DNA from: Deroplatys truncata
Lineage: Eukaryota > Arthropoda > Insecta > Mantodea > Mantidae
NCBI GenBank assembly: GCA_030765065.1
Contig: CM060979.1
Span: 104,334,350-104,398,349 of the forward strand
Length of the DNA: 64,000 bases
Direction of reading: 5' to 3'
The number at the start of each line of letters is the position of its first letter. Position 1 is the first letter of the stretch. The position numbers and the translations under genes are program-made. The notes under the pieces are model-generated. The model saw only the letters and a program-made list of their open reading frames with translations, did not search any database and was not told where the DNA came from. Below, one piece after another: positions 1 to 64,000 of the stretch.

Positions 1-196
1 TTACCTGCGTCAATTGAAAATAAATATATTTGTCTAGCTTCATGTGACGTACTACGGGGGTAAGTCAATAAGTATTATTGTAGGTTGGCTGTATCGGTTT
101 GTGCGAGTGCACGACGACAAGTTGTTCCTTTGTCTCCGCTTGTGGAATGTTTGAACGTTATCACTACAGTCAGTATTGCATTGTTGCATAATAAGC

Positions 197-672
197 ATGG
201 CTGCATCCCACACCGTGCACCAAAGAAGAACAGCGTGTGGTTATCCGTTCTTCGTCGTCTGAAGGTGTACCAGGAGACAAAATTCATTGAACTTTTCGCA
301 CAATATGCTGGCAATGTTTACCTCGGCGAAATGTGTACGAATGGATTGAAAAGTTCAAAAATGGTCGGACAACTGTGAAGGACGAGGAAAGAGCAAGACG
401 CCCATACATGTCCACTAGTGACGTCAACAATGAGCAAGTGGGTATCCTGACTCAGAGAACCGAAGATTGACTGTCGCTGAAGTGGCAAAACATATCTTTT
501 TTGGTCCACCCAAAAAAGCCTTAAGAGGCCGTCGCTACACCACAGACCCAAAATGAAGGAAGTGGTGCATACATGGTTTGCTGTTCAATCGAAAAACTTT
601 TTTTCTGAGGGCATCAGGAAATTTGTGCAACGACGGACCATATGCATTGAGAAGCAAGGGGACTACGTTAAA
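197..672 (+). pseudogene. Mariner transposase remnant, N and C termini joined
   Basis: The reading starts at an ATG at 197. The first part gives the mariner DNA-binding region across shifting frames, including VYEWIEKFKNGRTTVKDEE, the usual helix-turn-helix linker. From about 500 the text jumps to the family C terminus: ALRGRR, then VHTWFAVQSKNFFSEGIRKF and CIEKQGDYVKK. The whole catalytic core with its three acidic residues is missing, so the copy cannot make active transposase. Several frame changes and stops are also present. The reading ends at the HINE-like insertion. Recognition is by remembered mariner protein text. The family call is firm, the subfamily is not. Confidence 0.85.
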
Positions 673-3007
673 AAACCTGATGTGTTACACTCACATGACT
701 TTCTCTACTGTTGTACAAACTATGTTTACAAACGCTTATTCTCCATATGCTTCATGTTAATCGAGATATCGAGATGTCAATCTTATTGGTAATTTTCATG
801 TGGATGCAAGGGAAATGTGGTAGGTTTTATCGTCAGTGAAATATTTTAAGACCTGGTTGCTATGTGCCGCATTCCATTCTCTTTACATGTCCAGGACATA
901 AAAAAAATCTGATGTGTTACACTCACATGACTTTCTCTACTCTTGTACAATCTAATTTTACAAACGCCTATTCTCCATATGCTTCATGTTAATCGAGATA
1001 TCGAGATGTCAATCTTATTGGTAATTTTCTTGTAGATGCAAGGGAAATATGGTAGCCTTTAAGCGATAGTCAAATATTTTAACGCTGGTTGCTATGTGGC
1101 GCATTCCATTCTCTTTGCATGTCCAGGACATAAAAAAATGAATAACGAATTTGAGAAAAAGTATGAATATTGGAAAATCTAAGGAAATAACAAGCAATAT
1201 CTCGAAAACGGTTCACTCAACAAAAGAAATGTATATGACATAAGTTGTGTATTTTAACGTGATCTACATTTTGTGTGTAATCAAATTTTGTCTATCTCTT
1301 ATGGTTTACCAGTTATGCAAAAGTCGTTCACAATGAAGAATACTTTTGGAGACATTCCCAGAAAATTCGAGATATACATTTCATTTGTCATGAAAATATG
1401 TTAAACATATGATATTTTAATCAAAATCGTTAGGGCCATTTTTGAGAAAATTAAAATTTTCGAAAAATGTTCCAAGTAAAGGGTAATCTGGGGTGGGGGG
1501 ATTTTCTTGAAAACCTTCGTGTCGCATCTCTGGAAGATACTGAACCTAAATACCAAGTTTGGTGTTTATCCGACTGTTCGTTTCTGAGTTATGCTGTTCA
1601 CAGACAGACACACAGACACACACACACACAGACATGTTTCCAAAAATGCTTTTTTTGGATTCAGGGGGAATCAAAACAAATATTTCCAATGAAATCTCGG
1701 TATCGAATTTTTGGGTGGAATACAATACTTCCCCTACTTACTATACGTAGTAGAGAAAGTAAAAAATGAATAACGAATTTGAGAAAAAGTATAAATATTG
1801 GAAAATTTAAGGGAATAACAGCCAATATCTCGAAAATGGTTCACTCAACAAAAAAAATGTACATGACATAAATTGTGTATTTTAACGTGATCTACATTTT
1901 GTGTGTAATCAAATTTTGTCTATCTCTTATGGTTTACCAGTTATGCAAAAGTCGTTCACAATGAAGAATACTTTTGGAGACCTTCCCAGAAAATTCGAGA
2001 TATACATTTCATTTGTCATGAAAATATGTTAAACATATGATATTTTAATCAAAATCGTTAGGGCCATTTTTGAGAAAATTAAAATTTTCGAAAAATGTTC
2101 CAAGTAAAGGGTAATCTGGGGTGGGGGGATTTTCTTGAAAACCTTCGTGTCGCATCTCTGGAAGATACTGAACCTAAATACCAAGTTTGGTGTTTATCCG
2201 ACTGTTCGTTTCTGAGTTATGCTGTTCACAGACAGACACACAGACACACACACACACAGACATGTTTCCAAAAATGCTTTTTTTGGATTCAGGGGGAATC
2301 AAAACAAATATTTCCAATGAAATCTCGGTATCGAATTTTTGGGTGGAATACAATACTTCCCCTACTTACTATACGTAGTAGAGAAAGTAAAAAATCAATA
2401 ACGAATTTGAGAAAAAGTATAAATATTTGAAAATTTAAGGGACTAACAAGCAATATCTCGAAAATGGTTCACTCAACAAAAAAAACGTATATGACATAAA
2501 TTGTGTATTTTAACGCGATCTACATTTTGCGTGTAGTAAAATTTTGTCTATCTTTTATGGTTTACCAGTTATGCAAAAGTCGTTCACAATGAAGAATACT
2601 TTTGGAGACATTCCCAGAAAATTCGAGATATACATTTCATTTGTCATGAAAATATGTTAAATATATGATATTTTAATCAAAATCGTTAGAGCCATTTTTG
2701 AGAAAATTAAAATTTTCGAAAAATGTTCCATGTAAAGGGTAATCTGGGGTGGAAGGATTTTCTTGAAAACCTTCGTGTCGAATCTCTGAAAGATACTGAA
2801 CCTAAATACCAAGTTTGGTGTTTATCCGACTGTTCGTTTCTGAGTTATGCTGTTCACAGACACACACACGGACATGTTTCTAAAAATGCTTTTTTTTGGA
2901 TTCAGGGGGTCTTAAAACATATAATTTCGGTGAAATCTCGGTATCGAATTTTTGGGTGGAATACAATACTTCCTCTACTTACTATACGTAGTAGAGAAAG
3001 TAAAAAT
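671..3007 (+). repeat. Tandem HINE-like array: two head units, three body units
   Basis: A head unit of about 232 bp (from AATCTGATGTG to AGGACATAAAA) occurs twice, at 671-900 and 901-1135. A body unit follows three times at an exact 628-bp period: 1141-1768, 1769-2396 and 2397-3007. The last is shorter because its CA-rich tract is shorter. The right halves of the first two body units are nearly identical, so that duplication is recent. Every body unit ends with TAGTAGAGAAAGTAAAAA. Open frames in the body units translate the CA/CACAGA tract and are not genes. Confidence 0.9.
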
Positions 3008-3577
3008 TATTTGCGGATACTTATTGACTTATCCTCGTATATATAAGTGCAACACCATTTGATAATGCCATGTTTGTCACCTGTACCAGAACGAAGTGTT
3101 GTAAAGAGCAACATAAAACTGAAAGGAGTAAAACCTCCCCTCTGACGTTGACCAAGGTAAACAGCTCAGAAAAACACATAAACTTATCAGTATCTCCCAC
3201 ACCTGGTCTGCAAGATACGGTCCCGATAAAACCAAAGCGTTTGTATTGCCTTATATTGGTTGTTACATAAGTATAATGAGGCAACCAACTGAAGGACTGC
3301 TTAAAAGCGGTAAATGCAGCCTTTTAAACAAAGTGTGAAAGGAAGAATAATATCAGAATTTATATGTACATAACGGTGTTTTATCTGCTCAGGTTCTTGC
3401 TTCTACTCTTTAATACGCTGCGTTTATTATACATCCATATGGCATTGCTTTGTAAATGACAGGTTAGTTGTGAAATGCATTGAAACATAGTGTCAAAGCT
3501 GTCCCTGATGCAGGTTATATTAAAAAATATACCTATAAATATATTGGTAGACCCAAAAATAAGGTATTTACTAGAGA

Positions 3578-4461
3578 AAAAAATCTGTTGTGTTACACTC
3601 ACATGACTTTCTCTATTCTTGTACAAACTATTTTTACAAACGCTTATTCTCCATATGCTGCATGTTAATGGAGATATCGAGATGTCAATCTTATTGATAA
3701 TTTTCTTGTAGATGCAAGGGGAATATGGTAGGTTTTAAGCGATAGTCAAATATTTTAACGCTGGTTGCTATGTGGCGCATTCCATTCTCTTTGCATGTCC
3801 AGGACATAAAAAAATGAATAACGAATTTGAGAAAAAGTATAAGTATTGGAAAATTTAAGGGAATAACAAGCAATATCTCGCAAACGGTTCACTCAACAAA
3901 AGAAATGTATATGACATAAATTGTGTATTTTAACGCGATCTACATTTTTTGTGTAGTAAAATTTTGTCTATCTCTTATGGTTTACCAGTTATGAAAAAGT
4001 CGTTCATAATGAAGAATACTTTTGGAGACATTCCCAGAAAATTCGAGATATACATTTTAATTATCATGACAATATCCTAAACATATGATATTTTAATCAA
4101 AATCGTTAGAGCCGTTTTTGAGAAAATTAAAATTTTCGAAAAATGTTCCATGTAAAGGGTAGTCTGGGGTGGGGGGATTTTCTTGAAAACCTTCGTGTCG
4201 CATCTCTGGAAGATACTGAACCTAAATACCAAGTTTGGTGTTTATCCGACTCTTCGTTTTTGAGTTATGCTGTTCACAGACACACAGACACACAGACACA
4301 CAGACACACAGACAGACACACACACGGACATGTTTCCAAAAATGCTTTTTTTGGATTCAGTGAGTCTCAAAACATGTATTTCCGGTGAAATCTCGGTATC
4401 GAAATTTTGGGTGGAATACAATACTTCCCCTACTTACTATACGTAGTAGCGAAAGTAAAAA
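3578..4461 (+). repeat. HINE-like element, single copy
   Basis: One head plus one body unit. The left end carries GTTACACTCACATGACTTTC and the right end GTAGCGAAAGTAAAAA. An internal (CACAGA)n tract lies at about 4278-4325. Its A-rich edges fit insertion into A/T runs. It lies 540 bp from the tandem array and is very similar to it. Confidence 0.85.
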
Positions 4462-5616
4462 TAACAACACAACTGCGTTGACCGAGCTATGTCTGTTTCA
4501 CAGCCTTCTAAAATTCTTTACGCATCTTTTGCATTAAAAGAATTACATATTTTAATAAGGATTAAGGAATTTTCAACTTATAAGGTGTAAGTCGATTGTA
4601 GTTAAGTGGGTTGTAAAGCATACAAGCAAAATATGCAAATAACTTGGTTTGCATTAAAATAACCAACCATGTCCCATACTAACTTCAAATCGGATTTTAT
4701 AATACGAAGTACAAGAACATTTCTAGTTACAGTTTTCTTTAAAACTATTAGCTACATATAGAGCTCTGAAAGTTTTCAGAACTATTGATATATTATTTTG
4801 TCTGTATTATTTTGTTTGTATTATTTAACCTTATATCTTAGAAACTATATTTTTGTTACTAAAACAAAGGAGAAAATAAACTCTGATGTTATGAAATAAA
4901 ACATTAACATAGAAGAAGCTAATTTTAGCAACCAAATAAATTTTCTGTGGAATATCTTGAAGAAAAACATTTATATATGTGTGTGTTTGGTGTGCTTTAG
5001 TAACACTAAACTTAATAATTTTATAGCAAATTGTACTTAGTTTTTCTCATTGTTTTAGTTGTTTTAATGTATTCAACAACTATGAAACATAACAATGTAT
5101 GTCATGCACCGAGATATACATGTACACAGTAAAAGCTGTAGCATAATAAGCCGTATCCTTCCTAGTACCCACAGCGAATCTTTTGAACAGTGATATTTTA
5201 GATGTAATTATTTCACTGCCTCTTACTTTCATGCGTTGCCTACACTTCACTAACCGATATGAAATTGGATTGTATTGACACAAAGCTATCACAACTTCCT
5301 GTTCACTCAATGGAAGGATTTAGATTTGCTCAGCCCCGGATGAAAAAACATTCTCATTACGTGAATTGCATAGCCCGAGAAAAGCGGGGGCTCTTTTCCT
5401 GGGCTCCCGAAACTTCCAATGACTCCCAAGCTCCGAAAGAGTACATGGCCAAAAATTATTTTGTAAATTAAATTACATGATCATACAGCTTATGCTACCA
5501 CTAACCTTTTACATCCCTTGTATTTCGAAACTGTTTTTACTGTTAGTAGAGGTCTTTCTCAAGGAATAGCGTAGTTCCACATTTGAACTCTTGTGCAAAA
5601 TGGAATATAATTTTGG
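4462..5616. other. AT-rich sequence, no feature seen
   Basis: Low-complexity AT-rich DNA with short open frames only. I see no repeat shared with the rest of the window and no splice-bounded exon. Confidence 0.5.
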
Positions 5617-5987
5617 AAATTGATGCAGTAATTTGTATCACAAATTACTTAAATGTAAATAATGATTGTAATATGAATATGCATTTTTATGTGACATTGA
5701 TTTAAGATGTTTATTGATTGTAATTATTGTTGGGAAGTAAGTTTATACTGCCTTACTGAAACTGTCAATAATAGCGTGCAATAATGCAGCGAGGGGGTGA
5801 GCTGTTTATCATTATTGGAAACGAGGAAGTTACGTAATGTTGGCGCGTTTAGAATCTTCTGGAACGTTTCCCTAGAGCATATGTATTCATAATTTTCATT
5901 GGATATTAAAATAGACGCTAATGTTGGCGCGTTTTATTAGCCAATTGCAGTTCAGTTATAATCTTTAGGCATATCGGGGAGTGGGAG

Positions 5988-5995
5988 TATAAATA
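5988..5995 (+). promoter_or_regulatory. TATA box of the 5' LTR
   Basis: TATAAATA in the context GTGGGAG-TATAAATA-GAGC. The related solo LTRs keep TATAAATT at the same place, so it is a conserved family promoter element. Confidence 0.7.
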
Positions 5996-6285
5996 GAGCT
6001 AGGTTAGAGGTAAAGTCCTTCAGTCGGTCAGTTCATCAAAATTCTTTGTACACTACACGTCGCATTCCCGTCAGTTCGTCGAAAGTATTTGCACGGCACA
6101 CTTCGTATATCAATTTGCAGGTTACGCGTAACAGAGTTATGAAAAATCTCAAGTGTGATAAAGTTAATTATACAAAAAGTTGAAGTACGCGAATTAAGAA
6201 ATATCAGTAATGAAGTTATTATAACAGTTTCAGTTTGGCAAGTGTCAAGATCAATATGTAAATGTGATAGTGACTGTGTTTCGAC

Positions 6286-6291
6286 AATAAA
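6286..6291 (+). promoter_or_regulatory. Polyadenylation signal of the 5' LTR
   Basis: AATAAA in the R region, also present in the 3' LTR. It lies about 300 bp past the TATA box. Confidence 0.55.
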
Positions 6292-6584
6292 AGTGTATAA
6301 TAAATTTCTTCATCAGTGTTATCTTTGGATAAAAGATTCCTTTCCGTTTACACAACCTGTATAAAGAGAAGTGCTCGACCCAAGAAAAGATAATAGCTAG
6401 CCGGAGGACAGTAAACAAAAATTAAATCAAATAACAGTCGCATTCTTTCAAACACTAATACTACCGCAAATTGCTAACACCAGATGGAGCTAGCAAACCT
6501 AACAAATGAATCACGTCACAAGATGGCTTCACCACGTTGAGTAAACACATACACAAATAACATTATAAATTTACCATCGCAAAT

Positions 6585-6729
6585 TGGCTTCCCAAAGGTG
6601 GGGCTACAAAAAATGTTAAATATAAATAACATTAAACCACTATCAAATTGGCTCCCAAATGTGGGGCTCAATAAATAAATAAATATAACAGAAGTATACC
6701 ACCGCAAATTGGCACCCAGAACGTGGGGC
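6585..6729 (+). repeat. Three tandem primer-binding-site-like motifs
   Basis: TGGCTTCCCAAAGGTGGGGC (6585), TGGCTCCCAAATGTGGGGC (6649) and TGGCACCCAGAACGTGGGGC (6710), each preceded by AAAT or CAAAT, at spacings of 64 and 61 bp. The last is closest to the retroviral tRNA-Lys primer site TGGCGCCCAACGTGGGGC. The first begins three bases after the LTR, where a primer site is expected. Tandem triplication of this site is unusual. Confidence 0.7.
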
Positions 6730-7076
6730 AGAGTAACCAGGAAAGAAGTGAGATAACCAGGAAGGGGCGAAGGAACCAGGACGTGGAGCGAATAGAGAAG
6801 TGAACTGAACTACAAGACGCAGATTCCAGAAACAACAAAAGGGACGACAGACTACGCGGATGATTGGACATCGTAATTCCGAGATTACAAGGCAACAGGG
6901 GAATTCAACTACAGAACACCTAGACGACGTAGATTCATCATAATACAACGCAGAAGCAACATATAATCTAGGAGAGAGGGGCAGAAAGCTGGACATCAAA
7001 GCAACATCAGCAGATAGCATCAGAGAGGTTAGAAAAGTGTTATTTTAATTCTAAAAAAAAAGGTAAAAAAATTTAA

Positions 7077-8105
7077 ATGTACTTGAGGAGTGGTAGGATA
7101 AAGAAAACAATGTCCACTAATAATACTGAAGAAATAACTATGGAGGGAGATAGTGTAACAGTTAGCTGTAATTCAATACAGGTTATAGAAAATAGCTCAA
7201 ACAATGTAGGATTTGAGGGAGGAAATGTTAGTAAACAAAGTCAGAATAGAATAGTAGGAAATGTTAGTTGTGATGCTAGTATGATGATGGAAATGATAAG
7301 AATTTTTTTTGAAACGTTAAGGGAAGATATGGAAAAGAATAGTGAGAAATTAGAACAAAAATTAACTCAGAGTATGGAAAAGAATAATAGAAAATTAAGG
7401 GAAGATATTAGTAAAAGTATTACAGATCAATTAAGGGAAGATATGCAAAAGAATAATAGAGAAATTAGAAAAGAAATTATTGGTAGGAGTAATGAGATAT
7501 TAGAGCAAAAAGTAGATCAAAGCAGGGAAGAAATTGAAAAGAAAGTTACGAAGCTAGATAGTAGTATGCCAAAAATGAGAGATGAAAATCAGGAAGTAAT
7601 AGCAAGTGAGATAGGAGAAATTTCAAAGAAAATGCTAGACATGAGCAGGGAAATAGGTAACAAAGAAAGTGATGTTAATACTAAAAGTGAACATGTTGAT
7701 GTAGAATGTACAGAGTCAGGTAGTAGAATGAGTAACATTTCAAGTGAGATAAGAGAGATGAAAGAGGTTATGAATGTAGATGTGAATCAGGCGCAAGTTA
7801 ATTTCAGAGGGGAGATATCAGAAATACAGAAGGAGTCGGTAATGCAAAGAAATAAATTGTACGAAGAAGTTAAAGTTTTGCCTGTAAATAATCAAAAGCT
7901 AACTTCTGAAATTAACAAGTACCAAGCTGTTCAGAATGAAAACTCCAATCCAGTACAGTTTAGTACAGATTTGTCAGAGTATTCTCAAGTTAAAAAGATA
8001 CCGCAAGAATTGAAAATGATAGTTGTCAAAAGATGTGTGGTTCAGAAAACTTTAGATTGTTTTCAAATTATATTTTGGGATGAAATTTCATATGAATACT
8101 TTTAA
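7077..8105 (+). CDS. Gag-like coiled-coil protein of the LTR element
   Basis: This 342-codon frame is the longest in the window. It starts MYLRSGRIKK, a basic opening of the kind seen in Gag proteins of Ty3/gypsy-like elements. Residues about 75-260 are rich in Glu, Lys, Asn and Met with heptad-like spacing (EDMEKNSEKLEQK and similar), predicting a long coiled coil. The last 60 residues include NPVQFSTDLSEY and IPQELKMIVVKRC, which look like the start of a capsid domain. No zinc knuckle or pol domain follows. It would assemble with Gag of a helper element, if made. Start choice rests on the first ATG after the leader. This is an old virus-like element part, not a host gene. Confidence 0.7.
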   Translation: MYLRSGRIKKTMSTNNTEEITMEGDSVTVSCNSIQVIENSSNNVGFEGGNVSKQSQNRIVGNVSCDASMMMEMIRIFFETLREDMEKNSEKLEQKLTQSMEKNNRKLREDISKSITDQLREDMQKNNREIRKEIIGRSNEILEQKVDQSREEIEKKVTKLDSSMPKMRDENQEVIASEIGEISKKMLDMSREIGNKESDVNTKSEHVDVECTESGSRMSNISSEIREMKEVMNVDVNQAQVNFRGEISEIQKESVMQRNKLYEEVKVLPVNNQKLTSEINKYQAVQNENSNPVQFSTDLSEYSQVKKIPQELKMIVVKRCVVQKTLDCFQIIFWDEISYEYF

Positions 8106-8913
8106 GAGGTTATCCATGAACAAACTTTGGAAGGTTAGGATACGGCTACGAGTAATGTTTAGCCACACACAATTTGATCCAGGAGGGTAAATAGCAATAA
8201 GATGTAAAGTAAATGCTGGATAGTTAAAGATGACTTGCAGAGAAATGTATTGGAACGTAAGAGGGTTAAATAAATATGTACGTCATGTGAAAGGAGAAAT
8301 AAAATTTTGGACATAATTAAATTTTTTTTAAAAGGAAAATAACATTTTTTTGTAACTATAACAGTATTTGATAATTAAGAATGTAAAGATTGAAACTTAA
8401 TATGATATTAAAGTAAAAGTACGTAAATACAATTCCAAGAGTATTGTTAAAATAAAGTACAAAATAACAAAAATGGGTAAAAATAATTAAAAACAAATAC
8501 TTATGTAGCAAACAGAAAATGTGAAACAGTACTTAGATTTAAGAGATGTAAATATATCTGTGTAAAGGGTGAATATTTTTGGTAAATATGTTTAATAATT
8601 ACAAAAATTCTTAAATGTATAAATTTTTGACAACAACTTAAGAAAGTAAACAATTTTGTAACAGTAACTAAATAATTCAGGGTACAGTATTTGCTATAAA
8701 AAATTGTAATGTCAGATTAATGTCTAAACACATTAGACCAGAGCCAGTAAATAGTGGCGAGATTAAGACAGAACATATGTCGTGTGTTAAATGCGTGTGA
8801 AGTGTCAAGTGAAAGTGATAGCGTGTGTTCCAAGATTTAGGAGACTAAAAACCCAATTATAAAATTTCCAAACAAGTTGTAAATATTTATAATTATGTTT
8901 CTAGTGGGGCATA
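8106..8913 (+). other. Non-coding 3' part of the LTR element
   Basis: AT-rich, no long frame and no recognisable pol sequence. A short purine-rich stretch (AGTGGGGCATA) just before 8914 may be the polypurine tract. Confidence 0.6.
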
Positions 8914-9874
8914 TGATGCAGTAATTTGTATCACAAATTACTTAAATGTAAATAATGATTGTAATATGAATATGCATTTTTATGTGACATTGATTTGAGA
9001 TGTTTATTGATTGTAATTATTGTTGGGAAGTAAGTTTATACTGCCTTACTGAAACTGACAATAATAGCGTGCAATAATGCAGCGAGGGGGTGAGCTGTTT
9101 ATCATTATTGGAAACGAGGAAGTTACGTAATGTTGGCGCGTTTAGAATCTTCTGGAACATTTCCCTAGAGCATATGTATTCATAATTTTCATTGCATATT
9201 AAAATAGACGCTAATGTTGGCGCGTTTTATTAGCCAATTGCAGTTCAGTTATAATCTTTAGGCATATCGGGGAGTGGGAGTATAAATAGAGCTAGGTTAG
9301 AGGTAAAGTCCTTCAGTCTGTCAGTTCATCAAAATTCTTTGTACACTACACGTCGCATTCCCGTCAGTTCGTCGAAAGTATTTGCACGGCACACTTCGTA
9401 TATCAATTTGCAGGTTACGCGTAACAGAGTTATGAAAAATCTCAAGTGTGATAAAGTTAATTATACAAAAAGTTGAAGTACGCGAATTAAGAAATATCAG
9501 TAATGAAGTTATTATAACAGTTTCAGTTTGGCGAGTGTCAAGATCAATATGTAAATATGATAGTGTCTGTGTTTCGACAATAAAAGTGTATAATAAATTT
9601 CTTCATCAGTGTTATCTTTGGATAAAAGATTCCTTTCCGTTTACACAACCTGTATAAAGAGAAGTGCTCGACCCAAGAAAAGATAATAGCTAGCCGGAGG
9701 ACAGTAAACAAAAATTAAATCAAATAACAGTCGCATTCTTTCAAACACTAATACTACCGCAAATTGCTAACACCAGATGGAGCTAACAAACCTAACAAAT
9801 GAATCACGTCACAAGATGGCTTCAACGCGTGAAGTAAACACAAATACACAAACATTATAAGAAATACACTCGCA
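8914..9874 (+). repeat. 3' LTR
   Basis: Same length as the 5' LTR and almost identical over the first 900 bp. The last 60 bp are clearly more diverged. It is followed directly by the target duplication AAAT. Confidence 0.9.
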
Positions 9875-10214
9875 AAATCAATCATCAGTAAGTAATTTTC
9901 CATCAGTTTGCATATGAATAGGATTTCAAAATTGGTGCATGGTAAGGTATGTTTACGTCCCAAATGAGTAAAAATGACAAACACGGCTGGGAGGGGCATA
10001 ACTTGGCAATCGAGATATATAAATGCATAGGTTGTACTCGCAGCGCAACAGTGTGCGCGATGAAGGTCTCAGGTTCACATACCACCATTTGAAGATACTT
10101 TTTATGTTTAGTAAATTTAAAGTTAAACAGTTATTACTGAATTTCATTAAAACACAAATTGTTACTTGTTAGAATATGCTTTAATGAACATCATAAATAA
10201 ACGCAAGAAATGAG

Positions 10215-10400
10215 TAAATCACTCATTTATTCACAGACGTGACTTGAACTTTCGACCTTCACTAAGCCTTTCCAGCATTTTAGCCATTGCGCTACTCGAG
10301 CACGCTAACGAGCATTACCGTAATCCTAACCTGCGGGCTGGTGAATGCGGTGTCTGCTCCTGCATTTCTTTAAAATGCAGGGTTGCCTACTTACCAATCC
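10215..10400 (-). repeat. tRNA-headed SINE-like fragment
   Basis: On the minus strand, TAGCGCAATGGCTAAAATGC resembles an A box and GGTCGAAAGTTCAAGTCACG a B box about 30 bases later. This is the layout of a tRNA-derived pol III promoter. A second weak tRNA-like stretch on the plus strand (about 10030-10090, GGTCTCAGGTTCACATACC) is nearby. Neither folds as a full tRNA by eye. Confidence 0.45.
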
Positions 10401-10433
10401 GCAGGATGAGAAGACTCACGCGGTATATATACA

Positions 10434-10775
10434 CAGGGTGGACCATTTAAGTTGAGACTGTACAATATCCCCAAAACTAAGCGTTGTAGAAAGAAATGCC
10501 TCTAATAAAACTTGCTTGATATTATGGGGGAAAGTAAATGCCATCAATCGTGTTTTTTTTTGGAGGACGTTGTGATGGTCATTTTAGGGTCAATTTAATC
10601 TACAATTAGGGTCGAATTAAATTGACCCCAAAAATGACCATCACAACGTCCTCCAAATAAAATACGACTAATGGCATTTACTTTCCCCGATAAAGCAAGC
10701 TTTTTAAAGGCATTTCTTTCTACAACGCTTAGTTTTGTAGATATTGTACAGTCTAAGCTTAAATAGTCCACCCTG
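10434..10775. mobile_element. Foldback MITE, copy 1
   Basis: Nearly the whole 342 bp is one palindrome. It starts CAGGGTGGACCATTTAAG, ends in its inverse and turns around near 10605. The ends resemble Tc1/mariner inverted repeats. A second copy is at 53287-53640. It has no coding capacity. Confidence 0.9.
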
Positions 10776-11042
10776 CATAAACCACTGCTGAGCACTTATG
10801 GCTTTTTTTCACAAATAATTAAAACTATACTACGAAGAAAATGTTATTCAATTGCTTTAATTTACTTGCAATTAGAAACACTTTTCAATACCGACTAAGA
10901 GAAAAATTATAAATACATACTATAGGTAGAGTTACTAGGTAGGAGATTCACTGATCATAGATATATTTAGCCGCTCATCACGCTATTAAGTCAAAGTAAA
11001 AGTTAGCCGTCTAAAATACTTGGCAATATTTATTTCTTTCTT

Positions 11043-11252
11043 TATGGACGCTCTTTAACTACTGTAGTCCTTAGCGTCCCATTGTATATTGGGCGTGAAA
11101 GACCGGAAATTTTGCTCAGAGGCTTCTTCATCAGGCATGAGGTTCTTTTATGTGCCATAAATCTGACAGGTACCAACGGCTTTACTTCGCTTCCGAAGGA
11201 AGCCACGCTAAGGATTTTTACGCTGGAAAAAGTCCATTGCCCTCGCCGAGTT
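11043..11252 (-). repeat. SINE family 1, head truncated
   Basis: Shares AAGGATTTTTACG, the GGAAGCCACGCTAAG block and the tail TTAGCGTCCC with the copies at 17011, 28105 and 31221. The tRNA-like head is missing here: homology stops at CCTCGCCG. Confidence 0.8.
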
Positions 11253-12045
11253 TGTTTCGGGCTGAGTTTATGTATTTCCTAACACATAGGTTTATCTATA
11301 TAAACCGTTGAGCAGTAACAGCAATGCAAACAGTTTGGAATAAACTACACATTTCTTGAAAGTTACCTTATCTACTTTTCTTTTACGTGTTTGTTATTTC
11401 ACCTCCAGAAATACTCCAACCACAGAAATATTTCTGGTTGCTAATTTTGCACGAGTCTAAAGGCCACTTTTGGTAGTTATATTTTACAATAGTGGTTGGA
11501 AAATAGTTATTTTTATTAGCAGTTCCAGTTCCAAAATGACCATTCCAAATTAATATAGTCAATACGTCCAAGAATATTTATGCATAATCTAACAGCCTAA
11601 GATATTTTACTTGCCTGACTGGGCTCTTTTATATGAATTTGTGATTGTTTGCTCCAACCCAAGCATATCGAAACAGTCTCTCCCACTTATATCCACCTTG
11701 TTTTGCCAATACATATGCGTGCGTTAATGTAAACATTTATTATCTATAATTAATTACTATTCACCTAACACAGTTAAAGACATGCAACATATTTGTCAGT
11801 ACCTGTTTTGCATGTTTCCATGATGCTAATGATTATATGTTCCAAAACGGCATCTCGGTTAATGTGGTCTTTCGCACTGCTATTGCAAGAGCTCAACGAC
11901 ACCATGAAATCCGATACGTAGGAAGATTTCCAGTAGGTCCTCCTATCTTAGAGCTTGGAAATAGTAAAGCAGGGACGATTCAAACGTCTGACATCATATA
12001 CATGCTTGTCTATGTGATCATTGCATTACTTTTGGAACCAGTTAC
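11253..12045. other. No feature seen
   Basis: AT-rich, only short frames, no shared repeat. Confidence 0.45.
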
Positions 12046-12917
12046 AAAAATCTGATGTTACATTCACATGACTTTCTCTACCTTCTATCCTTTATTAGTG
12101 TGTATACAAATATTCCTACTAAAACACATTTTTCTGTCTACATCATTTTAATCCAGATAAATCTTTGCAGAAATTACATTACACATTTCGTTATAGATAC
12201 AAAAGGAACTGCGATAGTCAAATGTTTAAGAATTGGACACTGTATGCTGGCTTTAGAGTTTCATACTCTTCCCATGCAATCGCGAGAAATAACTGAAAAT
12301 CGACAGAACTTGCAAAGTATGATAAAGTATTAAACATTTGAACTATTAATAAAGGATACCTGGGAAGTGGCTTATGCCACAAAAAGTTTTTAAAGTAAAT
12401 GGTGTATTTTAAACAGATCTACATTTTTTGTGTAGTACGTTTTCGTCTATCGCTTGATTACCAGTCATGTGCACAAAATTGTACAAAATTCCTTCCGAAT
12501 GAAGACGATTTATACCTTATTCCCAGAAAATTCAAGATACCTGTACATTTTATTTGTTATATAAATATATGTAATATATGGTATTTTAATAAAAATCGTT
12601 ATAGCAATTTTTTAGAAAATAACAAATTTTGAAAACTTTCCCATGTAAAGTGTAGTTTGGGTTGGGATATTTCTTTGAAAATCTTCGTGTCGTATCTTTG
12701 GAATATACTGAACTTAAATACCAAGTTTGATGCTTATCTGACTTTTCGTTTTTGAGTTACGGTGTTCACAGACACACACAAGAATCTGTTTTCTAAAAAT
12801 ATTTTTGGGGGTTCAGGGGACCTCAAAACATATATTTCTGGTAAAATCTCGACTTGGAATGTTTGAACGGAATACAACACTTTCCCTACTTACTATACGT
12901 AATAGAGAAAGTAAAAA
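12046..12917 (+). repeat. HINE-like element, diverged subfamily
   Basis: Begins AAAAATCTGATGTTACATTC and ends ATAGAGAAAGTAAAAA. The body aligns with the 628-bp unit but with many substitutions and a short CA tract. The frame open in young copies is not kept here, which argues against coding. Confidence 0.8.
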
Positions 12918-13130
12918 TAGTCGGAATAATCGCGTTAGTGTAAAGTTGAAGGACCTGATTTTGAAACTTCATAATGGTCACATTATTTGTTTTTTTCTAA
13001 TCTCTGCGTGCCACCATTACATTCATGAACTGGCAGTGATATTACATACCGCTATGGGTATAATAAGTTGACATTTTTATTCGATCAGCGCTTCCTTTTA
13101 ATTGGAATATAAAATCCAATCTGATGGTGT

Positions 13131-13131
13131 A

Positions 13132-13192
<61 letters not shown>
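13131..13192. repeat. (AAT)n microsatellite
   Basis: About 20 uninterrupted AAT units. Confidence 0.95.
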
Positions 13193-13195
<3 letters not shown>

Positions 13196-13620
13196 GAAAA
13201 CAATTCTTTACGCTTAGCTGCCTAATCGCTCCTAAGCCTTGCATTCGTTGTGCCTATTGATTTTTACAACCACATTCTATGCTTTATACGTTAGCCTTAT
13301 TAATTTTTGGCTAAAATTCCTGACATTACTCGTGATGACTTGCTTCTCAATACAATTCAATCTTTAGAGTAGCTACCTCAACAGTAGGGCTCCACCACTA
13401 ATCGCAATAGATAATAGTAAACAGTAATACCCCTTTATGAAGTAGCTAAGACAACGTGTATTTTCATATAAACCTAACACATTTATTATATAATGTAGTT
13501 ATTGCTACCTATACCATTGCAGCAGAATCTTTCAAAAGCACGTTTTGCAAATAAATGCAAGTAACAGAAGATTAACTTTGTCACATGATTACGAGCATAA
13601 TTTCTGATTAAAAACTTATT

Positions 13621-14428
13621 AAAAACATCTGATGTTACACTCACAAGAATTTCTCTACTCTTGTACAAACTATTTTTACAAACTCTTATTCTCCATCTAT
13701 TTCATATTAATCGAGATAAACATTTGCAGAAACGATCTTTTGACATGCAAAGAAAATCACATTGTACACATAGTGACCAGTTCTAAAAATATTTGACTAT
13801 GGCTTAAGGTCTACGAAGTTCTCCTTGTTTTGTATTTGCTAGGGCAATATAGAAATACAGTAGCCTTTAAGCATCGACATATATCTTAATAGCTGGTTGC
13901 TAGTGCAGCACCATTCTCTTTGTCACAGATTAATACTCTTTGCATATCCAAGACAAAAAAATGAATAACGAATTCCCATTTGAGAAAATAAGTACTGAAA
14001 AATTTAAGGAAATAAATAGCAATATCTCGAAAACGGTTCACTCAACAAAAAAATGTATACGACATAAATTGTGTATTTTAACGCAATATACATTCTCTGT
14101 GTAGTACAATTTTGTCTATCTCTTATGGTTTACCAGTTATGCAAAAGTCGTTCACAATGAAGGATACTTTTGGAGACATTCCCAGAAAATTCTAGATATA
14201 CATTTTATTTGTATGAAAGTATTTTAAACATATGATATTTTAATCAAAATCGTTAGAGCCATTTTTGAGAAAATTAAAATTTTCGAAAAATGTTCCATGT
14301 AAAGGGTAGTTTGAGGTGAGGGATTTTCTTAAAAACCTTCGTGTCGCATCTCTGGAAGTTACTGAACCTAAATACCAAGTTTGGTGTTTATCCAATTGTT
14401 CGTTTCCGAGTTATGCTGTTCACTCACA

Positions 14429-14474
<46 letters not shown>

Positions 14475-14607
14475 CATGTTTCCAAAAATGCTTTTTTTGG
14501 ATTCAGGGGGTCTCAAAACATATATTTCCGGTGAAATCTCGGTATCGAATTTTTGGGTAGAATACAATACTTCCCCTACTTACTATACGTAGTAGAAAAA
14601 GTAAAAA
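13621..14607 (+). repeat. HINE-like element
   Basis: Head from AAAAACATCTGATGTTACAC, body to AGTAGAAAAAGTAAAAA, with a (CA)n tract of about 45 bp at 14427-14471. The head holds about 90 bp extra (13735-13830) compared with young copies. Confidence 0.85.
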
Positions 14608-15500
14608 TCACGCCTTCTCCTGTGCAGACTTATGACTGTGTCATAATTCACAAGCGTACTAAACGGCGTGTTCGATATTCGTGATATTACATGTTGAATA
14701 AAGTCAACATAAGTTGCACTGTTGAATATATTGTAATTTATCATTCTTTAATTTCAGATATTCTCTAAGTAATGAAAATGTTCTTACAGGCATATAAATG
14801 TTGCAGAGAATGATCTTCTCTCGGTAGTGAGCATCTTTGAGTTAGTCAATATTCACACGTAAAGGTGATATTTGCAAAACTTCCCTAGTTACTGTCACTG
14901 AACTGCACTGTCTTTCCAAAGATTGGTGTTGGTGATGCCACTCTCCGTCGTTTCTCACATATGTTTAAATTGCTTTAACTTTACACTAACATCAGCTGTC
15001 CACCCAAGTCCTTCTAGCGAAGCACGAGGAATACTACCGCCAGCATTCAGAAAGATCAATTCCCTCCAATGTCAGAGGGAAGTCCCAGTGATGGTATCAT
15101 GACTGCTTAATGTACACCAGAGAGTCTAGACAAAGTGTTCGGGATATGCCGTGCAGAAAGAGGGCAGCTGCTGGCAGAACAATTCAACTTTCCCATTAAT
15201 AACATATATAATACCACGATAGCCAAAGGGAGATAAACTTGGAAAAAAACTCTTGAACATGGCGAGCAGGACGATAAACTAGTTGATATTTCCCGGAATA
15301 GTTAACCGGGACTGCAACAGCTCCCATTCACCTGAAAGGGGCCCTTGTCCAAAAAAGATGTATATATGGGCTAATTGTGAATTGTTAATATTAATATTAT
15401 ATAGAGAGAAAATTTGTATGTGTGTATAGGTTAATCTTAATAACCACTAGACTATTTTTGATACTTTTTTCACCATCGAAAAGCAAATGTTTTGTTTGTT
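14608..15500. other. No feature identified
   Basis: Mixed composition, with a moderately GC-rich stretch around 15000-15350. No long frame and no clear repeat partner. Confidence 0.4.
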
Positions 15501-15504
15501 TTTG

Positions 15505-15845
15505 GTTTAATCTCAGGGACCCGCATGTGGGATTAGTGGTGGACAAAGCGCTGTCTGGGCGAGTTTTCTCCGATTTCCCCCGCCATGTTTCATTCCACCG
15601 GTGCTCGATCATCACTATCTTATCATTCATTTCTCATCTGCATCTATCATCCACTTCCTCGCTGTCATCCCAGGCGTGTGGCTGATTCCCTACCCTGGTC
15701 TTTCACCATCTGATCAGTAAACCCTCTGCCCCCGTCAGGTGTCTACTCCGGGCGTTGTCGTACGTCCTGGGGAGTGTGAGTCCTCGGTTCGGGTCGGCGT
15801 TAAGGAGGGAAGGCTCTGGCTCAATCGAGCAGTTCCCGCCTTGTA
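15505..15845 (+). repeat. SINE-like element, family 2
   Basis: GC-rich block with CCCCGCCATGTTTCATTCCA and runs of ATCATC/CATCTATCATCC. It matches the minus-strand copy at 37112-37360 and resembles 30445-30950 and 39205-39745. Confidence 0.6.
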
Positions 15846-15849
15846 GTTA

Positions 15850-17005
15850 GTTGTTTCTGAATATAACACACTGGAGTTATAAAAGAACCTGCTTGCGGTT
15901 TTGACTTCTATTTGAGAATGCCACAGAGTAGTAAATAGTTTTTGAGATTCCCCAGAATATGCATGTAAAATAAGACAAATGCCGCTGGTCACGATTTAGC
16001 GACGAAAACACAGCAGAACAAAAGATAATCGAATTGTATGTCATTTTATTTTAATAACTCTCAAGTAAGAAAGTTTACTTGTATTTCCTTTATATGTTAT
16101 AATCAAAATCGCTAGCGGGGCATGTTAAATAATTTTATAAGGAGAAAAAACTGTGTCCACTTAACATTAGAAATCAACTATTAATATTATTTTCCTCGAT
16201 GGTGGCACACCATGCATCTTGGTGCCTTGGGTTTGGGAAATACTTATTTTCACCAGCTTCACCTATGTTTTGTTGCTAAGGGTATCGACATTATGTGAAA
16301 ACTACACAGTTTTTATGTTATTGAGTAACTGTTGGATCGAAGAGAAGGTACATCTGTAAAATGTCACCTACTATGGTCATCTAAAAATTACTCAATCATT
16401 CTGAAGGATGATCATTCCAGTGCAAAAGGGTACTTGGTATGCAGCATTTCCAGAGCTTGGAGGACTAACTGGAGGGAGGTTTAAGGAAGTCAGACGTTCC
16501 GCCGATGTTTCACATGAAATTGTATGAATATTAGGAGGAATCTTTATAGGGATATCTGGGAATGTACGAAATTACAATTATAAGGGACAACAGTGTGGAT
16601 TCACCATAAAAATCTTCTATATCATTGTGCATAAATTTCACAAAGAACGGGTGAAGGTAAATGAAATTAATTAAATCCTGATCCAAATTTAAAAAGTTAC
16701 CCTTGCAGTGTAGGGCAGCCAGCTAGCTAGTTTATAATTTCGAAGAATGTCTATTGTAAAGTGTCACGAAATAAATACCATATAGATTCAATTCAAATCA
16801 GACATCTGTGCTAATCCTTTAGAAGAGCTAAAACCATGTAAACTCCGTGAATAACCTTCCAAACTTTTATGTAACTTGATAGCAAACTGTGTGGTTCACA
16901 GAATTATCAGATCATCTCCATAAACATAAACATGGGTAATATTAATACACCAGAGCAGCCGTGTGTAGAGGTTAGCTCACATTAAACTCTAAATTAGATT
17001 ATATT
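15850..17005. other. No feature seen
   Basis: AT-rich with short frames only. Confidence 0.45.
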
Positions 17006-17010
17006 TGGGT

Positions 17011-17262
17011 TTTATTTATGAGCGCTCTTTAACTGCTGTGGTCCTTAGCGTCCCTTTCTATATTGGGCGTGAAAGACCGGTAATTTCGCTCAGAGGCCTC
17101 TTTACCAGGCTTGAGGTTCTTTTACGTGTCGTAAATCTACGACACAGGACCACCAGCTTTACTTCCCTTCTGAAGGAAGCCATGCTAAGGATTTTTACGC
17201 CCGAAAAAATCCATCGCCCTCGCCGACTTTGAACTCGCAACCTCGGGAACTCATGGCAACAT
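17011..17262 (-). repeat. SINE family 1
   Basis: Read on the minus strand: B-box-like GGTTGCGAGTTCAAA, then the shared body and a tail near GAGCGCTC. More complete at the head than the copy at 11043. Confidence 0.8.
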
Positions 17263-17904
17263 TAAACTGTAATAATATGTCCTCAAGATCAACAATATAC
17301 TTTATATGGAAAAATAATCATTGAGAGCTATGAATTACATATGATGTCGATAAAGGTGGGCATAAATAATTCCGATTCAATTGTTTTGCTTAAAAAATAT
17401 ATATATATATATATATATATAAGAGCAAAAATTCTATAAAGACTTCTTTCTGACTTTATTTGCTTTCTGTATTGTATTTATTAAATGGAAATTGTATTTC
17501 TATTAATATTTTTAGCTGATTCATTCAGAGGTTTATATTTTTCAAAGAAGTACATGAAGAAGTTAGGATAAGCATTAAATGTTATTTTACATTTACAGTC
17601 TGTATTTATAATTGGTGCATGTATATATATATATATATATTACTTTTGGGCATATTTGCCTTACTGTAATATTCATTTCTTTGGCTATTAATTAACCATT
17701 AAATTGTCTATTCATTAATTACATATGTATAACTGCATTTAAATCGGAATTAGCAGTTTTGCGCTTTTAAAATACTTACAATACCCTGACTTGCAGTTAG
17801 GGGTTGATGTTCAAATATTTGGCTGGATGGTATATTCTTGATTGTTATTTTGTTTGGTGAGAACTTCCTGAAATTATTATTCCACAAAGCAAAATTACTG
17901 CAAA
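17263..17904. other. AT-rich spacer with (TA)n tracts
   Basis: (TA)n at about 17398-17421 and 17626-17641, otherwise featureless. Confidence 0.6.
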
Positions 17905-17908
17905 TGTT

Positions 17909-18872
17909 TGAGGCAGTATTTTTAACACTTAAATGATTTCAGTCTAATTATATAATATATAAATACAATAACAGCCCGCCTTAAAGCAATATGTGTATGT
18001 AACAATATATAAAAAGTGTATATTACAGTCATTGTATATGTTTATATTATTATATACATCTGTAATAATGTTATGTGAATGTATTACGTAATTTAATAAT
18101 GTAGGAGCTGTGAGAAATAGGTCAAAAGTTGCTAACAATGAGGTATACTTGAGGCAATAATGAGTAAGAAGGTTTAATAATGCTACTAGTCATTATTGGA
18201 AACAATAATGTAATTTTCGAGACAGTTTATAAAATAGCCAATCAACAACCAGAAAAAGCTTAAGTTAAATAAAAGTATTCCATTGGAGTAGGATTAGTCA
18301 ATCAGAGACTTGAAATACAGAAATTTAAAAATTTAAACGGTAGAAATCAAGTCAGTCGCTTGCAGACAGTGTTCCTGACCGGACGCGAGATGTGTCCTCG
18401 AGAAATTTAATACGTATTTTGTGTGAGAAAATAGTTTACGTGTTTAAAAAGTCAAGTATTTAATAAAAGAATCTTACAGCTCTCTATATCAGTGAAGTGT
18501 TATTTAAATCGTGTGAAGAATTAATAAAGAGTGAAAAAAAAAATTAAAATTTGTGTAAGCCTACATTCTTCAGCGGCACCACGCCTTGCAGAGAAATCCA
18601 TGTCTCTAACAATAATACTGACGCAGCCGAGGTAAACATAAATATATAATATTTAAAGAAACAGTCAAATTACAAAGTTAATATTTTTAAATTTTTGGAC
18701 GAAGGCTACCGGGTACCATACGTGCGGTTGCAACTACTTCAAATTCGGCTCCCCAACAGTCGAAATATAATACATCTTCAAACTGACTTTCCATACGTAG
18801 CAGCAACAAACCTTCTTCAAATTGGCTCCCAAAACGTGGGGCAAATAACAATACAACAAACCTACTACTTCA
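17909..18872 (+). mobile_element. Solo LTR, subfamily 2
   Basis: Starts TGAGGCAGTATTTTTAAC and ends CTACTACTTCA, flanked by TGTT at 17905-17908 and 18873-18876. About 964 bp. AATAAA occurs in its middle. A primer-site-like motif TGGCTCCCAAAACGTGGGGC lies inside it at 18823-18842, 30 bp before its end. No internal region is attached, so it is a recombination remnant. Confidence 0.9.
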
Positions 18873-18876
18873 TGTT

Positions 18877-20990
18877 CCACTGCAACCGAAAATTTGGGTT
18901 TAATAGAGACAAATGAAGACACCACACGGTCAAGTATATGATTGGTTGCTTTTTTCCATGTGTCCTTGGAAATGCATTCTCTTCTGCATTAAAATAGATA
19001 TTGTCTAAAGTGAGGGTAATATTCATGAAGGATTCCATTCATTCCTTTCCACTCAACTGCCAATTTTGGTTGAGTGAAATTCAAAGAAGAGTCTTAATAA
19101 TTCATCATTAGTTATTACCATCTTTTTTTCCTTTTCTTTCTTTCTTACTTTCTTTCCTTATTTGGTTGTACCTTTATTTTTCCTCTGGTTAAACAATACT
19201 TAGAAGAGAAAGTAAAACTGTTAAGTTGCCATAATTGTGGTGTGGCATACTTCAGTTTCCATCTGTAACTCATGTGCAGCCGTTTATGACATCGTGGCCG
19301 CACGCTTCCTCTCGCTCTCTTGCATGCCCCTCGCTACTCTGATAGTGTTGTACATACACATTATACTAACGACTTCGCACCTTCGCATTGGAATTACATA
19401 CTGCAAGCACATAATTAATTACAAAGACAAGCCACTTTACAGTTTGATCTGCTTGTCACATTGACCGAAGTTATTTAAAGGTTAGGAAACCTTGGGGATG
19501 AGCAGCGGGTCAGGGAAATGGAGTGCATGGAGAAAGAACCACCTGGGGGATACTGACAGGCCCCTTCCCCCTAAAAAACAATTGAATGCAAGGGATAAAT
19601 TTCATTGGAAATACAGTTGGTACTAAAATCATAGTGGCGTACGGAGCAATACATCAAAATAGTTACCAAACTCATTAGACAGGGGCTCGCATAATTTAAA
19701 CTTACTGTGTGGCCTCGCGTGGTTCAGACTTGTTATATAGCGAGTGATAAGGCCTACTGATGGAAATGTTAAGAGAATATTAGGAATTTCTGATGATGAA
19801 GAGGAGGAATCCTGGGTGCATAACCTGGTGAACTGTAAAGATACGGTAGAAGCAGAGTAAAGTTTTACTTGGTCATTTACTGTATCAAATAAGGTGATGG
19901 ACATGCTGGGCGCTACTGACAGGCAGGGAAAATGTGGAGGGAATAGGCAAATGTTTAAGGCCAGATATCTCAGATCTGAGAAGGTGGACGCTAGTGGGTA
20001 GAGGGGTGTGAACATACCTAAACGTATCTTGTTGGGTATTGGCACTTCATTTTTGTTATTTTATGCCATCATTCACATACTGTTATCGTGTTGTATTTAT
20101 TTGCTAGTTTTAGTGTTCTTTAGGCCACACAACAGAATACTAAAATGTGTCGTAATAAAGTTAGGTAGGACATTGTTTTGCGCTTTTTCTCTCGAGTTAG
20201 CTAACAGTAGTCAAGATGTACAAGCACATCAAGCATATGTGCGAAGTTTCTATGGTCTTTAGCCTAAAATAACAACATTTTATAAATTGTTAATTGGATC
20301 TGAAAACTTGTTTTCACTTTCATTAAATTTTGAAGCAAACATGCTTTCGAAATGTGAATTAAGAATTTCTGGCACCCGGGTTCACCCTGCCCAACGTTTG
20401 AAGATATGTTTATGATTCTTTGGTTTTATTTATTTCCCTTAGAGCGAATAACTCTCATTTACCGTTTCTACTCGTATGCATCACTCCTATCTTTCCCTAT
20501 TGTATTTAGTTTGATATTCGTGTTCATTCATCGCTTCTGCAGAGATGGTAACCGAAATCGTGACGATTCATGGTTATTCAAATGTACGTAGCTGAGCTAC
20601 ACTAAATTTGTCTTTTGAAGATAAAGGAAAACCCCAGAAAAACCCGTAACCGAAAATCGAAATATTTGGATTGCTAAGTAACACTCTCCCATTAAACCAG
20701 GAAGGTGGATGATGAACCTTTGCACTGTAAGCAAGGGTAAAATGGATTCAACCCCTTGCTAAACATGGTTTCAAGGAGTTTTGTGGCATATTAAGCAACT
20801 GAATAGAACAGATTTTTAATTGGGAGCTTAATACAAACTATGCACTCTAAAAAGATAATTACTAAATCCACCTATGAGACAATATGGAGGGAAAAATTCA
20901 AACCGTACCACTTGCAAGTTACAGTTCTGGAATTTGGATTTTTGTCCCATTTTATGGTATATAATAATAGCTCATTATGAGTGTACGCAT
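18877..20990. other. No identified feature; one unrecognised minus-strand frame
   Basis: A 138-codon minus-strand frame (19629-20045) has no motif I recognise, with a Ser run near its middle. The stretch 20620-20680 has short GGAAAACCCC-like text resembling parts of the SINE-like families. Nothing else is supported. Confidence 0.35.
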
Positions 20991-20991
20991 A

Positions 20992-21855
20992 TTTTTACTT
21001 TCTCTACTACTCCCCTACGTATAGTACGTAGGGGAAGTATTGTATTCCATCCAAAAATTCCATACCGAGATTTCACCGGAAATATATGTTTTGAGACCCC
21101 CTAAATCCAAAAAAAAGTATTTTTGGAAACCTGTCCGTGTGTGAGTCTGTGTGACTGTGAACAGCATAACTCAGAAACGAACAGTCGGATAAACACCAAA
21201 CTTGGTATTTAGGTTTAGTATCTTCCAGAGATGCAACACGAAGGTTTTCAAGAAAATCCCCCCACCCCGAATTACCCTTTACATCGAACATTTTTCGAAA
21301 ATTTTAATTTTCACAAAAATGGCTCTAACGATTTTGATTAAAATATCATATGTTTAAGATATTTTCATGACAAACGAAATGTATATCTGGAATTTTCTGG
21401 GAATGTCTCCAAAAGTATTCTTCATTGTGAACGACTTTTGCATAACTGGTAAACCATAAGAGATAGGCATAATTTTACTACACAAAAATGTAGATCACGT
21501 TAAAATATACAATTTATGTCATACACATTTTTTTGTTGAGTGAACCATTTTCGAGATATTGATTGTTATTGCCTTAAATTTTCCAATACTTATACTTTTT
21601 CTCAAATTCGTTATTCATCTTTTTTTGTCCTGGTAATGCAAAGAGAATGGAATACTCCACATAGCAACCAGCTCTTAAAATATTTGACTATAGCTTAAAG
21701 TCTACCATATTCCCCTTGCATCTGCAAGAAAATTAGCAGTAAGATTAACATCTCGATATCTCGATTGTCATGAAGCATATGGAGAATAAGCGTTTGTAAA
21801 AATAGTTTGCACAAGAGTAGAGGAAGTTATGGGAGTGTAACACTTCAGATTTTTG
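20992..21855 (-). repeat. HINE-like element, minus strand
   Basis: Begins TTTTTACTTTCTCTACTAC and ends GTAACACTTCAGATTTTT. One head and one body unit, with a very short CA tract. The stretch CCCCTACGTATAGTACGTAG near the left end makes a local palindrome. Confidence 0.88.
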
Positions 21856-21859
21856 AGCA

Positions 21860-23210
21860 ATGAGAACACAGAGTAAGCCTCCAGTATTCAAAAGGAAAGG
21901 GAGTTTGAAGACATACAGGCTAAGCAGATTGGATTGATAAATGCCTGTAAGACATCCGTTTTTATCTCGTAAGTTTCCTTTAACTAAAGGCGGATATCGG
22001 ATAAGTTCAACGTTTCGTGTCCTCAGGCTCATTTAAGAGCAGAGAAGGATGCTTCTCTTACTTCTACTGCAAAAACAGACTGCCAACCCTATACTGTTCA
22101 AAGGGAATCTTGCTTTAGGGCTCTGAAAAACCCAACGAGCAACGGAAGTGTTTGCTTTGTTTGCTTATCAGGGTTTATCGCGTGTTATGACACTAAACGG
22201 ATAGGTTTTGGAAGCCAAGCGTAAAATACTGAAAGCTAATAAAGGACAACAGTCAAAATGAAAACCATACGCATATATAACCATACGTACAATTTTAGGA
22301 CAATTTTAACAAATGTTAGCGATAAAACAATAAATTCAGAAGTATCATAAATACACGAAGATAAAGGGCGAACTCAACAAGAAAATGACTAACAGTAACA
22401 TTGCACCCCCTAAAAAGAACTTGTCATGTTATAACTTCGTATTCTACATTGTCTAGCTAATATTTGCGGGGACGGAATTTGCATCTTGAAAGAAGTGTGA
22501 AGGTTCATCAATATTGCTCCTCCCTAAAAAAAAAACCATCTTAATAATATTAAAATAAAAAAAGGGTTTGTGAATTATTCATTGTCAATGATATCATCGT
22601 CACTATTATAATTTTCTTGTTGTTTCTGATGTGTTTTGTGAGTTTGGTGGTTGAAGGTGTCAAGAAAAAACTCGTTTATGGTAAAGGGACAGCTCACCTG
22701 TATCCTTTAGTTTTACAGGAGCCAGGACGATTGGGCAGTCGACAATATTTTCAGATTTTCAAGAAATAATTCATGAAAATGTAGGAAAAAAATCATACAG
22801 TTTGCGTTCGTCATTTATTTTCGAACGCCTAGCCTAAACTGCTCAGAGAGAATTTGAAGTTAGTCACATAAATTATATATGCTCTCTCTCTCTCTCTCTC
22901 TCTCTCCCCTCTGTGTTAGACGTTTAAATACTATCATATACAATGTAATATACAATGTTTCTGATGATGATGGCTTACATTCATCATTTCACTCCCTGAC
23001 AGCCTTCCTTTTCTAGTTACACTCCTAATTTCTGCATCATTATTTTCAATGACATTTCGCCAAACGCTGATAAAAGCCGAAATACAAACCTACAATTAAA
23101 AACAACTATCTAGATCAAAGTTGCGCTGTACGTCATTGATTTCTTAGATTTTTCTTTCTCAGGATGTTTATAACGTTATACGGTTTGATATTCCAGACTT
23201 TTCCTAATAC
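21860..23210. other. No feature seen apart from (TC)n
   Basis: (TC)n at about 22882-22907. A 95-codon minus-strand frame at 21745-22032 overlaps the end of the HINE-like element and is not supported. Confidence 0.45.
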
Positions 23211-23214
23211 ACAT

Positions 23215-23470
23215 TAAGCATTACCAACAACAGGTTGCCTATCGCCAATGACGTTAACTCCCTTACAGTTGTAATTGGATTTCTGTTTGGTTTTTGGGGG
23301 GTTTATACATTAAATCACACACACATTCACACTTCCAGATCCTGGGGAGGATAGGAAATATTCTTGGTTACAGAAAAATTCTCACCTCCCAGCCGGAAAT
23401 CGAACTCGTGACCCGTCGCACAGCAGGCAGGTGCTCTACCGACTGAGCTACGAGGTCAATCGTTTCCAAC
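23215..23470 (-). repeat. SINE family 3, well preserved tRNA-like head
   Basis: On the minus strand, GACCTCGTAGCTCAGTCGG is an A-box region and CACGAGTTCGATTTCCGG a B-box region, spaced as in a tRNA. The body continues to ACACACATTCAC and CTTACAGTTG. A second copy is at 46065-46320. The T arm does not pair and the acceptor stem does not close, so it is a SINE head and not a tRNA gene. Confidence 0.75.
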
Positions 23471-23479
23471 AACACCACC

Positions 23480-23483
<4 letters not shown>

Positions 23484-23551
<68 letters not shown>
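23484..23551. repeat. (AAT)n microsatellite
   Basis: About 22 AAT units directly beside the SINE head. The poly-Leu frame here is an artefact of this tract. Confidence 0.95.
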
Positions 23552-23751
23552 TTAAGCAATATCTGTGATACATTGCTATTCGGTTGAAGCAGTATTATAA
23601 TGAACTGAATTGATGTGAACTGATTTATGGTGCCAACATTTGCACAATACATAAAAAATCTTATGATACATTTACATAGCTTTCTCTATCGGCTGTCGTT
23701 TAGTTTTTTCCACCAAGTATTCTTATAAAACTTATTCTTCTAGCATACATA

Positions 23752-24580
23752 CTCTTTTTCGGCCCAAAAATTCGATACCGAGATTTCACCGGAAATATAT
23801 GTTTTGAGACTCCCTGAATCCAAAAAAAGCATTTTTGGAAACATGTCCGTGTGTGTGTCTGTGTGTGTATGTCTGTGTGTCTGTGAACAGCATAACTCAG
23901 AAACGAACAGTCGGATAAACACCAAACTTGGTATTTAAGTTCAGTATCTACCAGAGATGCTACACGAAGGTTTTCAAGAAAATCCCCCGCCCCAGACTAC
24001 CCTTTACATGGAACATTTTTCGAAAATTTTAATTTTCTCAAAAATGGCTCTAACGATTTTGATTAAAATATCATATGTTTAAGATATTGTCATGAGAAAT
24101 GAAATGTATATATCGAAGTTTCTGGGAATGTCTCTAAAAGTATTCTTCATTGTGAACGACTTTTGCATAACTGGTAAACCATAAGAGATAGACAAAATCT
24201 TACTACACAAAAGATGTAGATCGCGTTAAAATACACAATTTATGTCATGTACATTTCTTTTGTTGAGTGAACCGTTTTCGAGATATTGCTTGTTATTCCC
24301 TTAAATTTTCCAATACTTATACTTTTTCTCAAATTCGTTATTCATTTGTTTATGTCCTGAACATGCAAAGAGAATGGTATGCGCCACATAGCAACCAGCG
24401 TTAAAATATTTGACTATCGCTTAAAACCTACCATATTCCCCTTGCATCTACATGAATATTACCAATAAGATTGACATCTCGATATCTCGATTAACATGAA
24501 GGATATGGAGAATAAGCGTTTGTAAAAATAGTTTGTACAAGAGTAGAGAAAGTCATGTGAGTGTAACACATCAGATTTTT
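23752..24580 (-). repeat. Young HINE-like element inside the older one
   Basis: Very similar to the 3578-4461 copy. It ends AGTCATGTGAGTGTAACACA-TCAGATTTTT at 24580. The opposite tip (TACTTTCTCTACTAC) is absent at its left edge, where the sequence starts near CGGCCCAAAAATTCG. Confidence 0.85.
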
Positions 24581-24904
24581 ATGCATTTGTTGTAGGTACA
24601 AGAGGAATACAGAGGGCGCTAATGACCTTGAAGTTGATCGTCCTTAAACATAAATCATCGTCATCAAGGGGGACACAGAAACGGAAGCGGATCGTTATAT
24701 GCTGGCTTTGAAATTCCGTACTGTTTACATGACATCGCGAGAAATAGGTGAATGGGTAGAGTGCTACGAAGCATGAAAATGTATTAAAAATTCGAAGCAG
24801 TAACAACAAATATCTCGTAAATGGCTAATTCCATAAAAGGTTTACTTGAATTAAACCATGTGTTTTAATGCGGTCTACATTGTTTATTAATACTTTTTTT
24901 AAAC

Positions 24905-25750
24905 ATTATGGCCTAAAAGTGGAACTTTTAACATAGTGCACACAAACACTAGTGCGATACCACCCCATTGTGACCAATCACATGACAATTATCCTTTATA
25001 TTTGCACATGTTTAATACTTCGACTTGGCTTGTTTAGGTTTTACTTTTTACTATGTCTTTTTACATGATTAGTTTCTCATGGCGGTCCCATTATCTGTTC
25101 ACAATAAAATCCTCATACTTTAATTTATTGCAATTCGTTGTGGAGTTGACCTATTGCTTACATTGGCAGCCTTGTGGTTTCTTTGATCTGAATGTTATTA
25201 TTTCATCTAGTATAATCTATATAAAGATTAAATGGCGGCAATTATGAATTCAGAAGAATTTATATATTCATTTTCAGAAGAAACTGAAATGGAAGAGCCA
25301 GGTGAAATTACAGAAGCAGCAGAAAGAATAACACTCTAAGTACCTACTTACCCAAAAAATCCAAAAAGCAGCATGATATAGCATTTAATCGCTTTGTTGC
25401 CTGGTGTAAGGCAAGACACGTTGAAAATAATTTCACTGAAAATGACTGCTAGGGAATCAACAAAACATAAAAACATCTGACATCTCACTATACACGAGAG
25501 TTGATCTCGTTTTTAACACCACTTCTCCTGTTTCAAGAATCTCGCTAAACACGTGAGTTGATTGCGTTCTAAATGTGATTCCTCTTAGTTAAAGGAATCA
25601 ATATAATATTACTTTATTGTTATTTTACAATTTCGAGCGCTGTTTAAAAAAACAATATATGCTACACTGTTAAAAAGAGGTTTTATTTTGCTCGGAAACA
25701 TTCCTACCCCCAAAATAAAACCCCACTTTTATGACTTGTATCATAATCCA
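24905..25750 (+). mobile_element. Decayed element with tyrosine-recombinase-like coding trace
   Basis: This insert interrupts the older HINE-like element. Near its ends, TAAAAGTGGAACTTTTA and the inverse of the right side (ATAAAAGTGGGGTTTTAT) look like inverted repeats. At 25230-25450 the plus strand reads MEEPGEITEAAERITL and, after a frame change, YLPKKSKKQHDIAFNRFVAW, then CKARHVENNFTEND. That resembles the N-terminal core-binding segment of the Crypton-like tyrosine recombinase family common in arthropods (PKKSKK...F..WC). The catalytic part is absent. The family call is tentative and the edges are uncertain by about 20 bases. Confidence 0.45.
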
Positions 25751-25933
25751 ATATTCTGTCTATTTCTTATGGTTTATCAGTTATACAACATTCGGAATAA
25801 GAATACTTCACAAACTATTCATATGTAAATATGTTTAAATGTTTGGTATTTAACGGGAATGGTTAGAGCCATATTTGGGAAAATAAAAAAAATAAGGAAA
25901 AATGTTCGGTATAAAGGGCAGTTTGGTGTAAAG

Positions 25934-26090
25934 CAAGGGTGGCAAAAATGCCTTTCTCTCTCGAGTCATCAAATATGCAACACGCACTGCACCACTCAGC
26001 AGCACATGGAAAACAAATGAATAGACGGCTCGAAAAGGAGTTGCGCCTGCGAGGAACAGTGTCTCGCGAGTCGCGCTTTCGCCACCACTG
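25934..26090. mobile_element. hAT-type MITE, 157 bp
   Basis: Starts CAAGGGTGGCAAAAATGC. The inverse of its right end is CAGTGGTGGCGAAAGCGC. It is flanked by the 8-bp duplications GTGTAAAG (25926-25933) and GTGTAGAG (26091-26098), seven of eight identical. An 8-bp duplication with CAGNGGTGG-type ends is diagnostic of hAT elements. There is no coding capacity. Confidence 0.88.
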
Positions 26091-26121
26091 GTGTAGAGGA
26101 TTTTCTTTAAAACACTCATGT

Positions 26122-26949
26122 TGAGGCAGTATTTTATATCACAACACTGTGAATGCCAGAGTGATTGTAGTGTAAATTAACATTATTGTATAATAATGAT
26201 TTGAGATGTTTATTAATTATAAGCATTGTTAGGAAATAAGTTTACACGGCTTACTAAAACTGACAATAGGAAAGGGTAACAATGTAGCGAGGGGGTGAGT
26301 TGTTTATCAATTAGAAGAGACAAACAAATGACGTCGGAGTAGCGTGCCTTTTTAGAAATGGAGGGAATATCTTCCCTAGAGCATATGTGTTTCTAATTTT
26401 GATTGGATAAAAAAATAGACGCTAATGTTAACGCGATTTATTAACCAATAGCAGCTCTGTTATAATGTTTAGGCATATCGGGGGAGGGAGTATAAATTCT
26501 AGAGCCAAAGACAGGTATCGCGCAGTTCAACAGAATCATTCACCGGTTACACGTCGCGCAGTTCAACAGAAGCATTCACGAAGTACACGTTACGCAATTC
26601 TACAGAATCTCTCGCGTCGTAAAGTTAGTTACAAAATTTGAAATACCCGAATTAATAATGCGCGGCAAATAAGTGATTATAGTTACATTCGAAAATATAA
26701 CAGTTTCAGTCAGGCGTGTATCAAGAGTAATTATGTGAAATTAATTAAGTGTGGCGGCAATAAAAGTGTAAAAACAAATTCTTTTATCAGTGTTACCTTT
26801 TAGTAACAACTGCTTTCCGTTTACACACCCTGTTCAAGAGATTTGCTCGACTGAGTAGTAATAGCTAGCCGGAGGACAAAGAACCCAAAATTCAAAATAG
26901 TAAAACAATAACAGGCGTTCAGCAAATAAGATAACACGATACCGCGACA
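26122..26949 (+). mobile_element. Solo LTR, subfamily 1b
   Basis: Starts TGAGGCAGTATTTTATATC and ends ACCGCGACA, flanked by ATGT at 26118-26121 and 26950-26953. About 828 bp. It has a TATAAATT box and an AATAAA signal. It is related to the LTRs of the 5621-9874 element but is a distinct subfamily. Confidence 0.92.
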
Positions 26950-27026
26950 ATGTCTCATCTTTGGAAGATGTCTGACTCAAATACTAAGTTTGGTATTCAT
27001 CCGCGACTTCGTTTTTGTGCTATGCT

Positions 27027-27098
<72 letters not shown>

Positions 27099-27289
27099 GC
27101 CTTTATCTAAAAGGATTTAGTGGACCTCATAATGTGTATTTCCACTGAAATCGAAATTTTAAGTGGAATACAATATTTCCTCTACCTGCTATAGGTAGGT
27201 GACGAATGCAGCACTACTGAAATTATGCCTCTCCCATAGCTAAACTCCCGAAGTCCTAAGTTCACATCACCATTATCTCAACTATGTAT

Positions 27290-27965
27290 GATCTTTAAAC
27301 TTCTCATCCTTTTCTCTCTTATTTTTTCTAAAAATATCCTCATTTTATTAATTTTGCGATGTTATTAACGCTTTGATTGCTATTATACCGTGTTATAAGT
27401 TATCCCATGTTTTTATTTCGGACACTATATCTTTATTGCTATTTCACGATCCTTTAAACAATGAAAGGTGTCATCGAATTTTCTACACCTAATGCATTTT
27501 TCCTTAAGCCTACGTTTTTCCTTAATCCTTTTCTAAATCCTTTTCTGTACATATTTGTTGAGGATCTTTTCTCACAAACTGATCACAGTTATCTATATAT
27601 TTCTCCTCTACAATTTTTAAACTATTTTACACACATCTAAAGAACTTTGGTACTCAAAGCTAGCCCAAAACTCCCGCTTCTCTGTATCTTCTACACTCTT
27701 TCTTAATTCTTTCCAAAATTCGCTAACGTATTTTCACCCAGTTGCCGAACATCTCTTATTCCAATGTTTTCTAACAGTTTCTCCTCCTCCATAAGCCAAT
27801 CCTCTCTTCCCACTACACCTCTTGGGTACCTCGGACATTCTTTTAGCATATTTCGAATATATCGTTTTAAATACTATTATGAACCTTCCTTTCCACTCTT
27901 TCTACTTCTGTCAAACTCACTCTACTTGGAAAACATTTTTATAAACCCAGAATGTCTTTACAAAG
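27290..27965 (-). pseudogene. LINE ORF2 fragment, region after the reverse transcriptase
   Basis: The minus strand reads YIRNMLKECPRYPRGVVGRE, DWLMEEEKLLENIGIRDVRQ and later RCRKFDDTFHCLKD across several frames. This resembles the linker and cysteine-containing tail of insect non-LTR retrotransposon ORF2 proteins. No reverse transcriptase motif is present in the fragment. Several stops and frame changes show it is dead. The clade cannot be named from this part. Confidence 0.55.
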
Positions 27966-28104
27966 GTTGAAGCAGTATGGCGTGGACTAGACTTAGCCAT
28001 CATATGTTGAAACAATTGCTGTTGTGGCGCTAAGCTGTAGTGATTTGCATATGAAATTCCTTGATGATTGTTAACTTGGGCCTGGATTCGGGAACAATCA
28101 TATG

Positions 28105-28376
28105 TCCTCCGTGGTCTAGGAGTACCATCTTAACTTCTGGAGGTCGCGGGTTCAAATCCGTGGAGGGCGATAGATTATTTCGGGCGTAAAAATTCTTAGC
28201 ATGGTTTCCTTCGGAAGGGAAGTAAAGTCGGTGGTCTCGGTCGTAGATTTGCGGCACGTAAAAGAATCTCAGGCCTGATAAAGAGGCCTCTGAGCAACGC
28301 TTCTGATCTTTTATGCTCAATATAGACTGGGATGCTAAGAACCATGGTAGTTAAAGAGCGTCCATAAATAAAACTC
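28105..28376 (+). repeat. SINE family 1, full length
   Basis: Head TCCTCCGTGGTCTAGGAG (A-box region) and GGTCGCGGGTTCAAATCC (B box), then the body with CCTTCGGAAGGGAAGTAAAG and an A-rich end after GAGCGTCCATAAATAAAA. About 270 bp. Confidence 0.88.
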
Positions 28377-28639
28377 AGTTTAATTTTCGAAACAATCACC
28401 TGTGGCCTTAGTGTACACAATTTTATCATTTTACTTTAGCACGCCATACTACTTCCGAACAATTAAACATAAGAAGGGGTTGGTTTAACCTATCACGACT
28501 CTCTAGCACTACACATTTATCATTTGGTGATTATTACTTCCCTAGTTGCCTACAGTTCAACGAGACGTTCACAACCTTCGTTAGGACCATAAAGGTTTTC
28601 TTTGGAGGTGTGAGGGTTACAAACTATGATTCCTTAATT

Positions 28640-29222
28640 TGAGGCAGTATTTTTAACACTTAAACGATTTCAGTCAAATTATATAATATAAAATATAATA
28701 ACAGCCCGCCTTTAAGCAATATGTGTATAATATAATATATAAAATGTATGTAATAGTCATTGTATTAATTTTTATATTATTATGTACATGTTCAATAATG
28801 TTATGTGAATGTATTAAGTAATTTAATAATGTAGGAGCTGTGAGAATAATAGGTTAAAATTTGCTAACAATGAGGTAACAATGAGGTAACCTTGAGGCAA
28901 TAATGAATTAGAATGTTTAATAATGCTACTGGTAATTCTTGGAGCAACAATAATGTAAATACTGAGACAGTTTTTAAAATAGCCAAACAAGAACCAGAAA
29001 AAGCTTAAGTTAAATAAAAGTATTCTATTGGAGTAGGATTAGCCAATCAGAGACTTGAAATACAAAATTTACAAATTTAGGCGGTAAATCAGTGCTGTTG
29101 CTAGTAGACAGCGTTACTAACCGGACGCGAGACGCGTCCTCGAGAAGTTTAATACGTATCCAGTGTGAAAAATAAATAGTTTACGTGTTAAAAAAATGCT
29201 AGTAATTAATAAATAATATCGC

Positions 29223-29276
<54 letters not shown>

Positions 29277-29616
29277 CAGTGAAGTGTTATTTTAATCGTT
29301 TAAACAGTAAATAAATGGAGTGAAGTACAAATTATAATCTGTTTAAGCCTACATTCTTAGCCGCACCACTCCCTGCAAAGAAATCCATATCTCTATCAAT
29401 AATACTGACGCAGCCAAGGCAAACATAAATATATAATAATTAAAGAAATAGTCAAATTACAAAGTTAACATTTTTAAACTTGAGGCGAAGGCTACCGGAA
29501 CCTTTTTACCATACGTGCGGTTGCACTACTTCAAGTGTTCGACTCCCCAACAGTCGAAATATAATACATCTTCTTCAAACTGGCTTTCTATATGTAGCAG
29601 CAACAAACCTTCCTCA
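28640..29616 (+). mobile_element. Solo LTR, subfamily 2
   Basis: Starts TGAGGCAGTATTTTTAAC and ends AACCTTCCTCA. The flanks AATT and ATTT are an imperfect duplication. It ends about 50 bp earlier than the 17909 copy and lacks the internal primer-site-like unit. (TC)n then (TA)n lie at 29226-29277. Confidence 0.85.
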
Positions 29617-29620
29617 ATTT

Positions 29621-30306
29621 GTAAGTGCTTTAATGATTTTTATGATATCAAAATACCTTGGATAGAAACACGTAGCTACCATCTGCTTAACAACAATTAT
29701 ATCCAATCAATAAAGCTGTCATAATGGTTTCCAAACGTTTCGCTTCTAAAGTTTTTTTAGCAGATCGACTGAGATGCAGTGGGCGTATTTGTAGCTCCGC
29801 CTATAGATTAGATTTCAATTGGTAATTTAATATGTTGGATTAATTTATTTATTTTGCCTATCTTTCCATACTGTATTACTATATAAATAGTCTGAATAAA
29901 TCCCACCGAATATTCTCTGCAAACATTTACACATGTCTTTGTCTCAAACAAATCCGTAGATAAAAACAAAATGACAGACTTTACTGACAAACTCTGACGT
30001 TTCCAGAGATCGTAGAATATATAAAGCCAAACTTTCGAAATCCAGAAATGATTTTCAGATCATGACATTAGCTAAATTAATTTCGTAAATTAAATGAGTA
30101 GAAGTATGTACTTCTACAAATGCACTTGGATCGCTTTTCTTCCTTCCGTCTAATTAGCACTGAGTGGATACTTGCCATGGTAATTTTCCATCTTCCATTT
30201 ATCATAATGTCCAAGTCAAGTTCATTTTTCATCCACTTTAATTTTTTTCAGTGTTCATCTTATGTTCTGTTCTGTACTGCATAGTTTTGTGTACATACAT
30301 ATATAT

Positions 30307-30340
<34 letters not shown>

Positions 30341-30440
30341 ATGCCCACAACATAAAGGCAAATATTTCTTGTGATGATTGGGAACATCCATAGGAGTCTT
30401 TTAGTACAATGAATATTCGGCCGGAAATACATTGTTATGG
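29621..30440. other. No gene seen; (TA)n near the right end
   Basis: (TA)n at about 30299-30338, otherwise AT-rich and featureless. Confidence 0.5.
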
Positions 30441-30444
30441 TGTA

Positions 30445-30950
30445 AACAATGGAATGGCCCGCATTCGGGAGGTTTCGGGTTCGATCTCCGGCGACTGATC
30501 ATTCTGACCCATGGGGTTTTCCAGGTGTTTTCCCGGATCGTCAGGGGAATGCTGGAGTGGTTTCTTTCAGCCCCCGAATTTCAGAATCCTCCATTTCGTT
30601 CCATTTATCATTTCAGTTATCCTTTACGTCTATTTCAGGTTTGGAAGGTCCACGATGGTGTTTCTGTGCGGTATGGCAGGGAAGAGGATGCTCTCTGGAC
30701 CTTTCTCCGTCCCTCGAACTTTGGCTGATTGTCGGGGTATCCCAACTCCCTTGAGGGGCGTTGGACTCCTTATGGGGCGGGGTCCCCGGTCTGCCTGCTG
30801 GGGTGTCTCAATCTGGAAACTTAGGGACCCTGTCCTAATTCCGGCCACCCGGTGTCTCCTCTCACCTCATACTTTCCTCCTGCGGACGTCCCCTCGAGGA
30901 AGATGAGAAACAATTAAATGCATTGCAAATTGTTGAAAAAAATTGTTTAT
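30445..30950 (+). repeat. SINE-like element, tRNA-type B box
   Basis: GC-rich. B-box-like GTTTCGGGTTCGATCTCCGG lies near 30470, followed by GGGGTTTTCC and later GGGGCGTTGGACTCC. It ends AATGCATTGCAAATTGTTG and A/T runs. The overlapping open frames in this GC-rich block are not supported as genes. Confidence 0.7.
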
Positions 30951-31220
30951 GTTAATTGTAAGAAAAAGCAAAGCTATTACATGTTGTTTTACAGCAATCC
31001 GAGCCAATGTATACCGACTGAATGTGAGCTAGACATCACGCCATTACCATCACACCACAGAAGTAGCCTGAAGACTTTTTACTCTCTTCTTTGCTAGGCT
31101 TGAACTGAATCTCAAAACCGCTTTAGTTGAGAAAGTCGGAATTTTTATCTTGTGTCTAAACACAGGTTTAGAATTTTCATATCCATATTGTAATATGGTT
31201 CATCCGAAATATAACAGCTG

Positions 31221-31490
31221 TCGTCCTCCGTGCACTAATGGTACCGTGCTAGCCTCTAGTTCCCAAGGTCGCGGGTTCAAACCCGGCGGAGGGCGTAAAA
31301 ATCCTTAGCATGGCTTCCTTCGGAAGGGAAGTAAAGCGGTGGTCCCGTGTCGTAGATTTACGGCACGTAAAAGAACCTCAAGCCTGATAAAGAGGCCTCT
31401 GAGCACAATTACAGGTCTTTCACGCCCAATATAGAATGGGACGCTAAGAACCACAGCAGTTAAAGAGCGTCTATAAAAAAAACAAAGAAA
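31221..31490 (+). repeat. SINE family 1, full length
   Basis: Head TCGTCCTCCGTGCACTAATG and B box GGTCGCGGGTTCAAACCCGG, a well preserved tRNA-like T arm. The body matches the copy at 28105. Ends in a long A-rich tail. Confidence 0.9.
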
Positions 31491-31494
31491 AAAA

Positions 31495-33580
31495 TTAACT
31501 CAGAGTTTCTCCGAACTATCACAAAACTGCTAGTTTTACAATCCCTAAATATCAAGTCGCATCCTCTGTTCTTGTTAATCAGTTTACTCTGCAAGGCTAT
31601 TTATCTGAATGAACTACCTTGCTTGTCGCCGCCTAATAAGAAAAGGAACGTCGTGTATCCTAGTCAGACATCTCTTTGGATATGCACTACCAATGAACTT
31701 TAGACTCAAGAGCTTAGGTTGCACGCTTCACGCTTTGTTAGTTGCATATGGACTAAGTATAATGTGTTTCTGTCATAGCTTCCCGTCTCAAATTCAGAAG
31801 TAGTATTTTAACATCGTACATTATTTTGAATGAGATATAGTTTCTAATTAGAATAAAAAAAAGGAGTGCAAGAAATTTTTATCAAGCCAGACCATATAAA
31901 CATGTCACAGTGATGGTTTTCTAGGTTAATGTACGAACAATATGACATGGGCCAGACCCTACATCAAATATTAGCATGCAAGGGAAGGCCATGCACGTAT
32001 CCATTGGGAATTTCACATTTTCGTAATGACACTCAGGGATGTTGTTAACAGGATTGTAAATCATATTGACAGCGTTGGTATACGAATTTTGTTTGAGGGA
32101 TGGTTTTCAGACCACATCATATTATTTCTTACATCGCGATCACCGCACAGCACACGTACATATTTTTGCTGTTTGGCAAACAATATACAAAACATTGTGT
32201 GCTCCTTATTGGAGAAAGCATTATGTTAAAATCTAGGGAAAAAGACAGAAGAGGTTTACACTCATTTTTCCCTGCTACCGTGTCTGCTCCCTAATTCGGA
32301 ATGGCTAACCAGTGCTCAAGTAATTTAAGACATCTTCCCTGAAATTATCTGCTTTATTGTCTTTAGAGCCCCGGAAAATACATATCTTACGGTGATACTT
32401 GTAGATACAAGTATTATTAACGAAGACATACAATGGATAACCATGCAGAATGTCATAAACATAATATTATTTTAGCATTTTTAAAAACGAAAATGATACA
32501 AAATATTTATATATTAGCTCATAATACCTTTAATTAAATTTTAACATTTTAGCAAACTACATAAAGTATGAATATTCTTTCCGAAGTTAATAGTATTCTA
32601 TACATTGTAATTCTGAAAATAATGTTCTTCCTCCCATACATTAGCAGTTTAGAATATCTCTTCATTTCTTTTGGTCTCTACTGATGAACTCCGGGATTGT
32701 TACACAAGACAGGATACGTGTTAAAAATTCTGTGTATCCTGAAGATGTATTACTCTTCCTGAAGAGTGCAGGGGAATCTAAGATCCTGTTACTCCTTAGA
32801 GCAAGCATGAAATGACTAGACATCGGTTATAAAAGGGCTATGTACTTTGGTACATAGGTAGAGTAGTATTAATTCGAGCAGGTAAAATGCATTAAGAACT
32901 TAAAATATGTACGAGGGAAAAATTAGTAAACATAAATCGTAGGTATTTGTCAACCCAAGTGGTAAGTATACTCAATTAAATTTGTTAGAAAGAGGATAAT
33001 GAATCATTTGGGGATCAGGAAAAAGAAAGCAATTCTATAACACACTTTTGTATCTAGGATTAGCAAATCACATATGAAATGCCAAATACATTATGGCTTA
33101 AGGAAAAATAAACTACAGAGTCTGTTATGTAATGGTGACTTTTTTTAAGCTTGATCAAAGCTTTTGCTAAACTTGTGAACAATAATTCGCGTTACAGTAA
33201 ACCACTTAGAAGATTTTCAAGTTTGGAGTATATAAATTTGTGGCATTTGTTCCATAAGATTTGTGAATGTGACATTTTACTATAGCTCCGTATGCATGAA
33301 TTTCTGATCCCATTGCCGGCAGAAAGTAATATTCGCGAGTTTGAATTTTGACATGTTTACATCATCATACTGCACAAATTTAACGGAATAAATCCCAATA
33401 GTGTTTACAAAACCTCCAACTCCATGAATAGAGTGAAGGCATTATAAATATATAAAACTTTTTTTAAGATACCGTAAAAATGGAATTGATGATGTGCGAA
33501 GCTATCGAAAGTTTACTACTACATGTTTTAAATGCTCAATGGTAATTTCGTTAATAAATACTAAGAACTAAACTAAAAAC
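31495..33580. other. No gene seen; one perfect hairpin
   Basis: AT-rich. CTATGTAC-TTTG-GTACATAG at 32838-32857 is a perfect 8-bp stem with a 4-base loop. No other shared repeat or supported frame. Confidence 0.45.
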
Positions 33581-33849
33581 AAAATTATGTGTCGCATTCA
33601 TACAACTTTCTCTACTTAATATAACTTCACATAACTGCCTTATATACAGAATGTTTCAAAAATAGAGGGCAAAATTTCAGGTATAAATTCCCCATATGCA
33701 GACAACAAAAACGTCCATTACAACATGCGTCCTGAAATGCTTGGTTTCTGAGTTATGGCTTTCAAAACAGTGATATTCATCGGAAAGTATTTCTTACCGC
33801 AGGTAGTTTTCTTTACAGAAGATGTTCAAAGTATCCACCTCCTGCTTGA

Positions 33850-34738
33850 ATAAGGCCTCACATCGACGTTCATGGCCGTGCGAACACGATTCCAAATTCC
33901 AGGAGTATTGCGTATTTCCTCACAACCTGCCACAATTCATTTCTGAAGGGATTCCGAGACGATGCCCCCACAAGTAGATACGGTTCAAATCAGGTGAGCG
34001 GGTGACCAAGCAATTGGGCCACCTCTACCTATCCATCGATCAGGAAACCTTTGATTCAAGTACCGGCGAGAGGTACGACTGAAGTGCAGGAGCGTCATCA
34101 TGCAGGAAGTGAGCTTGTTGGCGAATGCTCAGCGAAGTGTCTTCTTACACATGAGCTATGCTGTTTTCCAAGAAGTTTGTGTACGCCTGCCCCGTGAGTC
34201 TGCTTACAAGTACACGGGGTCCAACTAACCGAACACCAATGATACTGCCCACATGTTGAGAGTGAACCGCACTTGGTGATGAGATGAAACAATTGCATTT
34301 GGGTTTTCATATGCCCATACATGCTGATTGTGGAAATTTGTAATGCTATCTCGTGTGAACCGTGATTCATCTGTAAATAATACTAAGGCAAGAAAGTTCG
34401 GATTTGTAGTACACTGCTGCAAACACCAATAGAAGAACATCAACCGAGTAGGTTCTCGCAACAGTCTCCTCCAGGCAGTCGTTCAATGAACATTCACTTG
34501 CAACGCTAACCTTCGTGTACTGACTCGTGTGCACAGAATCCAGAATCTCCTCCTCTACATCTGGAGTTGTAGATCTTGGTCGTGTCCTCCAAACCAGGAG
34601 ATGTAAACTTCTCAGAAGCTCACAGACGCCGATGGAGTCGTTTAAATGCCTTCCAATCTGGACATCTTCGCTGTGGGCAGCTCTCTTGGTACGAGTCAGC
34701 GCAGCACTGCCGTTCGCCTTACCGTACATGAAGTGCAT
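33850..34738 (-). pseudogene. DDE transposase pseudogene (DUF4817 / Tc1-mariner superfamily)
   Basis: The minus strand starts MHFMYGKANGSAALTRTKRA, the usual first helix of this insect family (M.FVYG...GNA). A divergent helix-turn-helix follows, then DVEEEILDSV. The catalytic region reads NPNFLALVLFTDESRFTRDS and NFHNQHVWAYENP, with the first Asp in TDES. Further text in another frame includes HDDAPA and TRSPDLNRI, matching the second and third acidic positions. Several frame changes and stops break it. In life it would cut and rejoin DNA at the element ends. The solo LTR lies just upstream of its start codon. Confidence 0.8.
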
Positions 34739-34762
34739 TTCTGTCTGCTCCTGATTTGAGTA

Positions 34763-35634
34763 TGAGGCAGTATTTTATATCACAACACTGTGAATGCCAG
34801 AGTGATTGTAGTGTAAATTAGCATTATTGTGTGACAATGAGTTGAGATGTTTGCTAATTATAAGCATTGTTAGGAAATAAGTTTACACGGCCTCACTGAA
34901 ACTGACAATAGGAGCGGGTAACAATGAAACGATGGGGTGAGTTGTTTATCAATTAGAAGAGACAAACAAATGACGTCAGAGTAGCGTGCCTTTCTTTAGA
35001 AATGGAGGCAATATCTTCCCTAGAGCATATATGTTCGTAATTTTGATTGGATATAAAAATAGACGCTAATGTTGGCGCGCTTTATTAACCAATAGCAGCT
35101 CGATTATAATCTTTAGGCATATCGGGGTGAGGGAGTAGAAATTCTAAAGCCAGAGACAAGTATTGCCCAGTTTAAGAGAATCATTCACGCGTTACACGTC
35201 GCACAGTTCAACAGAATCATTCACGGGTTACACGTCGCACAGTTCTACAGAATCATTCACGGGTTACACGTCACACAGTTCTACAGAATCTCTCGCGTCG
35301 TAAAGTTAGTTAAAAGATGTGAAATACGCGAATTAATAATGTGCGGCAAATAAGTGATTGTAGTTACATTCTAAAATATAACAGTTTCAGTCGGGCGTGT
35401 ATTAAGAGTAATTATGTTAAATTAATAAAGTGTGGCGGCAATGAAAGTGTAAAAACAAATTCCTTTATCAGTGTTATCTTTTAGTAACAACTCCTTTCCG
35501 TTTACACACCCTGTTCAAGAGATTTGCTCGACTGATTAATAATAGCTAGCCGGAGGACAAAGAACTCAACATTTAAAATAGTAACACAATAACAGGCGCT
35601 CAGCAAATAAGATAACACGAAAGTTACCGCGACA
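34763..35634 (+). mobile_element. Solo LTR, subfamily 1b
   Basis: Starts TGAGGCAGTATTTTATATC and ends TTACCGCGACA, flanked by AGTA at 34759-34762 and 35635-35638. About 872 bp. It carries three near-identical 43-bp repeats of the CACGGGTTACACGTCGCACA type around 35160-35290, where the 26122 copy has fewer. Confidence 0.93.
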
Positions 35635-36679
35635 AGTACATGTAGCTCAGTCGAACGCCAAACACAACCCTTAATGTACGTTTCGCCTCGGAAGGAACTA
35701 TCAGAGTGACCTGTTAATATCTTTTGCCACGGCAACTACCTACGGGAAGAAACACGTTCCGGTAAATATCACTGTTTTGAAGGGCATAATTCAAAAACCA
35801 AGCATTTCGAGACAAATGCTGTAATTTACTTTTTATTGTCTACATTTGGGGAATGCATGCCCGAATTTATGCCCTCTATTTTTTAAACATATTGTATTAT
35901 AGGATTGATACAAAAAGCGATTATTCCTTTACTAAATACTAAGTTTCAATACATTTTACGAGAAATAATCTCAAATTAAGCAATATGGACTTGATTCTAT
36001 GCATTGTACTGAAAACAAAATACAATTGTTCGCACATCATAAGTAGATTTTGCTGTTAATGAACCCATGCGGGAAAAAAGAAGAATCGCATAAGATGATT
36101 ATAGATACTCCATGAGTTCTATCTGTAAAAACATAAAGGTATAAACTGGACATTTCTAAAACAGGATACTACAAAACAACTATGTGACCTAAATTGTATA
36201 CTTCAATGAGCTCCACATTTTTTCAAACAATAAGTTTTCGTTAATCTCTTTTGGCTTAGTAGTTATACAGCATTACACGAAACTCATCAGGATATTTACA
36301 GAATATTCAATATACAGGTATATTTTATTATTCATGGATTATCTTAAAATATGGTATTTATGTCAAAATTATTAAAGTAATTTTTGAGAAAATAAGAAAT
36401 AACGAAACATCTTCGATATATAAGTGATTTGGATGGGTAACTTTGCTGAAACTCTTCGCTTGGCATCCTTGAGTAGTGTGTGAACAACAATGAAAATCTG
36501 TATATTTCTAACTTTTGAGTTATGCTGCTTATAGGCAGTCAGACAGACAACGCATCCACGGAACGTTTTCTAAAGTACTTCTTTTGGTTTCTTCGAAATA
36601 TGTATTTCCGGTGAAGTCTAGATATGAATATAACATTTGCTGTGCTTATTAAAAAGTAACAGAGAAAGTAAAGACATTA

Positions 36680-37108
36680 CAATTTGATGTCCAATATGAC
36701 ATTTAATGCAGAGAGACGAGTAAAGTAGACCAGTAAAATTCCATTCGTGGAGATCGGAATATGTGTGACGAGCACTGCATTTGGACGTAGCTAGATGTCG
36801 CCTGCCAAGCATTTTTATCCTCCAGTCTCCAGCATTATTTACTCCAGAAATCATAGAGGTTCTTGGCAAAAACCCCACTCTAAGATGACGATATCTTTTC
36901 CGCACATAGCTTCCATATGCAAACTCTAGTGTATCACTTATACACCGGTGTAATAAAAGGAATATCTTATCAGAATATCATTGCTCTGATAAAATATTAT
37001 AAAGTGAAAAATTTATTCAAGCTATTTTAATACATATCTCCACTCTATCTCACTCTCAGATATCTTACATTCACATTAATTTCACTAACCACTATCGCTT
37101 ACTTTTAA
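36680..37108. other. No feature seen
   Basis: Short frames only. Confidence 0.4.
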
Positions 37109-37111
37109 TAT

Positions 37112-37360
37112 TCATTCATTCATTATCTGTTTACCCTCCTATGTAGGACTTACACCCCCCAGGACTTACAAGCGGATGCCTGGGGTCAGAGGCCCGTCGA
37201 GGAGCAGACACTCATGGATCAGACAGAACATCCAGGATGGGTGATCAGCCCGATGCCTGGTATGGGATGAAGGAAGTAGATGAAGCGAAATGTGGGTGAA
37301 ATGGATGAAAGGAAAGGTGATGATGGAGCAGTTGGTGGAATGAATGGCGGGGGAAACTTT
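37112..37360 (-). repeat. SINE-like element, family 2
   Basis: The minus strand reads CCCCGCCATTCATTCCACC, then ATC-rich text and a CTGGGGGG end, parallel to 15580-15760. Confidence 0.6.
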
Positions 37361-37394
37361 TAATAGCTGCTGCAAAATATTCTTACGAAAGCTT

Positions 37395-38002
37395 ATTACT
37401 TTCTCTGGTGCGTATACATAGGGAACGTATTGCATTCCAACCAAAAATTCGATATCGAAATTTTACCGTAAATATATGTTTTAAGGCCCCCTACATAAAA
37501 AGGCATTTTTAGAAAACGTTCCGCGCGTGTATTCGTCTGTGAACAGCACAACTCAAAAATGAAAAGTCCGATATATCCCAAACTTGATATTTAAATTCAT
37601 CACCTTCCTAGATTGTCCTTTATATGGACGATTTTTCGATTTTTTTTTTATTTTATAAAAATGGCTCAAATGATTTTGAATCAAATACCGTATATTAAAG
37701 ATATTTGCATTACAAATAAAATGTTATCTTGTGTTTTCTGGGAATAGCCTGTGAAGTCCACTTCATTTGGTTGCAATTTTGTGTAATTTGTAATTTCTAT
37801 AACTGCTGAACGTTAAACGATAGACTACTGCACAGTATTTTAATATAAATCATTATCATTTTGGAGAAAATAAAAAATTTAGAAACTTTTTCCATGGAAA
37901 GCGTAATTTCGGATGGGGGGATTTTCTCTCTGTCGCATTTTTGGAAGATACTGAAATTAAACCTTTTGTTTTTGACTTATACTATTCACAAGCGCACGTG
38001 CG

Positions 38003-38047
<45 letters not shown>

Positions 38048-38176
38048 GCACGCATAGACACGGGGCTTTTTCTAAAAATGCATGCTTTACATTCAGGGTC
38101 CCTCAACATATGTATTTCCGGTGAAACATCGATATCGAATTTTTTACAATACCTTCTCTATCTACTATGTACGTGG
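37395..38176. repeat. Two HINE-like body fragments, head to head
   Basis: 37395-37800 is a minus-strand body piece starting TACTTTCTCTGGTG. About 37830-38176 is a plus-strand body piece ending ACTATGTACGTGGTAG. The second holds a (CA)n tract at 37999-38050. Both lack heads and meet near 37810. Confidence 0.7.
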
Positions 38177-39200
38177 TAGTCGTACATTTAGAGCAATTAA
38201 TGTATATGTATATTTGCATGATCAAAATCCTCACAGTACAGAAGCAGAAGAAACTTAATTTGGTGGGAAAAAATTACAAGGTTTTCTAGACTATGTAATT
38301 ATTTGCACTGAAAGTATGAATAATTAAAATCTAGATGAAACGGAATGATGCAATACGAGATTAGTAAATATTGGCTATTTCTGTGTGAAGATAAATTACT
38401 CCATAGAAAGAAAAATAGCAGTTATTTATTATTGTTCTTAAATGTACAACTTTGAAGCCCATATACAGCAATATTTAATATTGAAGTGTGTTATATATAT
38501 TTCGCTTAAAAAAGAATTGGATTTTCATTGCCTTTTGGAATTGTCGCATGCTGGTTGCTTCAGCTTATTTATCTCTGCTTGTTGTAAAGGGCAACTTAAA
38601 CTTCACAAGCTATAAAATACTGTTTTATCTCCTTGTGCGTGAAGAGTTGTTTACAGCCACTGAGGGTTCCGTAATACGACTATTGTCGGGAGATGGCACG
38701 GTTGCTGCGTTTTGTAAAATATGTCTTCCCGTAAACGCCGAGCGTGCGTTGGCCTGCTTGCTAGGATCGCTTCGTCGCCCTGTCGCGGGATTCTTCGCCT
38801 CTGCTGGTGAAGGCGGGTGTTTCAAACCGGAAATGATAGGGGCTTACGTGCGTCGATGTGGACCTGTTTGCCTGCAGACCTGCGATCTCCTGCGGTTCCT
38901 TCACTTCATCCCAGCCTCCCGAGGGGTGTAGTCACAGTAGATCTAGTTGCTCGCAGTGGCGAGGTGCCCCTATCCGTTGAATAACCTCTACCTCTATAGG
39001 CATTGAACTACGGTCCTGACGATTATGATTAGAATGTTTTCTATGTACACGTTGAATTATCTGTTAATAACTTGGGAAGTTTTAATTCGGATTGAATTTT
39101 GTAGAATGTTGTATATTTTGTAAATTTTACGAAATAAAATACAGTATAACTACACTAGAAACACCTACAACATTTATATAAAGTAACATTTTTGGTAAAA
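38177..39200. other. GC-rich island of unknown origin
   Basis: 38625-38990 is much richer in G and C than its surroundings and holds a 147-codon plus-strand frame (38488-38931) that I do not recognise. No splice-bounded exon or repeat partner was found. Confidence 0.35.
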
Positions 39201-39204
39201 GCTA

Positions 39205-39745
39205 AAGGTAAAGGTGCTTATCACGGAGGGGCTCCTGAAACAGGGGCAGAGCAACACATGTAGGCCAAAGTGGCTCTTAGAGCTTCAAACGCGACCCCTA
39301 AGGGAAGTATGAGGGACAAAATAGACCAGGGAGACGTGCGCAAATATGGATGGGGTCCCTAAAGATTCCAGATTGAACGAACCCGATGCCGTTGAAGCAC
39401 GTCCAGAAGCCCCGAGGTCCCCGGGAGTCCCTTAAAGGAAGCCGCTCAGAGAGAGTCCGACCCACCGCAGGAAGGAACCTTTACAGAGCGCACCACCACC
39501 GCCCAGCCGCAACACGCCGAATACCGTCATCTGGTCCTTCAACTCTGAAACAGATGGCGGTGAAAGAAATGATGGATACAGGAAATGATGGATAGGAAAC
39601 TGGTGCTGAAAGAGGAACCACCTCAGCATTCACCTACCGACAAGGGGAAACCACGAAAAACGCATGATCAGAGAGTGCGGTCACGATAAATCGAACCCGG
39701 AACCTCCTGTATGCAAGCCTCAAACTTTGCCATCTCGATCAGTAA
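39205..39745 (-). repeat. SINE-like element, B box at right end
   Basis: On the minus strand, GGAGGTTCCGGGTTCGATTT is a B-box-like head. The body is GC-rich and the end is AAGGTAAAGGT-type text on the plus strand. It resembles 30445-30950 in layout. Confidence 0.6.
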
Positions 39746-39749
39746 TATT

Positions 39750-40700
39750 CTTGGTAGAATTAGACGTTTTCGACTTATTCCATGTTATATTCTTAGGCTT
39801 TCACATGTTAAAGTGTGTCATCTGGTTGAAGATTTGTATTCTTCTGTTTTCATTTCCTTTGCCCTGAGTGTCTTGACTATATTATAATAAAGAGCAACTG
39901 AAGGTTGTTTCTGCACGTTGTATGTAACTAATACATATTGTTTAATCTGGACTCATTTCTAGGCAAGCATGTGTAGTGAATAGCGTAAGATTCACATTTT
40001 ATTTAAATTGCTTATATAACATATCTACGCTTTTGAATTTGTGATGGGTAGAGAAAGTCGTGTGAGGAGATCTCTTCAGATTTTTTGTCAAAATTGACGG
40101 TGCAGTATTTTCGTATCGTTCTGGCAGCTGTTCACGTTTTGATATCAGCTCACTCTTCGCCATCCTTTTATCTCCTACGTACCATATCGATCTCTCTAAC
40201 AGCTAATACTCTAGCTTTTTGTTATACTGTTCCTTTGTGCCTCTGCGGCAAACTGAAATCTCTCGACACTGGACCGCAGAATGACTTCTCCCCTTTAAGA
40301 AAGGAAAGTGAATTAAGAGCAGCATTCGTTCAAAGCTCTTGAATCTGTAGACGGGTAGGAGTCAGTTTCCTTAAAGTGAAACATTTTTCTCTGAGAATTG
40401 TATTGAAATATTAAATGCGTTCTTGTTTACATTGGTTTACGTTAAATAGACAGTGACTGGCAAACGCACATGAGCAGTCCGCAATTTACACCATGAAGGT
40501 GCGTGGGTTATTATTGTTATTTTAATCTCACCTGTTATCATACCTAACCACCTTTAAGCTGTTCTATCGTGAGTTGATGTGGAACAGGCTAGCTATTGTT
40601 TGCAATCGAGCATATATCTCTTGGGTGAAGGGGTGTCTGATCGGAGAGGATGTTATGATTAGTGATAACAGTGAAGACTTTTTTGATAAATTATTAGAAA
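39750..40700. other. Spacer with a small HINE-like tip
   Basis: 40045-40085 (GGTAGAGAAAGTCGTGTGAG then CAGATTTTTT) matches the hairpin-side end of the HINE-like family on the minus strand. The remainder shows nothing. Confidence 0.5.
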
Positions 40701-40704
40701 ACCC

Positions 40705-41697
40705 CGAAGAAAGTTATTTTGTTGTATTGTTATTTGTCCCACGCTTTGGGAGCCAATTTGAAGAATGTTTGTTGCTTCACGTATGGAAAGTCAGTTTGAA
40801 GATGTATTATATTTCGACTGTTGGGGAGTCGAACTTGAAGTAGTTGCAACCGCACGTATGGTACCCGGTAGCCTTCGTTTGGTAGGTTTAAAAATATTAA
40901 CTTTGTAATTTTGACTGTTTCTTTAAATATTATATATTTATGTTTGCCTTGGCTGCGTCAGTATTTATATTTTTTAGAGACATGAATGTCTTAACAGGGG
41001 TAGTGCGGCTAAGAATGTAGGCTTCCACAGATTCCAATTTTACTTCACTCCTTTTATTAATGCTTAACACTATTTAAATAACACTTCACTGATATATAGA
41101 GAGAGAGAGCTGAGAGATTATTTTATTAATTACTTGCATTTTTTAACACGTAAACTATTTTCGTCTCACACGAATACGTATTAAATTTCTCGAGGACACA
41201 TCTCGCGTCAGGAACAGACTACAACCAACACGTCCAGTTATGAGCGCTGTCTACAAGCAACTGACTTCTAGATTTGTAAATTTTGCTATAGTTCAGTTTC
41301 TGATTGGCTAATCCTAGTCCAAAAGAATACCTTCATTTAACTAAAGTTTTTTCTGGTTGTTGATTGGCTATTTTATTAACTCTCAAAAATTACATTATTG
41401 TTGCTCCAAGAATGACTAGTAACATTATTAAAACTTCTAATTCATTATTGCCTCAAGGCTACCTCATTGTTAGCAACTTTTAACCTATTATTCTCCCAGC
41501 TCCTACATTATTAAATTACGTAATACATCCACATAACATTATTGAACATGCATACAATAATATAAACATATAAATGGCTGTAATATACACTTTTTATATA
41601 TTGTTACATACACATATTGCTTCAAAGCGGGCTGTTATGATATTTTTTTATTATATAATTTGACTGAAATCATTTAAGCGTTAAAAACACTGTCTCA
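40705..41697 (-). mobile_element. Solo LTR, subfamily 2, minus strand
   Basis: Flanked by ACCC at 40701-40704 and 41698-41701. On the minus strand it starts TGAGACAGTGTTTTTAAC and ends near AATAACTTTCTTCG. A primer-site-like motif lies inside it at 40736-40755, about 30 bp before its end. About 993 bp. Confidence 0.88.
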
Positions 41698-41701
41698 ACC
41701 C

Positions 41702-42760
41702 AACACGCTATGATCATGTATATACACTATTCACAAGCTAAATATGACTATTCTGGCCTTCGTTGGAACTCTACGTACATTCTAAAAAATCACGTGATTT
41801 ACTTTGTCATTGCATACCATAACTGCTTTAACTACTTCGTTATTTCCGTACCAAATTAAACCGCTTGTTACACTCACAACGCTTTGTACTTGGCGTTACA
41901 TATTAACACGTCGCAGTTGAATATTATAACTATTTACGTGTGATAAAATTTACTCTTAGCGATATATGTCCGGCATTAAAGATAAAATGACTTCTGGTTT
42001 GTTCCCGTAATTTATGGTTTTGTGTTAAGCTTTTGCCTAACCGCTTACAACTTTTAGGATTGGCTTAACTTTCGCACTACGAGTAGCGTCGAATTTTTAG
42101 AACCAATTAACGTTGAGGTTACAGCCTCTTTTAGGTAAGAACCCACGCTAACATTCTAAACTACAACTTTCTCGATCGCCTCACCCCAATGTTACTCTTT
42201 TTAGTTCAAGGCCTCTTCTTTATTGTTAGCTACCCCATCTTTAAGCTAAGCTTTTGTCATGATTCCTCTTACATTAACTTTCCCTTTTGCGTTTCAGCTT
42301 TTGGTCTGCTACTATGCTATGTTACACAAATATTTTATACATCTTATCTTACTACGATATACATTGAACATTATCATATATTTATCATTGTGAAATTGAC
42401 AACTGAAATACTGCTGCAAAGGTTTCAAAATGCTTTGCTTATGGTGCTTGAAATGGTACGTTGGATCTTTATAAAACGGCTTTCGTCATATTGCAACATA
42501 TATCTACACATCCATAAACTATACGAATACATAAAGTAAAAATGTAATATAAACTTTTATTTGAAAGTGTGTGCTATTTTAACCATGCAAAGCTTTCTAT
42601 TTAGAAAGATAATGTTAATAGAATGGATGAAGACCAGCTCCTAAAACTTGCATGAACTTCAAACCAAACACATCACGACCAGTGAAGACTAGCACAATGG
42701 AAACAGAGTTTATTATCAATAGAATAAGACAATTGAAATGGACAGGACATTGTCCTAAAT
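41702..42760. other. No gene seen
   Basis: A 116-codon plus-strand frame (42189-42539) is hydrophobic but matches nothing I know. AT-rich otherwise. Confidence 0.35.
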
Positions 42761-42763
42761 TAA

Positions 42764-42783
42764 GAAGATAGATAGATAGATAC

Positions 42784-42837
<54 letters not shown>
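42764..42837. repeat. (GATA)n microsatellite
   Basis: About 18 GATA units with one ACATA interruption. Confidence 0.95.
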
Positions 42838-43029
42838 GATAATTAGATAGATATTTTATTTCACTTCGTTAGTTACATAAATTAATTCTCATATAAGTTC
42901 TATAATACATAATTTTATCTCTACACATTACCCTTTATATATCCTTTTCACTAAGTTGCTGCATTACTAAGGGCCCGCAAACATCCAACACCATGGTTGT
43001 TGAGTCATTGGGTCCTATTTAATTTATGA

Positions 43030-43560
43030 TTCAACAATCTACATTTTCTTTCTATTCCCTATTTCTAATTTTTTTTCAACCATTTATTTCTCACTACTCC
43101 TAAATATTTTCCTATTTCAAATAAACTTTCCTTGGATTTAACTCTTAACAACCTTTTACCTATAATTTCATTTGGTAATCTAGACCAATTATTTCTTTGT
43201 AATTTTTTCCTCATATTCATTGTTCCTTCACATTCTAACAATAAATGCCAGTAATTGTTAAATTTGCTATTACATAATGGGCATTTGCCTTCATTTTCTC
43301 CTTCTCCTATGCCTTTTAACCTCACCACCCCTGACCTAGCCCATGCAAAGCCCTCTCTTGCTATTTTATTACAAACGTCAACATAGTTTTATCTTTCTCA
43401 TGTCCTTTTAATCTCTGTATATACATGTAATGATCTCTTTGAATTAAAACTACCAATTATTTCCTTCTTTCCATATCTTCAATTCTCAATCTAACTCTTT
43501 TCCAACATCCCTTCTCACGTGATTGTCTATATTTCCAAATATCCCCACACTTAAGAAGAA
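43030..43560 (-). pseudogene. LINE ORF2 C-terminal fragment with zinc-knuckle motif
   Basis: The minus strand reads KIAREGFAWARSG and then GKCPLCNSKFNNYWHLLLEC, a Cys-Cys-His-Cys cluster. It continues NNWSRLPNEIIGKRLLRVKS and ends near NKWLKKN and a stop. This is the typical last segment of insect non-LTR retrotransposon ORF2. The 87-codon part at 43065-43328 is intact, while the part before it is broken. A (GATA)n tract lies 190 bp away on the 3' side. Confidence 0.7.
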
Positions 43561-43564
43561 GAAG

Positions 43565-45595
43565 ACAATGTAATATTAAACTCGTGTTTTGCAGGAGCGA
43601 CCCTCCATGTACCAGTTCTCAAACCAATACTATTGCATCATGCATACATTGATAATACGAGGTAGACAATACTGAATATCCGCACCCCTATACAGACGCT
43701 ATGCAGACGGACTTAAATCAATATGTAATTTGAAATTAGAGTCAAAGGTAATCTTTTAAAGTGGTTGTCCTACAGCCTTTGTCCCATCCTACATTTCTAA
43801 CGCCATGTCTATTACTCCATTCATCTTTCCGAATAGCCATATCGAACAAAGGCATTATAATTCCTTCTCTCAATTGTATTGTAGATCTTCCTCTTCTGCT
43901 GTTCCCCGGTTACCTGAATTATAATACAGGTAAAAATTGTGCCGTTTTCGCCTCCCCCGTGGTCGTGGCTCATGCAACCAGCACGTCACAATGCTTCAGA
44001 GAAAGCCAACGTCCAAAACTTTGAACATACTGTCAGGAGTGACGTAAGACATCACCTCATCACGTAATACATCAGGTACGATCTTCATTGACTGGGTTCC
44101 GACACGCCACTGATGTCAGCGACATCATCTTCTACGACGGTTCCTGATCTCCTGGGCAGGCAGAGAAGAGGAGTCGCTTTTGCACCAGGGACTGAGGCGG
44201 AACAACTAGCCATTGTGACAGCGAGGTTCGGCATAATTCACCAAGGCTTATTTCGGCCTTGTCTAAATTATTTTTAAAACCTTGTTTGGTAAGGTTTTCA
44301 AAATTCAATCTAACTCTTGGTGCTTTTCCAAATTCTTGTGCGCGAGAAGTATTGACATTGCATTTCACGTAACTTTATGGTATTCGTTACTTTGTCGTAC
44401 ATTCTTTAAATGCACATGACAACTTTAAGCGTAGAAAGCAAAGAAAATATCACATTGTATTTGAGCATATTAATTTGTTAAACAAGTGTTAAAGCAAGCT
44501 AATCTAATCATTGTAAACGGATATATCACGTTAAAATAAATTGTTATTCTATGCGTTGGTGAATATTAGCTACTTCCTAGCTCCTAAGCAATGGTCTCCT
44601 TTTCACGGAAACTTTTCTCTGAGTATGGTAAATGATAGTACTGCAAGTGCAACAGAAATACAGTACAACATAAAACGCACAGTGCAAAGTGGCAGCAGAG
44701 CGCAAGTAGTTACTGCCCAGTGGTGCAAAATTTATATTTATATGTTCAAGGGTATGTACGACAGTTTATTTTACTAATTCTAGGGAAAAAGTAGAATGGC
44801 GAATTTATTCTAACAACTCCAATTCCTTATAAGCATACAAATGCAGTGTGTGTAATGAATTTCATGACATGGATAATACACTAATTCGTATTCAAATGCG
44901 TGTTTTGACTCCACTAAGGTTAGTAAGAATTTCTGAGAACCAAACTTCAATTATTATTGTAATTTTGATACTACTGACATACCAATGCGCAACCAAGATA
45001 TTTATCTAAATTATTTTACTTGTAAAATGCAATTCAAAATTTAAGCGCTTTTGTTATGTTGTAATTTACATTACTTAAAATGTATAGAGTCGTACAGTTA
45101 TAGAATATAATTTGATTTACAGTGAGCATACCTTTAGCAAAGTTTAAAATTCTGTTATTAGGGTAATATTACTAAAATTATTTTAATATTATTATATAAT
45201 TATATATAATATAGTATACAAAATTATTATAAAATTAAAAAATATTAGGGTAAATACATTTACTTTGAAATGGCAGGATTTGCTCCAACAATTTCATTAA
45301 AATTGGATCATAAATACAATCCACTTTGAAATGCTGTGGTTTCATATTGACAGTTTCATTAACAGTGGATTCTAAATGGAGTTTCACCTGAAATGACGTG
45401 GTTTACACTGATAGCTCTTAATAGATTTCCATTTTAAATTACCTAATTTTTGCTTTGAAATATGGTGGGCTTGAATTAATCATTTTGGCAAATCTATGCA
45501 CATTACCTATATTTCGCCTCCAACTTAGGTACACGAAAGTTTATTTTAACAGTTATTTATAAACAATACACATGAATGTTAAAAACGTTATATAC
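43565..45595. other. No feature identified
   Basis: AT-rich, especially 45100-45300. Short frames only. No shared repeat noticed. Confidence 0.4.
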
Positions 45596-46064
45596 AAACG
45601 TATACCAGATGGCCCAACAGCGCCGTACTTTACGTGTGCAGACATTCCTTCGTACGTTAAAAGAGGCAGAATCCAACGGGGCAATTCCAAGTAAATGCAG
45701 GCCAGTGAGGAACTTGCACTGTAGCATGAGCGACCGTCGTTCTATTCCTCGTGCGTATCAGCTAAGACGATGAGCAGATCGCGCTCATTGAGAGGCAGTT
45801 CCCAGGCTTGCTCCAGAGGGTATAGTCCGTGATGACAGACAAGAACAGTGTAAACAGACCGAAAAAGGTCTTAGGCTGTTTCCCGCGTTAGTTACAGAGA
45901 TTGTTTTCGAAAGAATAAACTCGCTTTTTAGATTGACAAATAATTAAAACGTCTTTATTTGACACATTAGCTAATTTTTAAATCGTGTTACGCTGTTCTT
46001 ATCTAATATTACACATTATACATTTTTTGTTCCATTTATGTACGCCTTTAACATCTTAGGTCAT

Positions 46065-46320
46065 ATTGGTGGCTTGATACCTTGCGAACAGTTGCTCATT
46101 AGCAATGCTATTAACTCGTTTTACAGTTGGGTAATTACACTAAATTCACACACACATTCACATTCTCATTCATACTTCTAGACTCTAGAGAGAATACGGA
46201 ATAATCCTGGCTAAAGAAAGATTTCCACCCTCCAGCCTGGAATCGAGCCGTGACCTTTGAATTTGAAGTCTAAGCATGCTATCCACCAAACCAAACTACA
46301 TTGTAGAGTTAAATCAAAAC
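46065..46320 (-). repeat. SINE family 3, second copy
   Basis: Shares TTACAGTTG, ACACACACATTCAC and the CCAGCCTGGAATCGA B-box area with 23215-23470. The tRNA-like head is more decayed. Confidence 0.7.
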
Positions 46321-46418
46321 ATTTAAACGCCATTACGAAAACCATGCAAACATGAGAGCACGTAGTTTTTAATTGCCATTTTATTAGATTATTAATAGCT
46401 GTTATTATTGCCATTATA

Positions 46419-46419
<1 letters not shown>

Positions 46420-46467
<48 letters not shown>
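46420..46467. repeat. (ATT)n microsatellite
   Basis: About 15 ATT units. Confidence 0.95.
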
Positions 46468-46468
<1 letters not shown>

Positions 46469-46639
46469 AGTAAATGAAAACGTTAAAGTCCTCATCGCGC
46501 GTACGTAAATAAACAGAATAGAAAGAGTTGCTTAAGCACTTCACAGGTTTAGTAATGCAAAGAACGTTATCGGTGTTTTGCTTAACTCTACATTTTTGTT
46601 TTATTCAACGCGATTTCAGGATCATTATTAGAGCTACGG

Positions 46640-46890
46640 ATCTACTGTTTATTTCAGGGTACATTTGAATCAAGAGTACCCTGGTTGCTGGATCGGCCGA
46701 GGCTGCCGCTTATCTTGGCCACCAAGATCTAACCTCACTAGAATTTTTCTTTTGGGGCACATAATACATATGGAGTTTCAAACAGAGCCCCTTAATGTAG
46801 AGGTCTTACGGCAAAGGATCATTGAAGTACGTGCATCTGTCATTTCAGCAGTTCTCAGAAATGTCCATAAGGATATACAGAAATAACTGA
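46640..46890 (+). pseudogene. DDE transposase C-terminal fragment (DUF4817 type)
   Basis: The plus strand reads NQEYPGCWIGRGCRLSWPPR, SNLTRIFLLGHIIHME and LRQRIIEVRASVISAVLRNV. This is the end of the DUF4817-associated transposase (RWIGRGG..WPPRSPDLTPLDFFLWG). The third catalytic Asp in SPDL is replaced (SNL), and the N-terminal two thirds are absent. It belongs to the same family as 33850-34738 but to another subfamily. It sits in the spacer of the large inverted repeat. Confidence 0.8.
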
Positions 46891-46978
46891 AACATTATAT
46901 CAATCAACAACAGAAAATGTCGAACTCCTATTTTATGAGTAAAGTCAGCGTAGTAATACCATTATGTAATTATAATCA

Positions 46979-46994
46979 TGATAATAATAATTTT

Positions 46995-47025
<31 letters not shown>

Positions 47026-47048
47026 TGATGATGATGATGATGATGATA
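46979..47048. repeat. (AAT)n then (GAT)n
   Basis: Compound trinucleotide tract at the inner edge of the right arm. It faces the (ATT)n of the left arm in inverted order. Confidence 0.9.
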
Positions 47049-47564
47049 GTAAGTGCAAAATTGCTTGAAACGCTACGCGCTCTCATGTTTGCATGGTTTT
47101 CCTTTCGACACTTTAATGCTTTGGATTTACTTTAGAATTCGTATGGTGCGTAGTATTAGACAAGAACAGCGTAAACACAATTAAAAATAGCTACGTGCGC
47201 ATACTGATAACTGACATTTTAATTATTTGTCAATCTAAAAAGTGAATTGATTCGCTAAAAAATAACGTCTCTGTAACTGAAGTGGAAAACATTTTGGGAC
47301 CGTTTCGGTCTGTTTATACACTGTTCTTGTCTATCCTAATGGACTGCGCACTCTAGTGCAAACCTTGGAACTGCCTCTCAATGAGCGTGATCTGTCATCG
47401 TCTTCGCTGATAAGCAAGAGGAGCAGACGAAGGTCAATCACGCTGCTGCGCCAGTTCCCCACTGAACTGCGTTTACTTGGAATTGCCCCGTTCAGTTTTG
47501 CAACTCTTTTAACCCACGAAGGGATATCTGCACATGTGAAATACGGACCTGGTATAATACACCT

Positions 47565-48063
47565 AAACCAGTGGTAAATATTTAACCAAATTGTGAATTT
47601 TACAATGAAAAAACAAAACAACAACAAATGTGTGTAAATGCAAGTATAGCGACTCACATCAGGGACGTAAATTTTGTACCTTTCATTCTGGTGTTTAGTG
47701 GTGATTTTGCGAAAATATCCATATCTCTATGTAAATTACCCTTAATGTTGAAAAATTTACTGTGAAAAAATTATCTTCAAATTCTGGAATAAAAAAATTT
47801 ATATTCTGTACAAGCAGAAATTCGCTAAAAAAACTAATACATGTTGAAGGCTACATCTAAACCACTTTTAATCCTACTCGAAATGTGTAAATTTTATAAG
47901 ATACTAATAGACCCGATTTCAGAAATATATTATGTGAAATCTAATGAACATGTATTTAAGATGCGTGTTTCAAACACTAAACTCTCAATGTTCAGTTTCC
48001 ACGTCTTGTTTCCATTTTCCGACTCAAGGAGTTAGAGGTCAATAGTTAAGGAACAGTGCGTTG
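47565..48063. other. No feature seen
   Basis: AT-rich. Confidence 0.4.
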
Positions 48064-48067
48064 ACTA

Positions 48068-49096
48068 CGAGGCAGTATTTTTAACACTTAGATAATTTTA
48101 GTCAAATTATATAAAAAAAATATAATAACAGCCCGTCTTAAAGCAATATGTATATGCAACAATACATACAAAGTGTATATTAGAGTCATTATATATGTTT
48201 ATATTATTGTATACATGTTCAATAATGCTATGTGAATGTATTACGTAATTTAATAATGCAGGAACGTGAGAATAATAGGTTAAAAGTTGCTAACAATGAG
48301 GTAACCTTGAGGCAATAAAGAGTAAGAAAGTGTAATAATGCTACTAGTCATTATTAGAGCAACAATAATGTAAATTTTGTGACAATTTAAAACATAGGCA
48401 ATCAACAACCAGAAAAAGCTTTAGTTAACTGAAGGTATTCTATTGGACTAGGATTAGCCAATAAGAGACTTGAAATACAGAAATTTACAAATTTAGGCGC
48501 TAGAAATCAAGTCAGTTGCTTGTAGACAGCGCTCATAACTGGACGCGTTGGTCGTAGACAGTGTTTCTAACCGGACGCGAGATGTGTCCTCGAAAAATTT
48601 AATACGTATTTTGTGTGAGAAAATAGTTTACGTGTTTAAAAAGTGCAAGTATTTAATAAAAGAATCTTACAGCTCTCTATATCAGTGAAGTGTTATTTAA
48701 ATCGTGTCAAGCATTAATAAAAGGAGTGAAGTAAAATTATAATCTGTGTAAGCCTACATTCTTCAGTCGCACACAACCCTGCAAAGATAAACATGTCTCT
48801 ATATAACAATAATACTGACGCAGCCGAAGCAAACATAAATATATAATATTTAAAGAAACAGTCAAATTACAAAGTTAATATTTTTTTTAAATATTTGGGG
48901 CGAAGGCTACCGGAAACTTTTTACCATACGTGCGGTTGCAAGTACTTCAATTTCGGCTCCCCAACAGTCGAAATACAATACAACTCTTTCAATACATCTT
49001 CTTCAAACTGAGTTTCCATACGTGAAGCAACAACCTACTTCAAATTGACTCCCAAAGCGTGGGGCAAATAACAATAAAATAAGATAACTTTTCTCA
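48068..49096 (+). mobile_element. Solo LTR, subfamily 2
   Basis: Flanked by ACTA at 48064-48067 and 49097-49100. It ends AACTTTTCTCA. It is the longest copy of the subfamily (1,029 bp) and also has a primer-site-like motif inside, near 49046-49065. Confidence 0.9.
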
Positions 49097-49100
49097 ACTA

Positions 49101-49959
49101 GAGCACAAACTCTTTCTGTGCGATTGACTATCATATTTCTGCAAACGAAAATCGACTGGCCGTCCGTCGACTGAAGAAAAGATGGGACGTGTTCGCGCAT
49201 GTTTCGTGCGGAGTTCACGGAAGTCCACCTATCGGGAAGCGAGAGAACTCCAACTCCCGCAGAAAATTCTGACAGGTTCTGCGGGAACGTTTACTATTGA
49301 AACCCTACGACTTACAACTATTGTGCGGCCCAAACCTTCTGACGTGTGGCAAGAAAACCGATGCGTGCAATCGCGCCCCTGCCAAACTTTCCGCTTCGGC
49401 AGAATGTTCCGTGTTTGTGGTAAAATGCCATCGCAACTTTATAAACGCTAGAGCACAGCCTATCACTGAAATAACTCAACAGCAATATTACACCGGTTTA
49501 ACTCACAATTGCCTACTTCCCTTCACTATTCATTTTGGTTTTCATTATTGTCCGCCAAACAGGAAGTTATGGCCATAGCCTCTATATACCTGGTGTTCTT
49601 TTATCTATGAAGGATTGCTTCAAACTATGCATGGATTTCGAGCGAAGGAATGTTTGTTGAACCGGCAGCATGAATACTTCTTTTAGCAATTTGCAACTTG
49701 TCTCGAAAATCACACACATATTAGTTCACCAAACTAAACACAACGGTGTAAGGAGACATATATCCGATTGGATAAATTATTGTAAATGATAGGAACAAAT
49801 AACTAAGATATGAATAGTTAATAATGTAATACAATATTGTGAAATAGCTTTACCGTGAAATAAGTTGTATCACAAAATGTAGTTAGTGAGGAAACGAACA
49901 TGTAAGGAACAATGTAATTAGCAACCAGGCGAGCTAGCAACAAGGGCAAAAGTCTACCG

Positions 49960-49996
<37 letters not shown>

Positions 49997-51030
49997 AATG
50001 CACACAGGTTTTTGGCAAACATAGAGAGAGATGTCCGAGGTTAGACAAAGATGGAGATAAAAGCCCAGTTCTTGGAAAGTCAAGGGAATTGGAAAAATAG
50101 AAAGAGAAAAGAGAGTTGTAGAGTGAGACGGCGATAGTGAGTTTTACCGTAGAATTCAAAGAGAAGCTCAACTCGTAAAAGTGGAGCATTTTATTTTCAT
50201 AGCACGCCAGGCAAATAACTAATGGGAATAGTTGTTACATATAGGTAAATGTTGGGGTCATAGTAGGGGATATAAAAAGGAGAGAATGCCTCAAGTTTAA
50301 CACTTTCTTGCTGATTGTCATCAACGTACCTCATATGAAGGCGGAAGATTTTGTGCGTGTGTGTGGGTGGGAGATGGTGTATGACGCAGTTAATTAGGTC
50401 CATGTAATAATTCAAAGTAGTATCTTTCTCTTCCATTATTAAGCAGAGGAAAAGTTACTAGATGCTTTAATAAGTATTACAGTTTAATAAATTAGGTGTT
50501 TATGGGAATTAAGTTTGTTAATTGTCTTCACCCACATCATCCTAGGATAGGCATTCCGGCAGAAAACATCAGGGAACTTCGGAGATCCGAGACAGCATTC
50601 AGTGAGATAGCACATGTGCCTTACGTGCGAGACATCGTTTTTCCCGCCACACGGCCAAATGAAAACATTAAAAAAAAAGAAAAATTAATGTATGGCAGCA
50701 ATGTATTTATTATTATTATTATTATTATTATAAACATAACTGTAACTAAAAGTCTCCGCTTAAACATTACGAAATATATCCATAAATTAATAAGAGATAA
50801 AATTCGAACCGCTGGATGCAAAAATATGATTGTGTTTTGCAAATATGTTTTGTTCAGAAGAACATCACCTTTAATCCTAGCATTTGCTGCTTTTCCATAA
50901 CATGAAATACATATGCGCGCAGAAGATATTTGTTTTTACAAGTACGTATCTGTATGAGGTAAGGTTGCACCGCTGCTATTCGCTAATACCATGTTAGAGG
51001 ATACGCCTCAAACGTCCGAAGGTTTGGACC
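49101..51030. other. Spacer with microsatellites
   Basis: (CA)n at 49962-49993 and (TTA)n at about 50705-50731. 49180-49450 is moderately GC-rich with overlapping frames of 89 and 93 codons, none recognised. Confidence 0.4.
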
Positions 51031-51034
51031 CATA

Positions 51035-52510
51035 ATAAAATTGCCTAAGCCTTACAAGAAATCGACTGTTTTGCGAATGTGCTTCAGTGCCCCACTAATG
51101 GAACAGCGTGAATTCTCTGAAGGAATAATTTACAGCAGTGATGTGACTTTCCACCTTTCAGGAAAGCTGAGTAGACACGATGTAAAAATTTGGGGAACTA
51201 CTAATTCCCGAGAATTTGTGCACTTCCCCCCCCCCCAATTAAATGTCATCTGTGACATTTTCCCATAATAAGATTTACGAGTGCTTTTTCTTCATTGAAG
51301 ATACTGTGGCAGGGTATGTTTTCCTCCATATACCGGAACAATGGCTTCTCCCGAAACTTCAAGACGATAGTTGTCGCAGTAATCTGTTCGTGTTATCTTA
51401 TTTTCTGAGCGCCTGTTATTGTTTTACTATTTTGAATTTTGGGTTTTGGCTAGCTATTATTACTCAGTCGAGCAAATATCTCTGAGTGTAAACGGAAAGT
51501 AGTTGTTACTAAAAGATAACACTGACAAAAGAATTTGTTTTTACACTTTTATTGCCGTCACACTTAATTAATAGTTCACATCTGGAATCTTTATACACGT
51601 CTGTCTGAAACTGTTATATTTCCGAATGTAATTACTATCATATTCTTTGCCACGTACTTCACATTTTCGTAACTAACTTTACGACGCGAGAGATTCTGTA
51701 GAATTGCGTAATGTGTACCTCGCGAGAGATTCTGTAGAACTGCGCGACGTTTAACTCGTGAATGATTCTTTAGAACTGCGCGATACTTGCTTTTGGCTCA
51801 AGAATTTATACTCCCTCACCCCGATATGCCTAAACATTATAATAGAGCTGCTATTGGTTACTAAATCGCGCCAACATTAGCGTCTGTTTTATAAGCCAAT
51901 CATAATTACAAACACATATGCTCTAGGGAAGATATTCCCTCCATTTCTAAAGAAAGATACGCACCCTGACGTCATTTGTTTGTCTCTTCTAAGTGATAAA
52001 CAACTCACCCCATCGCTTCATTGTTACCCACTCCTATTGTCAGTTTCAGTGAGGCCGTGTAAACGTATTTCCTAACAGTGCTTATAGCTAACAAACATCT
52101 AAAATCATTGTCATACAATAATGTTAGTTTACACTACAATCACTCTGGCATTCACAGTGTTGTGTATAAAATACTGCCTCATAGTGCAGACTTCATTCCT
52201 CATCTGGATGGTACCCCTTCGCATTAACATGGCAACGTTCGAGGCCATCTCAATATGACCTTTATCCAATCCGTACATATATGTGGTATCGACCTCTTTC
52301 TTTGACCATCTCTTCCCGCCGATTTGACCTCGTATGATTTCTTCAGGTGAGGTGTTGTAAAGGATCACATTTACGTGTCACAATCTCCAACAGTAGAGCA
52401 GTAGAGAAGTCGTTGTGAGACTGACCGCGACATGATGCAAAGGACTATGAGGACTTACAAGGAGTATGTGTGCCGTCTAAAGAGAGCCTTTACCTTTAAA
52501 AAAAAAAAAA
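51035..52510 (+). pseudogene. DDE transposase remnant of a second mariner-superfamily group, split by a solo LTR
   Basis: Plus-strand frame 51041-51268 reads FSEGIIYSSDVTFHLSGKLS and RHDVKIWGTTNSRE, with the first catalytic Asp in DVTFHLSG. It continues NVICDIFPHNKIYECFFFIE, with LLPKLQDDS just before the LTR at 51372. After the LTR, from 52186, DFIPHLDGTP is in place of the usual FQQDGAPPH, and YDFF and VVKDHIYV follow. The copy has several frame changes and stops. The N-terminal DNA-binding domain is not seen. A poly-A run at 52499-52511 follows. Recognition is from memory of insect transposase text. Confidence 0.75.
51372..52181 (-). mobile_element. Solo LTR, subfamily 1b, minus strand
   Basis: Flanked by TAGT at 51368-51371 and 52182-52185. 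On the minus strand it starts TGAGGCAGTATTTTATAC and ends TACTGCGACA. It carries the TATAAATT box and AATAAA signal. About 810 bp. Confidence 0.93.
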
Positions 52511-52559
52511 ACGCGTCTTACAACACGAACGTTCGTTACATCAGCAACATTCACGGGTA

Positions 52560-54250
52560 AGCCTTTGAAGGCTTGTTCCGATCTCATAGGTTTTCAATCA
52601 AAAAGTTGAATCCATCGCTTGTTTCGTCTACCAACATTTCTGTTACCTTTCGGTTTGTAATGTTATTTCATTCTTTGGACATGTTCTTTCCAATTATTTC
52701 TAAATGTATTTATTTTGTCCATCAGCTTAAACATTTTAACTCATTTCTAATATCTTCATGTTTTCTTCTATCCAAGAGTGTACAGCCGGCTACACTTCTC
52801 AAAAATCTCATTTCGGCTGTCTCTATTATCTTCTCTTCTAGTTAAAATCCAAAACTCGCAACCATATACTAATACGGAAACTGCCATGGCCTTACAAAAC
52901 TTTAGTTTATTTCTTTTCTTGTTTTTTGCTAACATTATCTTAATTGTCCCACATATATAGTTACATTTGCTAAGTTTATTAAAAAGATATTCTTTTTTAA
53001 AATAGAAGCTATTGCAACCGAGTAAATTAAGATATTCACATGCTCAATGGGTTTTCTATTCAGAATTATTTTGACTCTTTAAGAATCTAAACCTTTAAAT
53101 GCAAAACTTTGGTTTTCTTATTAATTATTAAAATTGTATTTTTATAATCTTGTTTAATCGATATAGAGCCTTCTATAAACCATCCTCTGAGCTAGATTTG
53201 AGGACCTGGTCATTCGCAAAAACTAATGTGTCTAAAATGTTATTTATTATTTTAAAATGCGAGTCTAAAATTATCTGCCCATTATACAGGCTGGACCATT
53301 TAATTGGGACTGTGCAGTATCTCAAAAGCTAAGCGTTGTAGAAAGAAATGTCTTTAATAAAATTTGCTTGATATCAAAGCGGATAGTAAATGCCATTAGT
53401 TTTGTTTTGTTTGGAGGACGTTATGATGGTCATTTTAGGGGCAATTTAATTTTTTTAACGGGAACCTACAATTAGGGCCAATTTAAATTGACCCTAAAAT
53501 GACCATCACAACGTCTTCCAAATAAAACACGACTAATGACATTTACTTTCCCCATAATGTGAAGCAACTTTTATTCAAGACATTTCTACAACGCTTAGTT
53601 TTGGAGATATTGTACGGTCTCAACTTAAATGGTCCACCCCTATATGGCACCGTCAATATATAAATTAAAAAGGAACGACGAAAGAGGGCATACCTGTCTT
53701 ACACCTCTATTTATAGTTATGTCTTTTTTATTTTGCATTCCAGTTTCTATTGTTATCTTGTTCTCTGCATATAAGCTTTTCATTGCAGTTATCAAATGTT
53801 GAGGTATACCTTTCTGTTTCAATATATGCCGTAATTTATTCCGGTTATCTTTGCCAAACGCTTTTTAAAATTCTATAAATAGCATGAAAGTTGCTAGCTA
53901 ATATCCTCTATGCTCCTCATTTATTTGGTTAACAGAAAATATATACAATCTGAACAAGATCTGCCTTTCCTGAATCCATTTTGGACTTCTAGAATAATGT
54001 TTCCCATTATTATATTCAGAGGAGGTTTAATATCGATATATAGATTTTGTAACAGGTATTCAAAACACTTATACCCCTGTAATTTTTACACTTTTGACTG
54101 TCTCCCACTTTATAAATCGGATTTTTGCCATTTTCCATTCATCAGGAACATGACCGTTTCCATCAAACGTTCATCGGATCTAAGAAGTGTTATTTTAGTT
54201 GCATAGATCCGTATTTAATTAATTACATATTAATATTATCAGTGGCAGGG
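52560..54250 (-). pseudogene. LINE reverse transcriptase fragment, interrupted by a MITE
   Basis: On the minus strand from about 54240 the text runs GHVPDEWKMAKI, then KQKGIPQHLITAMKSLYAEN, GVRQVCPLSSFLFNLYIDGA and, after the MITE at 53287-53640, TLVFANDQVLKSSSEDGL. The catalytic FADD motif reads FAND here, so an essential Asp is lost. Later text AMAVSVLVYGCEFW, KEHVQRME and KPKGNRNVGRRNKRW is the usual end of RTE-like elements. Many stops and frame changes are present. Endonuclease sequence was not seen. Confidence 0.8.
53287..53640. mobile_element. Foldback MITE, copy 2, inside the LINE
   Basis: A palindrome of 354 bp starting CAGGCTGGACCATTTAATTG and ending in its inverse, with TA on both sides (53285-53286, 53641-53642). 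Same family as 10434-10775. Confidence 0.9.
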
Positions 54251-54254
54251 GTCG

Positions 54255-55384
54255 TTTTGTTTTTAAGGTGGTTAATAATATTTCTTCGAAAGAATGGAAT
54301 CTAAGTTTTCATTTACTGATGTTACGACTGTTTCCTCATCATCCGTTTGTTCTATCCCAGATCTCTAAAATAAGATATCCGTGTATCCTTCATTAGATTT
54401 CACATAATAAATTTCTGAAATCCCGTCCATAATTTTGACTTGCCGTCGACGCTTATAGCTTGACTGATATAAGAAACAGAAAATACTACAAAGCAAAGTT
54501 GACTTAGTTTTATAACACTGGATTAAATCACTTGTCCGTAACTCTGTTCACTGTATAGATATTTCTGTGATACACATTTAGGGCACAGAGTGCTGAAAAC
54601 AGAAAATTTGATATTTTGTTTTTATTACTAAAACATTTTACTTTTATCTCTCTCCTTAAAACTGGTACAATGTTTTACCCTATGCAATTTTTAAATGTCC
54701 AAGCAGTCGTTTAAAAAACAGCAGGGTGTTTAAATGCCGCATTAAGTTTAATTCACATATTGACATCTTTCTTTTTATTAAAAACTCTCCATTGTTGGTT
54801 AGATCGCTATGATATTTAAAATATGAATTCTTTAGACATGCTGCTTTATAATTTGATCTGAATCTTTTCCAGACCAAATTTTTATTTTTCAAATTGAGGC
54901 CGACGTCTCTACGTCACCACTGACTAAAGAGTGAGGTAATGTGAGTTCTTGTTGTTAAGGACCTGAGGGAATTTGAGCTGTTTACGATGAGAGAGGTAGT
55001 ATATCACTGGCGGAAATGTATAACACGTCGCGTTACTTGCTACTGTACCTTCTCTAGTTAACATAATATTTACTCGAGGTCATAATCACAATGGCCGGAT
55101 AATTTGCGGTTATTACAGCTTTACTTATTGGTTGTAATTTGCTCGCGCCCGCAGTGCGTGCGTTACAGCTGTTAATAAATCTTCTAACTGCACCATTACT
55201 GATGTATACCTATTAATTATGTGTCACCACTCTCGATCGGTGTATGAAACTGTTCGTAGCCAATAGAGATTTCGTCACGTTTCTCTAACAGTTTACACAC
55301 GCGTGGTTATTTGTGATATATCACTCTTATATTATTATATATATATTATAGGCTAAACAACGGGGGTGCTCGCCCAGTGTGACC
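54255..55384. other. No feature seen
   Basis: AT-rich, short frames. Confidence 0.4.
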
Positions 55385-55386
55385 TA

Positions 55387-56664
55387 CGAGGGCAGATTGA
55401 TAAGTGAGTGACTTTTTAAAGCAAATAACAATTTTATCCAAAAAATCAATTTTATTTCCCAACATAGTCTCCTTTCAATTCAGTACACTTGTTGAACCTT
55501 TCTCCAATTTTTTTAACTCTTCCAATGGATATAATTTTTGGAAGTCTGCAAAATATGAGGTGGTTTCTACCATGATGTGCTCACTGGATGTGAATTTCTT
55601 CCCAGCGAGTCAATTTTTCAGATTTACGAAGAAGAATAAGTCGCTCGGAGCCAAATCTGGAGAATATGTTGGGTGAGGTTCGTAGCCCAATTCCACAAAT
55701 TTTGCGATGTAATGTCTGACTAGAGTGCGGGTGCATTATCCTGGTGAAAGATAACCTTTTTCTTCACCAAATGGGGTCGTTTCTTTAACAATTCCTTGTG
55801 AAACTGATACAGCATTGCGGCATAAATGAACCTGTGATCGTTTTACCCTTTGCAGGTAGTAAATATCTATCACCCCTTGTGAACCCAAAAGACAAATGTC
55901 ATGATTTTTCCTGCCGATGGAATGGTTTTCGCTTTCTTTGGAGCAGGTTCGCCGAAGGAAATCCACTGCTTTGATTGTTGTTTGGTTTAGGTTGATAGTA
56001 ATGGATCCAAGATTCATTAACCGTTGTATAACGCCGCAAAAACTCATTTGGGTTGCACTAGAACATGTTCAAACATCCCTGTGAAATGGTCACACGATTC
56101 CGCTTGTTCTCAACTGTGAGCAGTCGCGGCACCCATCCTGCTGACAGCTTTCTCATACCCAAAAATTCGTGCAGAATGTTATACACCCTTCACTCGAGAT
56201 GTTTACGATCTTGGCTACCTCACGGATTTTCGCTCGGCGATCTTCCAACACAATATCGTGAACTTTGTTCACCATTTCTGCTGTTGTGACCTCAACCGGC
56301 CGTCTTGTGCGCACGGCATCTCTTGTGCTCGAACGGCCACATCGAAATTCTGTGAACCACATGTGAACCATGCCATGTGATGGAGCAGGGTCCCCATAAT
56401 ACTTGTTTAGCTTTTATTCGTTTCCTTCATCGTCTTACCACGCAGAAAGCACTGCTTTATCAGAACACGAAATTCACTTTTCTCCATTTTCTACGATGCA
56501 ACACACATCTGCTTATTTTAGACGCTCTCAACAATGTTCTAAGAAACAAATGGCGACGAATTTCTGCGATTATACCCAGAATAGATGTAAGACTTGGGTG
56601 CAAACAAGAACCTGTGATTAGAACGCTCTCTCGTCAAAGCCATGGACTTATCAATCCGCCTTCG
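55387..56664 (-). mobile_element. Mariner element, near full length, decayed
   Basis: Left end CGAGGGCAGATTGATAAGT and the inverse of the right end CGAAGGCGGATTGATAAGT are inverted repeats flanked by TA (55385-55386, 56665-56666). Length 1,278 bp, normal for mariner. It differs in sequence from the 55-3037 element, so it is a separate subfamily. Confidence 0.92.
55450..56487 (-). pseudogene. Mariner transposase pseudogene
   Basis: The minus strand starts at 56487 with MEKSEFRVLIKQCFLRGK, the canonical first helix. It continues in shifted frames with TEFRCGRSSTRDAVRTRRP, EVTTAEMVNKVHDIVLEDRR and AKIREVAKIVNISS, the second helix-turn-helix. The distal part gives APSD, LAGKKFTSSEHIMVETTSYF and a C terminus KCTELKGDYVGK. 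The span of about 345 codons equals the family length. It has many frame changes and stops, so it is dead. Family assignment is firm. Confidence 0.88.
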
Positions 56665-57525
56665 TAGAACCATTGTGGCTGTCACTCTTCAGGAGGAAGG
56701 AATGAAGTGAAGGAATCACAGGAGGCTACAGGTCTCAGGCAGACAGAGGCTACAGAGACGCTCGGTAGTCCCTAACAGTTCCGGGTTCGAAGACCCGTCC
56801 CACTGCTGGAGCTGCCCTAGAGGGGGCGATGAACGACTCTTCAACCAAGAAGCCCTCTAGTGTACATGGGTAACTGCTGCTGTTACTACTACTGCTACTG
56901 TTTGCAACTTCTCCCAAATGTAGTGAATCTGAGCACTGCTACTGCAAATCTCTAACGGCCTAAATTTCACACATATTTTCTCCATTTATATTATTTGTCT
57001 TTATGGCCATTGATATTATGACTATCGCGATTTAAGATATTCCCGCCCGCTAACATTCTATATTGTATTATTGGATGATGCAATCACGTGGCACTCATGT
57101 GGCATTTCCACTTTATTGCAGCATTTGCCCTATTTTGAGTAAAAATTGGCCTTTCACCGGCCTGGTTTGCCAATTCGATACGGTTTGTATAACAAAAACT
57201 TCTGCGTAATATATTACACACAGTAGTGTGTAGAACATGCTTACCAAATACTACACGTAAAGTCTGGAAGCTATTCCACAGGGAGAATTTTACATCAAAC
57301 AATTAACATTCTTAATTAAATAATTCATAGAATGGAAACCTATTTTAATTCTAAGGCTAAAATTTGATAGAGGAGCTAGTGTTAGTGAGAGAAACAAAGC
57401 TTTAAATCTTATAATTTTGCTTCACTTCCCTTGAACAGTTGTTGGAGGATTTCTTAATGACTGCTCAAAGTATCTCCTTGGAAATTTAGTTATTGTGGCA
57501 CCAAGAAAGTAATTGACAATATATG

Positions 57526-57562
<37 letters not shown>

Positions 57563-57810
57563 GTGTTTTATTTCTTGTGAAGTTAAAAATAAAAGATTTC
57601 CTGCTTTTGCACGATGACAGTTATGGAACTGCACTACGGAAGTGAACTACAGATAGATTAAGAACGGTAGACGCATCGCAAGATAAACTTTCAGGGGCGT
57701 GACATACTTCGATAATAATGCAGTACGCAACACCGATTGTTTTGTAAATGCACCTTAGTGCTTCAGATACCATTGTTAGCAAATGAAGAACAAAGCGTAT
57801 AGGTACTTAC
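56665..57810. other. Spacer; possible tRNA-like scrap and (TTA)n
   Basis: TTCCGGGTTCGAAGACCCG near 56780 is a self-pairing B-box-like stretch, possibly a SINE head remnant. (TTA)n at 57527-57562. No supported frame. Confidence 0.4.
57803..57810 (-). promoter_or_regulatory. Splice donor of the candidate exon
   Basis: GTAAGTAC on the minus strand, a strong consensus donor. Confidence 0.7.
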
Positions 57811-57912
57811 CCATTGAGTACTCTACAGTCGAGCTGCTCCGGATCGTCCTCGTTCTCGTCGCTGGACGGCGGAGGCTCGACGAGGATCGGAGTTGGTGGC
57901 GGGACCGGAGGC
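57811..57912 (-). CDS. Candidate internal coding exon of a host gene
   Basis: On the minus strand a GC-rich, stop-free 102-bp block sits between GATGTTATATTTCAG (acceptor) and GTAAGTAC (donor). A branch-point-like CTAAC lies about 24 bases before the acceptor. In the open frame it encodes PPVPPPTPILVEPPPSSDE, then an acidic stretch and LDCRVLN. The first base and last two bases belong to split codons, so the exon length is a multiple of three and skipping would keep frame. One of the other frames has a stop. Composition contrasts sharply with the AT-rich flanks, as for a conserved exon. The peptide looks like a disordered proline-rich and acidic linker. I cannot name the gene. No neighbouring exon was found in the window. 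Confidence 0.7.
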
Positions 57913-57945
57913 CTGAAATATAACATCTCCAGTTAGCACAGTATT
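57913..57945 (-). promoter_or_regulatory. Splice acceptor and branch-point-like site
   Basis: On the minus strand, GTGCTAACTGGAGATG is followed by TTATATTTCAG: a CTAAC branch-like motif, a T-rich run and AG. Confidence 0.65.
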
Positions 57946-57949
57946 TTCA

Positions 57950-58508
57950 GATAATATTTCATTTTAACAATATAATAGTACAAGAAAGTAAACAAAATTT
58001 TATTGTCAAAAACTGAGGAGACTTATTTTGTAAATTAGAAGTTGTTTGTTCACATTAACGTTAATAATCTCCTGGCTTAAAAGCTTTTGCAGTATATCAT
58101 ATATTTCATGACACTACTAATTTTTTCAGTTAAACAGCGGACATATATGTATGTGACTTTTTTGAGAAACAAGCTACAAAATTACACTAGTCGAGGAATG
58201 TTGCTAGCGATTTAGTTATTTAACATTTATAACATGTAAACACGTCGGATGAAGAAAAGGCAAAAGATACTGTTGGGAAACACTGTATCAGAAAGGATGA
58301 AATAAAAGCGGCGTTATAGGATGAATGGGAGAAGAATTGGAACGATGTTCAAGAAGAAAGGAAAATTAATTATTTCGAAATAATTATAAGGGAGAAACCA
58401 AAAGGTTTACTACACTACCCAACAGCTATAAGTATGGACCTTAGAATTATTATTTTTGTAAAATTAAACACACCCACTCATGTAAGATAAGATACACTTC
58501 TTATTTTA
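57950..58508. other. Likely intron, no feature seen
   Basis: AT-rich DNA upstream of the candidate exon in the minus-strand sense. Confidence 0.4.
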
Positions 58509-58511
58509 ATG

Positions 58512-59327
58512 TAAAAATCTGATGTGTTACACTCACATGACTTTCTCTACTCTTGTACAAACTATTTTTACAAACGCTTATTCTCCACATGCTTCATGTT
58601 AATCGAGATATCGAGATGTTAATCTTATTGCTAATTTTCTTGTAGATGCAAGGGGAATTGCTAGGCTTTAAGCGATAGTCAAATGTTTTAAGAGCTGGTT
58701 GCTATGTGGAGTATTCCATTCTCTTTGCATTACCAGGACAAAAAAATTGAACAACGAATTTGAGAAAAAGTATAAGTATTGAAAAATTTAAGGGAATAAC
58801 AAGCAATATCTCACACAACAACAAAAAATGTATATGGCATAAATTGTTTATTTTGACGCGATCTAGATTTTTTGTGCAGTAAAATTGTGTCTATCTCTTA
58901 GGGTTTACCAGTTATGCAAAAGTCGTTCACAATGAAGAATACTTTTGGAGACATTCCCAGAAAATTCGAGATATACATTTTATTTGTCATGAAAGTATCA
59001 TAAATATATGATATTTTAATCAAAGTCGTTAGAGCTATTTTTGAAAAATGTTCCATGTAAAGGGTAATCTGGGGTGGGAGATTTTCTTGAAAACCTTTAT
59101 GTCGCATCTCTGGAAGATACCGAACATAAATACCAAGTTTGGTGTTTATCCGACTGTTCGTTTCTGAGTTATTCTGTTCACAGACACACACGGACATGTT
59201 GCCAAAAATCCTTTTTTTGGATTCAGGAGGCCTCAAACCATGTATTTCCGGTGAAATCTCGGTATCGAATTTTTGAGTGGAATACAACATTTCCCCTACT
59301 TACTATACGCAGTAGAGAAAGTAAAAA
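58512..59327 (+). repeat. HINE-like element
   Basis: AAAAATCTGATGTGTTACAC at the left, CAGTAGAGAAAGTAAAAA at the right, one head and one body unit, short CA tract (about 59183-59190). It lies 600 bp from the candidate exon. Confidence 0.88.
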
Positions 59328-59329
59328 TG

Positions 59330-60357
59330 AAGTAGAATTGTCATATTAAGAAAATAATTAGCTGGATTACAAGTGGGATAAAATGGTTCAAGCTGTTTCG
59401 GTAAAAGCAATAGTGGAGTAAATACTTGCTAGGGCAATAACCAGAAGGTTTAATATGACTCAGAAACGGTAGGATATTAAACGAAACCATAAAGAATCCA
59501 ACAATTACAACAGGAAGAGCGATAAAGAGAAGAACAAGAAGTAGTATTAAAGAAGAAAAGTTTACTGCCACACATTTAACCAAGCGAAGGAGACAATTAT
59601 GGGTGTAAATGGCGAAAGAAGAAGTACGAGAAGACCAGCAATATATGGATAGAGCGAGAGAGGTTTCCAGGAGAAGGCGAGAAATTGGAGAAGTATAACA
59701 AGGAGGAACAAGGATACCGCATATTTAAGTTGGATCATACGCGAACGACGATGGCAATTGTTTTTGTGATCCTGGATTTAACCACGAGTGCCCGATTACT
59801 CAGTTGGATAAATAATAAGGTGGGTAAACCGTAGTGTGTCGGAAATAGTTGGGGTATAAGTCACTGGTAGAACTTGTAGTAGATAGGACTGAGAGAAGTG
59901 TTGCAAGTTGAACTGTAAGCACACTAAGCAATTGTGGTATAATACTTTATGGTAAACAATTTATTGTTTTGAAACTATAGAAAGTGTTCAGTATAAATGT
60001 TTAAATATTATGTAAATTTTATAATTATTCATGATGGTTTAGAGCTTTTAAATTGCAATACATATGCTGCATCTTTAAAATTTGCGCTTTCTTGATTCTG
60101 ATAGATTTTAAATGTCAGGATGTTAATGAAGCAGATTTTCGTTTATTTAATTCATTATTTAAAGGTAGTATTTAAAACATGAAAGTGAATGAATTAATAG
60201 GAGTAAAACTAAGAAAACAATTAACACCAGGCCCCAAATGAACAATTCCTAAAATAACTGGAAAGAATGTCACTGGGTAGATTTTGAATTTTCACATTTA
60301 TTTATTTTTATCTTTTAATGCTTCAGTGAATTATCAAATGTTAGAAACAAATTGGGC
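59330..60357. other. No feature seen
   Basis: A/G-rich stretch at 59400-59720 on the plus strand, then AT-rich. No supported frame. Confidence 0.4.
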
Positions 60358-60358
60358 C

Positions 60359-60483
60359 ATTTTTACCACGTAAACACGTAGGTAGAGGAAGTGTTGCACT
60401 CCAATAAAAATTTCGATATCGAAATTTCACTGGAAATACGTAGTTTGAGACACTCTGAATAAAAAAAAAGTACCAAAAGGCCC

Positions 60484-60534
<51 letters not shown>

Positions 60535-61823
60535 CAGCATAACTCGAAACCGAAATGTTAGATAACCAGCAAACTGTTATTTAAGTTCAGTACCCTCTAA
60601 TGATGCGACAGGAACATTTTCAAGAAAATCCCCTCCATCCCAATTGCCCTTTACGTGGAACACTTTTTATTGTTTGATTTTCACAAAAATGACTCTAATG
60701 ATTTTTTATTAAAATACGTAGTATAGTTAAAGTACTTATATGAAAAAATAAATATCTTGAATTTTTTGGGAACAGTCTGCAAAGTCTTCTTCGTTTGGAA
60801 AGAAATATGTATAATTTTGCATAACTAATAAACCATATGAGATAAATAAAGTTTTATACACTGAAAATGTAGGTCTCAAAACACACTTTTTATTTCAAAT
60901 AACTTTTTTACTGCCTCAGTCATTTCCGAGATATTTCCTACCCACATGGTATTCTCTACCCACTATAGTTTACTTTTATGTGTATATCTTTTGCGAATTA
61001 TTCTTACAAAAGTTTGTTTTTATCTCTATTTCATGAGACAAACGTTTGGAGTGCTGCTTTCACTAGGCATTTCGTTGTGGATACCAGGGGGATTCAGCAG
61101 ACTTAGGCGGAGGCCAAATCTTGACAAATTAGGTGTGTTACATACACATGACTTTCTATAACCTATCGTTTATTAGTGCGTATACAAACCATTCTTATGA
61201 AAGCTTACTGCTCTATCTACTTCATTTTAATCGAGATAAATCTGTGCAGAAATAGCTACACATTTCGTTACAGATACTAAGGGAATAGCGATGTCAAACG
61301 TTTAAGAATTGGACGCTATATGCAGGCCTTTATATTCCATACTCTTTCCATGATTTCGCGAGAAACAGCTGAAAATCGACATAACCTTAAAAGAATGGCA
61401 AAGTATTGAACATTTCGAATCATTAATAACAGATATCTCGGAAATGGCTGATGGCACAAAAAAATTCTGTTGGAAACAAATTTTGCGTTTTAAAGCGGTC
61501 TACATTTTTGTATGGTACGTTTCCGTCTATCGCTTAGCGTTTACCAGTAATACAAGATTATACAAAATTCCTTCGGGATGAAGAGGACTTAACGGACTAT
61601 TCCCAGAAAATTCAATATACACATTTTATTTTTCATGTAAATATCTTTATTATACGGTATTTTAATAAAAAAAGTTAGAGCCATTTATTACAAAATAAAA
61701 AAATTCGAAAAATGTTCTATGTAAAGGGTAGTTTAGGGTGGGGTAGTTTCTAGAAAACCTTCCCTGTCGCATCTTTGGAAGGTACTGAATCTAAATACCA
61801 AGTTTGGTATTTATCCGGTCTCT

Positions 61824-61868
<45 letters not shown>

Positions 61869-62668
61869 GCGCGGACGCACACATACGGATCTTGTTCTAA
61901 AAATGCTTATTTGGATTCAGGCAGTCTCAAAACATGTATTTCCGGTGAAGTATCAGTATCGAGAATTTAGGTGGAATGCACTACCTTCTCTACTTACTAT
62001 GTACCTACGCGGTGGTGGAGGTAAAAACCGGGTCGCTATATGCTGGTTCTGATTTGCCTTCTTACATAACCTCCAGAAACAATTAGATGGCTACTTAACA
62101 CCTCAAAAACTATAAAAGTATTTGAAAATTCAAACCAATAATAACAAATGTCTCGGAAATGTTGAACGCATCAAAAACATTTATAAGGTTTTGTATGTTT
62201 TAACGAGATGCACATTTTCTGTGTAATAAGCATTTGTCTATTCCTCATGGTTTACCGATTATACAAAATTATTCAAAATTCATTCAGAATCAAGAGCCTT
62301 TCCTAGGAAATTCAAGATATCCGTTTTATTACCGAGACAGATATCGTAAATACGTATCATTTTAATCGAAATTGTTGGAGCGGTTTTCGGAGGGGGGATT
62401 TTACTTTAAAATCTTCGTGTTGCATCTTCGGAAATAGGTAACAAGTTTGATGTATACCCGAAATTTCGTTTTTGAGCTGTGCTGTCACACACATACACAC
62501 GCGCGCGCGCGGAACGTTTTCGTCGTTATCGAATTTTTGGATGGAATACTTCCTCTACCTACTGTAGATAAGTAGTAGAGAATAAAGTAGGATATATTAC
62601 ATTCATATTACTTCCTCTATCCACTCTTTCACAAACAATTCTTACAAAAACTCGTTCTTCTATCTCAG
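60359..62668. repeat. Cluster of diverged HINE-like units, partly tandem
   Basis: 60359-60945 is a minus-strand body with (GT)n at 60486-60531. 60948-61110 looks like a plus-strand head remnant. 61125-62028 is a plus-strand head plus body with (CA)n then (CG)n at 61826-61873. 62029-62590 is another plus-strand body without a head, and 62591-62668 is a further head. The body-after-body order repeats the layout of the 671-3007 array in an older subfamily. Confidence 0.75.
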
Positions 62669-62671
62669 AGG

Positions 62672-63682
62672 CGACCAATCATAGACTTGCGGGCCAAGCA
62701 ATGGCCTGTCAAGACATTTTGTATGGCCCACCAATAGCTCCAGATGCAATGTGATCCTGTTTATCATTATAAACTGTTTCGAATCTGAAAAGAGCAACTA
62801 AGATGTATTCATAAATCCATTTAGCATTTGAGTCTGAGATTCATGTATACTCTATATCTTTGCAAATGGAAATAATAGAAGTCCAAGTTCACCCTGGACT
62901 TCGTGCTAACTTTAAAGAGCATTATGGAATACTCACTTATAATTTGTAATATAATCTGAATTTTATAAATCTGTCCTTTCAAACCCGTTTCCTGTAATTC
63001 ACGATCTTACTGTAAGACTCGTGTTGAGATTTGGCTCCAAAAACAATTGTGAAAATATTTTTTCTAGCATGAATGTTTAAGAACAAGTTGCATTCAACTA
63101 TTACAGATGCACATTTTGCTAATATACCTTGTATGCATAATAAATTAGACCTTATATTGAGAAATTGGTAAATGGAAAACGTAAAAAATCACTTTAACTT
63201 TAGAGGTCTTCAAAATTCATTGGAATGTTCTCATTAAATAGATCAGTAAGCGGTATTTGTATTATAATTCAATGTATCTGCTTTTGTGATAATGTTAAAA
63301 GTTATGTAAAATGATACTATGCTTGTTTAAAATAAAAAATAGAATAATTCGCAGGGATGTCCAATCTCCAAGGGTCTTTCCCTTCACACACATTTCCACT
63401 TGTGCTGCCAAGGACTGAAACTTAATTGGTTTGGCTTGTCAATCTCTTCAAATATAGTAGGTGGAGTGAACTATGGACTTTATACCTTAGCTCTTAAGAG
63501 AACAGGTTGGGCTTTACTGATAATAAGAATAATTGAATGACTTTTAAAACATTATATTTATACATCGGGCTAACAGCTAACTTTAGTAATGCTTATATAA
63601 TACTTAAGCTCATATTCAAAATAGTTGTTAACATAAATTTACTTAGATGGACCTTCAAAACATGCTATCAATTTACTAGCCC
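62672..63682. other. Mostly featureless; possible hAT-like end
   Basis: CAGAGGCGACCAATCATAG with GCGGGCC shortly after (62668-62710) resembles a hAT MITE left end. No matching right end was found. Confidence 0.25.
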
Positions 63683-63686
63683 AAGC

Positions 63687-64000
63687 TGAAGAAGCTTTGT
63701 TTCACGTATGGAAAGCCAATTTGAAGTAGGAGTTGTATTGTAGTTCAACTGTTGAGGAGCCGAACTTGAAGTAGTTGCAACCGCACGTATGGTACCCGGT
63801 AGCCTTCGTCCAAAAAATGTTTAAAAAATTAACTTTGTAATTTGACTGTTTCTTTAAATATTATATATTTATGTTTGCCTCGGCTGCGTCAGTATTATTG
63901 TTAGAGACATGTTTCTCTTTGCAGGGTTGTGGTGCGACTAAAGAATGTAGGCTTACACGGATTATAATTCTTAATTCACACCTTTTTATTAATTCCTGAA
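63687..64000 (-). mobile_element. LTR, subfamily 2, minus strand, cut by the window edge
   Basis: On the minus strand it ends GCTTCTTCA followed by GCTT. It shares GGTACCATACGTGCGGTTGC, AAATATAATATTTAAAGAAAC and TGTAAGCCTACATTC with the other copies. Its left part lies outside the window, so I cannot say whether it is solo or part of a longer element. Confidence 0.85.

Follow-up and report, generated by a model that had tools for sequence, protein, structure and literature searches.

The borders of long terminal repeats (LTRs) are usually treated as fixed for each retrotransposon family. Some gypsy-class elements, such as Woot of Tribolium and its woot-like Osvaldo relatives, have exceptionally long LTRs that contain repeats, and Voronin and Pathak, by the title of their 2004 paper, reportedly found dual initiation to be frequent when one retroviral vector carried two primer sites. 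In a study of mosquito elements, Ty3/gypsy elements of the Osvaldo lineage have LTRs of 997-2055 bp in Culex and a primer-binding site (PBS) always complementary to tRNA-Lys, and one element, cqgypsy_1, has an unusual PBS region, with a tRNA dimer in head-to-head orientation where the 5' LTR meets the PBS (PMC3286476). Sequences of the Copia-like cluster 149 of Anopheles gambiae are said to "present two PBSs", three with a valine site and one with a methionine site (PMC3212995), and the lentiviral vector LTR1, which uses an additional PBS, shows that primer-site position governs which sequence is turned into DNA and which is omitted (PMC5542766).

Here we analyse a window of 64,000 nucleotides from the mantis Deroplatys truncata, together with related copies across its genome. 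The element group is best explained as tRNA-Lys-primed LTR retrotransposons that are very abundant and occur mostly as solo LTRs in the sample. LTR copies with primer-site-like motifs inside them, noted in a preliminary description of this DNA, are confirmed and extend far beyond the window, and capture of primer sites into the LTRs of this group is well supported. In this large genome the right-hand LTR ends read as old tRNA primer sites placed one after another, a pattern suggesting that the element shifts its boundary through varied priming. The literature searched yielded no account of primer sites captured by LTRs, most subscription papers lying outside the reach of that search.

Subfamily-2 LTRs in the window

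Copies of the subfamily-2 LTR and their PBS-like motifs are located as follows (TSD, target-site duplication).

17909..18872, plus strand: copy A, solo LTR; exact TSD TGTT at 17905-17908 and 18873-18876
18746..18764, plus strand: probable oldest PBS-like unit of copy A (CTTCAAATTCGGCTCCCCAACAGTCG...)
18784..18803, plus strand: probable older, decayed PBS-like unit of copy A (CTTCAAACTGACTTTCCATACGTAG...), from alignment and repeat context by eye
18823..18842, plus strand: PBS-like motif inside copy A, differing by three edits from the tRNA-Lys-CUU primer site
28640..29615, plus strand: copy B, solo LTR; exact TSD AATT if its end is set one base earlier than the usual ..CA
40705..41697, minus strand: copy C, solo LTR; exact TSD GGGT in the orientation of the copy (ACCC on plus)
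40736..40755, minus strand: PBS-like motif inside copy C (motif search)
48068..49096, plus strand: copy D, solo LTR; exact TSD ACTA, first base mutated (TG>CG)
49046..49065, plus strand: PBS-like motif inside copy D (motif search)
63687..64000, minus strand: copy E, LTR running past the edge of the window, with its 3' terminus at ..CTTCTTCA; TSD GTTT/GCTT, mismatched at one base

Copies A to D are homologous, with pairwise identities of 77-85% over ~1 kb of alignment. At two or fewer mismatches TGGCTCCCAAARCGTGGGRC occurs at four sites in the window (6710, 18823, 40736 on the minus strand and 49046), against a shuffled expectation of 0.00. The LTR continues 3' of the motif for 30 bases in A and 31 in both C and D; the preliminary description, which placed the motif shortly before the TSD-fixed end of these copies, was thus correct, with 30-31 bp at the low edge of its 30-50 bp. 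It was also right that the copy at 28640 stops ahead of the motif, since B ends at the exact position where the motif starts in A, C and D. A search upstream of the LTR end of copy E found no motif within six edits.

Identity of the motif

The motif is present at up to four edits in 20 of 46 LTR tails and in none of the shuffled or reverse-complement tails; at up to six edits the 46 tails hold 33 motifs, compared with 5 and 10 in the respective controls. At up to five edits there are 26, of which 24 follow CA plus 2-3 nt, and none occurs in 35.8 kb of LTR body. The perfect 18-base PBS, the complement of the 3' end of tRNA-Lys(CUU), follows TTCAAAT at 1,180 genome sites (reversed control, 0). 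Many copies of the motif are imperfect and share a recurrent 1-2 base insertion, which by reasoning would misfit a canonical tRNA and would suit a regulatory or structural repeat that resembles a primer site. We regard such a repeat as very unlikely in view of the 1,180 perfect sites in an LTR-end context, the 209 perfect sites before the leader and the 124 exact genome sites of the tRNA-Lys(CUU) 3' part.

Divergence from the primer site forms a gradient in subfamily 2, with a mean of 7.85 edits for the inner motif (40 copies) and 4.43 for the outer (30 copies), compared with 11.5 for random body segments; the inner value underlies the reading of the innermost unit of copy A as probably the oldest. 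The same gradient is weak in the related family, where, with loci preselected for perfect sites left out, the first unit is the more diverged in 12 of 18 elements, the last in 4, and both are equal in 2.

LTR ends and target-site duplications

Ends were placed by hand in 46 of 53 subfamily-2 copies, which were chosen by similarity (the family-1 query included the units), and are flanked by an exact 4-bp TSD in 35 copies, by one with a single mismatch in 10 and by a worse match in 1. The seven copies outside this count are L014, L023, L030, two in L032, the minus copy in L034 and the plus copy in L035; L030 lacks the anchor used by the script and would read by eye as an exact TSD. An exact 4-mer after an end-like YWNCA was found in 31 of 51 copies, compared with a mean of 5.2 and a maximum of 12 for permuted flanks. 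The earlier claim that LTR 3' ends differ between copies is borne out, and the differences consist of whole PBS-plus-spacer units. Spacers are AT-rich and mostly end in ..TTCA or ..CGCA, and the last bases are ..CA in most copies while unit number varies. These tails are modular arrays, with TSD-fixed ends at PBS-like junctions.

Ends with exact TSDs coincide with positions directly before the motif in other copies in 28 of 32 testable cases, compared with 4-10 of 33-35 in five random-cut controls in the same tails, and internal matches of ends lie before junction-like sequence in other copies in 470 of 558 instances, compared with 19-27% for random cuts. Loss of 3' sequence at random points in the short copies, part of the outcome that the preliminary description had set against its own account, was tested on this comparison, was not found and is rejected, though the long state itself may be ancestral. 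Several early-branching copies are long-tailed with the motif in a midpoint-rooted tree, whose root serves for drawing only; in the short copies, however, the TSDs are intact and the ends, mostly ..TTCA, lie at positions that precede the motif in other copies, and we consider random truncation extremely improbable.

A triplet element and unit-free LTRs

A related full element in the window carries three PBS-like motifs in tandem, and three solo LTRs of a further related subfamily carry no unit.

5621..6581, plus strand: 5' LTR of the full element, short reading (5621-6706 if it is taken to include two units, as solo copies C14b, C15 and C10 do)
6585..6604, plus strand: triplet PBS-like motif 1
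6649..6667, plus strand: triplet PBS-like motif 2
6710..6729, plus strand: triplet PBS-like motif 3, adjoining the leader (TGGCACCCAGAACGTGGGGC; motif search)
8914..9874, plus strand: 3' LTR of the same element, without a unit inside; TSD AAAT at 5617-5620 and 9875-9878
26122..26949, plus strand: solo LTR, further related subfamily, no unit; ends ..GCGACA, exact TSD ATGT
34763..35634, plus strand: solo LTR, same subfamily as the 26122 copy, no unit; ends ..GCGACA, exact TSD AGTA
51372..52181, minus strand: solo LTR, same subfamily as the 26122 copy, no unit; ends ..GCGACA, exact TSD ACTA

The element at 5621-9874 is an LTR retrotransposon by its paired LTRs, TG..CA ends and TSD AAAT; before the 3' LTR start at 8914, a short GTGGGG run, read by eye, is the only possible polypurine tract. 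Its longest ORF (342 aa, 7077-8105), the sole ORF searched in this 4.25-kb element, gave no reverse transcriptase or integrase match and only weak hits below Pfam cut-offs. LTR length is 961 bp without units and about 1,085 bp including two triplet units, and the LTR pair has 19 differences in its last 50 columns compared with only 9 in the first 911. The triplet, which had been proposed as the starting structure for primer-site capture, is real at 6585, 6649 and 6710, but its first two motifs can count as LTR rather than leader by homology to solo copies. Motif 3 followed by AGAGTGACCAGG occurs at 566 exact genome sites, the window having AGAGTAACCAGG, one base different.

Arrays of the related family and trapped perfect sites

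Exact TSDs flank 13 of 14 insertions of the related family read at both ends, with 0, 1, 2 or 3 units inside the LTR (ends chosen by hand). The C7 array has three units in its LTR (TSD AGGT) and a perfect PBS directly after its internal LTR copies; at the junction the LTR end ..TTACTTTA is followed by AAT and TGGCGCCCAACGTGGGGC, so that a tRNA-complementary PBS adjoins the LTR. Perfect PBSs are also trapped within TSD-bounded LTRs, with one in L094 (ATGT), two in L084 (GTAT) and a further case in L092 (TGTT), these three being the LTRs with an internal perfect site and both ends read.

The main rival to a sliding boundary holds that a fixed, leader-adjacent PBS is always primed and that U5 carries a minisatellite whose units change in number and order when reverse transcriptase slips, when templates are switched or when PBS repeats exchange unequally. 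It accommodates shuffled units that recur at several positions, a varying unit number behind a constant terminal ..CA in most copies, a leader-adjacent motif preserved in 566 copies, and single elements whose 5' tail differs from the 3' tail. Such tails occur in the window element and C2b, and also in C2a and C6 as far as these are read, short of their 3' ends; they count against a sliding boundary, as plain reverse transcription does not give them. The same holds for the imperfect leader-adjacent site kept exactly in 566 copies, compared with 209 genome sites with a perfect one, since a site that is primed and overwritten by tRNA should not stay imperfect. Against a fixed PBS stand the perfect primer sites inside TSD-bounded LTRs and the repeat unit itself, which is the PBS and so suggests an origin from priming.

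C14 is the single array that separates a sliding boundary from slippage in U5, and it is not clean. Its last LTR, TSD-fixed, ends after one unit and is one unit shorter than the upstream copies before the leader-adjacent PBS; in those copies a perfect tRNA-Lys complement follows the first unit and another PBS lies further downstream, which also speaks against a fixed PBS. The first unit has a different spacer middle in the last LTR than in the upstream copies, so the ends match by position, not letter for letter. The perfect site as the mark of the primed site fits C7 and, in part, C14; no perfect site was found in the arrays of the window element, C2a, C2b and C6 as read, which goes against equating perfect with primed. 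We consider a fixed PBS with a U5 minisatellite rather unlikely.

Stepwise growth and the LTR tree

The preliminary description proposed that the LTR grew outward by primer-site capture, with stepwise gain to be mapped on an LTR tree. In a tree of 46 LTR bodies the motif-in-tail state changes at least 13 times, compared with a shuffled mean of 14.05, and 100 of 300 shuffles are equal or lower; the tail state is scattered like shuffled labels, and therefore no ordered gain is demonstrable. With 13 of 43 inner branches starred, the bootstrap not settled and no outgroup, this weak tree does not polarise gain and loss of units. The growth claim stands as to ends at LTR/PBS-like junctions and trapped primer sites, some of them perfect (L084, L094), but not as to a one-way outward ladder. 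Units recur at several positions, behind different PBS variants and in changed order, which argues that recombination rebuilds the array. Spacers were clustered by complete linkage at 75% identity; single linkage at 85%, which lumped 38 of 56 AT-rich spacers together, was dropped.

A model of a sliding U5-PBS boundary

Our preferred model, which we hold to be reasonably probable, is a U5-PBS boundary that shifts from one tandem PBS module to another, the PBS repeats serving also as recombination hinges. The U5 end is an array of modules, each a PBS plus an AT-rich spacer, and in the model several tandem PBSs stand between U5 and the leader. The PBS primed by tRNA would determine where U5 stops in the daughter copy: with downstream priming both LTRs would take in the upstream PBS-plus-spacer units, and use of an upstream PBS that had already been trapped would leave a shorter LTR and a multi-PBS leader. 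The tRNA copy would then overwrite the primed site, which is the proposed reason why perfect 18-mers occur. Because PBS copies are near-identical, strand transfer or template switching could anneal out of register, and would add, drop and reorder units and sustain the supply of downstream PBSs. We infer these reverse-transcription steps (priming choice, tRNA overwriting and out-of-register transfer) from the arrays. A broader reading, for which we see slightly less than an even chance, is a primer-site ratchet, in which the 3' end of the LTR is not fixed, primer choice in each cycle sets the U5 stop and is marked by a tRNA copy of the site used, and downstream sites are renewed by transfers that anneal out of register at PBS repeats, so that LTR length and sequence would be a running record of past priming in thousands of copies.

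Significance and comparison with known systems

If the sliding-boundary model is true, one genome would provide a natural record of the primer site used, with perfect tRNA copies marking recent use, and alternative priming and strand-transfer errors could be counted in nature and not only in engineered vectors. Annotation of repeats would have to allow for several true end positions among the solo LTRs of a single family, and dating by comparison of the 5' and 3' LTRs can go wrong in the final tens to hundreds of bases.

The element shares a tRNA-Lys PBS (here tRNA-Lys(CUU)) with the Osvaldo lineage and may belong to it; its LTRs, of about 960-1,100 bp, lie around the lower limit of the range cited above for Culex. 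It shares repeat-bearing LTRs with Woot and the woot-like elements. The paper on cluster 149 seems to use "two PBSs" for two types, not for tandem sites as here, and cqgypsy_1 has a head-to-head tRNA dimer, whereas here tandem primer sites are captured in solo LTRs. The LTR1 vector is a designed construct with a solitary LTR and without an evolving array, unlike the element here. The two-PBS retroviral vectors, known by title, are likewise engineered, but their dual initiation is the kind of event that is needed here.

Subfamily-2 LTRs in the window

Sequence comparison places five LTR copies of the window in a single subfamily (subfamily 2).

Subfamily-2 LTR copies in the window
A, 17909, plus strand, exact 4-bp target duplication (TSD) at both ends
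B, 28640, plus strand, exact 4-bp TSD at both ends
C, 40705-41697, minus strand, exact 4-bp TSD at both ends
D, 48068, plus strand, exact 4-bp TSD at both ends
E, from 63687 and cut by the window end, minus strand, TSD with one mismatch

The primer-site-like motif TGGCTCCCAAARCGTGGGRC occurs four times in the window at up to two mismatches, compared with 0.00 times in shuffled sequence. The LTR continues for 30 bp (A) or 31 bp (C and D) beyond this motif to ends fixed by the duplications, which bears out the trapped motif of the preliminary description, and the early end claimed there for copy B is equally real. B and E both stop ahead of any intact motif, B at the usual ..CA minus one base. 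The pattern recognized from sequence alone is therefore genuine. Another repeat family of ~0.8-1.3 kb, with many copies on both strands, lies at 670-4465, 13619-14611, 20990-24580 and 58512-62000.

LTR ends at primer-site junctions

Copy A was used to search the 4.29-Gb assembly. Of 9,471 candidate places the top 40 were scored, comprising one window copy and 39 other places; the latter, with the remainder of E, flank copies and four window copies, form a 53-copy set skewed toward close relatives of A. An exact copy of the 5'-flank 4-mer directly follows an end-like YWNCA in the tail of 31 of 51 anchored copies, with ends not picked by hand; 2,000 permutations of the flanks averaged 5.2 such copies and never gave more than 12. 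Ends placed by hand in 46 of the 53 copies have TSDs that are exact (35), have one mismatch (10) or are worse (1); permuted flanks give a mean of 1.1 and a maximum of 6 with the ends kept as placed.

Tail units have the layout AA(A/T)TGGC..CCCA..CGTGGGGC, followed by an AT-rich spacer and then ..TTCA. Sites matching the tRNA-Lys(CUU) primer-site sequence within four edits occur in 20 of 46 tails, and in none when shuffled or reverse-complemented; within six edits, 33 motifs are found versus 5 (shuffled) and 10 (reverse complement). CA plus 2-3 bases precedes 24 of 26 motifs at up to five edits, a threshold at which 35.8 kb of LTR body contains no motif.

When the last 12 bases of copies are matched inside other copies, junction-like sequence comes next in 470 of 558 cases (19-27% for random cuts). 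An internal homologue exists in another copy for 32 of 35 exact-TSD ends, and under a strict motif test 28 of these 32 have it directly before a motif, compared with 4-10 of 33-35 in five controls. Because these counts exceed the random-cut controls, the ends of short copies correspond to LTR/PBS-like junctions of longer copies. Short copies cut at random 3' points, part of the refuting case named in the preliminary description, were looked for and are strongly disfavoured by the strict test.

Units within LTRs of a related family

Related insertions in the window
5621-9874, plus strand, full element, TSD AAAT
26122, plus strand, related-subfamily LTR with no unit, ends ..GCGACA, exact TSD
34763, plus strand, related-subfamily LTR with no unit, ends ..GCGACA, exact TSD
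51372, minus strand, related-subfamily LTR with no unit, ends ..GCGACA, exact TSD

Since the query was the motif triplet of element 5621-9874, the related-family sample was chosen for having units. Both ends were read in 14 insertions, the 3' end being picked by hand in each; TSDs are exact in 13 and have one mismatch in C12. (C- and L-numbers denote copies or loci elsewhere in the genome.) Unit number inside the LTR is zero (3' LTR of the window element), one (C14 array), two (nine copies) or three (C2b, C7 and C12). The two units of C14b, C15 and C10 resemble those between U5 and the third motif of the window element. By eye, the C1 flanks resemble a subfamily-2 LTR broken at a duplicated GACT. 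L095, which by eye seems related to the ..GCGACA LTRs, has ..GTGACA at the corresponding point, then AAT and a motif.

The LTR pair of 5621-9874, within one target duplication, differs at 9 of the first 911 columns (99% agreement) and 19 of the last 50; C2b also has unlike tails inside one TSD. Strong-stop DNA from a second packaged RNA is a possible but unproven source of such tails, with gene conversion as the alternative. LTR dating would go astray on tails of this kind.

Primer sites and the origin of units

TTCAAAT+TGGCGCCCAACGTGGGGC has 1,180 exact genome matches (reversed pattern, 0). Twelve stretches were read around listed perfect sites, four of them picked for two close-set sites, and four more around two site pairs ~2.7 kb apart. 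Both LTR ends are readable in three: L084 (TSD GTAT) has five sites inside, two of them perfect; L094 (TSD ATGT) encloses a single perfect site, with another spacer behind it; and L092 (TSD TGTT) is a solo LTR that has lost nearly its whole body and keeps both ends and an inner perfect site. Such a perfect primer complement within the LTR is expected if the site was primed in a previous cycle and then captured.

In the C7 array, perfect TGGCGCCCAACGTGGGGC immediately follows three-unit LTR copies (the middle copy was read; the first is taken from the match list); the last LTR has the same end point as the inner copies, and AGGT flanks the array on both sides. The last LTR of the C14 array ends after one unit (TSD AACT); in upstream copies a perfect site lies behind the first unit and a further imperfect site adjoins the leader. 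As evidence on LTR end versus primed site, C14 is suggestive but not clean, because the middle part of the first-unit spacer is not the same in the upstream copies as in the last one.

The main rival is slippage within U5, in which units change in number and order next to a fixed, always primed leader-adjacent site. The imperfect leader-adjacent site TGGCACCCAGAACGTGGGGC, with a 2-base insertion, has 566 letter-for-letter genome sites, compared with 209 for a perfect site before the leader. Because tRNA copying ought to renew any site that is primed, either priming at the imperfect site is rare or repair is biased toward the RNA-derived strand; the abundance of this site poorly fits priming and renewal there. 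Capture of primer sites by the LTR is the best explanation of these sequences and is probably, if by no means certainly, correct.

Recombination and order of growth

Inner spacers of the related family (43, pre-selected loci included) form 13 types at 75% identity, and units are 48-127 bp long (median 62, 44 units). A spacer type can turn up at more than one position and after more than one PBS variant, so recombination at PBS repeats is part of the process. Motif presence changes at least 13 times on a weak tree of 46 LTR bodies, versus 14.05 for shuffled labels, which gives no support for ordered growth. Of the outward growth by capture first proposed, capture is retained; its stepwise, outward-only course lacks support. 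A ~28-bp tandem repeat, ACATTTGGGGCAAAGGCCACCGGAAAGT, varies by eye in copy number upstream of PBS units (L016, L021 and others) and could represent a series of units of yet greater age.

Head-to-tail LTR-plus-leader repeats with a period of ~2.7-3.9 kb recur in the genome.

Head-to-tail LTR-plus-leader loci
G000, C14: 6994810, 6998021
G000, C7: 225869304, 225873197, 225877090
G000, C1: 227274493, 227277792, 227281091
L096/L097 and L098/L099

Five same-strand pairs lie <4 kb apart among the 100 listed matches to the perfect leader-adjacent site, and spacings of 3019, 3299 and 3299 occur among 49 imperfect-site matches on C1. Further examples are present among matches to the triplet query and to TTCAAAT+TGGCGCCCAACGTGGGGC. 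Over the stretch that they share, L096 has by eye the same tail as L097, and L098 the same as L099.

Comparison with known systems

No description of captured primer sites in LTRs was found in the literature searched. The nearest case there comes from mosquitoes, where a tRNA dimer sits at the PBS of an Osvaldo-like element (PMC3286476).
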